DNA of 64,000 nucleotides, taken from positions 1,550,001 through 1,614,000 of the forward strand of contig JALJCQ010000016.1 in the NCBI GenBank assembly GCA_023091665.1, given 5' to 3'. Shown piece by piece: positions 1-64,000 of the stretch. Position 1 is the first letter of the stretch, and the number at the start of each line of letters is the position of its first letter. The stretch is from Pythium myriotylum (Eukaryota; Oomycota; Peronosporomycetes; Pythiales; Pythiaceae). The notes below the pieces were generated by a model. It searched no databases and was not told the origin of the DNA. It saw only the letters and a program-made list of their open reading frames with translations. The position numbers and the translations under genes are program-made.

Positions 1-995
1 AGCGTGTGGCCCATAACCCACTTGAACATCCAGAGCTCGCCAGCGTCTTCCCGACGACCACGTACCCTCCGATCCCTGAGCTGCCGTTCGACGACCGCGC
101 CAAGTACGCCGACCCGACGCTCAAGAACCTGTTAGCGAACGCGACAGTGCGCCACTTGGCGCCCAAGATTGGCACGGAGATCACGGGCGTGCAGCTGCAC
201 GAGCTCACGGACGCGCAGAAGGATGAGCTGGCACTATTGACGGCTCATCGAGGTGTGGTGTTTTTCCGGGATCAAGAGATCAATGTCGAGCAGCAGTTGG
301 AGCTGGGAAGATACTACGGCCCGCTGCACATCCACCAGAACCTGGGCCACCCACCGGAGAAGCCCGAGATCGTCGTCGTCGAGGCCTCAGTGGAGAAGAG
401 TCCGGCGATGATCGAACGCCAGCTCTACGATCCCATCAACCACTGGCATAGCGACGTGACCTATGAGCGGCAGCCTCCGTCTTACACGAGTTTCAAACTG
501 CTGACGACACCTCCCGAAGGCGGCGACACGATTTGGGCCTCGAGCTACGAGGCCTATGAGCGTCTCACACCTGCTTTCAAGAAATTTCTCGAAGGTCTCA
601 CGGCCATCCACAGCAGCAAAGAGCAGGCTGAGGATGCTGCGGCGCGCGGACTCACGATCCGTCGACCGTACGCCGAGTTCGAGCATCCAGTGATTCGCAC
701 ACACCCAGTGACCAAGCGCAAGGCACTCTTCGTGAACCAGGCCTTCACGACGCGCATCAAGCAGCTATCGCTGGCCGAGTCAGACGCCGTGCTCCGATTC
801 TTGTTGGCCCACCAGGCCCAGGGCCACGAGTTCCAGGTGCGCTATCGCTGGAAGAAGAACGCTGTGGCGATCTGGGATAACCGCATCACCACACACTTTG
901 GCACGTTCGACTACTTGCCGGGGAATCGACAAGCCGTGCGCGTAACGCCGCACGGCGAAGTGCCCTTCTACGAGCCCAACGCTGACGAGAAGTGA
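1..995 (+). CDS. TauD/TfdA-family Fe(II)/2-oxoglutarate dioxygenase, 5' partial
   Basis: The frame is open from the left edge to TGA at 993-995, and no ATG occurs before about position 408, so the start lies outside the window. The protein looks like a TauD/TfdA enzyme, which hydroxylates sulfonates or related small molecules using Fe(II), O2 and 2-oxoglutarate. The metal-binding HxD is visible (His codon 447-449, Asp codon 453-455). The distal His is in the TTHFGTFDY segment (codon 894-896), followed by the 2-oxoglutarate-binding Arg in RQAVRV. The order and spacing match the family. The N-terminal block HRGVVFFRDQ is also typical. No signal peptide can be assessed. The substrate is not inferable, but taurine/sulfonate-type is the family default. 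Confidence 0.85.
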   Translation, partial: RVAHNPLEHPELASVFPTTTYPPIPELPFDDRAKYADPTLKNLLANATVRHLAPKIGTEITGVQLHELTDAQKDELALLTAHRGVVFFRDQEINVEQQLELGRYYGPLHIHQNLGHPPEKPEIVVVEASVEKSPAMIERQLYDPINHWHSDVTYERQPPSYTSFKLLTTPPEGGDTIWASSYEAYERLTPAFKKFLEGLTAIHSSKEQAEDAAARGLTIRRPYAEFEHPVIRTHPVTKRKALFVNQAFTTRIKQLSLAESDAVLRFLLAHQAQGHEFQVRYRWKKNAVAIWDNRITTHFGTFDYLPGNRQAVRVTPHGEVPFYEPNADEK

Positions 996-1696
996 ACTGG
1001 AGGACAGAGAGTCCGCACACACGGTCTCTCTCTCTCTCTCTCTCTGCTCACACAGACCGCGCTATTCCCTGGGTTGAACGAAACTCAATTCGTTTTGAAT
1101 GAAGATGTATTGTTTGTTGGGTACGTGGTAAATCGTCAATCGACGCTTTTAACATCTAAGACCAATCATGCATTGAAGGAGATCGCAAAAGTGTAGTTTG
1201 ACTCAAGCAGAAAAGCTCGCGCTCGTCATTTTGCCATCACGAGCTGATGTCGAGAAACCATGCCACAGGGCGAGCAGCGATATGTGATCGCTAGGATTCT
1301 GGGCGCGTACGACCAATTTGAGCGACCCTCTGGTAGCGGCTTGCTTCGAAGCCCTTGGTTCGGTGGTGGAGTTCCAGTGTTTGTTTACCTCGCAACGCTG
1401 TGAGTAATTCCCAACTTTTGCAGAATCCTTGTGAGTTTGAAGACTTCTAATGACGACGCCGTATCGACTACTTGCCATCACACCGGCACGCCAGAACCAA
1501 GTTCAATGTATGTATCGGCTTGATCGTGATCATCCCCATAATCCAGTCAAGAGGGTCAATGGGCAAAAGAGAATCATACGGATCGCTGTGTAGGCGCGCA
1601 ATCCGACAAGTCGGATTACGTTTTAGTTTGCCGGCGCTTTCAAAGCACCGGCAAACAACTCACTCCTGATCTCACGGGGCAGCGGACACAATAGTC
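996..1696. other. Intergenic region with a (TC)n tract
   Basis: A (TC)n run occupies 1025-1045. From about 1440 onward the sequence resembles the region upstream of the second START/FYVE-like gene (about 3650-3944), so it belongs to the duplicated unit. No other gene was seen. Confidence 0.7.
1025..1045. repeat. (TC)n microsatellite
   Basis: Uninterrupted TC dinucleotides of 21 nt just 3' of the dioxygenase stop codon. Confidence 0.95.
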
Positions 1697-3112
1697 ATGT
1701 GGGACTCTCATCTCCCAACGCGACTCCCTCTCGACCTCACACCCCCACAAATGAGCGAATACGCCCAGATTGCTGCCACGCTACTACGACAGACTCTAAA
1801 ACTCTACGCCCAACACCTCGAGCTGCCTTGTGACGCTCATGCCGGCGCTGGCCCTCAGTGGAAGCTGTTCAAGCGGCGTGGGGACACGCACGTATTTGAG
1901 TCGCGCAACAAGCACCATGTATCAGCGTTTCACGAGTCCAATTCGTTGCGCTCGAAGAGTGCGATCGCGCGATCGGCGGAATGGATTCCTCAGGCCAAAA
2001 TGTGTTGTGTTGGCACGCTCGAAGGATCACTAGAGGATGCGATGTACGGTATGGTGGCACCAACCGTACCATCGATGCTCGCACGGTCGACCATGATTCG
2101 GGACGAGTTCATTACGCATCGAACGCTTGCTGACATTGTTCTGCCAACCGACGACGAGCCATTCTCGTACCTCGGGCTCAAGTGGTCGGCCCGGGCTCCG
2201 AATCTCGCGTCGGTCGTCAAAGCGAGGGATCTCACCTATATCGACGCGTCAGGTTTCGATTTCTTCGAGAACAAAGGGCACAAAGAGCGTGTCGGGTTCA
2301 TTCTCTCCCATTCAGTTGACGTGGTTGATTTCCCGCCGTTGTCAGGGTACAAGCGATGCCGCATATCTCTGTGCATCTTGTATCGCCAGGCAGCGAGTGA
2401 TATCGTCGATTTCTTTTCAACCGTCGCCGCTGATGGTTCAGGCGAGCTGCCGAAGAAGCTCACGGCCAAATATGCAGCAGACGCATTAATCTCAGTCCAC
2501 AAGGCTGTTGAGTCGGCTATGAAGAAAAAACTTGTGTGGATGCAAACGCAGCGTCTTCGTGCATGCTTCCAAGCTTCGCAAATTCCACCGTCGTGGAATA
2601 AAAGTGTCCGACGACGCAGCTCACCGACTGAATGTTCGCAATGCACACGACACTCTTCTCTGCTTCGAGCTCTCTCCGCATGTGAGATCTGTCGAGCGTC
2701 CGTTTGCCTTCAATGCCTTACAAATGTCCGGTTGGTCCAAGACCTAGAGTACAAGCCTGTTTTGGCCTGCAAAGGCTGTGTGATGACGGCACTCAAGATG
2801 GACAACGCTGTGGAGCTGGCCGTGAATGATTTTGTTCGGCCGTTCGATTCAGTTCGGGATTCAAGGCAGAGTGACTCTGATCAGAAACTGAGGCACGACT
2901 CGTCCGTAACGCTCGAGGACTTCTGTGACGAGCAGACCTTTGTTGCTGGGACAGTGCCAAGTACGATCGACCTTCGGCCCAGATCATCCCAACAAGATCG
3001 ACTCAAACTGTGGATGCAAATTTATGCATTGCGTATCCAAGCCGAAGAAACCTACCGCTTTACAACACAACAGTCGTTGGTACTTCAACGAAGCCAACAC
3101 AAGGGAGACTAG
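1697..3112 (+). CDS. START-like domain protein with C-terminal FYVE-like zinc finger, copy 1
   Basis: 471 aa, single exon. ATG 1697 is the first in-frame ATG and aligns with an ATG in the downstream paralogue. Residues about 50-260 look like the START-like lipid-binding fold common in oomycete proteins. Residues about 313-361 carry four CxxC pairs (CSQC, CEIC, CLQC, CKGC) spaced as in a cross-braced FYVE finger. The classical RKHHCR phosphoinositide-binding motif is absent, so PI3P binding is doubtful. START+FYVE-like proteins form a large family in oomycetes (established knowledge); the ligand and cellular role are unknown. It is the first of a tandem pair with the gene at 3945. The call rests on cysteine spacing and overall resemblance; the START assignment is weaker than the zinc finger. 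Confidence 0.75.
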   Translation: MWDSHLPTRLPLDLTPPQMSEYAQIAATLLRQTLKLYAQHLELPCDAHAGAGPQWKLFKRRGDTHVFESRNKHHVSAFHESNSLRSKSAIARSAEWIPQAKMCCVGTLEGSLEDAMYGMVAPTVPSMLARSTMIRDEFITHRTLADIVLPTDDEPFSYLGLKWSARAPNLASVVKARDLTYIDASGFDFFENKGHKERVGFILSHSVDVVDFPPLSGYKRCRISLCILYRQAASDIVDFFSTVAADGSGELPKKLTAKYAADALISVHKAVESAMKKKLVWMQTQRLRACFQASQIPPSWNKSVRRRSSPTECSQCTRHSSLLRALSACEICRASVCLQCLTNVRLVQDLEYKPVLACKGCVMTALKMDNAVELAVNDFVRPFDSVRDSRQSDSDQKLRHDSSVTLEDFCDEQTFVAGTVPSTIDLRPRSSQQDRLKLWMQIYALRIQAEETYRFTTQQSLVLQRSQHKGD

Positions 3113-3944
3113 GGCGACAGCCGTCAAAACCACCACTATGAAGGAGGCAGGATGCAGCTTGTCGGGCTTGTTATCTTTGTTACGTTCCAATTATTTTTCG
3201 AACTACTGTGCTCCGCGTTGTGGAATTTGCTCAAGAGCAGGCTTCATTGGTCTCATCAGCTTCCGGAGAGTTCGGGGGTCGCAGACTATTGTTGCCCATA
3301 TCTCAGATCTACGATTCCAATGCAGGGTTTTTTGGAATGCGACCCACACGAGTCTCTCGTGCGGATCAAGAGAGCTTCAGTATTCCTCCTTGGCGCTGAA
3401 CTATTATCTGATCTGTGGCTTCGGTCTTTCCCGAGAGAAGCCAACATGGACCCATCTCCGACTGCCATGTCGCACTGGCGAGAAGAAGGTCTCTGATCGC
3501 TGATCTGAGTGCAGACGATCAAGTTCAGTGACGCGCTGATGGCAGTTCCTTGATCCTGGTTCCCATTTGACGCCTTCCTTCGTTCGGTGGGAAGGTGCCG
3601 CAGCTTTTCCATGGGTACTCGCTCTCTATTTTCGCTTCATTGTTGTGAGTTTGTTGGATTCTGATGGCAGTGATGGATCCGCTGTGCACTGTATACTTAT
3701 CGTTTGCATCGGCGAAGTTCAACGTATGTATTGTTGAAGCCTCCGCTACCTTCTGCTCAAAGTGCAGTCTACGGGAAACGGGAAGCATAGGCCGAATAAG
3801 CTATCATATGGATCTCTCGCGTGCCGTGTTGACGCGCAATCCGAGAAATCGGATTGTGTCTCAGTTTGCGTTAACCAACTGGCCTCTCCAGAGAACCGGC
3901 AAACAGCTCACTCCTGATCTCGCGAGGCGGTGGACACGATGGTG
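3113..3944. other. Intergenic spacer of the START/FYVE-like tandem duplication
   Basis: The beginning (about 3113-3280) resembles the sequence after the second copy (5358-5500), and the end (about 3650-3944) resembles the sequence before the first copy. The spacer is therefore the junction of a tandem duplication of about 2.25 kb. Short ORFs here are not conserved between the two copies and are not called. Confidence 0.7.
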
Positions 3945-5357
3945 ATGCGAACCTTTAATCTCCCGACGCGACTCCCTCTCGACCTCACACCGCCACAAAT
4001 GAGCGAATACGCCCAGATTGCTGCCACGCTACTACGACAGACACTTCAGCTCTACTCAAAACACCTCGAGCTGCCTTCTAACGCACGTGCCAGTGTTGGC
4101 CCTCACTGGAAGCTGTTCAAGCGGCGTGGGGGCACGCAGGTATTTGAGTCGCGCAACAAGCACCATGTATCAGCGTTTCACGAGTCCAATTCGTTGCGCT
4201 CGAAGAGTGCGATCGCGCGATCGGCGGAATGGATTCCTCAGTCCAAAATGTGCTGCGTTGGCACGCTTGAAGGATCACTAGAAGAAGCGATGTACGGTAT
4301 GGCTGCGCCGACCGAGGTGTCGATGCTCGCCCGATCGATCATGATTCGGGACGAGTTCATTACGCATCGAACGCTTGCTGACATTGTTCTGCCAACCGAC
4401 GACGAGCCATTCTCGTACCTCGGGCTCAAGTGGTCGGCTCGGGCTCCGAGTCTCGCGTCGTTCGTCAGAGCGAGGGATCTCACTTATGTAGATGCATCAG
4501 GTTTCGATGTCGTCGTAAACAAGGGGCGCGAAGAGCGTGTCGGGTTCATTCTCTCCCACTCAGTCGATATGGTTGATTTCCCGCCGTTGTCAGGGTACAA
4601 GCGATGCCGCATGTCACTGTGCATCTTGTATCGCCAGACTGCAAGTGACATCGTAGATTTCTTCTCCACCATCACGACGGACGCTTCGCGCGAGCTACCA
4701 AAGAAACTCACGGCGAAATTCACAGCTGATGTCTTGATCTCAATGCACAAGGCTATTGAGTCGGCAATGAAGAAGAAACTTGTGTGGATGCAAACGCAAC
4801 GTCTTCATCCCGATGCGCGGGCCTCGCAATATTTTCCGTCGTGGAATGGGAATGCCCGACGCAGCTCATCGACCGAGTGCTCGCAGTGCACTCGGCACTC
4901 TTCTCTACTTCGAGCTCTCTCCGCATGTGAGATCTGTCAAACCCACGTGTGCAGTCGATGTCTAATGAATATTCGTTTGGTCCAAGACCGGGTGTACAAG
5001 CCTGTTCTGGCCTGCAAGGGCTGTGTGATGGCAGCACTTAAGATGGACAACGCTGTGGAGCTGGCCGTGAATGATTTTGTTCGGCCTTTCGATTCAGTTC
5101 GGGACTCGAGGCCGAGTGGCTTCAACCGAAAACTCTCGCACGACTCGTTCGTAACGCTCGAGGAGCTCAGGGACGAAGAGTTCTTTGTCGCTGAGACAGT
5201 GCCAAGCACGATCGGCCTTCAGTTCAGATCACGCCAACAAGATCGACTCGAAATGAGGATGCAAATCTATGCGCTGCGAGTCCAAGCCGAGGAAACCTAC
5301 CGCCTTACAACACAACACTTGCTGGCACTTCAACGAAGCCAACACAAGAGAGACTAG
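3945..5357 (+). CDS. START-like domain protein with C-terminal FYVE-like zinc finger, copy 2
   Basis: 470 aa, single exon, collinear with the gene at 1697. In-frame ATGs occur at 3939 and 3945. ATG 3945 is chosen because it aligns with the start of copy 1, both leading into LPTRLPLDLTPPQMSEYAQI. All eight zinc-ligand cysteines are kept (CSQC, CEIC, CSRC, CKGC), and again there is no RKHHCR motif. Differences from copy 1 cluster in the linker after the finger and in parts of the START-like region. The two are recent tandem paralogues and probably share a fold and ligand class; the function is unknown. Confidence 0.75.
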   Translation: MRTFNLPTRLPLDLTPPQMSEYAQIAATLLRQTLQLYSKHLELPSNARASVGPHWKLFKRRGGTQVFESRNKHHVSAFHESNSLRSKSAIARSAEWIPQSKMCCVGTLEGSLEEAMYGMAAPTEVSMLARSIMIRDEFITHRTLADIVLPTDDEPFSYLGLKWSARAPSLASFVRARDLTYVDASGFDVVVNKGREERVGFILSHSVDMVDFPPLSGYKRCRMSLCILYRQTASDIVDFFSTITTDASRELPKKLTAKFTADVLISMHKAIESAMKKKLVWMQTQRLHPDARASQYFPSWNGNARRSSSTECSQCTRHSSLLRALSACEICQTHVCSRCLMNIRLVQDRVYKPVLACKGCVMAALKMDNAVELAVNDFVRPFDSVRDSRPSGFNRKLSHDSFVTLEELRDEEFFVAETVPSTIGLQFRSRQQDRLEMRMQIYALRVQAEETYRLTTQHLLALQRSQHKRD

Positions 5358-6293
5358 GGAGGCAGCCAACAAACAACCAGTGTGAAGGAGGTCGGAAGCT
5401 GCATGTGGATCTTGTTCTTTTTGTTGTGAACGGATAATTTTTTCGAACTACTGTACTCAGCATTGTGGTGTTTGCCCATGAGCGAGCCTCCTCAGCTTGG
5501 GGGGGATCGCGTTTGCCATTGCTTTGGTGTTAGAGTTCAGATGTCGCCAGATCTCCGTGTCAACTTCAACTCCGATCGTGCACAACCACCGACTGCACGT
5601 GATAAACAAACTCCGTTGGGAGTTTTGGGACGGCTCGTTCACCGTGACCTTTTGAACATGTGTGTATGCGTCAGTGAGGATCCTTCGCACCTAAGCTGAA
5701 CCGACAGTTGTGGGTTCATTCTGGTCTTTCTTTGGAGGAGATGCCACCAATGAAAGCTGACCCAAGGACCCATCTACATGAGGGCAAAGCCCACTCTTCG
5801 GAGATGTGACCCTTCCGAAAAAATCTTTATCACTCCAATGCTGATGAGTGCAAAATTCCAGCGACGTCCCAGTGGTGACTTGTTGCCTTTTTTCATCAAA
5901 CGGATGGAGGGGTGGAAAGTTGGATGGATTGATGGAGATAGAGATAGTTGTTGGCCCTCTTCTCTGAAATTGTTGTTTTTACTTGAGTAGCCTTGTTCCC
6001 ACGTTGTTTATAAATTCATCGTTGTTTTTGAAATGACCCAGCAATTGACGGTATCAATACTGTACACTGCGTTGAAATCACGCTCGTCGACATTTATGTC
6101 GCCTGCAGTTTGAGGCGGGGGGCTCAAGCTTGACGGGACCTGGCTATTCATGTTGAGGCGGGGCCGCCAAACGTGAGGCAGGGCTCCTTCAACAAGACGT
6201 CCGTTGGGGCCAGAAGGGATCCAAGCCCTTGCTGTACTTTCAACGCAGCCGGCCAACCGCTCTGGAAACCAGTGAAACGCCAAAAAAATGACC

Positions 6294-6365
<72 letters not shown>

Positions 6366-7012
6366 CGAGCCAGGGGTTTCGACTCGTGCATTGTCCAACG
6401 AGCACCCCTGTGATCAATCCCATTGCTTTCCAGCCGAGAGAGATTTGAATCAGACCAAACCTGTGGAGGCGGGGTGACAGCACAAATCTCAACTTTTTGC
6501 GCGCAGTTGAGCGCGAGAAGCTGCACAATCCGAAATGGCTGCGGCTTCTTTTTTGTACCTTTCGAATCTCCAACTGGATGGTCTCACTTTGGGGGATTTG
6601 TTCAGTGAACACGCGCTGCTGACTGATTAGTTTTGCAATCAAGACTCATCTTGAATTTTCACTTGAACAGGCTATAGGTTCATTCAATCTACTTGTCTTC
6701 ATATCACTATGCCATATACTAAACTCCATATTATCCTAAAATATCTTATACTATTTGACAGTGACATGCGCTATCTCAGTTTTTGATTTATTTAGTCTGA
6801 GTTTGAACCCAGGAATCTTCCGGCCATGGAATCCACGGACGGGACGGTGCATTTTTAAACTGAACACAAAAACGTTCCTCACGAAAGCGAACTTCGTCCA
6901 AAGCTTCGGACGCAACCAGTTGGGTATTCACCACCTTCTCGTCAAGCCACTCCACTCACCCAATCCAGCGAGTCCTGCGTGGCAGCATAATACCGGAGAC
7001 CGTGCAGAAACC
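5358..7012. other. Intergenic region with a (GA)n tract
   Basis: 1.65 kb upstream of the first MLO-like gene. It holds a (GA)n tract at 6296-6362 and otherwise AT-richer sequence without a convincing ORF. ORFs that cross the GA tract are repeat artefacts. The open frame upstream of ATG 7013 has no in-frame ATG shared with paralogues and is treated as 5' UTR/promoter. Confidence 0.6.
6296..6362. repeat. (AG)n microsatellite
   Basis: About 33 perfect AG units, the longest simple repeat in the window. Confidence 0.97.
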
Positions 7013-9025
7013 ATGGCTGGCGGCAAGAGCGGCTCGGTCTTTCGCGTCGGCGACAATGTCACGCTTCCTCGCGTGCTCACCATGGTCTCGATCCTCGTGA
7101 TCGTCATCATGATCTTCGAGCGATACCTCCACAAGCTCGAGCACCATTTGCACAAGTACCCCAAGTACCACGAGATGATGACCAAGGTCTTTGGTGAACT
7201 CATGATCCTAGGGCTCATCGGTCTGGGCATCAAGATCTTGAAAGAGCTCACGAGCCTCGACTGGTACAGCGATTCGATGATCGCGTTCCAGGCTGCCGAT
7301 ATCACTATTTTCCTCGTGGCCATCGCGTTGATTCTCCAGGCGACCATCGTGTTTCTGCGCATGCGGAGAAAGAACATCCAGGTCGACAAGGCCGAGCTCA
7401 TCTCGACGCAGCACGTCATCGACCTCATGGCGCGCACGCCGTTGCCCAAGTGGTACCACCGCCTTTCTTCCGTCTTTGCGTACATGCGCACCCAGGACCG
7501 CAGGAAGATTACCAAAGCCGATCTCCCGGAGGTCGCGCAGATGCGGATAATTCGCCACTACTTCCTCAAGACGTACGGTCTTCCCGAGCTTTTCCCGTTC
7601 TCCAAGTACCTACGCCAGGCGCAGGACCACCAGATCTCGCATATGATCGAAGTCGAGATCTCGACGTGGATCATGTTGCTGCTCATCGCGTGGTGGCTCG
7701 ACGGCACGGCCGAACTCATCCATAAACACTGGACCGAGAGCTACTCGATCGTCGTGGCCTTTCTCGCATTCTCGTGGCTCTCGGTCTTGCTCCACGGTGC
7801 GATCACGTCCTACTTTTCATGGGCGATCGACCAGGTACTCGGCGCTGCAGTCAACTCGGACAATCGTGGTACGATATCGCTGCGAAGTCGCTACGCGTGT
7901 CTCGACGAGATTGCGGCCGACGAAAAGGAGACGATGCATCGCGAGCTCGCAGCCGACGCGATCTCTGTGATGGAGAGCGTGCGAGGACGCGAACGAACCA
8001 AGCGCAACAAGCACAAGCGCAAGCACCGCACCCACGACACTGGCCTTCAGCTGGTCGCGACGATGTTCCGCAGCATGTCCAAGGAACCCAAGAGCGACAT
8101 TTTCATCGACGATTCAAAGCAGGAGGAAGGTGCCAAGGCGTGCACTCCAAATGGAACAACTGTCCCCACGACTCCGACTCGAGGACCTCGCATCCACTTG
8201 CGCTGGTTCTCGCGTAAGGCCTGGCACTTTATCATCATGTCAACGCTCATGCTCAACGCGTTCTACGTCGCGCTCTACTGCCAGTGCATCATCTACCAGA
8301 TGCGACCGATCTACCGCGAGTTCGGCTGGGCTGTCATCTGCGTCATCCCGGTGCCGCTGATCCTCAACATGCTGGTCTTCCAGCCGCGTATTCTCCGCAA
8401 CTTTATCCTCGTGTCCTCGGTTCTCCGCGTCAACGACACGGCGCTCGGTGATGTCATCGACCACTTTACTGAGACCGTGCAGCTTCGTGCAAATTTTGTG
8501 CGGATCGTCCACGCGTACTTGGAATCATCCAACCAGACTGTCGCCGACATTCAGAGCGAATTCGAGAGCCGCGACGAGACCAAGAGCGGGTTCCTCGAGG
8601 CCGAAGAAGTGCGACACGTGTTGAAGCGATTCGGATTCAAGCTGTCGTACTTCAAGTTCAACAGCGTCGCCAAGCTGCTCTTCGATCTCGATGGGATCAA
8701 CATTGAGTATGCCCAGGTGCTGAGGTTACTGGAGCTCGCACGCACTGGTGAGGTGCGCGAATTCGCCAACAACTCGATGCTTTACAGTGGCGACACCTCG
8801 CGGGACCTGCCGTTCGTGTTCACGTTCATGAGCAATAACACCATCGAGTTCAACAACCAGGACGAGTCCACCACAAGGAGCCGCGCTCCGCTGCTGCGAG
8901 CCAAGTCCAGCGCCGCGGCCTCGCTGTACCGCATCGACTGGGAAGAACCTGAAGAGGACGCGGAGGACTCACCCCGAACCAACCCGCCGTCGCCTGATGT
9001 CGGCAACTACGTGCGTTTCAACTAA
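7013..9025 (+). CDS. MLO-like multi-pass membrane protein with EF-hand-like tail (copy 1)
   Basis: 670 aa, single exon. ATG 7013 (MAGGKSGSVFRVGDN) is chosen because all four paralogues begin with MAGxxSxSxFRVGDN; an open frame continues upstream but without ATG. TM1 is about residues 18-36 and is followed by FERYLHKLEHHLHKYPKY and the helix ending KVFGELMILGLIGLGIKI. This pattern matches the plant MLO signature (IER-LHxL...KxELMLLGFISLL). Further hydrophobic segments include QAADITIFLVAIALILQ and the conserved WFSRKAWHF...LMLNAFYVALYCQ block, like the MLO WFNRP...QNAF region. A canonical EF-hand loop (D521 to E532, DETKSGFLEAEE) lies in the cytosolic tail, where plant MLO proteins carry a calmodulin-binding site. 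Plant MLO proteins act in Ca2+ signalling and conductance; a similar role here is inference. Confidence 0.72.
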   Translation: MAGGKSGSVFRVGDNVTLPRVLTMVSILVIVIMIFERYLHKLEHHLHKYPKYHEMMTKVFGELMILGLIGLGIKILKELTSLDWYSDSMIAFQAADITIFLVAIALILQATIVFLRMRRKNIQVDKAELISTQHVIDLMARTPLPKWYHRLSSVFAYMRTQDRRKITKADLPEVAQMRIIRHYFLKTYGLPELFPFSKYLRQAQDHQISHMIEVEISTWIMLLLIAWWLDGTAELIHKHWTESYSIVVAFLAFSWLSVLLHGAITSYFSWAIDQVLGAAVNSDNRGTISLRSRYACLDEIAADEKETMHRELAADAISVMESVRGRERTKRNKHKRKHRTHDTGLQLVATMFRSMSKEPKSDIFIDDSKQEEGAKACTPNGTTVPTTPTRGPRIHLRWFSRKAWHFIIMSTLMLNAFYVALYCQCIIYQMRPIYREFGWAVICVIPVPLILNMLVFQPRILRNFILVSSVLRVNDTALGDVIDHFTETVQLRANFVRIVHAYLESSNQTVADIQSEFESRDETKSGFLEAEEVRHVLKRFGFKLSYFKFNSVAKLLFDLDGINIEYAQVLRLLELARTGEVREFANNSMLYSGDTSRDLPFVFTFMSNNTIEFNNQDESTTRSRAPLLRAKSSAAASLYRIDWEEPEEDAEDSPRTNPPSPDVGNYVRFN

Positions 9026-9535
9026 AGCGATGTTGACGCGTAGTAGTAATTTCCTATTGCCTTAGAAGTGTCATTAAAACTACCCGTCCAAAATGAATAG
9101 ACTCGACTGTCCTCGTCATCCGAAACGACAGTAATCTGAAAAGATATCCGTTGTCTCAGCTTTAAGGATCGCTTCTTTCTCTTCGCATGACCCACGAAAA
9201 CATCGTCAAGCCCTGGATCAGCTACCGAGTTAATCGCGTGTTCAACGAACCCGTCAGGCACAAAAAAATTTATCGTAGTGTGCAAAGCTTGAGGAAACAG
9301 TTGATGCCGTATCAAATTTAGGGGCTGCGATCAAGGCACATGTCTCAGGACGAATCGTTGTGTTTGCTTAGCCCGATGCGTTGCAAGTCGCGATTGCGGT
9401 TGCGACAGCCGTCATGGCGTCGTGCAAGTAAACCTCGAGTGGAACCATTAGTTTGTAGCGTCTCCTGCCCTCTTCTCTCCCCGTTCCTTTTCCCCTATCT
9501 CACGGACATCTCATTCGCCAATCTTCCGAGTTGCG
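9026..9535. other. Intergenic/promoter region of MLO-like copy 2
   Basis: 510 bp with no ORF supported. It contains the initiator listed separately just before the downstream ATG. Confidence 0.6.
9511..9527 (+). promoter_or_regulatory. Oomycete Inr/FPR-like core promoter
   Basis: TCATTCGCCAATCTTCC fits the oomycete initiator (YTCATTYY) plus flanking promoter region (CAWTTT-like). It lies 8 nt before ATG 9536, implying a very short 5' UTR. Confidence 0.5.
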
Positions 9536-11377
9536 ATGGCCGGCTCCACCTCTTCTTCGCTCTTCCGCGTGGGCGACAATGTCCAAGTATGGCGCGTCGT
9601 GCTCATGATCTCGGCGATCGTCTTCTGGGTCGTGATCTTCGAGTACGGCATCCACAAGCTCCAGCACCGCCTCCACAAATACCCCAAGTACCACGAAATG
9701 CTCACCAAGGTCTTCGGTGAGCTCATGATCCTCGGGCTCATCGGTTTCGGGCTCAAGATCATGAAGGAAGTGGGCGACATGGACCCTTACAGTCCCCATG
9801 CGATCGCATTCCAGGCCGCCGATCTCACTATCTTTATCTTGGCCATCGGGCTCGTGATCCAGGCAGCGAGTATTTTCCTCCGCCTTCGACGCAAGAACGT
9901 CCAGGTCGACAAGGCTGAACTCATTTCGACCGAGCATCTCGTCGAGCGTATCGAGAATCTCTACGGTAAAGGGCCTTGGTACCGTGGTCCTTCTCTTCCG
10001 TGTGCAAGTGGGAGCAAGAAGCAGATCACACGCCAGGACGTGGCCGAGGTCGCTAAGATGCGCGTGCTGCGCCACTTGTTCCTCACGACCCATGGGCTCC
10101 CGGAGCTCTTCCCGTTCTCCAAGTATCTGCGCCAGGCGCAGGACAACCAGATCTCACACATGATCGAGGTCAAAGTTCTCATGTGGGCCATTCTGCTGCT
10201 GGTGGCCTGGGGGCTCGAGGCCTTCGCGTCGCTCATTGACGACTATGTCGACGACGGCGATGAAAAATTCGGTATCGTCACGGCGTTTCTCGTCTTCTCG
10301 TGGCTCTGCGTCCTACTCCACATGTTCGTTTGCATCTACTTTGCGAAATCTGTGAAGCGCTTGCTCTCACTCACGATGGGCGGCTCGCAGTCTTTGAGCC
10401 GGCTGGAGCGACTCAGACAACTGGCACAAATGGAGTCGACGAACGTGCGCTTCGAGCACGAACACGCAGCCGACGTCGTCGCGACCATGGAACGCGTGCG
10501 CGAACGCGAACTCGCGAAGAAAGCTCACCGTGGCCGCCTCTGTCTTCGCCGCAAGCCGTCTCCCGATGATCCGGCATCTGAGCCTTCGTCGGTGATCCTG
10601 CTGCCCTACTTCTCGCGCAGCGCCTGGCACTTTTGCGTGATCCTGCTGTTGATGCTGAACGCGTTTTTCTTCGCGCTCTTCTGCCAGTGCGTGCTCTACC
10701 AGATGCGCAAGATCCAGCGAAAGGCCGGCTACGTGTCCATGTGCGTCGTGCCACTACCTCTTCTGGTCAACTTGTTCGTCTTCCAGCCGCGCATGTTCCG
10801 CGACTTTGTGCTCGTATCCTCAATCGTGAGTGTGGACGGTGCAGCACTCGGTGAAGTGATCGACCACTTTACCGAGACCGTGCAACTGCGAGCAGACTTT
10901 GTGCATACCGTGCACGCACACCTCCGTCAGAATCAGCAAACGCTCAATGCGATCGAGAGCGAGCTCGCGCGCCGCGATCGCGGTCGCTGTGGTCTCTTGG
11001 AGGTGGACGAGGTGCGCACGGTGCTGGGAAAATTCGGCTTCCAGCTCTCGTTCTTCCGCTTCAACAGCGTGGCCAAGCTGCTCTTCGACTTGCGCGGCAC
11101 CAAGATCGAGTACAGTCAGGTGATCCGACTGCTGAAGATCGGCGAAGCGGGGCGGAGCCACGAGGCCGACGTCCTTCGTCTTGAAGAGGCAACTGCGAAG
11201 CCAGGTGCCTATACGCGGCAGCAATCGCTTCCGAGTGAGATGCCAGGCCACGAGACGCTGCGACGGACGAATACTACTGTCGCACAGTCGCTCTACCGCG
11301 TCGACTTCGACACAAGACAGTCGGGTGATATCCGCGATAGTGAGAACCCGGACGGAGTCAACTACCTTCGCATGTAA
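9536..11377 (+). CDS. MLO-like multi-pass membrane protein with degenerate EF-hand (copy 2)
   Basis: 613 aa, single exon. ATG 9536 gives the family start MAGSTSSSLFRVGDN. It shares TM1, the HKYPKYHEMLTKVFGELMIL segment, the QAADLTIFILAIGLVIQ membrane helix, the GLPELFPFSKYLRQAQDNQI loop and the late WHF...LMLNAFFFALFCQ block with the other copies. The tail EF-hand loop reads DRGRCGLLEVDE: position 1 Asp, Gly6 and Glu12 remain, but positions 3 and 5 are Gly and Cys, so Ca2+ binding is probably weakened or lost. The central cytosolic linker is shorter than in copies 1 and 4. It is the second gene of the forward pair; the function is presumed similar to MLO family membrane proteins. Confidence 0.72.
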   Translation: MAGSTSSSLFRVGDNVQVWRVVLMISAIVFWVVIFEYGIHKLQHRLHKYPKYHEMLTKVFGELMILGLIGFGLKIMKEVGDMDPYSPHAIAFQAADLTIFILAIGLVIQAASIFLRLRRKNVQVDKAELISTEHLVERIENLYGKGPWYRGPSLPCASGSKKQITRQDVAEVAKMRVLRHLFLTTHGLPELFPFSKYLRQAQDNQISHMIEVKVLMWAILLLVAWGLEAFASLIDDYVDDGDEKFGIVTAFLVFSWLCVLLHMFVCIYFAKSVKRLLSLTMGGSQSLSRLERLRQLAQMESTNVRFEHEHAADVVATMERVRERELAKKAHRGRLCLRRKPSPDDPASEPSSVILLPYFSRSAWHFCVILLLMLNAFFFALFCQCVLYQMRKIQRKAGYVSMCVVPLPLLVNLFVFQPRMFRDFVLVSSIVSVDGAALGEVIDHFTETVQLRADFVHTVHAHLRQNQQTLNAIESELARRDRGRCGLLEVDEVRTVLGKFGFQLSFFRFNSVAKLLFDLRGTKIEYSQVIRLLKIGEAGRSHEADVLRLEEATAKPGAYTRQQSLPSEMPGHETLRRTNTTVAQSLYRVDFDTRQSGDIRDSENPDGVNYLRM

Positions 11378-11497
11378 ACGTCAGCCTGATGGTCAGCTGA
11401 ATCTAGTCAGGGATTGTCCCTTTATATCGGCAATGAGTGACAAACTGTTGCTTGCCATTGCGCCACAAATAGCACTGTTGTGTCTGATCTCCCACTA

Positions 11498-13295
11498 ATG
11501 TGCTATCTGCCTTCTCATTGCCTTATCCCCATTACTGGTATGATGTTGCTCCAGCGGATCGCTCGTGCGTGGAAGGCAATCCAAGTCGAACTCCACGGCC
11601 GGTACTCGATCGCCCGTCTCCGCGAGCTTACGAAATACCAGGCATCTACGAGTCCGTGGCGCATCGTCGCGACGGCCTTCACCATGCCTGTGCCGTGCCT
11701 GCTCTTCGTCATCTTCGTGGACGCGCTGCCGATGCGGCCCATCAGCGTGAGCTTCCACCACCAGACTTTTGGTTTCTGGTTCCGTGGCTTTGCAATCACG
11801 TGGATCATGACGTTTATGGTCGTCGAGCACGTCGGCCAGGTCATCCCGGCGCTTCGGATGCATCGTGTGCGTGGTATGGCCATCTCCGTGACAGTTGGTC
11901 TCGTACTCGATGGAGTAGCCTCCCTTATCTGGAAGTTGATCGGGTACCCGGCACCGTTTCTGATCCAGATATTGACGCCGCCCTGGCTCGTGCCCATGGG
12001 CACGTTGCTCTGGTTCTCGTGGCGTCCCGTGCTCCGCCGCGACGCATCTGCGCGGCACCACCTACTGCGGTACCTCGTCGTCTTTAATTCGCAGTGCGTC
12101 ATCATCCTCACGTACTGCTCCTACAACGCCATATTCAGCCTGCTCTCGGGCTTCCATCAGACGCTCTGGTCTATGGTGCTACCGCCGCTCAAGCTCGTCT
12201 TCCGGAACTGGGTCAAGTACGGGCTCCGCGAAAGCACCGACATTGCGCCGACCATGATCATCTTCAACGTTGACGTCTTCCACGCCATGTTCGTCTCACT
12301 CACGATGCAGCAGGCCACGAGCCGCGGTTCGATTGCGGTCATTGTCTCGGTGGATCTCTTCCAGATCTTGATTTCTCTGAGCGAGGTCAAACAGCTTTTC
12401 CTCGAGATCCGGCGACTCGCAACAAAGTCCAAGACCATCAAGGTCTCGAAAATGCGAACGGCATTTGCAGAGTACACACTCACGTTGTTGGAAGCGAATG
12501 GGAACGTCTGTCGCCAGCTCGAAAAGGCTGACAAAGGATCTGTTCGACAGTCAACTCGCACACGACTGAGTCTCATAAAGAAGCTCAGCCGCAAGGCACT
12601 CAGTCTCAAGAAACAGCCGTCCAAGTACATCATTGACACTGCCGCTGGTGAGGCACCCAGGGTCTCTCCGTTAGAACCGAGAATCAACCAGCCGTCGAGC
12701 GACCACTCGTTGCTTTGCGAGATCGAGATCCTCGACGCCAAGATCCTTCGTCGCATGCTCAAACTCCTGCGTATGGTCGAGTTTTACATCCTCATCGAGT
12801 TCGTCGAAGTGATCATGGCCATCGTCTATTGTACGTCTCCCTAAGTCTACATGATGCTAAGTAGCGTCGACTCACGAAGCTTTCCATAGCTACATACTTG
12901 CTCGTGCTGTCATTCCTGGACAACCGCGTCTATTACATGCAGTTCCGGGATCTTTCGGCAGCTCAATTGCGCTCCACCGCGGCCAGCGTCGCCGAGTACG
13001 CCGCACTTGAGATGCTTTCGTTCTTGCTGCTCTACGCCGCGTTGCGCGTGCGCATGCCGGGGCTTTCGCCGCTCAAGCAACTTGGGTTTGTGCTCAATCG
13101 CCACATGTACATGGCCCATACAACGCTCGTCATGTGGGTTTTCTTCGTTGCACAAATCCCGCTCGTGCATCTCGGTGCGTATTCATCCTGTGTGTTGCAT
13201 TCTGTTTTGCGAAGCGACGACTTCATGCTATGCACGTAGGATCGGACTTCACGTTCCGCTTCGACTGGAGCAACAAGGCAGCTCCTCACACGTGA
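11498..13295 (+). CDS. Oomycete multi-pass membrane protein, three exons, function unknown
   Basis: Exons 11498-12830, 12890-13174 and 13240-13295; introns 12831-12889 (donor GTACGT, acceptor CATAG) and 13175-13239 (donor GTGCGT, acceptor CGTAG). Both splices restore frame and end in HLG-SDFTFRFDWSNKAAPHT. The protein has about 8-10 hydrophobic segments and begins with a conserved-looking block (RAWKAIQVELHGRYSI...PWRIVATAFTMPVPCLLF). I recall a large oomycete-specific membrane family with a similar N-terminus, but its function is not known to me. In-frame ATGs also occur at 11540 and 11543, and either could be the start. It sits inside the MLO-like cluster, and its stop is 1 nt from the stop of the convergent gene at 13297. 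Confidence 0.7.
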
Positions 13296-13296
13296 C

Positions 13297-15102
13297 CTAC
13301 AAGCGAACGTACTGTACGCTGAGGTCGTCGTCCGCAGTGTTGGACTCCTTTGAGTCGAGTCGGAAAAGAGCGCGAGCGTCCTCTGCTGTCGTGTTGCGAA
13401 GTGCATCATCGGACTCGAAGCCAGTGCTGTCTCCAGGGAGAGAAGACAACGACACAGTCACGCTGCTCCGCCTCTGGTGGCCAAGCAGTCGCAGAACTTG
13501 CCTGTAGTCGACAAGTGTGCCGTGCAAATCGAACAGCAGTTTGGCGAGGCCGTTGAAGCGGAAGTAAGACAGCTCGAGCCCGAAGGCGTTGAGCACGAGT
13601 CGTCGCTCCTCGATTTCGATATGCCCCGTTTTATTGGAGTCACAAGTCGCCAATGCCTTGTCTAGATCCGCGAGCGTCTTCTGCTCGTGTTCCAACTGCT
13701 TGAGCATGGCCTCTGTAAAGCGAGCTCGTAGCGTCACGGTCTCTCGAAAATGGTCGATGACTTCGCCCAAGGCCACGTCATCCACGCGCACAATCGAGGC
13801 CACGAGAATGAAGTCACGCAGGATTCGCGGTTGCAAGACGATGGCGTTGACAAGTAGAGGTAGTGGCACGAGAATGGCGGGCACGATGCCGACGCGGTCG
13901 TAGATTTGGCGCATCTGGAACACGACGCACTGGCAAAAGAGTGCAAAGTAGAACGCGTTGAGCATGAGCGAGAAGATGACGCAAAAATGCCACATACGCC
14001 GAGAGAAGAAGGCCACGCTGATGTACGAGCGAGGAGCCGCAGGAGGTGGGGCGGTGTGCGGCGCTTGAAACAGAGTCGCAGCCTTGGATTTGAGAAGCGT
14101 TCGCACGCGATGGTGGTTATGAGTGTGCTGTGCCTCGCGCACGATCTCCATTTGGACGATCGTGTCGCTCGCAGAGATGCTGCCTTGTTGAGCCGCTGAT
14201 TCTCTCTCCTCGTCGGCGATTTGACGCAGACAAGCAATTCGCTCGGCACGAGACTTCCTTCGTTGGCCATTCGTGGCTGCACGAAGGAGTTGACCTATCG
14301 CCCACGAAAAGTACGCGCTAATGAATTCGTTGATCACTACCAAAAGCCACGAGAATGTGGCGAAGGCCACAGTGATCGCGTAGTGCGTCTTCATACCCGA
14401 GCGGGCTTCGACAATCGATGCCAAGACCAGGAGGCCCCACGCGACAAGCAGCAGGCACATCCACGTCGAGATCTTGGCCTCAATCATGTGCGAGATCTCG
14501 TTATCCTGGGCCTGGCGGAGGTACTTGGAGAACGGGAAGAGTTCCGGGAGATCATAGGTCGTGAGGAACAAGTGGCGAAGCATCCGAACACGAGCGACGG
14601 CTGAGAAATCGCGCGCGTGGAGAGCCCGAGACTTTCGTCCCCAACTTCTACTGAGACATCCCATCCCAGGCTTTTGTCGATTCTCCATCCTCTGCACGAG
14701 GTACTGCGTGGAAACGAGCTCGGCTTTATCTGTTTGAACATTGTTGCGGCGCAGACGGAGGAAAATCACGAGCGCTTGAAGCACGAGACCAATCGCGAGA
14801 AGGAAAATCGTGAGGTCGGCAGCCTGGAAGGCGATCATGGGCTTGCCATACGCGTCGAGACTCGTGACTTCCTTGAGGATCTTAATACCAAGACCGATGA
14901 GTCCTAAGATCATGAGCTCGCCAAATATCTTGGTCATCATCTCATGGTATTTGGGGTACTTGTGGAGGTGGTGCTCGAGCTTGTGGAGCAAATGCTCGAG
15001 GACCATAATGCAGAAGACGAGAACGGAGACCATCCCGAAGACCCGAGAGAGCTCGACATTGTCGCCCACGCGGAAAAGCGAGCCGCTGCCGTCTCCAGCC
15101 AT
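13297..15102 (-). CDS. MLO-like multi-pass membrane protein with EF-hand-like tail (copy 3)
   Basis: 601 aa, single exon. The start at 15102 (MAGDGSGSLFRVGDN) is set by alignment with the paralogues; the open frame upstream has only a GTG. It keeps the HKLEHHLHKYPKYHEMMTK-FGELMIL core, the QAADLTIFLLAIGL helix, the FSKYLRQAQDNEISHMIE loop and the WHFCVIFSLMLNAFYFALFC block. The EF-hand loop DSNKTGHIEIEE is canonical at positions 1, 3, 5, 6 and 12. The gene converges on the three-exon membrane gene with only 1 nt between stop codons, so the transcripts must overlap antisense at their 3' ends. Confidence 0.72.
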   Translation of the reverse strand: MAGDGSGSLFRVGDNVELSRVFGMVSVLVFCIMVLEHLLHKLEHHLHKYPKYHEMMTKIFGELMILGLIGLGIKILKEVTSLDAYGKPMIAFQAADLTIFLLAIGLVLQALVIFLRLRRNNVQTDKAELVSTQYLVQRMENRQKPGMGCLSRSWGRKSRALHARDFSAVARVRMLRHLFLTTYDLPELFPFSKYLRQAQDNEISHMIEAKISTWMCLLLVAWGLLVLASIVEARSGMKTHYAITVAFATFSWLLVVINEFISAYFSWAIGQLLRAATNGQRRKSRAERIACLRQIADEERESAAQQGSISASDTIVQMEIVREAQHTHNHHRVRTLLKSKAATLFQAPHTAPPPAAPRSYISVAFFSRRMWHFCVIFSLMLNAFYFALFCQCVVFQMRQIYDRVGIVPAILVPLPLLVNAIVLQPRILRDFILVASIVRVDDVALGEVIDHFRETVTLRARFTEAMLKQLEHEQKTLADLDKALATCDSNKTGHIEIEERRLVLNAFGLELSYFRFNGLAKLLFDLHGTLVDYRQVLRLLGHQRRSSVTVSLSSLPGDSTGFESDDALRNTTAEDARALFRLDSKESNTADDDLSVQYVRL

Positions 15103-15264
15103 GTGGAGGAAGCAACCGGAAATGAAGACTGAGGACAAGTCCACGAGGATGTTGATTGAAAGACTAAATTAATACTGATATAGGATTGGGTTGCGCTCAA
15201 AATCTCGCGATTACTGTCCTCACCACAACCAAACAACTAGATGTCTTTTTACTCGATTCATCCA

Positions 15265-17256
15265 TTACATCTGCAAGTAGTCGGCACTGATGGGAGTTGG
15301 TAGGGTACTTCGCGGTGAGACCTGGTCTGGTTCGTCCCAGTCCATGTGATAGAGCGAGGCAGCGGCGCTGGACTTTGCTCGCAGCAGCTGGGAACGGTTC
15401 CCGCTGGATGTCGGTTCGTCTGGAGTCGTGGCGTTCGCAGGGTCGAAGGTCAAGAATGTGGATGTGAGTCGCAATTCGCCGTTCTCTCCGCTGTTGTGTG
15501 CCGAGTTGTTGGCGAAAAAACTATTATCCGAGTGGTTGGCGAAGAGGCGCACCTCGCTGGTGCGTCCGAGCTCCAGTAACCTCAGCACCTGGGCGTACTC
15601 AATTTTGATACCGTTGAGGTCGAAGAGTAATTTCGCGACGCTGTTGAAGCGAAAGTAGGACAGTTTGAAGCCGAACCGATTCAACACGAGTCGCACTTCT
15701 TCGGACTCCAGGAAACCGCTCTTGGTCGTGTCTCGGCTTTCAAACTCGTTCTGGATATCGGTGATGGTCTGATTCGCTGACTCCAGGTACGCGTGGACGA
15801 TCCGCACAAAGCTGGCGCGGAGCTGGACTGTCTCGGTAAAGTGGTCAATGACGTCGCCCAGCGCTGTGTCGTCGACACGGATAATCGAAGATACGAGGAT
15901 GAAGTTGCGAAGGATGCGCGGCTGGAAAACGAACATGTTGACGATAAGCGGCACCGGAATGAAACACATGACAGCCAAGCCGAACTCGTGGTAGATAGGT
16001 CGCATCTGGTAGATGATGCATTGGCAAAAGAGCGCGACGTAGAACGCGTTGAGCATGAGCGTTGACATGATGGTAAAATGCCAAGCCTTGCGGGAGAACC
16101 AGCGCAAGTGGATGCGAGGCCCTTGGGTCGGGGTCTTATTCTCTCTTGACTCTCGCCCGATCTCTTCCAGGAAGATCTCGTTCTTTGGGTCCGGCTTCAG
16201 AAAGCACGAGCACAAGCTACGGAAGCACGCTGCCAAGAGCTGGAAGCCCGTGTCGTGCGTTCTATGTTTGCGCTTGTTGCTCTTGGTCCGCTCGTGTTGG
16301 CGCACGGCTTCCATGATGGCAATTGCATCGGCCGCGAGTTCACGGCTCATGGCCTGCGCCTCGTGGTCCGCGATCTCGTTCAGGTACAAGTAGCGATTTG
16401 CACGATGAGTACCGTCGACGGCAGCGCTGAGTAGCTCTTCGATTGCCCAGGTGAAATAAAACGTGATCGCGGCGTGGAGCACGACCGAGAGCCACGAGAA
16501 TACGAGAAAGACCACGACGATCGAGTAGTTCTCGGTCCAGTGTTCTTCGGCGAGCTGCGACGCCGCGTCAAGGCCCCAGGCGACGAGTAGCAGCATGATC
16601 CACATCGACATCTCCACCTCGATCATGTGGGAAATCTGGTTGTCCTGTGCCTGGCGTAGGTACTTGGAGAACGGGAAAAGTTCGGGGAGCCCGTACGACT
16701 TGATGAAAAAGTGGCGCAAGATGCGCATCTGCGCGACCTCCGGGATGTCGGCCTTGGTGATTTTTTTGCGGTTCTGGCTGCGCATGTACGTGAACATCGC
16801 CGAGAACTCGACAAACCACGTGGGCAACCCAGTCTGCGCCATGAGATCCACAAGGTGCTGCGTCGAGATGAGCTCGGCCTTGTCGACCTGGATATTCTTC
16901 CTCCGCATGCGCAGAAACACGATAATCGCCTGGAGGATCAGCGCGATGGCCACGAGAAATACTGTAATATCGGCGGCTTGGAACGCGATCATGGACTGGC
17001 TGTACCAGTCGAGGCTCGTGAGCTCTTTCAGAATCTTGATGCCCAAACCGATGAGCCCTAGGATCATGAGCTCGCCAAAGACCTTGGTCATCATCTCGTG
17101 GTACTTGGGGTACTTGTGGAGGTGATGCTCGAGCTTGTGGACGAGTCGCTCGAAGATCATGATGACGACCACAAGGATCGAGACCATAGCGAGCACGCGC
17201 GAGAGATCGACATTGTCACCGACGCGGAAGACCGAGCCGCTCGTGCCGCCAGCCAT
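15265..17256 (-). CDS. MLO-like multi-pass membrane protein with EF-hand-like tail (copy 4)
   Basis: 663 aa, single exon, start at 17256 (MAGGTSGSVFRVGDN). It is closest to copy 1 (7013): same length class, same long linker with the KRKHRTHDTGFQL segment, the same RIHLRWFSRKAWHF entry to the late helices and the same EF-hand loop (DTTKSGFLESEE, canonical ligands). The tail is Ser/Asn rich and ends ADYLQM. Together with copy 3 it forms the reverse pair of a head-to-tail, mirror-like cluster. The spacing to copy 3 is only 162 bp. Confidence 0.74.
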   Translation of the reverse strand: MAGGTSGSVFRVGDNVDLSRVLAMVSILVVVIMIFERLVHKLEHHLHKYPKYHEMMTKVFGELMILGLIGLGIKILKELTSLDWYSQSMIAFQAADITVFLVAIALILQAIIVFLRMRRKNIQVDKAELISTQHLVDLMAQTGLPTWFVEFSAMFTYMRSQNRKKITKADIPEVAQMRILRHFFIKSYGLPELFPFSKYLRQAQDNQISHMIEVEMSMWIMLLLVAWGLDAASQLAEEHWTENYSIVVVFLVFSWLSVVLHAAITFYFTWAIEELLSAAVDGTHRANRYLYLNEIADHEAQAMSRELAADAIAIMEAVRQHERTKSNKRKHRTHDTGFQLLAACFRSLCSCFLKPDPKNEIFLEEIGRESRENKTPTQGPRIHLRWFSRKAWHFTIMSTLMLNAFYVALFCQCIIYQMRPIYHEFGLAVMCFIPVPLIVNMFVFQPRILRNFILVSSIIRVDDTALGDVIDHFTETVQLRASFVRIVHAYLESANQTITDIQNEFESRDTTKSGFLESEEVRLVLNRFGFKLSYFRFNSVAKLLFDLNGIKIEYAQVLRLLELGRTSEVRLFANHSDNSFFANNSAHNSGENGELRLTSTFLTFDPANATTPDEPTSSGNRSQLLRAKSSAAASLYHMDWDEPDQVSPRSTLPTPISADYLQM

Positions 17257-18035
17257 GGTTCCCGCACGGTCTCACTTCCTGTGCGTCGGCGTCTTCTGGC
17301 GGTTGCTGAAGTGAAAAAAAAGACCCGTGAGCATGGCCACGTCTTGTCGGGAGAGGCAAGAGAGCGCTGTTAATTTTTCGGAAGAGACAGCCCCCACGCC
17401 AGAAGTGGCCAGTGCTGCGCTGTCCCGATAAATGGGTACACGTGGGTTGGTAGCTTCGCGCCAAGTGGGTCGCGACTGAATCCACCATCGACGAGTTGTG
17501 AGGCTCCCACCCACCCACCCACCCAAACCCAGTCTTCGGACAGAGAGACTGCCTCCGCCGACAGAGCGAGCGAGAGAGAGAGAGAGACCGTGCGCGTCAA
17601 CTGACTCAATCCCATTGAACTCGTCGAGTCTGCACTGTCTCAGCCCTCGCCTCGCGCTCAGTCTGCCGTTGACCCCACCGCGTCAGCCACTTCACCACGG
17701 CCTCTTTTTTTTTAATCAGCAACCTTGCGACATCATGAAAGAGGAAGCCCCACAGAGCGTTCCTTCTCCCTCTCATGGCCTTCCCTTCTCCATCCTGTCG
17801 CACCAACTTGTCTTTCTGGTTCCCCTCAAGTCACAGATTAGCCTCTTGTCCCTTTTCGAGAATTAGTATCTTTCCGTACTAAGGTACTACAACATACTAA
17901 TTTTCCCTACATCACCATCACTCTAAAACCAGTATCTCTACCGGTACGTATACGCCCACCCCAGTCCCCGTCCCTTCATCCAGATTCCCCTTCCGACGAG
18001 CCATCTCCGATCCACCGCCACCGCGCGCTCTCTCC
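17257..18035. other. Divergent promoter region with simple repeats
   Basis: It lies between the start codons of MLO-like copy 4 (minus) and the TPR-TMEM33 gene (plus). It holds a CCAC-type repeat at about 17510-17527, a short GA tract at about 17570-17586 and a TACCGGTA-like motif at about 17939. No gene was seen. Confidence 0.6.
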
Positions 18036-19310
18036 ATGGCCGCCGAGCAAGCCAAAGACCGCGGCAACCGCGCGTTCGCCGCCGGCAACTTCCGCGAGGC
18101 CGTCGCCGCGTTCTCCGAGGCCATCGCGCTCCACGCGCGCCACGCAGACGAGCCGGCCGCCAAGCTCCACGTCTACTACTCGAACCGCTCGGCCTCGCAT
18201 CTCAAGCTCGGCGACGGCGACGCCGCGCTCGCCGATGCCGAGCAGTGCGTCGCGTTGAAGCGCGACTGGGCCAAGGGGTACTCGCGCAAGGGCGCGGCGC
18301 TGCACTTTCTCGGCCGCTACACGGACGCGTTCCGCGCGTACAAGGACGGCCTCAAGGTCGAGCCGTCGAACGCCGCGCTGCTCGAAGGGCTCCAGGCCGT
18401 GCAGATGCGCATCAACCCACCGGCAGGCTCGACGCCGTCGCCGGCCAGCGCGACAGCGAGAGCGCCGCCGTCGGCCGCTAACAAGACGCTGCGCCAGTTT
18501 GTCGCCGGCGACAAGACCTCGCTCTTCCAGTTTCTGCAGTTTGCGCTGCGCTCGCTGCTGCTCGCCAACTTTGTCTTGTACTGGCTGCCGCTCGTGGTCT
18601 CGAGCGAGTTTGCGTTCTCGTCGTTTTTCAAGATCGCGCTCTTTAATTATCTGAGCTACTTGCTCTTCACGCACGGCCGTCCGCAGTGGAACGCCGCCTA
18701 TGGCCAGCGCCTCGTGCTCGACCCGACCGTGCAGTCGTTCTTCTACTGCCTCGTCTTCTGGGTCTCGGCGCCCTACGGACTCGCCATGGTGCCCGTGCTG
18801 CTCGTCGAGATGGTCCACCTCGTCGCTTACCTCGGCAGCCTTCTCCAAGTGCTCAAGCTCGACAACTTGCCCGTCGTGCACACGATCACGACCAAGGCGC
18901 TGCTGCCGCTCACGGCCGCGATCATCGGCGACCCGACGTTCCCGAACCTGCCTTCGCAGTCCAAGTGGGCCAAGCTCTACCACCGCGTGCCGCAGGTCGC
19001 CGCCAACGTCGAGGTCGCCATCGGCATCGCGCTGCTCGTCGAGATGCTCACGCCCGCGCGCAACTTCCTGCTCACCATGCTCTTCTGGCAGCAGCTGCGC
19101 GTGCGCTACATGATCTCGCCGCCGCTGCAGGACGCCTTCCGCAACGTCAACGCCAGCATCCTCCGCCTCACAACCCATCCGCGGTGCCCAGCGATCGTTG
19201 GCACGCTCTACGCCAAGATCCAGGCCTTTGCTATCAGTATGACCGAGATCCAGCAGCCGGGCGCTGGCGGCGCCGCCGCTGGAGCGCGTCCACGATGCAC
19301 CATCATGTAG
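18036..19310 (+). CDS. TPR-TMEM33 (Pom33/Kr-h1) fusion protein with C-terminal CaaX motif
   Basis: 424 aa, single exon. Residues 1-125 hold three TPR units of the STI1/co-chaperone type (AKDRGNRAFAAGNFREAV...YYSNRSASHLKLG...AKGYSRKGAALHFLG). After a Ser/Ala/Pro linker, residues about 165-400 match the TMEM33/Pom33 membrane family: several hydrophobic helices, RLVLDPTVQSFFYCLVFW, MVPVLLVEMVHLVAYL and the closing FWQQLRVRYMISPP block. TMEM33 family proteins shape ER tubules and the nuclear envelope. The protein ends in CTIM, a good CaaX box predicting farnesylation. A TPR on the same chain suggests docking of Hsp70/Hsp90 or another client at the ER membrane. It converges on the CHD-type gene with 83 bp between stops. 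Confidence 0.82.
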   Translation: MAAEQAKDRGNRAFAAGNFREAVAAFSEAIALHARHADEPAAKLHVYYSNRSASHLKLGDGDAALADAEQCVALKRDWAKGYSRKGAALHFLGRYTDAFRAYKDGLKVEPSNAALLEGLQAVQMRINPPAGSTPSPASATARAPPSAANKTLRQFVAGDKTSLFQFLQFALRSLLLANFVLYWLPLVVSSEFAFSSFFKIALFNYLSYLLFTHGRPQWNAAYGQRLVLDPTVQSFFYCLVFWVSAPYGLAMVPVLLVEMVHLVAYLGSLLQVLKLDNLPVVHTITTKALLPLTAAIIGDPTFPNLPSQSKWAKLYHRVPQVAANVEVAIGIALLVEMLTPARNFLLTMLFWQQLRVRYMISPPLQDAFRNVNASILRLTTHPRCPAIVGTLYAKIQAFAISMTEIQQPGAGGAAAGARPRCTIM

Positions 19311-19393
19311 ACCAAGTGGAAGACGAGAGACCGTTAGCCTGTGCCCGTAGAACGCTCATAACATTACCGCTTTTGCCTTGTTTCCTATCGAGT

Positions 19394-22300
19394 CTATAAT
19401 CCATCGCTCAGGTTCTCGCCTCGACGCAGCCGACGACTACGCGTCGTGCGCTTCGCCGGCGCCGGATTGGAGATATTCTCTTCGTCCGAATCGTCGATCA
19501 CGATCACCTCCCATGGGCGCGGAGCGCGCTTGCGCTTTTGCCCTGCCGATGTCAACTGCGGAGACGATTCCACTGAGCCGGCACGAGCAGAGGCACTCGT
19601 GGACGCATTGTCAGACTCGTTACCCGACGTCGTGTCTTTCTTCGGCGAGACATCTTCCGTCCGATTGGCCACCGCTGTCTTCGTTTCGCTAGCTGCTGCC
19701 TCCTCGGTTGAAGGACTAGAAGCCGAGTCAGTTTGCGCCTGCTCCTTGTCGCCTTTGTCATCATCGTCATCGGCGTCGTCATCGACGAGCTCGATCACGT
19801 CCGCGCTGTTCTTCGCATTTGATGTCGGCGCTTCCATCGATTCAGCCTGAGTGGCAGTGTTGGTGGTCTCCGCGCTCATCGCTGGCTTTGATGTTGTTAC
19901 TGTTACCGCTGTTGCAGCATCTTCACGACGCTGCTGCAACCAAACATCGCGAGCTCGGATTGAGTGAAGCGGATCTTCTTGCTTCATAAGTCGTGTCTCT
20001 CGAATCGAGTTAAGCAGTTCACGAGCACCAGCACCGATCTCCTCCCGAGATGCCTCATCGGCAGGCTCGTGTTGAGTCAGTACGCTCACTGCAGCTTGAG
20101 GCACAACCTGCACAGCTGCATACTCTCGTGAATCTTGCTCCATCCGTCGGCGAATTCTCGGGACCATTTGAGGATCCTCCATCTTCATTCCTTGGATGTC
20201 TCGCAATCGCTGTCTTGCTTCAGACTCAACTTCCGTCACTGCTTTATCTCGGTGGGCGCGAACGTCTAAGATTCTCCGAATAAGTCTATGGGCTCGATTG
20301 GTCACTTCGATGACGTAGTTCTCCACCCACATGGAGCTCGGGAAAATGCCGGAAGGGCTTGCTTTGGCAAAGAATGGCCGCTTCCACATGTCGCCAAGAC
20401 CTTGGTCCAGACCGTATAGCTCGACACCTTGCAACAAGAGAATGTCATGACGAGGACATGACCACCACATCGGGAAATCAGCGATTGATTCCTTCTTCTC
20501 ATGCTGTATATCTTCGATGACTCGGTTCACTATTCGAACGAGTTCTCGGGAAGGTAGACGGAGTACCTCCTTCCGCAACACCTTGAATAAATCGATGCGT
20601 TGGATAAGACGCCGGCACTGAAGTGGAGTCAAAGCCCAGATACCTCGCTTCGAGCCTAGAATTGATCTCGAAGGTGGATCGAGTGGAGGAGGTAGTGCGT
20701 CGCCATGAAGAGTCAGTCGAACTCGAGCCCAGCGCTCGAGGTCGGTTGCTTCTGCAAGTAATTCGCTAAGAGGAAATCGGCCAACGTCCAAAGTTGAATC
20801 CTGCGTGAAAAACCGCCACTTCTCTTCTCGCTCCTCAGGGCTGCGGCAATGCCTCGTCTCGGGGATCCCGTACTGGAACACGAGTTTCGCGAATCTCTGC
20901 CTTTTCAAAGCGAACGCTAATTGCGTTGCATCGTCACCTCCGAGCTGAGCATAGATTCGCTTACCAGAATCAGGCTGAGCGGGCGGAGGGGCAGATAACG
21001 ACATTGGCCCTGCCATCGTTGGAGGATTCATTCCAGACGGAACCGAAGGAGGTGCGAGATTCCGCGTTGGCTTTGGAATCTTAAGTAGTTCACGAGCTCT
21101 TATAGCGCTGGCTTGGGCAGCAAGCCGCTTCACGTTTGTCCACGCCACCAGGAGCGCCTTGACTCGTCTGTTCAGAACCGGAACAGTCGGCCACATCTCG
21201 AACTCAACAGCAGACGCTCGGGGTCCAAACAGAGTTTCGTCTTCAACTAAGCTATTAGGAAGCATCCGGGACTTCATCCATCCATGTGTGTGGACGTACA
21301 ACAGTAGTAAGACATCATCCACGATTGATATCCACCATGGGGCGACTAGAGGAGCACCGCCGATATCAGGCAGGGTCTGCAAGCGCACCAGAGCACCACG
21401 GAGATGAACCTCCTTCAATTTTGGGGTCGTAGGTGTTGGGGGCTGCGTCGGCTGTGCTGGTTTTAGTGGAGTTGTCTCCTTGGTAGAGGTCGACGTTGTC
21501 GCGATGGTGCTGTCTTCGTTGATGCCGCTCGTACTGTCCTTTTCACCATTGCCTGAAGTCTCACTTGCCGTGGATCCTTCTTTGGTTTCAAGCGAGCTAT
21601 CGCCAGGTTTGCTTTGTGCTCCGCCCGTTTCATCGCCCTTTGCGGTTTCAGAGGAGCTATCACCAGGTTTGCTCTGCACTTCGCTCGAATCCTCGCCATT
21701 TGAGCTCATAGCAGTACCTCCTGCAGTCCCGCTGCTTTCATTGATTCCCTCGACCTCGGCAGACTTCGGATCAGATGTCTCCCCTTGGTCGCGTGCTGAA
21801 GAATCACCGCTTACTGCATCCTCAGACTGAGAATCAACTTGAGCAGGCGTTACATCTGTCTCCACTGAGTCTACGGTCTGTGACGCATCACCTTGAGCAC
21901 TCGTCGAGCTGTTCGTGGAAGTCACCTTGGTTTTAGCCAAAGCCTGTGGCTGCCTTGGGGGAAGTACTCCGTCCATGATGTATCTGTTGATTTTCTCACG
22001 ATCACCAAGCTTCTGAAAGTCACTGAGTAACGCCATCATCGGCAATACGGGCCCGACATGCTGACGAACAAACAAGTTTACCGTATACATACGGTCGACT
22101 TGCTGCAACTTGTTGGTTGCGTCCCGCTCGCTCTTCACACTTGATGCAGTGCGAGCCAATCCAGGAGAGTACACTAGGATGCTGCTGACGCTACTGAGTT
22201 TTAAGTCATTCAACATGGCTCCAACAAATCGATAACGAGAGGCAAAGGAGTCGAGCCACTCGTTGATCTGCTGCAGCGTCGGAGGAGGTGTTGCAAGAGG

Positions 22301-25300
22301 AGCTGCCATTAGTTGCTGGCCATTCTCACCGACCAAGGGCTTCGGGGTGCTCTTTGCTGTGATGTAAGAAGTGGCAGCTACACGAAGGTAGCTCGCGAGC
22401 AGCTCCTGGGAGAATGATGCAATAGCTGTTGTTGGATATCGACTAAGTATATCACTTCGTGCCACCATCTCATCCCACCGTCCATATCCGAAAGTCGTGA
22501 GCAAGTCGCTAATTCGCTCGTGGTAAATGTAAATCTTCGGTAAGCTGGGCTTCGGTACCACCTTCTTCGGCTTCTTTCCGCTGTCAAAATCATCGTCATC
22601 GAGATCGTCGGTTCCATCTTCATCGTCATCATCATCTTCATCGGAAGATGAGATCACGAATTCCTCAAAATCAGCATCCTCCTTCTTCGGCCGACCACGG
22701 CCACGCTTTTTCGTCTTGGCCTCGTCATCGCTTTCCTCTTGGACGTAGGATTTTACTTCGCGGCGACACCGTCTTTTCTTCAGAGGAGATGGCTCAACCT
22801 TCTCCGGTGCTTGCAGGCCGATGACTTTAGTCCAGAAATCTGGATCATCGAGAGCGACCTGAGCATCTGGGTTATCGGAGCTAACAAATGTAGCCTTCGA
22901 AAACGACGACATTAAACTTTTCTTTCCATCCGCACCGTCGCCATCCGCGTTCGCTTTTGGATCGTGAATGATCTTCGTACTCCGGTTTAAGATCTGATCA
23001 ATACTCTCTTCGCTGAAGCGCTTGCTTGCCGCCTCTGCCTCTCCTTCCTTGTCCTCCTTGAACATCTCGTAAGCGCCGTGCTTGAGCAAGTTCTCGATTT
23101 CGTCCTTCGACATCGGGGCGTTTGGACGCTTTGTCTTACCAATTGCTGATGTCTGCTGCTCGCGATCTCGAATCGAGCCTAGAACAGCCTGATCAAGACC
23201 TAACTTAAGTGACGCTTGGTGGAACATATGCAGCTCGTATGTCTTGGCTGTGAGCAGGCGATAAATCTTGACACTTTTCTTTTGCCCAATTCGATGGCAT
23301 CGTGCTTGAGCCTGCAAATCGTTCTGTGGGTTCCAATCGCTGTCGTAAATGATGACCGTATCGGCTGCTGTCAGGTTAATGCCAACACCACCCGCTCTCG
23401 TACTTAGTAGCATGATAAACGACTGGCTTTCTGGATCACAAAACCGATCGATAGCAGCTTGTCGGTCGTTTCCGGTGATATTGCCATCGATGCGCTCACA
23501 CCGATAGGAACGAAGGCGAAGGTAATCTTGCAGAATGTCAAGCATTATCTTGAACTGAGAGAAGATCAGGACCCGGTGGCCATTCTCCTTCAAACGAGGC
23601 AAGAGCTTGTCGAGAAGAATGAGTTTCCCAGACGCCGTTACTAAAAGTTCCGTCGCTTGGCGCTCAAGCTCTTCTTTATCTACGTCCTTCTGCTCTCGGA
23701 TGCGCGTTACTTCGCGTTGTTCCATTCCCTTGATGAGAAATGGGTGGTTACAGCACTTACGCAGCTCCATTAAAACATTCATGAGGCTTGGAGCATGAGA
23801 TCGTTTCATACCACGAGCCAGAAACTCGGTATTCTGCTCAAAAATTGCTCGATAATACTGCTTCTGCAACACCGTCAACTCGACTTCAATTATTGTTTCC
23901 TCCTTTGGAGCAAGAGACTTCTCAACATCTTCCTTCATTCGCCGCAGCAGGAAAGGCTTGAGTTCACCATGCAACTTCTCAACCTGTGATACGTCCTTGA
24001 GTTCGCCGTAATCCGATAGAAAGTCTTCCATCGAATCGAAGCGATCGGGATCCAGGAAGTTCAACAACGTCCATAACTCTTCGACATTGTTCTGGAGCGG
24101 GGTGCCGGTCAGGAGTAAAATATTCGCATAGTTGAAGTTCTTGTGGATCAGAACGGAGAGCTTGGAATTGCGATTCTTGAGACGATGGGCTTCATCTACA
24201 GCCAGAAGCTGCCACTTGACTCGGGCAAGCTTGGCAAATTCGGGCGTGCTGCACATTTCGTAAGTCGTAATAAGGACATCGAAACGGTAACATGTACCGC
24301 CGTTGATCTTGGGCAACTTGGTTCTGCTTGAAGTCTCATTGTTCGCACGTCGGTAATCACTCTCTGTTAGAAAGAACTCGTAGTCTTGAATTGCTTTGCG
24401 TGCTTCTGCTGAGCCGTGGTACACAACAGCGTTGAGGTTCGTCCAGTTCGTGAACTCGCGCTGCCAGTGCGCGAGTGTTGACAGCGGTGCAACGATTAGA
24501 TACGGCCCTGGAAGTTCTTCTACCACGGCTAAGTGGTTTACATATGTAACGGTCTGAACGGTCTTACCGAGTCCCATTTCATCAGCTAGCATCGAGTTTC
24601 GACGTTGATACCAGTTGAAGAGCATCCAGTTAACACCGGTGAGCTGATAATCGCGGAGTTCATACGACTGGCCCTTCTTAAACGGCGGAGGATTCGCTGT
24701 TGAATAACCTCTGAACTTGGGATTCTTACGCGAGCTATTTCTTGTCGATTTGCTCGCCGTCATCCGTCTATACTTTTCCACGGCACGTTCCAGGCGCGCT
24801 TCGTATTCCTTCACAGCAGCGTCGTCATGGACATCGTCCTCGCGTTCCCAGGTGACCATATCGTACGGCTGGGCCTTCCATTTGACGAGCATATACTTGA
24901 GTTTTGGCTTCCCATTCTCATCATCTTCGTCGTCGACAGGTGTGTACTTGTCACCGGGCTTGTCTTGGATGTCAAGAATCCGGTCAACGTCTCGAAACTC
25001 GGGGTTGAAGTATTCGTCGCCATGCATGCGGTCAGAGATCAAACCAAGTAGTTCCTTTTCGCGAAAGCGCTGAATCTTTCCTTTCACATTTCGATCAACC
25101 TCCATTAGGTTCTTCTCTGTCTCCCAACTCACGTGGATGTACGACAAGTTCTTCCACTTGATCAAAAAGCGTTCCTCATCGGGCTGTGCTGGCTCTCCAT
25201 CGACCATGACCACCACGTCTCCGTTGTCTCCCTTGTTGGTCTTGGCCTTGGCATCGCCATCCTCGTCTTCGTCGTCGAGAAAGATAGACGCATTCGTGAG

Positions 25301-26225
25301 GAACCGCGTGGTCTTGTTCTGGCGGAGGCGCGCCCACTCTTTCAGCGTGTGCACCTCCCGAGCAAGGATTTTCTCGACAATAAACGCGTTCTCGTCTACA
25401 TCGTCGTCGTCATCAGCCGCAGCGCGTCTGCGACCCACAGGAACGTCGTCGTCGTTGTCCGACATGAGCCAGTTCTCATCCGGACTGCTATCCGTCGACT
25501 GCGCCTTGATCTCATCGTCACTGGGCGGCTCTTGCTGCCGCGGTTTCCTCGCCTTGGCGTGTGACATACTCGCAGACGTCGTTCGCGACGGCGTCGGGCG
25601 TTTGCGCTTGCGACTCGCCGACTCTGTCACCTGCTTGGGCGCTGACCGCTCGCCGCGTCGCCGCGGCACCACGCGGATCTCAAACTCGCCGCCGTCGGAT
25701 TCGTCTTCAGTGTCGGCGCGGCGCGCTGTCCGTCGCGCGCGGCTGCTACGTCGTCGACCCACGACCTCGTCGTCGTCGTCGTCATCGATAAAGTCGTCCA
25801 TGTCGTCGTCCGCGGTCTCCTCGGCCTGCTCGTAGTCGCCATCTCGCTCTGCCTCCTGCTCGACCTCGTCCTCCTCGTCGTCTTCTTCATCTTCGCGGTC
25901 GCTCGGCGCGGAAGTGGATGCAAACGCCGTGCGCGCGCGCGACCGCCGCGCCGCCGCCGCGCTCTCGGCGCGCGAGGCCTCCAGCGCGCGGCGCAGCTGC
26001 TCGTCCTCGTCGTTCTCGTCCGCCTCCTCGTCTTCGTACGCGATCGAGCGGCGCGTGCGCAGCTTGGGGCGCGACGGTCGCTGCAAGTGCAACCCACGAG
26101 ACGACGTTAATACTCCCCCTCGAGTCCCCACGGCACAGAACAAAGAAAGAACCACGCACCGACGGCGGCGGCGACGGCGGCGCCTCGCTCTCGGAGCTTT
26201 CGGCGGCGAGATCGATCGTGGCCAT
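19394..26225 (-). CDS. CHD-type (CHD6-9/kismet-like) ATP-dependent chromatin remodeller
   Basis: Two exons, 26160-26225 (22 codons, MATIDLAAESSESEAPPS...) and 19394-26080; intron 26081-26159 (donor GTGCGT, acceptor TTGCAG), phase 0. About 2250 aa. An acidic/Arg-rich N-terminus is followed by two chromodomains (about 250-360 and 375-450), the SNF2 ATPase with Walker A DEMGLGKT (about 520) and DEAH (about 650), and the helicase C-terminal half (about 855-965) with TRAGGVGINLTAAD and QARCHRIGQ. The KQYYRAIFEQN, SLKLGLDQAVL and EIENLLKHGAYEMF blocks favour the CHD6-9 class over CHD1. A long Ser/Thr-rich acidic insert and a basic C-terminus follow. An ATG at 26350 would read through the intron and is rejected. 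Nucleosome sliding in the nucleus is inferred from the family. Confidence 0.9.
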
Positions 26226-26621
26226 GGGCGTGAAAGAGCGAGCCGAGTCGGTGGTTGCCGTTCGATCCGATTCCCGAGGGCGCCAAAATGCACGAGCGTG
26301 CGTTGCCGCGCCCTGGGAAAAAGTAGTACTATTCTGACCGACGAACCCATGAACCCGTCGACCCGTCGACCCGTGGGTCACTCCCAAAACCCGTTTGAGT
26401 GTCGTCGAACAGAATCTACTCTATTACGCGATCTGTGAATTTTGTTTTCTTTGTTGGCAATTGTTGAACCCTACCCCTCTTTTTCGCTTTCCAAAAAAAG
26501 CCCCGTTTTTTTTTTCTTTTGCCGTCGTCAGTCCCTCGCTTCAGTGACATCCCCCGCCCGCCATATCGTTCCATTGTGGAGGTTGTCCGATGACATGTCA
26601 CTACTCACTTGCGAACCCACC
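26226..26621. other. Divergent promoter between the CHD-type gene and the CC1-box gene
   Basis: Start codons face away from each other across 396 bp. It holds short direct repeats GTCGACCC at about 26357-26374 and T-rich tracts near 26505. No ORF is supported. Confidence 0.6.
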
Positions 26622-28501
26622 ATGGCGAGCGCGTCCATCTCGAGCCCGTGCGGGACGGAGCGACTGAGCTTCGAGGCGCGGCTCAGCGCCAGCACGTCCA
26701 GCAGCTCCAGCGAGCGCAGTCTCAGCCCCGAGCGAGAGCGAGCGACGCGCGAGCTCGAGCGCCGCTCGTTCCTGCGCGCCTACTCGCGCAAGAGCCTCGA
26801 GTCGAACCCGGAGGACGAGGAGCTGGTCGTCGGGTCGGTGGGGCCTTCCCGATTGGCTGACTCGGCACCTCTTCACTCATACGAGCTGTGTGTACACTGT
26901 AGAGACGACGGGATGATCAGCGTCGTGCCGCTGGACGAGCGCGCGCAGCTCGAGCGCATGCGGCAGCTGCTCGACAAGAAGGAGCGCGTACGTGGGGAGA
27001 TTGGGAAGGGAAACGCGCGTTGACTGACTGATTGGGCTGTGGATAGGAGACGCGGCTCGCGGCCGAGTACGGGCTCAGTCTGCTCGAGTCGAACGAGGAG
27101 CTGCATCTGGAGATCGAGGCGCTCAAGATCCAGCACGAGGCCGAGACGGCCGAGCTCGAGGCCGACCGCGACCTCTACCGTCGACGCCACGAGCTCGCGC
27201 TGCAGGAGGTCGAGAGCTGGCGCAGCGAGGCCAAGCGCCATGAAGAGGCCAAGTACCAGCTCAGTGCCGAGCTCGAGAAGCTCGCGGGGCGATGCGAGTG
27301 CGTGCGCGACGGCCGCTCGGCAGTGCAGCGACAGCACCAGCGCATCCAGGAACTCGAGGCCACGGTCGCCGAGCTGCAGGCCAGCGAGACCTCCAACGCC
27401 ACGGTCATCCTCGCACTCAAAAAGTGGAAATCGATGGTCGAGTCCGAGCGCAAGAAGAAGGCCGACCTGGCTGAAGACGAGTCGGCGAGCGAACGGCTCT
27501 ACGTGCAAAAGCTCGAGCAGGACACAGCGAGGCTGCGGTTCCAGCTAGACGTGGCGCAGGGTGAGAAGAAGCGGCTCGATGGCCTCGTGGACGACGCGGA
27601 GCAGGCACTCAAGGCCGCACGGAACGAGATCGACGAGCTCCACGGGCAGCTCAAGGCCACAGAGAGTGAGCTCCACGCACAGGCCGAACTACTGCTCACG
27701 GCTGAGTCCAAGTGCGGGCGTCTCGAGCGTGAGCGGGCGATCATGGAGCAGGTCGCCAATCTTCCGGTCGCGGTGTTTGACCAAGATGATGACGACGATG
27801 ACGATGACGACGACGATGACTACGACGACGACGCGAACAATAAGACGATGAGCGATGACGAAACCAAGACAGAGATCGAAGATCCCATGTCCGAGGAAGA
27901 GTGGTTCTCGCAGAAACGGTCCGCAAGCGTCTCGGTTTTCCACTGTGGGCCAAGGACGCCGGCAAATGCACCACCTGGACACAACGCCAGGGTTCCAGCG
28001 ACGCCTTCGTCGATGGCGACCCACCAAAAACTCCACCACTACTTCCATCTCACGGCATTGAGCATCATCCATGAGAACAATCTACACGAGCGATGCTTCG
28101 ACTCGTCTAGTCGCGCGACAATTGACACTTGGTATCAAGAAGTCGTGGACCAGGGCGTCCAGTTCCTCGAGTGGCACGCCTGGCTCATCAACAGGATCGG
28201 AGCCGTCGCTGCTGCGATGCAAAGAGAAGAGGAGGCGCTGGAGAGGTCGGCTGCATCACAATCGATGAATGGCAAGAGTCCTACGAAATCCCATAGTCCG
28301 TTCCGTGCGTTCATGCGGCGGCGAGAAAGTTCGAAAGCACAGGAGTCCTTTCAGGGGTCGACACTTCCAACTCAACATCCGTACGGCCTCACTCCGTCGC
28401 AGGTCCCAGCGACTCCTCGTGTGCCTTCCTCTGTTGCCTGGTCTTTCTTCTCTCGACTGGTCGGACGGAGAGACAACCAAGACCATCACACAGACGACTA
28501 G
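26622..28501 (+). CDS. Coiled-coil protein with BICD/Spindly-like CC1 box (candidate dynein adaptor)
   Basis: Exons 26622-26987 and 27047-28501; intron 26988-27046 (donor GTACGT, acceptor GATAG), phase 0; 606 aa. ATG 26622 has a strong context (ACCATGG); an in-frame ATG at 26595 is possible. The N-terminus is Ser-rich and low complexity. The exon junction lies just before RLAAEYGLSLLESNEEL (AAEYG at residues 127-131), which matches the CC1 box (AAxxG plus LLExNxEL) of BICD and Spindly; this motif binds dynein light intermediate chain. A long coiled coil follows to about residue 370, then a poly-Asp run and a C-terminal helical region that may be the cargo-binding part. Dynein-adaptor function is inference from motif and architecture. 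Confidence 0.7.
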
Positions 28502-28576
28502 TGACGCGGACTCGTCTTTTGCTTATATTGATTTATTTAAAAGCCTACGTCTCGCTGTAGATCTAGAGCAAGCTGT

Positions 28577-29686
28577 TCAAACAATAAAACTGCTAACAAG
28601 GATCGACACGAAGAGTCCACCGCCTAGTTGAGCGCCGAGTTTGGCGACTCGGTCGGGGAGGTCTTTAAGTTTTTCTTCCCGGAATGCGTCGGCGATGTCA
28701 CGCACGCTGGCCATCGTGAGTAGGAGCACCACGTTTGGTAGGTGGCCCTGGAGCAAGACGCTCATGGCAAGGATGCCGTACGCAAACGTGATGAAAATAA
28801 TGAACGCCTGGAATGCACGATCGTAGCCCAACGAAACAGCAAGAGACGACGAGCCAACGCCAAGGCGACGGGCGATCGGAGCGTCAGTCGTGCTCTGGAC
28901 AATCTAATACAGCAAGGAACCACGGGTGAGCTCAATGAGAGGGTGGCCTTGGATGCCAGAGCTTTCAAACCTGGAACGCGATGGCAAAGAACAGCACGGC
29001 GATCGAGTACGCCATGACCCCGAGCGGCACAGAGCCAATAATGAGCAACGCCGTTGACGACATCGCGATGGGCCCATACGCAACGGCGAAGATCAGCTCT
29101 TGAGTGCCGACGGCCGGCAGCGGCTTCGTTCGACGACAGTACAGGAAGGACACCACAGCGAGAGCCGCGTAAGAGCCAGCGACATGGAGCTGCTTCGGTC
29201 GACCCGTGAGCTGGGCGATCCCGATGAGCACCATGATCAGCACGAGGAACAGCCACGACCACAGGCGCACGAGCTTCTGCGACAAAACACTGTACGACGT
29301 GTCAGGAAGAACGCGATCCAAGATCAAATTGAGGCAAGACACGTACTTGATGACGATCTTGTTGTCTTTCTTATTGGTCGTGGACGCCTGCATGGGGTTC
29401 AGCGCACGGTGGAACGTCGTGTAGACGGCGTTGAGATTTGCGAGCATCTGCACGAGCACAGCGACGCCCAGCGCACAGAGGGCGTCGACGTGCACGAGAC
29501 TGATGTGGTGAGACGTGCGAAGCAGCGCGAGCGTGATCGCCACGGGCGTGGCCGACGCGAACAGCGAGCGCGGGTGGATCGCTGCGAACTACAGGCGCGA
29601 GCGACTCTCCGCATGAGCACAGCGCCTCCTCCCCACGGACACAGAGAGAGCAAGATACCCACCACACTCTTGGTCGTCTCCATCAT
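28577..29686 (-). CDS. UBIAD1/MenA-like UbiA-family membrane protein with degraded Asp motifs
   Basis: Exons 29663-29686, 28971-29588 and 28577-28903; introns 29589-29662 (GTGGGT...TAG) and 28904-28970 (GTTTGA...TAG, weak donor); 322 aa, close to human UBIAD1 in length. The order of blocks follows UBIAD1: HPRSLFASATPVAI near the start, NLNAVYTTFHRALN, LDRVLP, ELIFAVAYGPIAM and the C-terminal FREEKLKDLPDRVAKLG. UbiA enzymes prenylate quinone precursors in membranes using two Asp-rich motifs that hold Mg2+-diphosphate. Here the first motif has Thr66 and Asn72 in place of Asp, and the second keeps only Asp221 (Ala225 replaces Asp). It may be a pseudoenzyme. The exon 2-3 junction is the least certain part. 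Confidence 0.7.
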
Positions 29687-29802
29687 CTCAGGCTTGTCGG
29701 GATCTGAAGCTCGACTAAGTACGAAATGAGCTGCTCACAGGGTACAGTATCTGTGACGTGTGACGAAGGGTGCGGGTGGGTCAATTGACGAGGAGTCTAG
29801 AT

Positions 29803-31848
29803 CTATCTGGTGATGACACGCACACCAAGCGTGGAGACCTGGTGGATGTGCGTGTTTCCTGGCTGGCGGAGGAACATCATGTTGGGTGGCACACGAAGTT
29901 CCTCAGAGAGCCACTCTACGACAGCCGGATCGAAGGTTCCACCTGGAACGCCGACGCCGATGAAGTCGACTTTGAGTTTGGGGTACATGAGATCGAAGAC
30001 CCCGACCATGTCTTGGAGATCTCGAAGAACAAGCTCCTGTTGCTCACGACGACGCAGTTGCTCGTCAGACAGCGGTTCAGAGAACTCTTCATACACGTGG
30101 ACAATCCGGAGGTTATGGGTTTGTTCATTTTGGCGAACGTAGAGGATCGCCTTGTTGAGCACAGAGAGATCAGGTGTCTTGATGAAGAAGACAATTGGTG
30201 GCAAGTGGATGTTCTGGAGAACGGCTGCGATCGTGCGGCCTCCCACAGCGCCAGTATGGTGACGCTTCTTCCCACCGCGATTCCTAGATGGCCACACGCG
30301 TTGCATAATGTAGAGTACAATGCGCAAGATGAACACACGCTCGAGCATGATAAACATGACGCTGGAGAAGACGATGAAGTAAAGTGCGAAGTAGGTGAAG
30401 ATGGTTGGATCACCGAGCAGATTGCCCAAGAGCCCAAGCAGCACCATGATCAAACCGAATATGCAGCTCCACCACGGAGCGTGAACGTCTCGAGGGATCT
30501 CTTGGCGCTTCAGCTTGAGCAGCATGCAACCGAATGCAAACAATGACATGACCCCCAAGAAGGCAAACGTGAATACACCGGCCAGCACACTTGCATCCGC
30601 ATTCAGGATGATCACGAGGCTCGACTGCAGCGCGAAAAACATGAGAATGATGTAGTGGTTGGTGCCGCGGCACTCATTTGTGGTCGTCAAGAAGTTGGGC
30701 AGAACACGGTCGAATGCAAGACGACGCACGAGCCCCGTGATACCGACGTACGACGTCAAAACACCACCAGCCAATACGATGAACGCGTCGATGGAGACCC
30801 AACGCTCGAGCCATTTGCCCGACGAGACAAGCCCCATGCGAGCCAACACGACGTCTCGGTTCTGGTAAATTCCTCCAGGTCCTTCGAGTGGCAGCACAGC
30901 CAACGAAAGACACGACAAGAGGATATTGTAGAACGTCGCCGATACCCACATGTTGCGCAATGTCTTGCGGAACACGCCACGCTCTTGCTCCTCGACGAAC
31001 TGCGCGGACGTCTCGAAGCCCGTGATCCCGAGCATCGCCGACGAGTATCCAAAGAAAATGGCAGTCAACAGGTTACCTTTGACCAGATCACCTGCGACGT
31101 TGACGCTTGGGAAATTGGTCTTCATGTTGTCCCAGAACACTTCCGGGTGCTCAAAAGCGTAGAACGCCGAGCAGACACTCAGCAGCGTCAGCGTGATGAC
31201 GTGGACAATGAAAATCAGCAGCGCGACGGTCGAGCTCTCTGCGATGCCGATGATCGAGAGCACCGCGAACGCAAACAGCAGCGCTACCGTGCCCAGCACA
31301 ACAGGGATCTCGACCTCTGTATTCAGATACTGCATCGCCGACGTGCCCGACACGACGCCCGTCGCGAGGTACGAGATGATCCCCAACGTCGCGGCGATCG
31401 CGGCCGTGCGCTTGGACGTCGTATTCAGCAGCACATTGTACGACCCACCATTCAACGGGATCGCCGTGACGGCTTCTTCGTAGATATACCGGAAAAAGTA
31501 GAGCACGACGGACACGAGCACTTGCGTGAGCGGCATGAGCTTGCCGGCCTTGACCGCGACGATACCCGACGAGTAGAGCACGCTCGCGAGGATATCATTG
31601 CCGCAGATCGCCGTCGAGGGCCACTCGGAGAGCTTGTGCTTGGGCGCGTCGCGCGAGCCGCGGATGAGCCGTAGCTCCTCGGCAGGAATGCGCAGCTCGC
31701 GGCTCTCGCCTTGTTCGGGGAACATCCAGGCCGGCAGGTCGCCCGTGGACTCGCGGCGGCCGCGGATCACGAAGTCGCGCACGCGCGCCGAGCGAGAGGC
31801 CGTCGCGGGCGGCTCCTCCGAGAGCAGCGTGACGCGGAGATCGTCCAT
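29803..31848 (-). CDS. APC-superfamily amino-acid permease with soluble C-terminal domain
   Basis: 681 aa, single exon. The start at 31848 (AAAATGGAC context, MDDLRVTLL) is preferred over ATG 31983, which lies in a minisatellite. An N-terminal cytosolic stretch of about 100 residues is followed by about 12 hydrophobic segments with APC-type features (SSGIVAVKAG, PLNGGSYNVLLN, TGFETSAQFVEEQ). The C-terminal portion of about 150 residues (PIVFFIKTPDLSVLNKAILYVRQ...GVPGGTFDPAVVEWLSEEL) is soluble and resembles a universal-stress-protein-like fold. Function: uptake or export of amino acids or polyamines across the plasma membrane; the substrate cannot be set. Confidence 0.85.
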   Translation of the reverse strand: MDDLRVTLLSEEPPATASRSARVRDFVIRGRRESTGDLPAWMFPEQGESRELRIPAEELRLIRGSRDAPKHKLSEWPSTAICGNDILASVLYSSGIVAVKAGKLMPLTQVLVSVVLYFFRYIYEEAVTAIPLNGGSYNVLLNTTSKRTAAIAATLGIISYLATGVVSGTSAMQYLNTEVEIPVVLGTVALLFAFAVLSIIGIAESSTVALLIFIVHVITLTLLSVCSAFYAFEHPEVFWDNMKTNFPSVNVAGDLVKGNLLTAIFFGYSSAMLGITGFETSAQFVEEQERGVFRKTLRNMWVSATFYNILLSCLSLAVLPLEGPGGIYQNRDVVLARMGLVSSGKWLERWVSIDAFIVLAGGVLTSYVGITGLVRRLAFDRVLPNFLTTTNECRGTNHYIILMFFALQSSLVIILNADASVLAGVFTFAFLGVMSLFAFGCMLLKLKRQEIPRDVHAPWWSCIFGLIMVLLGLLGNLLGDPTIFTYFALYFIVFSSVMFIMLERVFILRIVLYIMQRVWPSRNRGGKKRHHTGAVGGRTIAAVLQNIHLPPIVFFIKTPDLSVLNKAILYVRQNEQTHNLRIVHVYEEFSEPLSDEQLRRREQQELVLRDLQDMVGVFDLMYPKLKVDFIGVGVPGGTFDPAVVEWLSEELRVPPNMMFLRQPGNTHIHQVSTLGVRVITR

Positions 31849-32275
31849 TTTAATCGGCCGAGAAGGGGGGGGAGGATCGTCAGGTGAAGAGTCGGTCGTT
31901 GAAGTCGGAAGAACGATGACATGGTGTACCTTCGCACAACCTTCGCACAACCACAATTCGCGCGACCTTCGCGCGACCTCCATGTGACCTCATTACGCAC
32001 AACCTTCAAGCGACCTCGATTTGAGCAACCTTCGAGCGACCTCGCTTTGCGCGACCGTCATGCGACCTGTATTCGCGCGACCTTCATACGACATTGGAAG
32101 ACACGCTCGGTTTGACCACGTGTCGCATGGGAAAACAAGAGCGACGTTGAAGATGGCGGCCGCCTTGAAGTGGAAGTGAGGGGGAAGAGGCAGAGGGGGG
32201 TTCATAATGGCGTGCTTTCATACGTCGCTGCCGATGGCTCGTCGAGGCTGCATTACTGTACGGTACTGATAACTA
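31849..32275. other. Intergenic region with minisatellite
   Basis: Between the permease start and the 3' end of the putative nuclear-protein gene. It holds the 26-bp minisatellite and a GTACGGTAC motif at 32258-32266. No gene was seen. Confidence 0.7.
31930..32092. repeat. Degenerate 26-bp minisatellite
   Basis: An 11-nt unit (CTTCGCGCGAC-like) alternates with a 15-nt unit (CTCGCTTTGCGCGAC-like), giving about six diverged 26-bp copies. It reads through as part of a spurious N-terminal extension of the permease ORF. Confidence 0.75.
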
Positions 32276-33784
32276 CTATGGATTCGACGCCATGAGCGTG
32301 AACGAGCCCACGCGAGAACGCTTGGGCGAGATGATGTCCGTGTGGCACTGGCTAATAGACAGCGTGCGCATGCGCTTCGTGGGGGAGGCGACCAATTCTT
32401 CCTTGACCACCGACTTGTACTCCTCTTCGTGCTCCGGCTCCGGCTCCGACGAGGCCGTGGACACGTCCCGCTTCATCGGCGCCGGGTCCGCCGCCGACGG
32501 CTTCTCGTCCTCGTTCTCGTTCTTGCTGGCCTTGTAAAAGAAATCCAACAGCAGGCCCACGGCGCTCGCGTCGTCTACGTCCCCCTTCTTTTTGCCTTCT
32601 GTCGACCGCTGCGACGCAGTTGCTGTCGTGTCGGAGGACGTCGACGAGTCGGAAGTGAATCCTGTCTCATCTCGTTCGTCCCCTTCAGAATTCTTCGACT
32701 CCCTTTGGTATGGCCGACGCTTCTTCGGTCGCGCGCTCACGGCGATCGCACCAGGTGCCAACGTGCCATCAACATCGTCGGTCAGTCCTGGGACTTCCTC
32801 CTTGTTCTCCTTTAGCTTCTTGATGAAAGCAGCTTCCAGTGCTACAAGCTCGAGCTGGGCTTGCATCAACCGAATGCGAGACTCGGGGGTTGGGCTGCAC
32901 GGCCGGAACACCTGCTTGCCGATGCACTCTCCTCCTGTAAACTTCTTGGTGATGCGCATGGGCTCGCAATTGAGCTTCTGCGACAGGTAGAGTCGAAGCA
33001 TCGTGCCGCGCTCGATCGGGAGAAGCCCTTCCTTGAAGTAGTTGGTGAGCTGCGTCGCGTATCGTTCCTCTTCTTCCGTCCACTTGCCCTTGCGGAGACC
33101 TGGCCGCGCCTTGCTCTTGGTCGAGCGGTTGGGGTTCTTGACTGCACGGTTGCGCTTGCCAGGGCTCTTCTTGTTCTTGCTATCGGAGCCGTCCGTGGAG
33201 AGTGCGCCGTCGAGGTCGTGGAAGCTGCCGCCGTGAGTCTCGATGGACGGCGGGCGGTTGTGGTGCATCGCCGGATGGCCGTGGCTGAGAAGAGCAGGAT
33301 CCGAATAGGACCGCGGGACGCCAGCAGCCGCGGCGGCCTGTTCCTGGCTGTGGGGCATCGAGAGGCGGCCGTGGGCGTTCTCGGTCGCCACATTGGCCGC
33401 GAAGCTCGAGGATGGCGGGCAGTGCGACGACGGGATAATGAAGCGGAGCGGCGCGAGCGACGTGGCTTGCTGGCTCGACGACACGGACGACGCCGACGTC
33501 GACGCCGAGGTCGCCGACGAGGTCGTCACGGCAGCAGACGCGCCAGGCGGCGAGGCCGAGGCGGCGCTTGACGACGCGGCCGTCGCTGCCGACGCCGTGG
33601 ACGAGACGCCGGCCGTGTGGAGCGCCGGGAAGCGGATCGGCAGCGACGGGAGATGCGCTCTCAGTCCCGGGAGCGCCGAGTTCTGGAACGGAGAGACGCC
33701 AGTGGCGGGCGCACGGAAGCCGTCGATGGCGGGCGCTGCAGCCCCGCCGTCGCTGCGGCGGTGGATGAGCGAGTTCATGTCCAT
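32276..33784 (-). CDS. Putative nuclear protein with conserved GKWTEEEERYA domain
   Basis: 502 aa, single exon. ATG 33784 is the first in-frame ATG (MDMNSLIHRRSDGG). Residues 1-200 are Ser/Ala-rich and low complexity. A Lys/Arg-rich stretch that could act as a nuclear localisation signal precedes a compact domain at about 225-295, LRKGKWTEEEERYA...GTMLRLYLSQKLNCEPMRITKKF...GKQVFRP. I recall similar sequences in other stramenopiles, including diatoms, but no assigned function; the KWTxEEE start recalls SANT/Myb repeats, though only one partial helix fits. The C-terminus is acidic and Ser-rich. A role in transcription is a guess. Confidence 0.7.
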   Translation of the reverse strand: MDMNSLIHRRSDGGAAAPAIDGFRAPATGVSPFQNSALPGLRAHLPSLPIRFPALHTAGVSSTASAATAASSSAASASPPGASAAVTTSSATSASTSASSVSSSQQATSLAPLRFIIPSSHCPPSSSFAANVATENAHGRLSMPHSQEQAAAAAGVPRSYSDPALLSHGHPAMHHNRPPSIETHGGSFHDLDGALSTDGSDSKNKKSPGKRNRAVKNPNRSTKSKARPGLRKGKWTEEEERYATQLTNYFKEGLLPIERGTMLRLYLSQKLNCEPMRITKKFTGGECIGKQVFRPCSPTPESRIRLMQAQLELVALEAAFIKKLKENKEEVPGLTDDVDGTLAPGAIAVSARPKKRRPYQRESKNSEGDERDETGFTSDSSTSSDTTATASQRSTEGKKKGDVDDASAVGLLLDFFYKASKNENEDEKPSAADPAPMKRDVSTASSEPEPEHEEEYKSVVKEELVASPTKRMRTLSISQCHTDIISPKRSRVGSFTLMASNP

Positions 33785-35404
33785 CGGCACGTCGTCACAC
33801 TCGCGAGGGAGAGGCTTCAAAAAAGAGAGATGCGAGCGGCGCGTCGGGGCGAGAAACTTCCAAGTGAAGCGACGTTGAAGGCAGGATCCGTGCGCCGCGG
33901 GAGCCACTGGTGTCGCCTGGCAGTGCCGTCCGCCGGGGAAGAATTAGCGACTGACCCCATGGACACCGCCGGCCACCTGAACATCAACATGCTCGGGCAC
34001 ACACACTCGCTTCCCTCGGGGGGGCGACGAAGGGACGATTACTAGACCGTGATTGGTTGAAACGCAGAAGGGTTCGGGGAGGGCCGGCGCGAAGCAGTTG
34101 GAAACGGTTGAAAACACCGGTTGAAAACACCTCCCAACAGTGCTTGTTGAAGTGCGTCCCCGGCAGGCGAGAAATCCACACTTGGGGGTTTAGCTGGCGT
34201 ACGGTGGACGACAGAATAATACATTAGCGCGCCGATTGGTTGGCTGCTGGAAAAAGACTGGGCTCCCCAAAGAAAACCCCCCTCGGCACGGGTGGCTGAC
34301 TTTCTCTCGCACTTCCAACTTCAACAAAAAAGAACCACCATTCGCACGCCGCTCGAGTGGACCAACCGAACGAATCGCCCCGCGAGTCGACGAGGCGGGC
34401 GTTTGCAATCGGGCCTCTGTCAATTGCGACGCGTCGCGCAAATGGTAATACTATTATGATGGTAGTATTACTACTTTTTGTGTGTGGTTGTGGCACTGTA
34501 TTGGCCCTACGAGTGTTTGAATGGAGCAACGACGGCTCGCCTTGAGTTGGACCTCGCGGGGGATTCGAGTGAGCAGGGGGGGAGATGGATCACCGAGCGT
34601 TGTCAATCCCCTCCCCACGCGTCAGCGCATCCGAGATGGCCGCATTTGACACTTTACAACCAATGAGAGAGCGTTAACATAGTTTTAACCAATCCGAATG
34701 ATGTTGAACAGAGTCTCGGCAGCCGACGGGCTTCCTGTGGTGGCTGCAGAAATGGTCCACGACGCTCGCTCGTGGTGTTTTCGAATCACGCTCGATTCCC
34801 ATCCAATCCACCTCCTCCATGATTCCCTTCCTTCCCCCCACACATTCTTCATGATCTCTTCCTGATATGGTGTATCTCGCCGGGAGGGGGCCCATTCGAA
34901 ATCGCGTGGCAAACTATATATTATCCGTTTCAGCTCTAGTTTCTTGTCTAAGGCAAACTGATACAAACTGTCCTAACCCATCTCACTAGCCGCGTTTTCG
35001 CGTCAACACACTCCCCAGCAATCTCGGCGCAGCTTGAAGTGCAGCCGCGAGCCCACACTTTGGCTCCCTCTGGTCGCGATTCAATTGGGCGGCTTCAAGG
35101 TGAACTCCTCCACTCTCTCGCTCCCCCTTTTTGCCGTTGGCAGGGTGAGCCCATCCCACCGCCAACCGACCTCTCTTCTGAACCACTCCCTCCAACTTCG
35201 ACCTTGAAGAGATGTTTTAAACACCTCCGAGTGTTGGAAATATAGTTTTATTCAAAATTTTGCGTGGAGGGGGAAGGGATCATATCCCCTCTAAAAGCAA
35301 GATGGATCGATATCATAAATTAAGGGGATCACAGTACTCTACCACGCCTTCGATCGGCGCTCTTCTTCAACATAGCCGCAACATCCACACCACAGGAGAC
35401 TTGC
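33785..35404. other. Intergenic region, 1.6 kb
   Basis: Contains a short direct repeat CGGTTGAAAACAC (two adjacent copies at about 34103-34131). ORFs here are short and overlap in many frames. Nothing further is supported. Confidence 0.55.
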
Positions 35405-35983
35405 TCAGTTCACGCCCTCGATCCGAGGCACTGCGATCACGGGGATCTTGGCCGAGAGTCGCTTGTACGTCGCTGATGGTGTGTATTGGCTCTGTGCAAC
35501 GAGTTGCTGGTGGTGGTGATGGTGGTGGTGGTGGGGCGAGGCTGTTGGTACGCGGCCCTGGCTGCGCTCGAACTGGCACGTCGAGCACGCGCACTCGAGC
35601 TGCCCCGTGGTCGTGTTGCCGAGCCAGTAGACGAGATCGGGCCACGGGATCTCCTCGGTGCACGGCTCGTTCGAAGGCTCGAGCTGGGGCTGCTCTTGAC
35701 GCTGCTGGTAGCGGCTCGTGGCCTCGTGGAAGCGCTGGAGCGCGGCCTGGTTCCAGTGGGACGCACGCTTGATCGGGCTCGGCGTCGGGAACACGACGTG
35801 GTGCTCCGTGTCAAAGAAAGGCTCGACGCCCGTAGGGGTCGTGATCTCATCGGCCGTGAGCATCTTGTGGTCGTCCCACATCGCAACGTCGCCGTCCAAG
35901 CTCGCGTCCACGTGGGACGAGATCATACTCGAGTCGATCCGTAGAGGGTCGTCGTCGTGGAGCTTGGTCGAGAACGAGTTCAT
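35405..35983 (-). CDS. IEGIN-array protein a (unrecognised small-protein family)
   Basis: 192 aa, first member of an eight-gene minus-strand array. ATG 35983 (MNSFSTKLHDDD) is chosen because a predicted initiator lies at 36061-36077. The N-terminal half has the family's MWDDxxxL...D-E-TPTG-E segment. The C-terminal module starts with EPCTEEIPWPDLVYWLGN (from residue 106), then CACSTC (Cys131, 133, 136 with Cys108 upstream), ERSQGRV, a His8 run, and YKRLSAKIPVIAVPRIEGVN at the extreme C-terminus. The four cysteines could bind zinc (inference). There is no signal peptide or membrane segment. I do not recognise this family from any described domain. The His run is unique to this copy. Confidence 0.82.
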   Translation of the reverse strand: MNSFSTKLHDDDPLRIDSSMISSHVDASLDGDVAMWDDHKMLTADEITTPTGVEPFFDTEHHVVFPTPSPIKRASHWNQAALQRFHEATSRYQQRQEQPQLEPSNEPCTEEIPWPDLVYWLGNTTTGQLECACSTCQFERSQGRVPTASPHHHHHHHHQQLVAQSQYTPSATYKRLSAKIPVIAVPRIEGVN

Positions 35984-36060
35984 GGAAAGAAAAGAGAGGC
36001 ACCCCCGCAAATTCAGCGAGCGAGAGAAAGAGTCGGGGAGAGCACGTGGCGTGGCCGTGG

Positions 36061-36100
36061 CCAATTTGCGAATGGGCTGCAATGGCAAAGCTGCCACGGA
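36061..36100 (-). promoter_or_regulatory. Shared promoter module of array gene a
   Basis: On the minus strand, TCCGTGGCAGCTTTG (36086-36100) is followed by an Inr/FPR-like GCCCATTCGCAAATTGG (36061-36077). The ATG is about 80-115 nt downstream. The GTGGCC core also occurs in the opposite orientation at about 36055-36062. Confidence 0.5.
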
Positions 36101-38242
36101 AGCTCACTTTTCGATAGACCACTTGGCACCGGAGAACTGCCTCCTCCTCGCTCTGGGTCGCCCGTTGTAATCCACCCAGAGATTTTGGAAACAGCTCTGG
36201 CGCCAGAGCCTTAACCGCCCTAGCCGTTCCACCTTTTTATTTGCCATGGCCAATCCGCACCCCTTGTGCGTGTGGTTTTTTCTACGCCTCGCGAAACGCC
36301 CGCACGCTGATCGGCGATGAATCAGTTCAAGGAGTCGGTCATAACCGCCGGGATGTTCTCATCTCTTCTCACCTCTCCTCCCTCCCCTGAACTGGGCTCG
36401 TTATGGGTGTGCCTAAAAATAAGGCTTGTGGGGGTCAGGATCGGATCTCTGGTCAGAGGGCCAGAGAGCAAGCAGCCATGTCCAACCCCACAGCAGTGGA
36501 TCCACCACCGACTATGTATATAGGGGGAAATGAACCTTCGCGTGGCTCTGATGCTGACGCTCTTGTCGCACGTGGCGCGAAGAAAAGCACGGAACTGATG
36601 CGCCGATGGCTACATACCTACCGCGCCTAACATGCGCAAGCGAGAGTAAGCTGACCACCTGCACACAGCTGTGTCTGCTCGTCATACATGAGCGACAGCG
36701 ACAGCGTGACTTACAATGCCCTCGAACACGCGCGGGAGGGTGTGGGTGAACCCACGATCGGAGGGCGTGCGCTGAAATGAGAGAGTCGAACCTTGGCTTC
36801 CTCGGTGTCTCATTGTCGTCCGCCACCTGCAAGCAGTTGACTCAGTATAACTCTCTCATCTTCTCTCACTCTCTCACTCTCCTGTAGTAGACCTAGGAAT
36901 CCTACGTAGAGATTCGCGGGAACCGAGACTGGGATCCCGCGATCCGAGCGACGGGAGCGCTGAGAGTGTCGCCATCTCGAGAGGGATGGATGGAAAGTAG
37001 AAAGGGCCAGCGAGGTACAGAAGAGGCAAGTTGAATGGCGCAATGAGCATGTGGCCTTCCAACGAAGTGGCCGGCACCACGGGAGAATAAGAAAGTGAGA
37101 TCTGGCGTGATCACCGCCTTCATTGGGTCACGGCGGGAAGCCAGTGTGTCGCAACGCGGAGCAGGTCCCATGAAGTGCGAGTCGTTCTCATGAGAGCTCT
37201 GCTCGTGCGCGGCCTTAGTGGCACTTTGGCCACATGGCCACCACCTTTTCAAGGTCTCGCATCAAACGCTGCAGCCCTCGTTCGATAGGCGAAGATAACT
37301 GCGACACTCGGAGGAAGGAGCGAGACGCCACCTGCCCTGGATCGGCACGCAAAGGGAGCTCCTCGCTTGGATTCCCACACGCATGCGTACCCAAGCTCAG
37401 GCCAGCGCGTGGACTGACTAATTGATACGAAGCAACGCCGGCTGTCGGTCCTTCGTACAACTCGCACAGTCACCACGCTCCTAGAGCTACTTGGCAGCAT
37501 GCAAGTTCAGCCTAATAGGGAGGCGATCCTTGTCTTCGAGTCTCAGCATGCTTCTCTGGCCCCCCCCCCCCAAGTGAACGGTACTGTACTGTACAGTACA
37601 GCTCAGCACCACACAGACCATCCGTGGACCAGCTTCGATTTTCATGTTGCACATAAACGAGCCACGTCCAGGTGCTCCCTGCCCAGAGAAAAAAAAGTTG
37701 GGCTCCCTGTCTGCCTTGTTTCGGCGTGGTCGACCCGAGTCCGAGGGAGGGCGCTCGACGGCCGTGGCTGTCGACAAGATGCTTCCGTTTCGTCGTCGTC
37801 TTCATGAGAAGCGTGACGGGTTGTCGGCTCGAACAGGAAGCATGGATGGCAGGAGCCCAGCACATGAGGCGCTTTTAACGCGACGTTTTGGAGGGCACCT
37901 TGGGTGTCTGTGCGGGTCCCTTTCCGACCGTGCATGTATAACGACTACAACCACACGACAAAACACGTACGACGACAAAACGGTCATCAAGCTGTTGGCG
38001 GTTGCGTTACCGGGGCGTCTTCGGGATGGAAGATACCGGCAGTAGCCATCCCGTGCCGATGTTGACCGCACACGTCGTGGCTATCCGAGAGGGCCTTGCA
38101 GCCATGCGATACGACGTTTCCCCTCGCGTGGTTCCAACACTGCAATGTTTACCATTTAGGCAGTTCACTATGAATAATTTAGAACAGATCCTCGCCTGCG
38201 TCAAGTCCGATTCGGCGGGCACTTGAGTACGCGTGGGAGCGT
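36101..38242. other. Intergenic region, gene-poor accessory DNA
   Basis: 2.1 kb without a supported gene. It holds a C12 homopolymer (37560-37571) and an 18-nt perfect palindrome CTGTACTGTACAGTACAG at 37584-37601. ORFs of about 100 aa on both strands overlap and show no family similarity. Confidence 0.55.
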
Positions 38243-38665
38243 TCAGTTAATGCCCTCGATGCGCGGGAGACGAATGACCGGAATCATCGCGGACAAGCGC
38301 TTGTAGAACGTCGATGGGATGTAGATGTAGTGGTCGCGTACCTGGTTGTCCTGTTCGGGGTTGTGGCCGAGCAGAGCTACGGGCACACGGCCTTGGCTGC
38401 GCTCATACTGGCATGTAGCGCACGCGCAGTCGACCTCACCGGTCGCCGAGTTCCCCAGCCAATAGACGAGATCCTCCCACGGGATCTCCTCGGTACACGG
38501 CTCACTTGTGGGTTCAATGTTTTGGTGGTCGTGGATCGCAGCAGGGAACTTGCGGCCACGGATCGCTGTCTCGAAGAATTGCTCGATGCCAGTCGGTGTC
38601 GAGATATCATCGGCTCGGAGGATGTGGTCGTCGCCGCTCATGTACGTTACGAGATCTTCTTGCAT
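38243..38665 (-). CDS. IEGIN-array protein b
   Basis: 140 aa with a clean ATG at 38665 (MQEDLVTYMSGDDHIL). It has the full C-terminal module: EPCTEEIPWEDLVYWLGN from residue 55, CACATC (Cys80, 82, 85, with Cys57), ERSQGRVPVALLG, HYIYIPSTFYKRL and SAMIPVIRLPRIEGIN. At the nucleotide level its 3' end is nearly identical to that of gene c (40942), so b and c are recent duplicates. It is one of the shortest members and defines the minimal family protein. Function unknown. Confidence 0.85.
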   Translation of the reverse strand: MQEDLVTYMSGDDHILRADDISTPTGIEQFFETAIRGRKFPAAIHDHQNIEPTSEPCTEEIPWEDLVYWLGNSATGEVDCACATCQYERSQGRVPVALLGHNPEQDNQVRDHYIYIPSTFYKRLSAMIPVIRLPRIEGIN

Positions 38666-38730
38666 CGTATTGCTGTGGAGCTACCTATTGCGGAGTGCTT
38701 CCAAGCCCGTTGGTCGAGTCGCTTGTGTCG

Positions 38731-38767
38731 CGAGAATTGAGAAGTGGCACTTCAAATTGGCCACGGA
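38731..38767 (-). promoter_or_regulatory. Shared promoter module of array gene b
   Basis: Minus strand: TCCGTGGCCAATTTG (38753-38767), then Inr/FPR-like GTGCCACTTCTCAATTCTCG (38731-38750). The ATG at 38665 is 66 nt below the module. Confidence 0.5.
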
Positions 38768-40941
38768 GATGTGTGCAGGTGCGTGCGTGCGTTCTGCAGA
38801 CGGCTCGATCGGCTCTTGGCTGACTGACCGTGGATGCACTGGACTGAACGTGGAATTCACTGAGTTTGGCGAAGAAAACCGCGGGAAAAGCGCCAATCTT
38901 TGCATTACCTAGACTCCCCCATTGGATGCGTCAGCGGTGATGTGTGTTCGTAGTCGACGCGCATAGATGACGAGATTCGATCGGACACCACGACAGGGAC
39001 TCGGCCCACAAAAATCTTATCCATCGAGCGAGAGGGGCGCGTATCTCAACCAGAATGTATACGTCCCTCCCATTTCCAAATGTGCAGCGATCCAGTGCTT
39101 CAACTTAGGTTCCGTTGATCACTGGACACCATTGCATGGTAATCCAATTCCAATGAACTCACACAAGGGAAGGGCGACTGAGCGTATAAAAGTTCGTGTA
39201 CCTGGAGCCAACAGGTCTGGGACGGAGTTCATTGATGCTGCGTGTGTTTATACGCTTTCTGGGAGAGAACGGAACAGTGTAGATGAGCACGCAGGCTCCT
39301 GGACCAAGATACATAGGATGCAGCATCACGTCACTCGCTCACAAAGTCTTTGCAAAAGCGAGTCGATAGGAAATGAAGACAATGGTAGACACCAGCAACC
39401 GGAGCACGCCCAACTCTGCACAGATTTGGTTCCCAGTGCATCCATTCCCCCAGGGGCGCAGTGCGGTTTCCCCAGTCGTTACAGCATTCACACCACTGGC
39501 GAGTGACTGGAAAAATATCAGACCAGTCGGCACCTTGCCCGGCGTAACGTCGGCGCGTTGTTCTGCATAAAGTCGGCACTTTTGTTCAGGGCCAAGTTTG
39601 CTTTCTCTTCGTCTGGGAATCCTAGGCCCGCTGTCGCCCTCGAAGTTTGAGGACCAGTCAGCCAGTCCACATCAAGTTTCGAAAAGTCAGGATGTACATA
39701 AAAAGTCCTCTTCTCGAGACACCCAGGCCCAGAGAAGTGTCGTCCAAAAGAAGATTGGGTCTAAACACACGGAATGCGGAGGTTGATCGGTTCATCCGAA
39801 AGATCCAAGATCTCTTACCGTATTGCGACGTATCCAAGAATGACGAGCTCTTGCATGCAGCACTCGATACCTCAAAGCCGGACGAGCTGAGCCATTCTGT
39901 AGAGAAACTCAAAAGCGTTGCGAAAAATCATTGTTGATCGCGCTGATGCGATGTTAAGAGTATCAACGCAATCAATGGCTGGGCTCGACCATGATCACAA
40001 TTATCCATTGGTCACAGACGTCTGGAATGGACATGCCCAGACACGGTAAAAGCCATTCGGGGCGCCGCCCACCATTGATACGTACATACGCATCGTCCCA
40101 GGAGGTACCCTTCTTGAATATGGTATCGTAGCGTCGAACGACTCCTATGGCTTCACTAGGCGCCGCGAGGTCTGGTTTGTGCATCCGACTCTATCGCTCC
40201 CAGGCGGAATACTAAGATTGACCCTTACATTTCTGCTGTTGCTATTGTGGCTTAAGTTTCCCATTTAATACCCAAGAGCGCGCCTCGCTCTACCCGAGCC
40301 CGTCGGGATGTCACTCCGATCTCCGATTGCGAACGGGTTCTTTGGCCGTGGGATCCTGTTGAGTCATAATACGCCGGTGTCTACATCCACAAGGGAATTA
40401 GGGTTTACGCACTGCAGTTGAACTCGAAGAGACCTAATCACCATTCTCAGACCCAGTGTACAGATCAATATACCAAAATTTCTCGTGTCAAGGACTGGTC
40501 CAGGCCCAAATATTGATAACAGCAAGACGTCGAATCCTTGCGCAGCGGCAACCTATGGCCCTCCATTTTGATACGCTTCAGGAAGCAGAATCCACGACGA
40601 TATTCAGACGGTTATTGGGCAGTTCAATCGAGGGAACTCCACGAGTCCGTCGCAGGCCTCCGTCCTGTGTAATGGAATCGTCTCCACCCTTGCGCCACTC
40701 CATCCGCAAGAACAAAGAACGGTCCAGTCCATCACTCAAATGTCTCGGCTGGCCAAGAATAAGATGTGCAAGCTGGCCAGTGGGACCAACGAGATTTGCT
40801 TTTCTTTTCCTGCGAGACCCGCTGTGGAGGTCTCTCGTTTTCTGATTGAAAGCGAAGTGCGCTTCAAATAAACACAACTCGATTATCACTTACTACTTTC
40901 TACTCATCCGTGGGATTCACATGCAACGGACTTGGAGGTCA
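38768..40941. other. Intergenic region between array genes b and c
   Basis: 2.2 kb. An open stretch on the plus strand near 39780-39937 (VDRFIRKIQDLLPYC...) could be a gene remnant, but it has no start or partner that I can support. The rest shows no recognisable gene or repeat. Confidence 0.45.
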
Positions 40942-41412
40942 TCAGTTGATGCCCTCGATGCGCGGCAGGCGAATGACCGGAATCATCGCGGACAAGCGCT
41001 TGTAGAACGTCGATGGGATGTACACGGGGAGGTCGCGGGATAGGTTATCCTGCTCTGAATCATAGCTGAGGCGTACCATAGACACGCAGCCCTGACTCCG
41101 TTCGCAATGGCACTTCGAGCACGAACAATCGACTTGACCCGTGGTGGCATTGCCGAGCCAGTAGAGGAGATCTTCCCACGGGATTTCTTCTGTGCATGGC
41201 TCGCTGGTGGGTTCGACGCTCATAATCGGATTTCCGTTTCGGTGAATCGCACTGGGGAAGCTGCGATTGCGAATGGCCATCTCCAAGGCACATTCGGTGT
41301 GGGTCGGATTTGTAACGCGACCTTCATTGGCGTTGACAACCCAAATGACATGGCCTTCCTTCATTCTGGACGTGTTGATGTAGGGTCCTTGCTGGGTCGG
41401 AGTTGGGTCCAT
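40942..41412 (-). CDS. IEGIN-array protein c
   Basis: 156 aa, ATG 41412 (MDPTPTQQGPYINTS). The N-terminus differs from other members and lacks the usual MWDD...TPTG segment. The C-terminal module is intact: EPCTEEIPWEDLLYWLGN, CSCSKC, CERSQGCV, then YIPSTFYKRLSAMIPVIRLPRIEGIN. It has extra cysteines in the linker (KCHCERSQGC). The 3' 80 bp are almost identical to gene b. An Inr/FPR-like sequence lies at 41457-41475, but the TCCGTGGC element of the sister genes was not found. Confidence 0.8.
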   Translation of the reverse strand: MDPTPTQQGPYINTSRMKEGHVIWVVNANEGRVTNPTHTECALEMAIRNRSFPSAIHRNGNPIMSVEPTSEPCTEEIPWEDLLYWLGNATTGQVDCSCSKCHCERSQGCVSMVRLSYDSEQDNLSRDLPVYIPSTFYKRLSAMIPVIRLPRIEGIN

Positions 41413-41456
41413 GGTGTCGTCGCTTCAAGGTGTCGAGGTCTTCTCCGGGGCGGCGC

Positions 41457-41475
41457 GAAAATTTGGGAATGGCAC
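41457..41475 (-). promoter_or_regulatory. Inr/FPR-like initiator of array gene c
   Basis: Minus strand GTGCCATTCCCAAATTTTC closely resembles the initiator of gene b and fits the oomycete Inr plus FPR. The ATG at 41412 is about 45-60 nt downstream. Confidence 0.5.
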
Positions 41476-43335
41476 TTCGTCGACTGAGGATTACGGCTCG
41501 CTGGAGGTCTCCAGGACCAAGAGCACTGGGTTGGACAGAGACAGGTAATGCACTGACTTTATGAATTGACTGTCGCGGATCTTTGCGGTGCCAGTCTCAT
41601 CTCGAAGTCGAACTCATTGTTCATCTCTTCGTCAAAGCCCAGTGGGGAAGACATGGCAGTCCTCACGTCTTCCCCACAAAGGCAGGCAGGCTGAAAGATA
41701 TCGAAAGTCGACCAGAATGCTATGGAGCTCTCTTCCGATGGTTAGGGGAGCTGTTTGGTGGTCAGGCTGAGCATCAGCCAGTTTCGAAGGTCGAGCGTGG
41801 CATCCAAAAGACTCAACACGGTTACAGTCGTCTTGACAATCGGGGCTTTCGATGCCATGGGAGTTACAGTTGTTTTCGGGGAAGCGAGTGCACAAGTCTC
41901 ACGACAGGGTACGAAAATCCGCGGCGATCCTCTCGCAGCTCGCAGTATAGAGCGGCATTTCTGTTCGTCGCTCTCTCCACCTATCGTGTCGACGCAATGC
42001 AGGATGACAAGGTCCACTCATGAGGCACGGCTGTTCGAGCCTTGAAGTTCAGCGAAGAAACCTTTGGGTGTGGACATGTTGGCGCAGGCGACGAGGGTGA
42101 TCTGGGCAAAGGAGCATCCCAAAAACGAAGACCTTCTCCACAGCTGGAGGAAGCAGCATCCCCTTGGCATTCCCAAGAGGATACCTCGCCACTAATGTGC
42201 TGGCGTGCGATTCCCGTGTATAGTACTGTTTGCCAACGCCCCCCATGCTCACTTGCTCTCTGTATCAGAATTGTGGATTCATTCGTGGGCGCCTCATCCT
42301 ACCTCGATCACGGACGAGGCGCACGTCTTACAAAGCAGCCAACCAGTTCCCGCTGGGTCCTTCCAACCGCACGCACGCCACAGCGGACCAGCGTTGCTGT
42401 GTGTTCTGAACCATAGGATCCCTGATACAATCGCATTCAATGTGTACCGTCCGCTCTTCGCCCTCGTCAGGAGCAATGTTGAAGGCGTTCTCAGCATCGT
42501 TAAAATTCCCACCAGCGAAGCAATCCCGAGGATGACGTTGGGTGTGTCGTCGCTCTAGTAGACGGACCCCCGCCTGTGTTTACCGACGGCTTCACTATCC
42601 ATCAACACCGAGATCGATAGCGAATCACCCACCACGATTTTAATGGCCAGGCTATTCAATTCGACCAGCAAGTTTTCGTGGCTTTGTAGGAGATGACTTC
42701 GGGAGACAAGATCCACCAGTAAACCGTCGTGGCCAAACTTATGCACCATGATACTGTTTCTCCTCGTGTACTGTAGATGTGAACTTGCTCATCGCACAAC
42801 TTCGTGGAGGAGCGAACATGGTCGTCACAAGCTCTCAAGTGTTCGGTGTTCTGCCAACTTCGACGAAATCTTCCCTGCTCAACACTGGCGTCTGGGTGAT
42901 TTGATCGAGCAGTACATATTATCCGAATTGTTGGTACTGTACCAAAGCTAATGTCGTTGCCGTGTTGCTGCGTTAAAAAAACCACCACCCTGACGTCGGA
43001 TCTCTCCGAGGAAACCAAGAGGCGATGAAGGTCGTCTCAGGCGACTCATCTGCCTCACAATCGCCACACGGGCGCAAAGAACGGCCGAGTTGGATGGTGC
43101 GTACGGGGGAAGCAATCGCGCCACGCGGGACGCGGGAGTCGGACCAAGTCCCTCCAAATGTCTCGGCTGCTTCTTATTCTTATTCTCCCGGTCCCGCCCC
43201 CCGCGTCTGTCCGAGAATAAGAAACGCGAAGTGCTCGCAGTGACGCCAACGCGATTCAATTGCCACTCAAGAAGGGATCGTTTACAGGCTCGCGGTGTTG
43301 TTACGGTCAGGTCCCCGAGACAGGGCGGGGTCTCC
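41476..43335. other. Intergenic region between array genes c and d
   Basis: 1.9 kb. It includes an inverted repeat TTGGTAC-T-GTACCAA at 42931-42945. Several broken ORFs on both strands suggest decayed coding DNA, but no family could be named. Confidence 0.45.
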
Positions 43336-43758
43336 TCAATTCATTCCCTCAATTCGGGGCACGCGGATGACAGGGATCATCGCGGACAAGCGCTGGTAAA
43401 AGGTGGAGGGGATGTACACGTAGTGGCCTCGGGTCTGGCTTTCTCGCGAATTGGCCGCCTGGCCGAGTAGTGCGACAGGCACGCGGCCTTGGCTCCGCTC
43501 GAACTGACACGTTGCGCAACTGCAGTCTACTTCGCCGGTCGTGGAATTGCCCAGCCAATAGAGGAGATCGTCCCACGGGATCTCTTCGGTGCACGGTTCG
43601 CTCGTCGGCTCGACTCCGTGGTCGTGAATCGCGCTCGGGAATCGCCGACCACGGATGGTCGTCTCGAAGAATCGCTCAATTCCAGTGAGTGTGGCTACAT
43701 CTTCTGCTCGAAGGATGGGGTCGATCTCTTCATCCCACATTGCGGGGTCCTCTTTCAT
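43336..43758 (-). CDS. IEGIN-array protein d
   Basis: 140 aa from ATG 43758 (MKEDPAMWDEEIDPIL). The frame is open further upstream but has no ATG and runs into the predicted initiator at 43834-43854, so the longer form is rejected. It has the complete family order: AMWDEE, TLTGIERFFE, EPCTEEIPWDDLLYWLGN (from residue 54), CSCATC, ERSQGRVPVALLG, HYVYIPSTFYQRLSAMIPVIRVPRIEGMN. It is the same length as gene b and collinear throughout. The C-terminal residue pair is MN rather than IN/VN. Confidence 0.83.
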   Translation of the reverse strand: MKEDPAMWDEEIDPILRAEDVATLTGIERFFETTIRGRRFPSAIHDHGVEPTSEPCTEEIPWDDLLYWLGNSTTGEVDCSCATCQFERSQGRVPVALLGQAANSRESQTRGHYVYIPSTFYQRLSAMIPVIRVPRIEGMN

Positions 43759-43833
43759 CGCTGGTGCTTGGGTGTGGAGCCGCTGAAGGATGTCCGGGTC
43801 GAGCCGTTCACGGTGGTCGGTAGGCTCGTCGTC

Positions 43834-43874
43834 GGCGAAATTTTGCAAGTGGGCGCAACCAAATCGGCCACGGA
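43834..43874 (-). promoter_or_regulatory. Shared promoter module of array gene d
   Basis: Minus strand: TCCGTGGCCGATTTG (43860-43874), then Inr/FPR-like GCCCACTTGCAAAATTTCGC (about 43835-43854). The ATG is at 43758. Confidence 0.5.
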
Positions 43875-44875
43875 TCGCGGATCTATGGGTGTGCGGATGG
43901 CGGCTCTGGTGACTGACGATCGTGCAGAGACCAGGAGCACACTGAGATTGGACAGAATCTTAAATTTGTGTGAGACTCATCACACCTGACGCCATTGGAT
44001 GGGAAGGTATCCGACCCCCCCCCCCCCCCGAGTCATGAAGGACTATCTGGAGACGCCCTATGCTAGAGCTGTTGAGTGCTCAACAATGAGGACGTGAATC
44101 TCGCATCTTGTGGAACCTTTGAGGTGCTTCCCGCGAGCGCCGAACCTTTGGAGCGCACAGTGTTTTGTTGGAAGTGGCTGGAGTCATCTTGTAAACCACC
44201 GCATCATTCGCGCAATTACAGATAACGAGCGCTCAAACCAGAACCCATAATGTTTGTGTACTGAGGAACCGTTTTGAACCGAAGCTGGTACGATTTCGTG
44301 ATGACTGGGACGTCTTGACGTCCGTCGGGTGATGTGTTTGAATATGAAGACGATGACTGACAAGGTGCGCGTCGCCCCGACAAGCCAATCGCTGGAGGTT
44401 TTCTGCGCCGGTCACACCAATCCACAGCGCGTCATGAGGTCTTCGAGCGGCGATAGGTATCGCAGAACCAACGCAACAATGCAGTGGGAACAGTTTCGAA
44501 AACATTCCCTTGAAGTTCCGAACACTTCTTACTTGCGAGCATATTACACATGGAAAGTATGCATTGTTGCGAAGCGAAGCAATACAAACAGCGAAAGGTG
44601 AGTAACTGTATCTCGAGCAGTGAGGCAGCTGTCCGACGTCGGACAGTGTCCATGCCCATGACGAGGGTATAACAAAACAGAACCTGTAGCCCAAGCAGAA
44701 GGCTGCGATCTTTATGGGCTGCCCTGATCAAGCCGATTCCCTCTTACCGTGCACGCACAACGCTCGACACTGACAAAGATATTCCCGATTGTCCAGAAAT
44801 TCCGTTCCTTGTACTGTATCGATGAGTCCGTTTGAGCAACACACCGGTCGAGTAAATATGGAGCTCGAATGGCCC
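43875..44875. other. Intergenic region between array genes d and e
   Basis: Holds a C15 homopolymer at 44015-44029. ORFs on both strands near 44230-44700 are mutually overlapping and unsupported. Confidence 0.5.
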
Positions 44876-45250
44876 TCAGTTCACTCCTTGGATGCGTGGC
44901 AGAGCGATAACTGGAACCTTGGGTGATAGCGCTCGAGATTGCGGAACAGGAATGTATACATAGTGGCCGTGGAGTCCGCCGTGTGTATGCGCGAGCACCG
45001 GGTCCGAGACCCACGGTGGCCTATGGCGGGAGTCGTTAAGGCACGTAGAGCAGCAGCACGGCTCGTGACTGGGTGGTGCTGAACTACTCCCGAACCAAAA
45101 GAGTAGGTCTTCGAGGGAGATGTCCTCTCCGCATGGGTCGATAAAAGGTTCAATTGAATCGTGTTCAGTGTCACTTGACCACACTGCGTCGAGATTCGTG
45201 ACCGGGTCAAAATAAGCGAGCTCTCCTGCGATCACCTTGGTCAATCCCAT
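44876..45250 (-). CDS. IEGIN-array protein e (IQGVN subgroup)
   Basis: 124 aa from ATG 45250 (MGLTKVIAGELAYFD). A longer open frame lacks any ATG. The module is divergent: DPCGEDISLEDLLFWFG replaces EPCTEEIPW..YWLG, followed by CCCSTC, GHYVYIPVPQSRALSPKVPVIALPRIQGVN. The PQSRxLSPK and IQGVN features are shared only with gene f (52148), so e and f form a subgroup. The Ngaro-like retrotransposon begins about 400 bp upstream of this start codon and separates e from f; its effect on expression is unknown. Confidence 0.75.
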   Translation of the reverse strand: MGLTKVIAGELAYFDPVTNLDAVWSSDTEHDSIEPFIDPCGEDISLEDLLFWFGSSSAPPSHEPCCCSTCLNDSRHRPPWVSDPVLAHTHGGLHGHYVYIPVPQSRALSPKVPVIALPRIQGVN

Positions 45251-45647
45251 GGTATTTGCGGTTGGGCTTTTCGCGGGTCGCGGATAGTTGGAATGTGGGA
45301 GCCAGCAGACAAGCTTGGCATTTCGAGAGATCGCTCGGCACCACAAAAAGGTTTCTGACACTTCGTTGACGTGTGCCGAACTCCTTGAACTCAGTTCGAC
45401 GGAGCCAACCCACTCGTGCTGACCACACGCGGTGCCATGTCTGCGTCGTAGAAACAATCGCTTGAGAGGCACCACTAATTTTACAACTCAATCAGGTCCC
45501 TACGAGTGATTGGTCCGATCCAGAGTGGTAAGAAAGCTCGAGGCAGCTTCTTTGGGTTTGTTGATGCTGAGACCACGCCATCCAAAGACAATCCAGTTGA
45601 GAGTTCCGCCAAACAATGTGCCTTCAACATTATATGTTCTAGAGGTT
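45251..45647. other. Upstream region of array gene e, left flank of the retrotransposon
   Basis: 397 bp with no supported ORF. No target-site duplication could be matched to the right flank, as expected for tyrosine-recombinase retroelements. Confidence 0.55.
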
Positions 45648-45852
45648 AGAGCATACATTCCGAAGGATGTTGCCATTTCCGGATGCGGCAAGATGCGAGG
45701 AAGATAAGATACCCAGACTCGAGGATGTGACATCGTCCCAGGTCACAAAGTCGCGCGTGTATTCTTAGTAGCATCGTCTCCCAGATCGTCGTAGGTCAGT
45801 TTAGAATCTGCCTGCGACCAACTAAACCCTAAACCCTAAACCCTAGGCAAAC
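45648..45852 (+). repeat. A1 terminal repeat, carrying a telomeric insertion
   Basis: 173 bp identical to A2, then 25 bp of CCCTAAA-type repeat absent from A2, then GGCAAAC shared again with A2. Confidence 0.88.
45821..45845 (+). repeat. Interstitial telomeric repeat (CCCTAAA)n
   Basis: About three and a half units of CCCTAAA, the complement of the TTTAGGG telomere repeat. It lies between CGACCA and GGCAAAC of A1; these two strings are directly adjacent in A2. Confidence 0.9.
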
Positions 45853-45882
45853 AACAACACAAGTATTCCATCGGTCTGTGCC

Positions 45883-47754
45883 ATGCCAATCACTCGCGGG
45901 ACACTCGCCTTCATCGGTCCGGCCCAGGCTCCGGCCCTAAAAGTTCTGACATATGTCCGTGTCGTCCGCACGTCTGCGGACCTGGCGACCGTCCACGCTG
46001 TGGGCCCCAATGTCGACTCCGACTCCGAGTTTTCCATCCCCCTCGACAAGCTTCGGCACAGAGTGGTCGACGATAGCGAGTCCGAGCTGTGGCCGGGGTC
46101 GTACGTGGGCCTGCCTGTCGCGTTCGCCCACCCCAGCGGGTCTCACATAGACGAATGGGCCTACGGCGTCGTCACCGGGTACCACGTCGCTGAGTCCCTA
46201 GCGTCTCTGCGTGTTCGCTACGGCACAGAGACCACCACCATACCACTCGATCCTCTGCGCCTGATCAAGCTCGACCTACTGAACTACGCCATCCAAGTTG
46301 GGGCTGGCGTCAACATCGCCATTGTCAACGCTCTGGAGCTCCTTGACCAGCAAAATAAAGTGATTGCCGCCTACAAGTCTAAGCGCGCGACGTTGCCCAA
46401 AACTATCGCCAACATGCTGTCGGTCCCATTCGCTCCGAACGAGCGCGTCCCACTTTTGCGCCCGCACGACCTGACTGTCGTGTCGGTGCGGCGACAACAT
46501 ATAATAGATTGCACGACAGGTTCACGCAAACGAAACGCCAGTGACGTGTACACGGATCCTCAAGTATCGTCCTCACCACCTTCGTCGTCGGACACCCGAC
46601 AGGTTCCCAAACACCAACGCGACGAGCCGTATTCACCCGCGTCCAGCGCGCGCTCCTTCCGGACTGCAATCGAGAACGATGACAACGGTGCAGACGCCGA
46701 CAGCCTCCTGTTCGGAACGGATGAGGACGATGTGGAAGACATCAAGCGACAGAACCGTCCCTTGACCAAGCGTCGGCGAGTGCGAGCCGACAGTGATAGC
46801 TCTGTCACAAGCTCAGTTTCCTCCTTGGGTCCCCGACCTACGCCTTCTGGTCGCGTCGAGTTCCGACCATCGCCCACGCAGCAAGCTGGGCACAAGCTCG
46901 TCGCCAAGCGGCAGCTCCCAGGTACGAACCCTCAGATGCTACTCGAACTGATACAGCAAATGCCCGATGTTGTCACTTTCTTGGGGGCCCCGCCTGTGCT
47001 CCGCGGTCTATGGGAATTCGCGTTCAACCGCGGCACGCATCTCATGCACTGCAAAGAGTTAGATGAGTCCATGGAGCTCGACGCCCAAGCGCGGGGGGTG
47101 AATATGACGGATTTCTCAGAGCGCAACAAGCTCGCGAGTCCACCAGCGGCGAACTCGCGCGCGGACGTCGCTGGTGCCCTACGCTCCCTCTCGATGTTTG
47201 GGCACTACTTCTACAACAGTGATATCAACCAGTTGATCGCAACGGCAACGAAGTTTGTCGACCGATACACGCGCATCAATGATTTAGACGCTAAGGGATG
47301 GGACCACGTGGCCTTCTGGATCACCAAGAAGTTTGGCAAGTTTCGCAGTATTCTTGCCTCTCAGTCCATGGCACACGCGCGTTCCGTCCTCGATGAATTC
47401 AAGTGGTTCGACGACGGGTTGACACGTTTGGAAGACCTGCGACGCACGCAGACCAGCGCACAGGGCGTTGGCGGCAACCCAAACAAAGCCGCGCTTAGTG
47501 GCGACCGTCGACGACAACGACCGCGGACGGAATCGTCTATTCCTACCCAGGTGCTTGCTGGACTCCCTCGTTCCGGAGGGAAGTCGCTGTGCATGAAGTA
47601 TGTATCCAAAGTAGGCTGTACCGGTGACGGCTCGGGTGGCTGTTTTCACTCGCAAAGGGGTCACTTCAGGCCCACCACCAAGCTGTCTGCGGAAGCCATT
47701 GCACTAATCACGAGCCGATACGGCGGTCTCGGCGAGGGATTTTCGAACCTATGA
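45883..47754 (+). CDS. Ngaro-like ORF1, Gag-like protein
   Basis: 623 aa, ATG 45883 about 30 nt after the A1 repeat. No enzymatic motif. The N-terminal part (about 1-200) is globular; the middle (about 220-330) is Ser/Asp/Arg-rich with a basic KRRRVRADSD patch; the C-terminal third is helical. Near the end, CMKYVSKVGC...GGCFHSQRGH gives a CCCH-like cysteine/histidine cluster that may bind nucleic acid, in the place where retroelement Gag proteins carry zinc knuckles. It ends at TGA 47752-47754 with CTA directly after, a known leaky stop context, and ORF2 continues in the same frame. Confidence 0.8.
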   Translation: MPITRGTLAFIGPAQAPALKVLTYVRVVRTSADLATVHAVGPNVDSDSEFSIPLDKLRHRVVDDSESELWPGSYVGLPVAFAHPSGSHIDEWAYGVVTGYHVAESLASLRVRYGTETTTIPLDPLRLIKLDLLNYAIQVGAGVNIAIVNALELLDQQNKVIAAYKSKRATLPKTIANMLSVPFAPNERVPLLRPHDLTVVSVRRQHIIDCTTGSRKRNASDVYTDPQVSSSPPSSSDTRQVPKHQRDEPYSPASSARSFRTAIENDDNGADADSLLFGTDEDDVEDIKRQNRPLTKRRRVRADSDSSVTSSVSSLGPRPTPSGRVEFRPSPTQQAGHKLVAKRQLPGTNPQMLLELIQQMPDVVTFLGAPPVLRGLWEFAFNRGTHLMHCKELDESMELDAQARGVNMTDFSERNKLASPPAANSRADVAGALRSLSMFGHYFYNSDINQLIATATKFVDRYTRINDLDAKGWDHVAFWITKKFGKFRSILASQSMAHARSVLDEFKWFDDGLTRLEDLRRTQTSAQGVGGNPNKAALSGDRRRQRPRTESSIPTQVLAGLPRSGGKSLCMKYVSKVGCTGDGSGGCFHSQRGHFRPTTKLSAEAIALITSRYGGLGEGFSNL

Positions 47755-47790
47755 CTACCCACGTGGTCTAGCGCTGCGCCGTCGGCCTCT

Positions 47791-49884
47791 ATGCCCGGGC
47801 CTGTGGCCACCATCTCGTCCCAATGCGACACCCTGCCATGTCGCCTACATGTTCGGCTTGCGCGAGAGAGTCGACTTCGCGCGTCTCTGTACGAGACCTC
47901 TGTTCGCCAGACGTCTGAGCACGTGCTCGACGTTGCAGCACGCTACGGAGTGTGTCTGCCTGTCTTCGACCGTGAAGCGGTCGGTCTCGACGCGGCCTAC
48001 GTCGATGCGATGTCAACGTTCGCACGGCGATCTGCGCTGTCACTTCCCAACTTTGTTCGCCTTTTCCGCGGTGAGACACAGGAGGACGCCCGCCCAAACA
48101 AACACTTGCTTGAGATCACCGGCACCTGGACCTCTACGCAGCAGGCGGACATTGTCCGACGTTGGAACGCGATCGTTCGTCACGGTGTGCGTCCGGAGTG
48201 GTCCAGCTCGAGAGCAATCAGGCAACGTGACCGACCCCCCAACCATCGCTCGGCGCTCGCCAACCCCGACGCCATTCGCCGTCATATTAAACAAGGTGTG
48301 GCAGACGGGCGCTACCTCATCTTGGACAAGTCTCTTCTCACACAATGGCCAGAAATATTCACCAGCCCCCTCGGCGCGGTTGAGAAGCGTTCTCCGCAAG
48401 GGATCGACATCCGCCTCATCAATGACTACTCGTACCCACCCAAGAGCTCGGTCAACGATTTCACTTTGCGAGATAACTTCCCTGAGATTTCTTACAACCC
48501 TCCGGTCGACATCGCCCGCAGGCTCCATTTTCTTCGCACCCAGTTCCCAACGGCAGTCATTCTTCTCATGCTTGGAGACGTCTCCAGCGCGTTCCGGCAC
48601 GTGCCGATGAACGCAGAAGCGGTACACATGTTCGCTTTCATTTTTGACGACTGCCTCGTTATTGACCTCGCGTGTGGATTCGGTTGGTGCGGATCACCAG
48701 CATTTTACTCACTCGCCGCGACTGTAATCAACACGCTCTACGAGGCTTGCATGCCGGAGCGCGCGAATCTGGATCCCTCCCCGTTCGTCGGAAACGTCTG
48801 GTGTGATGATCACACGTGCGTCGAGGCCGACTCAGGGTCGCGCTGCCACGACGCCAACATCGCGCTTCGATACGCCATGCTTCGAGTCCTAGGACCAGCA
48901 GCAGTTAACGAACACAAGTTCACGGACTGGAACACCCACGGAAAGGCTCTCGGCCTGCTGTGGGACACAGCACGCGGTACAGTGTCGATACCACCAGCGA
49001 AGCTGGCCAAGGCCCTCGCCCGCACGAATGCACTGCTCACCTCAAACGCCGTGACCAAGACCGAGGTACTCGAGCTATTAGGTGTCCTCCGCCACGTGGC
49101 GGTCTGTTTCCCTTCGGCAAGATCCTTCTATCAGCGTGTCCACGACTTCGCTTGCTCATTGGCGTCGGGCCGTCGACGACCCCCAAGCTCGGTCGTCGAA
49201 GATTTGTGGTGGTTCAGAGCTATTCTCCATCACCCATCCAGGTTCAACTCGATCCCAGTCGAAGTGTTCGCAGGGGTCGCCCGAGCGTCGGTCAACGTGT
49301 TCATGGACGCGTCTGATACGGGTCTCTGTGTCCTCGAGCCAACCCGTCGCGAATACATTCGTCAACAGTTCACCGCCCAGCAGCGTGTACTCATTCAGGC
49401 CCGCGACCCGGCGTGGTCAATCAACGTTCGCGAGCTTCAGAGCGCGGCCCTTGCGGCCACACACTGGGGACCGTCATGGCAGGATGATGCTACCGCCAGG
49501 CCGGTCGTCGTGTGCCTCCACATCGATAATGCTAGCGCTGTCTCGTGGTCCTCGAAGAGATCCAGCCGTCACCCCCTCGCGCAGCTCTACACCCGTCTAC
49601 TGTCGCTTGCCGAGTTCCAGTTTGGTATTGTACTGGCCGCGGAGCACATCGCTGGTGTGGCAAACACCATGGCTGACGCGGGGTCCCGCGCGTGGGATTC
49701 GTCTCACAAACTGTGGAAGACGTGGGCTGACATGTCGTCTGATTGGTCGCAGGTGGCCGTGCAACCTCCTTACGACGATCTCTCCGCCGTCTGGGCCGGA
49801 TGCTCCGTCGACACGCCCTGGCTGAGTCTACCGGCTCCAAGTACCGCGCCCACTGGAAGCAGTGGTGCCAATTCGCCCACGTAA
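47791..49884 (+). CDS. Ngaro-like ORF2, reverse transcriptase-RNase H
   Basis: 697 aa from ATG 47791. The region between the ORF1 stop and this ATG is open in frame, so synthesis as an ORF1-ORF2 fusion by stop-codon readthrough is possible. The RT has the palm motif VWCDDHTCVE (Asp339, Asp340; a WCDD variant of YxDD) and LMLGDVSSAFRHVPM with the first catalytic Asp. The RNase H domain keeps all four acidic residues: Asp506 (FMDAS), Glu548 (NVRELQ), Asp579 (HIDNAS) and Asp629 (MADAGSR). No methyltransferase domain was seen after RNase H, which fits Ngaro rather than DIRS1. It overlaps ORF3 by 85 nt. Confidence 0.9.
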   Translation: MPGPVATISSQCDTLPCRLHVRLARESRLRASLYETSVRQTSEHVLDVAARYGVCLPVFDREAVGLDAAYVDAMSTFARRSALSLPNFVRLFRGETQEDARPNKHLLEITGTWTSTQQADIVRRWNAIVRHGVRPEWSSSRAIRQRDRPPNHRSALANPDAIRRHIKQGVADGRYLILDKSLLTQWPEIFTSPLGAVEKRSPQGIDIRLINDYSYPPKSSVNDFTLRDNFPEISYNPPVDIARRLHFLRTQFPTAVILLMLGDVSSAFRHVPMNAEAVHMFAFIFDDCLVIDLACGFGWCGSPAFYSLAATVINTLYEACMPERANLDPSPFVGNVWCDDHTCVEADSGSRCHDANIALRYAMLRVLGPAAVNEHKFTDWNTHGKALGLLWDTARGTVSIPPAKLAKALARTNALLTSNAVTKTEVLELLGVLRHVAVCFPSARSFYQRVHDFACSLASGRRRPPSSVVEDLWWFRAILHHPSRFNSIPVEVFAGVARASVNVFMDASDTGLCVLEPTRREYIRQQFTAQQRVLIQARDPAWSINVRELQSAALAATHWGPSWQDDATARPVVVCLHIDNASAVSWSSKRSSRHPLAQLYTRLLSLAEFQFGIVLAAEHIAGVANTMADAGSRAWDSSHKLWKTWADMSSDWSQVAVQPPYDDLSAVWAGCSVDTPWLSLPAPSTAPTGSSGANSPT

Positions 49885-50771
49885 TGCGTTGGTCAAGGTG
49901 GCTCCCGTCGTCCGAAACACTGTGTCACCATCGCCTCAGCTACTTTGCCATCTATTTATGGAAGCACGGTTGGAATTCGGCCCGTTGTGGTAATCAATAC
50001 CCGACCATCCAGCTCAAGTTGGCCGCGATTCGCTGGTTTCATCGGATGTATTTAGGTCGCGAAGTAGGTTGCGGACCGCGGCTCCACATCCTCCTCAAAG
50101 GTATCCAGCGTTTGTCGACACCGGCGGCGAAGAAGCAGCCTCTCACTCCCGCGTTCCTGCGACAGCTCCGCCGTACACTTCGTTTCAACGACCCTCGCCA
50201 ACGCCTACTGTGGGGCAGCGTGCTGCTCGCCTACTTCTTCCTGCTGCGTCGCTCGGAGTACCTCGCGATCGGGAGCAAAAGGAGATTCTACTGTCTCAAG
50301 ACCCGGCATGTGTTCTTCTCTGATCGACATGGCCGCCCAGTCCACGAACACAAGGCAACGGCTGTGACAATTGGTCTTGAAGGAGCCAAGAACGACCAGT
50401 TCGGACGAGGGGCTTGGCGGACGATGCACGCGTCGGGGGACGCGCTTCTCTGTCCAGTACGCGCCCTCAAGCACATCGTGCGCGCGAAGAAGAGTTTGGG
50501 TCGATCGGCGACGACAAGCGAGTACCTATGCTACAACCTCGATGCCCGGTCAGTATCGAATGCACTAAAGATGACAGCCAGAGCCGTCGGCGTGCCTGCC
50601 GCAAATTACTCTACTCACTCAATCAGAATCGGCGGCGCGACGGCTCTGCTCAGCGGAGGAGCAGACAGCCTCGCAATCAAGTTGCTAGGAAGGTGGGTGT
50701 CACGGGTCTACGAAGCCTACCCAGTACAAGCCGCGGAATCTACAATCGACCTCTCCAGGCGCATGGTGTGA
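49800..50771 (+). CDS. Ngaro-like ORF3, tyrosine recombinase
   Basis: 323 aa. ATG 49800 lies within the end of ORF2 in another frame; the open frame extends back to 49743 without ATG. Catalytic set of the tyrosine recombinase family: Arg150/151 (LLRRSEYL), His273-x-x-Arg276 (HSIRIGG), Trp299 in the His/Trp position (GRW) and Tyr304 or Tyr307 as nucleophile (YEAY). It would integrate a circular cDNA intermediate without making a target-site duplication. The arm-binding N-terminal domain (about 1-100) resembles the SAM-like fold of phage integrases. Confidence 0.9.
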   Translation: MLRRHALAESTGSKYRAHWKQWCQFAHVMRWSRWLPSSETLCHHRLSYFAIYLWKHGWNSARCGNQYPTIQLKLAAIRWFHRMYLGREVGCGPRLHILLKGIQRLSTPAAKKQPLTPAFLRQLRRTLRFNDPRQRLLWGSVLLAYFFLLRRSEYLAIGSKRRFYCLKTRHVFFSDRHGRPVHEHKATAVTIGLEGAKNDQFGRGAWRTMHASGDALLCPVRALKHIVRAKKSLGRSATTSEYLCYNLDARSVSNALKMTARAVGVPAANYSTHSIRIGGATALLSGGADSLAIKLLGRWVSRVYEAYPVQAAESTIDLSRRMV

Positions 50772-50817
50772 ATCGCACCAGTCCCGCACGCGCACCTCGG
50801 CATTCTATATCTTGGGG

Positions 50818-50894
50818 CCGCCTCGCCACGCCCACATGGGCAAGGCGCAATACACTTGCTTGCCCCCACTTCCGAGCTCGAGAGCTTGAGGAAA
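50818..50894 (+). repeat. B1 internal repeat of the Ngaro-like element
   Basis: 77 bp starting CCGCCTCGCCACGCC and ending GAGGAAA, identical by eye to B2. Confidence 0.88.
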
Positions 50895-51073
50895 GAGCAT
50901 ACATTCCGAAGGATGTTGCCATTTCCGGATGCGGCAAGATGCGAGGAAGATAAGATACCCAGACTCGAGGATGTGACATCGTCCCAGGTCACAAAGTCGC
51001 GCGTGTATTCTTAGTAGCATCGTCTCCCAGATCGTCGTAGGTCAGTTTAGAATCTGCCTGCGACCAGGCAAAC
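50895..51073 (+). repeat. A2 repeat of the Ngaro-like element
   Basis: Identical by eye to A1 but without the telomeric insertion (CGACCA is joined directly to GGCAAAC). Confidence 0.88.
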
Positions 51074-51075
51074 AC

Positions 51076-51152
51076 CCGCCTCGCCACGCCCACATGGGCA
51101 AGGCGCAATACACTTGCTTGCCCCCACTTCCGAGCTCGAGAGCTTGAGGAAA
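51076..51152 (+). repeat. B2 terminal repeat of the Ngaro-like element
   Basis: 77 bp identical to B1; the homology ends at 51152, which marks the right end of the element. Confidence 0.88.
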
Positions 51153-52147
51153 TGATGATATACATGAACTTTTGCTCAGCTATCGTGATTTGCATCCATC
51201 ATATGTGAAAGGATACAAATAATACAGCATTCACCAAGTGGCGTTGGGTTCACGGGATGTGCCCGATTCATTTGGGGTGTGCAGTGTGCAGGAAATTGCT
51301 TGAGTTACAGACTGCACTCTGTGAGTGGATGTGCACATCGGCACGTAGGAGGATGGTTGGGCGCCTTTTTCAGCGGAAGATGAGAGCTCCTCTTGGTACT
51401 TGTCCAGCAGCCAAAGTACAGCGAGATAACGCAAAGACGAAGCTCCGCCACGGTCGAATTACAGTATGATTTGACTCGGGTGATCATCGCGATAATGCTC
51501 ATCCCTCCAACTTGAAGATTCGTGAAGGCTTTACCGATTTCAAAATCAATTACAGTGCTCATCTCGAGAAGTCGGTCTCGTTGTAGCAAAAGAGAAACAA
51601 CTCCATGGTAACGTCTTCTTGGGGCGATAAGAATACCATCACAGAACCTGCGTTATTGTTCCCCGCACCAACTTGGAAATCGCACGGTTCTTGTGGTGCA
51701 AGACCGAGTGCTGATGGCTCCTCTTTGTTCAGATGATGTTGCGAAGCGAGGACCGAGACGTTTGGATAGGCAACGAGGGGCAGTGACGCTTGTTCAAAAG
51801 CATTGCGCTGAGAAAGCGTCTCCATGTTTGTAAAGTTGAGTCGAGCTTTGGAAGGCTCATAAAGAGAGATGAGATTTCATACCTGGTGTATCATATTAAT
51901 GTAGGAAGAGTAATCAATTCACGTATCGACTCTCGGATCAGAAATCTGTCTTAAGGCCACTTTCGATAATTAGTATTAGCAAGAGATGAATTCAAAGAGT
52001 TTGCGTTGGATATTCAGTGGTCTTGACTCGCTACGATCGAGCGGGGATTCGCTTGAATCTCGCGCCGCACCCTCTGAAAGCCCCCGATAAGAATCGGACG
52101 CAGAAGGTAGTGACGCGGTGTAAACATAAATATGTGCCTCTCTAGGG
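51153..52147. other. Right flank of the retrotransposon
   Basis: 1 kb of AT-richer sequence. The only ORF worth noting is at 51559-51825 (minus), listed separately. Confidence 0.5.
51559..51825 (-). CDS. Hypothetical small ORF, weak
   Basis: 88 aa with an ATG start (METLSQRNAFEQ) and TGA stop. It contains no domain that I recognise and may be a fragment of a decayed gene. It is listed only because it begins with ATG and is not a shadow of another gene. Confidence 0.2.
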   Translation of the reverse strand: METLSQRNAFEQASLPLVAYPNVSVLASQHHLNKEEPSALGLAPQEPCDFQVGAGNNNAGSVMVFLSPQEDVTMELFLFCYNETDFSR

Positions 52148-52612
52148 TCAGTTGACCCCCTGGATACGAGGCAGCGCGACCACAGGGATCTTGGGCGAGA
52201 GCTCGCGAGACTGTGGCGTCGGAATGTACACGAAATGGCCGCGGATCTTGCCTCGGGTCTTCTTCTTCGAACCCGAACGGCTCACATCGTAGATACAAGT
52301 GACACAGGGGCAGTCTGTTGGTTCGGGATCGGCTGGCGAGTCGCCGAGCCAAAACGCGAGCTCCTCCAACTGGATATCATCCGTGCACGGCTCGGCGAAG
52401 GGCTCGAGCTCGGCATGGTCAATGCCTTCCATGATCGTGTCCTCGTCCATAGTCACAGCGTTGAGAGCAGGTACGACTATGGACTCGATAGCCGTTTGCG
52501 TTGCAGTAGTCGGCGAGTTTCCGACGCTTGGGATCTTGCGGTGTGGGGTCACGAGGGCTTCCACAGCGTCCTCGAGTGTGGTGGCAAGCGGCGAGTTCGT
52601 CGCATTCGACAT
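52148..52612 (-). CDS. IEGIN-array protein f (IQGVN subgroup)
   Basis: 154 aa from ATG 52612 (MSNATNSPLATTLED); an open frame upstream lacks ATG. The C-terminal module has EPCTDDIQLEELAFWLGD (IPW changed to IQL), the cysteine set CPCVTC, a basic SGSKKKTRGK linker unique to this copy, then GHFVYIPTPQSRELSPKIPVVALPRIQGVN. It pairs with gene e by the PQSRxLSPK and IQGVN features. It lies on the far side of the retrotransposon from e. Function unknown. Confidence 0.78.
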   Translation of the reverse strand: MSNATNSPLATTLEDAVEALVTPHRKIPSVGNSPTTATQTAIESIVVPALNAVTMDEDTIMEGIDHAELEPFAEPCTDDIQLEELAFWLGDSPADPEPTDCPCVTCIYDVSRSGSKKKTRGKIRGHFVYIPTPQSRELSPKIPVVALPRIQGVN

Positions 52613-54929
52613 GCGTTGGTGGCGGGTGGCGGCAGCTTGTGGACTGAACTGGAAGCCAGCAGGAGTCTCGACAATCGGAGAGGCGAGGCACTGGCTTCCG
52701 GTACTTCGTCTGTGTGAACCCGAGTCCTTGAAGAAGGCTCGCGCATCTCCGACAACCCAAAGGCAACTGACCACCGCCTGCTCCTTTTCTGGGCAGACGC
52801 TCCGACCACTTCGCAAAGTCGAAAGTAGCTCCGAGATCTATGATTGGCTCGAGCCAGAGTCTCTGAGAACCTCTGAGCAGCGCGCGCTCGCATCATCATC
52901 ATGAGCCTTTCAGTTTACCTTTACCGACGGTGCTGGGGGGAGGGGGGATGATGCTCATGGTAGCCACGAGGAACGAGGTGGCAATGGGTGGCAGGCTGCC
53001 GCCCACTGGTTCGTGGATCCTCCGACCGTTTGCGTGTGTTCCAGTGGTGCGCTGGTCATCGGGTGCGGCTGCCAGCTCCTTCTTCCGTTGGCTTGTTGTA
53101 CAGTACGGTATATACGCTCTCGGCAGGAGTGCAACCCAGAGCAGACTGCGAGACGAGATGAGACCGAAAGAGCACCACGCAACACCTGGAATGTCACAGA
53201 GGGCGGAACAACCTTCGAAGTGGTGGCGCTGCTATGTATGCAGCGTGTGGTGGCTAACCCGTGTCGCACCTATGCTGCTATAACGCCACCATCCGTAGAA
53301 GGGATGTGGAGACCAACCGAGGCTTGTTGGATGATGTGCAAACAACTGGGCGAAATATGGACGGTTTCAGGGCCTTTTGATCCCTGGAGGCACTGCTTGA
53401 TGGACACAGTGGCCTCGATTCGTGATCGCGACATCGCCACTGTGCTGGATGATCTCACTGATCACGGGATGGCTTCCACGGCAAGATCTCAGCACGAAGA
53501 TCCCAGCCCGGTAGAATCGTCTCCCATGCATCCATTTTTCCTCGTTCGACTCATGAAGAAGCGAGAAGATCTGGACGAGGACCACGTTTGGATTGGAGGC
53601 AAAAGATGTGCAGCTATTTGCATCAAATGCTTCTTGTTGGAGGTCCTGCCTCTTCGACGAGAGTAGGAGCCAGCGGTGGGCCTCTCCGTCGGGTTTCCAT
53701 GTATTGGGGGATAATTATTGAGGTGCGAAGTAGCAATTATTTATTGCAGTAATTGCATTGCCATGTCGTATTTACGGTATTATTGTCCGCCGATTCCCGT
53801 ATGTCAAGCAACGATACACAACTCCAGAGCGACCCGAGAATTGATGCGTTTCCACTCCTCTCGAGTCGTGCGGCATTGTTGAAAGCCGATCTGAGCGAAG
53901 CAGTTACACTTCTCTCGACGCAAGTGTTTAGTCAGCGTTTCCCGTTCCCAGCAACTTACACATCTTCCCATGGCCTGGCGTAGAAGCCTTGGAGCCAGCA
54001 AAGGGCCCCGCATGGGCATCGAAAGATTTCTCTGGCAAGTTCGCGCGTGCAACTGAGCTAATCACGAGCCGTTGGGCTGCTTTGACTATGGTAGGAAGAC
54101 AGTGAAACACTGCTCCCGCAATGAGACAGAACGGTTTAGTTTAACTCGACTTCTTCAACGGGAGCAAGCGTTCGCCTAATGTTCGTTGAAGCTCCGTCGA
54201 CTAGGGAAGCAACGAGCGCATCCCTTGCGTCTCCCGAAAGCTTAAACCAATCGAGCTTTGAGTACAGTGTAGCTCGCCGTCAACTCTCGAGGCGAGGCTC
54301 CCCCTCGATGGTCGAGTCTCTGCGTGGTTCTACGTTCCGTCGGTACTGTGGCCACGTGACGCATCCTTGTCACGCAAGACTCGGTGCGGCTTGTTAGCGG
54401 ATCAGCGATCGCGGTCCGACTTTCTCTCGCGCCCACGGCCCATCCAGGCACGTGCCACGGGCCAATCACACGCGCTCGCCAAAAAGATCGAGATGAAGAG
54501 TCACGCTCGAGTGAGCGAGTCAACTCGTGGCGCCACGCGCTGCGTGGGCTCCACGCGTCGCTGGCTCGCTGCCGCGAACCTCTCACGCGCCGTCGGCTAA
54601 GCATCAGCACGAATCCCCACGTTATTAATCCCCCGAAAGTCGTAGTGGAGTTTATCTAAATTTGCCCTGCGTGTTTCGGCGCATTGAGTCTCGATCGCGA
54701 ATGGTCGACACGGACGTTGACTCGTGGCGCGCTGAGCGTGAGTCAACGTCCGCGCTTCGGTGCCACATGGGCGCGTTCAGCCTGCGACCGGCTCACGCAG
54801 CTATTAGCGCCGTCCATGGGTTTCGTGCGTTTTCCAAATTGCATAGTAGTAGTATTTTGTTGGTCTCATTAGCAGTTTCTACGTTGATGGCGATAAATAG
54901 GAGAGGGCGTCTTGGTCTCGAGACATCGA
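52613..54929. other. Intergenic region between array genes f and g
   Basis: 2.3 kb. It holds a GTACAGTAC motif (53098-53106) and a 13-bp perfect inverted repeat (54711-54752). An open frame on the plus strand at about 53013-53666 lacks a good ATG and is not called. Confidence 0.5.
54711..54752. repeat. Perfect 13-bp inverted repeat (hairpin)
   Basis: Arms CGGACGTTGACTC (54711-54723) and GAGTCAACGTCCG (54740-54752) with a 16-nt loop, about 180 bp downstream of the stop of array gene g. Confidence 0.85.
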
Positions 54930-55358
54930 TTAGTTGATGCCTTCAATGCGCGGGATCTTGATCACGGGGATCTTGGCGCGCAGGCGCTTGTAGAACGAGG
55001 CCGGAATGAAGACGTGGTAACCGCCGGCCTGGAGGTGTGTGCCCTGGCTGCGTGCGTGGTGGCAAGTCGCGCACGGGCACTCGACCTGGCCCGTGGCCGC
55101 GTTGCCGAGCCAGTAGACGAGCTCGTTCCACGGGATGTCGTCCGTGCAGGGCTCGACCGAAGGCTCGAGCTCGGGGCTCTCTTGGTCGCCGCCGTACTTT
55201 TGCAGCAGCGCCGCGAGCTCATTCTCGGCGAGGAAGACGCCGTCGAGGCGTTCGTCAAAGTGGGGCTCGTTGTCCGTGGGGGTCGTGATCTCGTCGTCGC
55301 GAAGGATCTTGTCATTGTCATCCCAGGTCGTGGCGTGGATGTGCAGCGGCGCGTCCAT
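54930..55358 (-). CDS. IEGIN-array protein g
   Basis: 142 aa from ATG 55358 (MDAPLHIHATTWDDNDKIL). The frame is open further upstream without ATG and crosses the predicted promoter, so the long form is rejected. Family order: TTWDDNDKIL, DEITTPTDNEPHF, EPCTDDIPWNELVYWLGN, CPCATC, ARSQGTHL, YHVFIPASFYKRLRAKIPVIKIPRIEGIN. All four conserved cysteines are present. Basic residues replace neutral ones near the end (RLRAKIPVIKI). Confidence 0.84.
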   Translation of the reverse strand: MDAPLHIHATTWDDNDKILRDDEITTPTDNEPHFDERLDGVFLAENELAALLQKYGGDQESPELEPSVEPCTDDIPWNELVYWLGNAATGQVECPCATCHHARSQGTHLQAGGYHVFIPASFYKRLRAKIPVIKIPRIEGIN

Positions 55359-55423
55359 AGCTTGTCCGGAGGGTGGAGGGAAGAGGAGCTTGGAAGAGCT
55401 GAAAGAGCTGGATCTGTGCGCGA

Positions 55424-55463
55424 GGCTGCAAGATGCGAAGTGAAAAGAGAGATCGGCCACGGA
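55424..55463 (-). promoter_or_regulatory. Shared promoter module of array gene g
   Basis: Minus strand: TTCCGTGGCCGATCTC (55448-55463), then an Inr/FPR-like TTTTCACTTCGCATCTTGC (about 55428-55446). The ATG is at 55358. Confidence 0.45.
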
Positions 55464-57649
55464 ACGATGAAACGCTCGAATAAGAAAAGCGCTACTTCCT
55501 CTCGCTTTGGAGTGCTTCCTGTGGCGTCGGACACTGCGCCACGCACCCACGATTGCCGCGGCGGCGCATCGTCTGCCTCTCATCCACTCGCCCAGTCCTG
55601 TCTCTCGTTGCTCCCACTGATCCGTGTCACGGTCGCTAGTGATTGGTTCCACCGCTGTCAGCTCCGCCAAACCAGTGGTCGCCCATGGGCCAGAGGCACG
55701 CGCTCCGACGGCGATGGCAGCACGCGATGACTGTTGCCAGCCCGGATAGGACGACACAAGGCCAGCGCGTCAACATGGGCAGCACCCGGAGGCCGACGGG
55801 GAGGAGGGAGAGGAGGAGAACAAGATGGAAGGGGAGGACTTTTATCCTAGGCTGAGGACGTCCGAGGACTCTCTCCACTGGCTCAAGGTCGGGGATGACA
55901 AACCGGAGACCAACTGGGAGGCCGAACATCGAGTGTCCAGAACAGAGGGAGACAAACACGACAAAGTACAGAAGGAATCCAGGGCCCCTTCTGCTCGCAA
56001 GAGGTCTCGTTTTCTCTCTCTCTCAACGCCAGAGCGCTCCCTCCCCTCCCTTAAAACGAACGGCTTCCCGAGGGGGCCTCCGTACAGTACAGAAAGCGAG
56101 CTCCTCGCTTCTTGCCCCCGTGACCAAGCGTCCCGATTTCGCAGGGAGACGAGCCGGCGCGAATGTAATCCGTTGAGCTCGGCGGGTCCGAAATGACAAT
56201 GGCTACACCAGTGGACAGGGAGCGGCGGTCTTGTTTCTGGCCACGAGCGCGTGGCCAACGGATTAGTCGCTTTGGCCAATGCGATCTTCGCCCGCTCTGC
56301 TGGTCGACGATCGGTCGGCCGTCGCGCTGGTCAAGCAGCCAGCACGAGAGCTCTCCCGCCACACCAGCCTCTGACGTGGCCTCGTGTGCCCACCCACGTG
56401 GTGACGCCAGCGGCTACAGTAAATGCCAGGAAAATTTTTAGTAGCGGAGACCGTGGTCTCACCAAACGGAAGTGAGGGTGGAGGAGAAGCCCTCGTCCCT
56501 CTTGCAGCAAGGCTGCGACACGCGTCGGATCCAGACGATCTTGTCGAGAAGACCTGCAAAGGGGAGTGAGGGACCGCAGGCCCTGCTCTACAAATCCTCT
56601 CCCAAAAGGTCCCTCCCAAAAGGTCCCTCTCCTTCGTTGTCGCCTGCGGGTTTTTCGCATCTGGGAAAACGCCACAAAGCGAGCCGGGACAGGCTCGGAA
56701 TAAGAAAATGAGATGATGATCTTTGTCGCCGCGTCGTGATTGCGGAAACAGACGAGGTTGCGGCGGCGCTGACCACGACGCGATGGCCAGAGTCAACAAT
56801 CGCTGCCATGCTCATGCACCAGACGTACAGTACACAGATCCAGCGGTGGATGGATAATCCACGACTGTCTGCCGTCCTCGCCGAGACGCCGGCCGGGACA
56901 GTCGACGCTCGCCGGCTTTCTCGTCTGGGTCGTCTCGAAAAAACCGGTGGTCTCGCGTCGTCGCCCTCTCGTGCGAATACGATCCTCCCAGGGACCTGGC
57001 CTGTTTCGTGTCACGCCGGGACTTCAAGGCCCCCTGATACCGGATTTTCGCTCGCGTGGACCCGACGCCCTCGCGCCCAATGGCCGAGCGTGGCGTGCGC
57101 CTGCAGCCAATGGCGTGTACTGAGACGCGTGAATCACTCGCCCTCCGATCACAGCGAGGATCTCCATCGGAGGATCTGGTGAGACATAGAACGAGCTGGA
57201 GATACGAGAGATCGAGAGGAGGCCATGGGCTTCGCTCTTGGAGTGTTCGCTGCCAACGCTCTGACCAATCCATCGTAATCAGCTGCGTCTCGTTTCTATG
57301 TGAGTGAGCAATCTCGAGGCCAGCGGTGTTAAGAAATTCAGGAGTGAGGCATCCTGCTGTAGAGTCGAGACTCATCCTCCGTCTGGATGGCTTGAGCACG
57401 TGGCTCCATCCAGCCATCCAGCCAAGTGACGGAGAAAGCCAAGACCCACGATGCGGCGAGACGACGGCTCCAGCGTCTCGATTACCAGGCTCGCACGTGA
57501 TCCTAGCGGATAGCTCTTTCCTACGTGACAATCTCTAGATGAAGGTGAGTCAACGCAAAAACCAAAAACGCGCCGAAGCTTTCGGTGGGATCGATAAATA
57601 GTGGCTCTTATTTGGATTGACGCTTCCGTTCTAGCAACACGGGCCGTGT
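55464..57649. other. Intergenic region between array genes g and h
   Basis: 2.2 kb. It holds two GTACAGTAC motifs (56082-56090, 56825-56833) and a direct repeat TCCCAAAAGGTCCC at about 56600-56630. Overlapping ORFs on both strands lack ATG starts or family similarity. Confidence 0.5.
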
Positions 57650-58147
57650 TCAGTTGATGCCTTCGATGCGCGGCAGCGAAATGACGGGGATCTTGTGCGA
57701 CAGGCGGCTGTAGAACGTCACTGGGATGTACAAGTAGTGGCCTTGCGGCTCCTCGTGGGTCCGAGCCTGGCCCGTCGCGCAAGAGCAATCGACTTTGTCA
57801 GCCGCAGTTGGTGCTAGCTCTTGTTCCTCACTCCCGAGCCAGTAGACCAAGTCGGACCACGGGATCTCGTCGGCGCTCGGCTCGGCGAGCGGCTCAATTT
57901 CTTGCGGTGCGACGAGCGGACGGGAGTGGATCCATTGGGGTATGGGACGTCGACACGCACAATCTGGAGCACACGCCTTGGACATGGACGCCGCGGCCTT
58001 GACGAGGTCTTGGTCGACGCCTCGGGGCGTGGCGACGTCGTCGTCTGAGAGCGTGTGGTCGCTTGCGTCGTCCCACATCTCCACGTCACCGGCCATCGGC
58101 GAACCGTTGGTGGTGGGAGGCAGGAGCTGCGGAGATAGCGGTCGCAT
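57650..58147 (-). CDS. IEGIN-array protein h, cysteine pattern altered
   Basis: 165 aa from ATG 58147 (MRPLSPQLLPPTT). An upstream in-frame ATG at 58267 would give 205 aa; the shorter form is preferred because an Inr-like TCAGTTTCCAACC lies just upstream (about 58185-58200), but this is uncertain. It keeps MWDDASDHTL, ATPRGVDQDL, EIPWSDLVYWLG, GHYLYIPVTFYSRLSHKIPVISLPRIEGIN. The EPC cysteine is Ser and the third Cys of CxCxxC is Gly (CSCATGQ). A new cluster CAPDCAC appears upstream, perhaps compensating. Confidence 0.78.
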   Translation of the reverse strand: MRPLSPQLLPPTTNGSPMAGDVEMWDDASDHTLSDDDVATPRGVDQDLVKAAASMSKACAPDCACRRPIPQWIHSRPLVAPQEIEPLAEPSADEIPWSDLVYWLGSEEQELAPTAADKVDCSCATGQARTHEEPQGHYLYIPVTFYSRLSHKIPVISLPRIEGIN

Positions 58148-59392
58148 GGCAGTGTTTGTTGAGGGGACTTGCACTCTTGAGGCGGTGGGTTGGAAACTGA
58201 AGGGGTGAAGATCGGAGCGCCTTCTCCTCCAACGAGGAGAAGCCGGTGGGGACGGTTGAGAGGACATCACGAGGCTTGCCCACTGTAAAGCTGAGAACAG
58301 TGCTGAGAAACTGCGTCTTCTGCTCGCACTCGAGTGAGGCGACGCTGCTGGTGCCTGCGATTGGTGAGTTCCGCCTCTGGAACTGGTGGCGAACGTGACC
58401 GCTCGGCTCAGGCAGCGTCAACGAAGGCAAGAGGTGGGCGGAACGGAGAGGAGGAACGAGGAGAATCCGGGTGGATGGGTCCAGTCCTACGGCCGGAGGC
58501 TCAGTAAGCGAAGTGAGCAGGTGGGAGGGGCAGGCGGAAGAATAAGACCTCGGGAAACGAGAGGCTCCCGGACGAATCTCTTTCTCGTGGTTTTCTCTCG
58601 AGTTACGCCGAGATGGAAGAGCTTGAGCCCACGCAGCATGCTAGTCGATCGTGAAGCAAAGGACGGGGCTGCCTTGAACGTCTCTCCGCATGTTTGTCCT
58701 CGCCGTTCTCACCGTTCGATGCGTGTCTTCCGCTGTATGATGTGATAACAACTCCCTCGGTGATCATGCCGCCTCTCGTGATGAGTTCAGCTCGGAGGCT
58801 AGAACCGGTATAACTTGCTGGTTCTCTGCAGTCGTCCGTGGCAGCCAATCACCTCCACGGCTACGACGGACGCGACTTGGTCTCGCCAATCGCTTTCTCG
58901 GGCTCGCTCTGCGTGGCAGGTCAAGTGGAGACGCTCCGACCACCTCTTTCATCTCGTTCCGTTCTGGGATTTCGCAGGACGCGAGAGGAGCCTGAGCACG
59001 GAGAAAGAGATGCCCACTCATCCAAGCCCGGGATGCCTTAGGAGGAAGAGACGAGTGTTCACGAAGTTTACGACCGCTGAGAGCGAGCCCTTCCCGGTGG
59101 TCCTTTGAACTGGATGACCCTAGCTTAGGGAGGGGCGTGACACACCCGGCAGCACCCAACATGAGAGACCAATCGAAAGGTGGAGACACGAGTACGCCAC
59201 CAGTGTGGTCGCCAATAGCGAGCGTTTCAAAGCTCGACGTGGTCTCTCATGCCATCCCAGGACCATCCATTGCTTTTTTTCCATTCACAAGAGAGCGCCA
59301 AAGCTCGAATCAAAATAATTATTGAGTTTAAGTCCGTCTAATACACACACCTCGCCCTGCCGCATTCTTCTTGAGGCCACCTCGTCATGGGC
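58148..59392. other. Intergenic region, right border of the array
   Basis: 1.2 kb between array gene h and the first CC1-box gene of the tandem pair. No supported ORF or named repeat. Confidence 0.5.
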
Positions 59393-61501
59393 TTAGCCGT
59401 AGAGGAAGTGGGCTTCGCTCATGAGGAACGCGTGCTCTTGTCGACGCCGCCTCGCTCGTGCGTTGTCCACGCTGCCCGACTCGGACGAGGCCGCACTGCC
59501 GCTGCTGTTGCTGCGCTCGACTCGTGCTCGCACTTCCTCGGCGAGCAGCGTCTCGGACGGCGGACTGGGAGCCATCACGCCCGAGAGCTTGGCCGCCAGT
59601 GTCGAGAAGATACTCGGGGTCTCAGCTTGGGTTGGCTGGTGGGCCTGGAAGACCATATCTGTGAGAATTTGGATGCTCTCACGGCGGTAAATCGTAACCG
59701 AGACGCCGTGCCGCTCGCGTAGGATGGGCACGAGCAGCTGCGTGAAGCCCGCGGCGACCTCGCTTGTGAGGTGTTCCAGTCGCAGCGGTCGAGGCTTGCC
59801 CGTGCCTCGAATCGCGTGGTGGAGCCAGTCGGTCAAGTGCATGATCTTCGACTTGTCGGTCGTCCAGTGGTCCAGCAGACACTTGATGAGCGGCGAGTTG
59901 AGGTCGCCTGGCGGCGCGGGGAACGGCGCCGTCTCTTCGACCCACTTCTCACTGTCGTCGTCGTCCTCGTACCCACCGTCCGGAGCAGACCGCATGCGTC
60001 TCGGCGTGCGCGTGCCGTCCTCTTCGTCTTCGTTCGACTCGGCATTCTCCGTTCGCACACTGCCGCGCCGCGGACCAAGTCCCGAGACTTTGTGCTCGAC
60101 CTGCTGCGTCAGCCGCGTGATCTCGGCCTGCGCCGCGTTGTTGCACTCCTCAAGCGCCTTCTGCGACGCGATCGCCGCCTGCCACTGCTGCTTTGCATGG
60201 CGGAGGCTGTCCTTGAGCGCCGACTGGTTCTCCTCCAGACTCTGGATCTTCTTGATGAGGAAGTCGACCTCAGCGTTGGCCGCGACGGTCTCAAGCCCGA
60301 CAAGCGTGGTCTCGGCCTCGCTGACCAGCAGATCGGCACGGTCGTCGTCCTCGCCGTTGTTGTTGACCTGGCTCACGCTGTTGTTGTCCGTGCTGTCGTC
60401 GGCCGTGCGCGAGTCCTCGTCTTCGCGCGCAACGCGTCGCTGCAGCTCGCGCAGCTCTCGCTCCAGCCGCGTGTTGGTCTCCATGAGCTGGTCTTGTAGC
60501 GACACGCCGAGTCCGTCGCCGTCGCCATGGAGCGCGCACGTGCACTCGGTCGAGAACGGCCTCGCATCCGCGATTTTCTACACTCGGCGACGACAATGTC
60601 AGAATGATCCCATCTCTCTCTCGCTCGCTCGCTCGCTCTCCCCACTCACCTTGTAGACCGCGATCATCGTGCGCTGGCTCTCACAGAGCGCGCGCTCCTC
60701 GGTCAGCTGCTCGGCCAACGCGTCGTGCGCGTGCTGGAGCTTGAGCGTCTTCTTCTCGAGTCGCTCGGCCACGGCGCTGGCCTCGGCCAGCTTGCTCGCC
60801 TTGCGCTTGGCCGCGTCCAGGTCTTTCCGCAGACTCTTCATCTCCAAGTGGAGCGTCTCGTTCTCCTCGCTCGCTCGCTGCCACTTGGCCAGCAGCTCTT
60901 CGTAGTCTGCCAGCGAGAACGAGCTGCTCTGGTTCGAGTCGTACGTCGCCGCCGGGTTCGTGACCACGACCTCGCTCTTCTTGCCCATGCCGCCGCTCGC
61001 TCCATCGCCGACCGCCGGCTCGTACGTCGCCGCGACATGCACGCGCGCGAGCTCGAGCTCCTGCTGCAGTCTCCCAGCCCTTTCCTCCGCTGCCGCGAGC
61101 GCTGCTTCCGCTCCTTCTTTCTCCTGCTTGAGCCGCTGCTCGCGGTCCAGCGAGCTCGTCACGAGCTGCGACGTCGACCGCAGCTCGGCCTGCAGCCGCG
61201 TGATCTCCAGCAGACTCGTGCGTCGCTCCTCGCGCAGCGCCGCCAGCTCGCTCTCGTGGCGCTGCAGCGCGCGCTCAAAGCCCGGCTTCTCGCTCTCGAG
61301 CGCCGCGACCTGCGCGCGCAACGCCGCGTTCTCGAGCGAGAGCTCCTGGTTCTTCTCGAGCAGCAGGATGCCGGCGCGCGCGGCGCGTCGCAGCTCGTCT
61401 TCGGCGTCGTCGAGCTCGTCGTCGAGCTCCTCGGCGTCCGAGAGCGCGAGCACGGCGGCGTCGAGCTCATCGAGGCGCCCGAGCGAGCGTCGCCACGACA
61501 T
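59393..61501 (-). CDS. CC1-box coiled-coil protein, tandem copy A (candidate dynein adaptor)
   Basis: Exons 60650-61501 and 59393-60577; intron 60578-60649 (72 nt, donor GTGAGT, acceptor TGTAG), phase 0; 678 aa. ATG 61501 (MSWRRSLGRLDELD) is the only in-frame ATG before the domain. Residues 25-51 read DELDDAEDELRRAARAGILLLEKNQEL, with AARAG at 40-44. This is the CC1-box pattern AAxxG...LLxxNxEL of TRAK/HAP1, BICD and Spindly. A long coiled coil follows, then a second one in exon 2 with an LEENQSALKDSLRHAKQ heptad stretch, an acidic linker and a folded C-terminal block (PLIKCLLDHWTTDKSK...LVPILRERHGVSVTIYRRES) that may bind cargo. It ends in a Ser-rich tail. Confidence 0.75.
61126..61432. repeat. 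307-bp block identical to 63226-63532
   Basis: Line-by-line comparison shows no mismatch over this span at an offset of exactly 2100 bp, whereas flanking coding sequence differs clearly between the two genes. Confidence 0.92.
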
Positions 61502-61692
61502 GGGCGCGAGCGGTTCCGTTGGATTCTGGTTCTCCGCTCGGACCGATCGGATCAGCGGAGAACGATCTCCGCTGCTCTGTTGGGAAGTTGGAACGTTGGC
61601 GCGTTGGCGCGTTGGTACGTTGGCGCCGAGGGGGTCCTCTCTTCCGCTTTTTTTTTTCTTTTCTTGTTGGCGTGCGCGCGGAGGAATTGTCG

Positions 61693-63586
61693 TCACTTGG
61701 CAGAAGGCGCAGAACCACTTCCGAAGAGAAGGAAGGGGAGTCGTACCGGTATAAATACCGGTTTCATACCGGTATTCAACTTCCGCTTGCCTCGGTGGTC
61801 GAGCGGCATGGAGAGCTCGCCGAGCACGCCGTGCCGGAGCCCGCCGTGCACGAGCGGCGGCGGCACGCGGCTACTAGGAACACGCATGGGCATGGAGGGC
61901 GTGCGTGCAAGAGACAGGCCGTCGTCGCGGCGGCGAGAGCGGCGGTGGTGAGCAGCGGGGCGCTCGGCGGCGGCCTGCAAGTGGCCAGTGAAGAGCTCGC
62001 GTCGAGTGGGGGGATCTATTCGTAGCGGGCGCAGTGGGCCGGCGGCGTGGTGCGCGGGACGCAGCCACTCGGGCAGTTGTGGCGGCGACGTGCGCGACAT
62101 CCATCGCGCCAGCAGACTCTTGATGAACGGCGAGTCGAGGTCGTCGGGAAGAGTTGGGAAGAGCGACGCACACGAAGGCGAAGGCGAAGGCTCCGTCAGA
62201 CGCGAGAGCTCCTCGGCGCGGGTACTCTCTTCCATGGCTTTCTGCGACGCCATCGAGGCTTGCAACTGCTCCTGAGCGTGTCGCAGGCCGTCTTGCAGCG
62301 CCGACTGGTTCTCCTCGAGACGCTGGATCTTCTCCTCGAGGCGGTGGATCTTGGAGATGAGCAGGTCGATCTCGGCGTTCGACGCGACGGTCTCGAGACC
62401 GACCAGTGTCGGCACTGGCTCGTCGGCGTGGAGATGTTCGTGGTCGTGGTCTTCGTCGTTGTTGTCGAGGTGGTAGATGCTGTTGTTGTCCGTGCTGTCG
62501 TCGGCCGTGCACGAGCCTTCGTCTTCTTCCTCGCTACTGGAAACCCCACGCCGGAGCTCGCGCAGCTCTCGCTCGAGCCGCGTGTTGGTCTCGAGCAGCT
62601 GCTCTTGAAGCGAGATGCCGAGTCCGCCGTCGTCGTCGTCGCTGTGCAGCACGCACGTGCACTCGGTCGAGAACAGCCTCGCATCGGCGATTTTCTACGG
62701 TAAATGCTCGTTAGTGAGAAATTGTTCCACGATGAGACCAGTAGCACGCGCAGCTCACCTTGTAGACAGCGATCATGGCGCGTTGACTCTCACACAGTGC
62801 ACGCTCTTCGTTGAGCTCTTCGATCAGCGCGTCGTTGGCGTACTGCAACTGCATCGCCTTCTTCTCGAGCAGCTCGGCCAGCGCGCCCAGCTCGGTCGTC
62901 CTGGCGGCCTTGCGTCGAAGAGCGTCCACATCTTTGCGCAGACTCTTCATCTCCAAACGGAGCATGTCGTTCTCCTCGATGGAGCGCTGCCACTTGGCCA
63001 GCAGCTCTTCGTAGTCGGCCAGCGAGAACGAGCTCTTCCTCGCCGAGTAAGGAGCCACCGGGGTCGCAATATCGTCGTCCGACAAGCTGCTTCGCCGACT
63101 GCCAAAGCCTCCGGCCGCCTGCTCGTGCGACGCGAGACACGCTCGCGCGAGCTCAAGCTCTTCCTGCAATCTCCCAACCCGCTCTTCGGCTGCAGCCAGC
63201 GCTTTTTCAGTTCCTTCCTTCTCCCGCTTGAGCCGCTGCTCGCGGTCCAGCGAGCTCGTCACGAGCTGCGACGTCGACCGCAGCTCGGCCTGCAGCCGCG
63301 TGATCTCCAGCAGACTCGTGCGTCGCTCCTCGCGCAGCGCCGCCAGCTCGCTCTCGTGGCGCTGCAGCGCGCGCTCAAAGCCCGGCTTCTCGCTCTCGAG
63401 CGCCGCGACCTGCGCGCGCAACGCCGCGTTCTCGAGCGAGAGCTCCTGGTTCTTCTCGAGCAGCAGGATGCCGGCGCGCGCGGCGCGTCGCAGCTCGTCT
63501 TCGGCGTCGTCGAGCTCGTCGTCGAGCTCCTCCAGATCCGAGAGGAACGCGGCGTCTGTCTCAGGGAGCTCCATCTTCGTACCCAT
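61693..63586 (-). CDS. CC1-box coiled-coil protein, tandem copy B, C-terminus truncated
   Basis: Exons 62759-63586 and 61693-62694; intron 62695-62758 (64 nt, donor GTGAGC, acceptor CGTAG), phase 0; 609 aa. Start ATG 63586 (MGTKMELPETDAAF). CC1 box AARAG at 35-39, same coiled coil, same exon structure and same exon 2 opening (KIADARLFSTECTC) as copy A. The C-terminal block begins (DDLDSPFIKSLLARW) but loses similarity after PLRPLRID. The last about 100 residues are Arg/Pro-rich and read into sequence resembling the promoter of the other copy, with TACCGGTA motifs. Either the cargo-binding end is lost or an unseen splice restores it. Confidence 0.7.
63226..63532. repeat. 307-bp block identical to 61126-61432
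   Basis: Partner of the block in copy A; it spans the CC1 box and the first coiled-coil heptads. Confidence 0.92.
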
Positions 63587-63903
63587 CTCGCGGCGCGTGT
63601 TTTGGTCGGGGATGGGCTCTTGGGATTCCAACGTTGGCGCGCCCGCTTGGATTTTGGTTCTCCTCCTCCGTTGGCGTTGGCGTCCTGTTCTCCGCCGGCG
63701 TAGAACAATCTCCGCTCCGCTCCGCGCCGCCGTCCTCTTCGAGGTTCTTGTTGGCGTCTTGTCGTCTGTTTGACAGCAGAAGGCACAAAGACACACTTTC
63801 CTTTTGCTGGAGAGACAAGCAAAAAAACCGTGAGGATACCGGTTTCCGACCGGTACTACCGGTAAGTGATCCGGAGCTCTTGGGATGACTCACAGATCTC
63901 AGC
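63587..63903. other. Divergent promoter with ACCGGT cluster
   Basis: 317 bp between opposite start codons. It contains three ACCGGT sites at about 63838-63863, matching the ACCGGT cluster at about 61744-61778 in the other repeat unit. Confidence 0.6.
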
Positions 63904-64000
63904 ATGGCCGAGCAGCGCATGACCGCCGTGAAAAAGGAGATGCGGCGCCGCCTGGCCGCCGCGCTGCGCGCCATGGGCAGCGAGGCCGTCGAGTGCGAGA
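63904..64000 (+). CDS. Probable 5-formyltetrahydrofolate cyclo-ligase, 3' partial
   Basis: Only 32 codons are in the window, from ATG 63904 (MAEQRMTAVKKEMRRRL). The pattern of a short lead followed by KKEMRRRLAAALRAM resembles the first helix of 5-formyl-THF cyclo-ligases (MTHFS), which convert 5-formyl-THF to 5,10-methenyl-THF with ATP. No catalytic residue is visible in this fragment, so the call depends on a short helix and is tentative. Confidence 0.45.
   Translation, partial: MAEQRMTAVKKEMRRRLAAALRAMGSEAVECE

Follow-up and report, generated by a model that had tools for sequence, protein, structure and literature searches.

What is encoded by a run of eight small genes in Pythium myriotylum that all lie on one strand and all end in nearly the same residues, and how did the run arise? 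We studied these genes in a window of 64,000 nucleotides (C16:1550001-1614000) of a genome of 58.7 Mb in 55 contigs. The initial annotation had placed eight minus-strand open reading frames (ORFs) of 124 to 192 amino acids (aa) here, and all eight are present where it put them, each in a frame that is open well 5′ of the first ATG taken. Counted from this ATG to the stop codon, they are as follows.

35405 to 35983, minus strand: gene a, 192 aa, module at 35405-35680; the least changed copy, grouping with the relative P0001 (support 95/89)
38243 to 38665, minus strand: gene b, 140 aa, module at 38243-38515
40942 to 41412, minus strand: gene c, 156 aa, module at 40942-41214
43336 to 43758, minus strand: gene d, 140 aa, module at 43336-43611
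44876 to 45250, minus strand: gene e, 124 aa, module at 44876-45151; divergent, paired with f (97/89)
52148 to 52612, minus strand: gene f, 154 aa, module at 52148-52405; divergent, paired with e (97/89)
54930 to 55358, minus strand: gene g, 142 aa, module at 54930-55166
57650 to 58147, minus strand: gene h, 165 aa, module at 57650-57895; cysteines C1 and C4 lost

The array proteins have three parts, namely, a variable arm (33 to 101 residues in a to h), a core with the consensus EPxxEPC(T)(E/D)(E/D)IPWxDL(V/L)YWLG...CxCxxC, and a tail with the consensus (Y/F)xRLSxKIPVIx(L/V)PRI(E/Q)GxN. The C-terminal module described in the initial annotation is indeed common to all eight proteins, and PRI(E/Q)G(I/V/M)N stands immediately 5′ of the stop codon in every one of the genes. 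Some finer points of that description hold for most copies rather than for all: seven proteins carry the complete set of four cysteines, C1 and C4 being absent from h; seven also have the (Y/F)IP box, with a reading YTPSATY; IPVI is exact in six, with VPVI in e and IPVV in f; and the N-terminal WDD...TPTGxE is clear in some copies only and not recognizable in e and f. The arm carries a net negative charge in seven of the eight copies (that of c is net positive), and the tail is net positive in all eight.

Within the window, a degenerate DNA pattern for the tail (up to two mismatches) matched only the eight array places, with 0.14 matches expected from 100 shuffles. The same pattern of tail plus stop codon, allowed no mismatch, gave eight matches in the whole 58.7-Mb genome, all of them in the array, and none for the reversed control. 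A second pattern (IPVIxLPRI) found seven of the eight array genes genome-wide and nothing in the control; the missed gene, e, reads VPVI. Our first, narrow tail pattern had given no match in the genome because its codons were fixed. When g, f, h, and the relative P0007 served as protein queries against the genome, the same eight genes were recovered, in a procedure that scores the best candidates only and that a very diverged copy could escape. Weaker matches outside the array (best E values of 0.064 with P0007 and 0.42 with h) were not accepted as members. In the noncoding DNA about 180 to 200 bases downstream of c and d, the minus strand carries a common 15-base word, CAGCCGAGACATTTG, at 40737-40751 and 43155-43169; upstream of the array genes, common 7- to 8-mers were not above the level in random stretches of the window.

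Three protein searches listed 12, 13, and 20 matches, and the matches listed included 24 different relatives. Eight of these carry an organism name, and all eight are from oomycetes, one match in each of eight species (Pythium insidiosum, Lagenidium giganteum, Globisporangium polare, G. splendens, [Pythium] brassicae, Peronospora farinosa, P. belbahrii, and Nothophytophthora sp.); the other 16 comprise three JGI and thirteen "lgn" entries. Judged by these alignments, the PRIEGxN-tail family is not limited to the array and spans Pythium-, Lagenidium-, and Peronospora-type oomycetes. No Saprolegnia-type or non-oomycete match was among the matches listed by these searches, which take no more than 100 short words each, limit candidate length, and are not exhaustive: the Peronospora members came up in the third search, having been missed by the first two. 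The hypothetical proteins FI667_g16124 of G. splendens, N0F65_009021 of L. giganteum, and P43SY_002976 of P. insidiosum have the same core, four cysteines, and tail, but lack the HYxYIP box of array proteins b to h. Each named species gave one match, in contrast to the eight genes of the array, in searches that are not a full copy number survey.

We aligned 32 sequences, the eight array proteins and the 24 relatives. The core EPxxEP...W-L-G...C and the tail PRI(E/Q)Gx(N/H) align in all eight array genes and all 24 relatives. Ten residues are invariant in the 32 sequences (numbering of a): E102, P103, P107, W120, G122, and C131, which is C2, in the core and P186, R187, I188, and G190 in the tail. 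The chain ends at the same column in 31 of the 32; P0012 has H there instead of N. P0023 is the sole relative that runs beyond the tail, by 11 residues, which may reflect real read-through, an assembly error, or an error in the gene model; taken at face value, it means that a free chain end is not universal. One arm column holds W in about three-quarters of the 32 sequences, in most cases with acidic residues after it.

In a tree built from 78 columns, a to h together with P0001 and P0012 split from the 22 other relatives with support of 96/94, and the array therefore represents a lineage-specific expansion. The groups of a with P0001 (95/89) and of e with f (97/89) are firm; b, c, and d group at 91/92, and the group of b to h with P0012 is not firm (69/85). 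P0001 is 57% identical to a over its length. Together with the diverged P0012, it shows that two or more types exist elsewhere, in metagenomes.

The initial annotation had proposed repeated tandem duplication, and the tree bears it out: neighbors b, c, and d, and likewise e and f, are each other's nearest relatives, which fits this mode of copying. DNA similarity between the copies is confined to the coding sequence, ending no more than 3 bases from the stop codon, so that either the duplications are old or the flanks have been rewritten. One pair carries a further trace, at two places.

38246 to 38326, minus strand: last 27 codons of b, likely gene conversion tract, 94% DNA identity to c
40945 to 41025, minus strand: last 27 codons of c, partner of the tract in b

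Over these 27 codons, b and c are 94% identical (85% at third positions), compared with 68% (40%) in the remaining module, and the permutation P value lies at its floor of 0.0005 both for all polymorphic sites and for third positions (about 0.014 when multiplied by the 28 pairs); on this comparison, gene conversion likely produced the tract. For the pair c/h, the signal is no more than suggestive (74% versus 47% at third positions, P = 0.09). Conversion between a and c was rejected, since the P value was at the floor for all polymorphic sites but 0.11 for third positions, which we read as a conserved protein.

The module is under purifying selection, in line with the initial annotation: Nei-Gojobori dN/dS was 0.09 to 0.56 in 25 of the 28 pairs and saturated in three, with many module dS values above 1, where this method is unreliable. 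Values for b/c, b/d, and c/d were 0.09 to 0.17, and those for a/g (0.56) and a/h (0.41) were among the higher ones. In the 8 of 28 pairs tested by bootstrap, the upper bound of pN/pS was below 1 in all eight for the module and in seven for the arm (g/h, 1.16).

Between e and f, the array is interrupted by a mobile element.

45639 to 51152, plus strand: Ngaro/DIRS-like retroelement of 5.5 kb with split direct repeats
45883 to 47754, 47791 to 49884, and 49743 to 50771, plus strand: its three long ORFs

From the repeat layout and from generally known motifs, we take this element to be of the Ngaro/DIRS type. Its split direct repeats (45639-45820 equal to 50885-51066, 182 bp, 98.4%; 50818-50894 equal to 51076-51152, 77 bp, 100%) point to a fairly recent insertion of that type. 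The genome contains the end repeat of this element at 16 places. For the second frame, Pfam gave only RVT_1 (E = 0.19), and for the third it gave nothing. The array is not part of this element, which lies on the opposite strand between e and f. Elsewhere in the window we observed four related membrane-protein-like genes, two per strand, at 6755-17256 (DNA 70 to 79% alike), a tandem gene pair at 1585-5483 (84% identical over 1.7 kb), and a coiled-coil gene region in tandem duplicate at 60103-63544 (78% identical over 1.4 kb).

The proteins match no described domain. In the 32 members, Pfam and NCBIfam gave no meaningful score and a PDB sequence search gave no relative, in agreement with the initial annotation, which recognized no known domain: NCBIfam gave no match at E = 0.01, and Pfam gave four families with one member each (best E = 0.026), none of them convincing. 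We rejected DUF6211, kappa casein, the FORGETTER1 zinc ribbon, DUF3669, and DUF6510, each found in single members at E = 0.013 to 0.07 and short of the cutoffs shown; kappa casein came up when f was read over a greater length, with E = 0.013 and a score of 16 bits where the cutoff is 25. Two UniRef labels, "C2H2-type" for P0021 and "Cryptic loci regulator 2 N-terminal" for P0024, were likewise rejected, with no Pfam family at E = 10. In the titles and abstract openings returned by a literature search, we found no paper describing the PRIEGxN-tail family.

All four cysteines are kept in 30 of the 32 sequences, so that four candidate ligands are conserved together, as in a zinc finger. The exceptions, h and P0012, each lack C1 and C4 (S and G at these places in h; A, M, and W at C1, C3, and C4 in P0012) and may go back to one shared loss rather than two. 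Apart from these four, a, b, d, f, and g contain no cysteine; the arm of h carries three extra ones (CAPDCAC). Because the four are kept and are lost jointly, we argue for one putative metal site, and their conservation lends indirect support to putative zinc binding. The metal would not be required for whatever keeps the tail, as h and P0012 retain the tail without the full set. The structure models are poor and too weak to argue from (mean pLDDT of 59.4 and 61.5, pTM of 0.21 and 0.27). At low confidence, the module model makes residues 13-20 and 33-40 helical and residues 21-22 and 27-28 short strands; in it, C2 and C3 follow a short hairpin, C4 begins a helix, and the tail is in contact with nothing. 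As modeled, the cysteines would thus sit around a hairpin and before a helix, like those of small zinc knuckles and treble-clef-like fingers. In contrast to these, no Pfam zinc family with the spacing C-x22-C-x-C-x2-C was matched at its curated cutoff, and Foldseek with the low-confidence prediction gave no match in the PDB.

We tentatively favor, at a probability of roughly 0.45, the reading that the array is a one-to-eight lineage-specific tandem expansion of a gene for a small intracellular adaptor with a variable arm, a metal core, and a docking tail. By hydropathy, none of the eight proteins has a membrane segment or a hydrophobic N terminus (Kyte-Doolittle means over 19 residues reach at most 1.03) or a signal peptide (for 12-residue stretches that start within the first 30 residues, the means reach at most 1.07), and we therefore infer that they stay inside the cell. 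The N-terminal arm, variable, mostly disordered, and usually acidic, would be the working end; as the part that varies most, it is suggested to set what each copy does. The core, EPxxEPC...IPWxDLxYWLG...CxCxxC, would fold as helix, tight hairpin, and helix around a single metal ion, with the four cysteines as its ligands. The tail has the look of a docking strand: it is hydrophobic with spaced prolines, carries a positive charge, hardly varies, and forms the end of the chain. SxKIPVIxLPRIEGxN would lie free at the end of the chain and dock in a groove of one conserved partner, so that tail and core would form a fixed plug. The common end point of 31 of the 32 proteins indirectly supports the claim that the tail must be free for its putative binding. 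The copies would have arisen by tandem duplication, with the least changed gene, a, at one end, and purifying selection would keep the plug, with gene conversion acting locally in one pair or more. The initial reading of the array was largely right; its support is only indirect for the putative zinc binding and the putative binding by a free end.

The same proteins could instead be transcription coregulators, in which an acidic arm with W, L, and F activates and core plus tail join a DNA-bound partner. The negative charge of seven arms and the W column followed by acidic residues would suit this role; however, Pfam and NCBIfam found no DNA-binding domain, the arms align poorly between groups, that of c is positive, and an acidic arm is nothing unusual in a disordered protein, so that we regard this role as unlikely. 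The tail, for its part, might dock a known signaling enzyme, namely, calcineurin (PxIxI-like), a MAP kinase (D-motif), or SUMO (SIM-like). The letters PRIE resemble the PRIEIT site of NFAT, and, like the PxIxIT peptides with which NFAT and other partners dock on calcineurin, the array tail is a proline-spaced hydrophobic strand. Scanned with the generally known expressions for PxIxI, SIM, D-motif, and LxVP, the 32 tails contain a PxIxI core in 30 (5.5 in shuffled tails), a SIM-like stretch in 32 (10.8), and a D-motif-like stretch in 32 (20.6), although the shuffles ignore the homology of the tails and the counts are not independent. The three readings each fit part of the tail and none fully: the full PxIxIT occurs in 0/32 and LxVP in 3/32, and such motifs need neither an exact chain end, which this family conserves as part of the unit, nor fixed residues on both sides. 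We consider docking of a known enzyme decidedly improbable.

Only gene a might be functional, with b to h decaying duplicates that are open by chance. The cysteine losses in h and the related P0012, the unrecognizable arms of e and f, and the higher dN/dS of a/g and a/h lean that way, yet all eight frames are open and share one end, and b, c, and d, derived copies, show the low values among themselves; such decay seems very unlikely. Tandem amplification and variable N termini are usual for oomycete effectors and would befit a secreted family expanded by host pressure. We give that origin hardly any credence, since none of the eight proteins has a hydrophobic leader, dN/dS lies well below 1 without the fast evolution of effectors, and the relatives span distant genera with the module unchanged and all conservation C-terminal.

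Within the adaptor reading that we favor, a more specific and speculative version, which we hold to be quite unlikely as a whole, would make the proteins interchangeable adaptors whose fixed free-end plug fits one oomycete-specific receptor. Duplication and conversion would keep the plug alike while the arms diverge, giving up to eight working ends, and h, without its metal, would be a natural competitor or a version under altered control.

The array genes belong to a real protein family, hitherto undescribed, and their local expansion is equally real. What is new is the family; tandem arrays of small adaptors as such are known. In the oomycetes, which include major plant and animal pathogens, a set of "hypothetical proteins" becomes a defined family, whose module spans 90 residues and whose tail of 16 residues is almost unchanged across genera, and from the constancy of this tail a constant partner is predicted. 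The array offers eight natural variants, one of them without the full cysteine set, with which the roles of arm, core, and tail could be separated. The nearly fixed ending of its proteins, probably a plug for that partner, would give a clean entry to an unstudied component of the oomycete cell.
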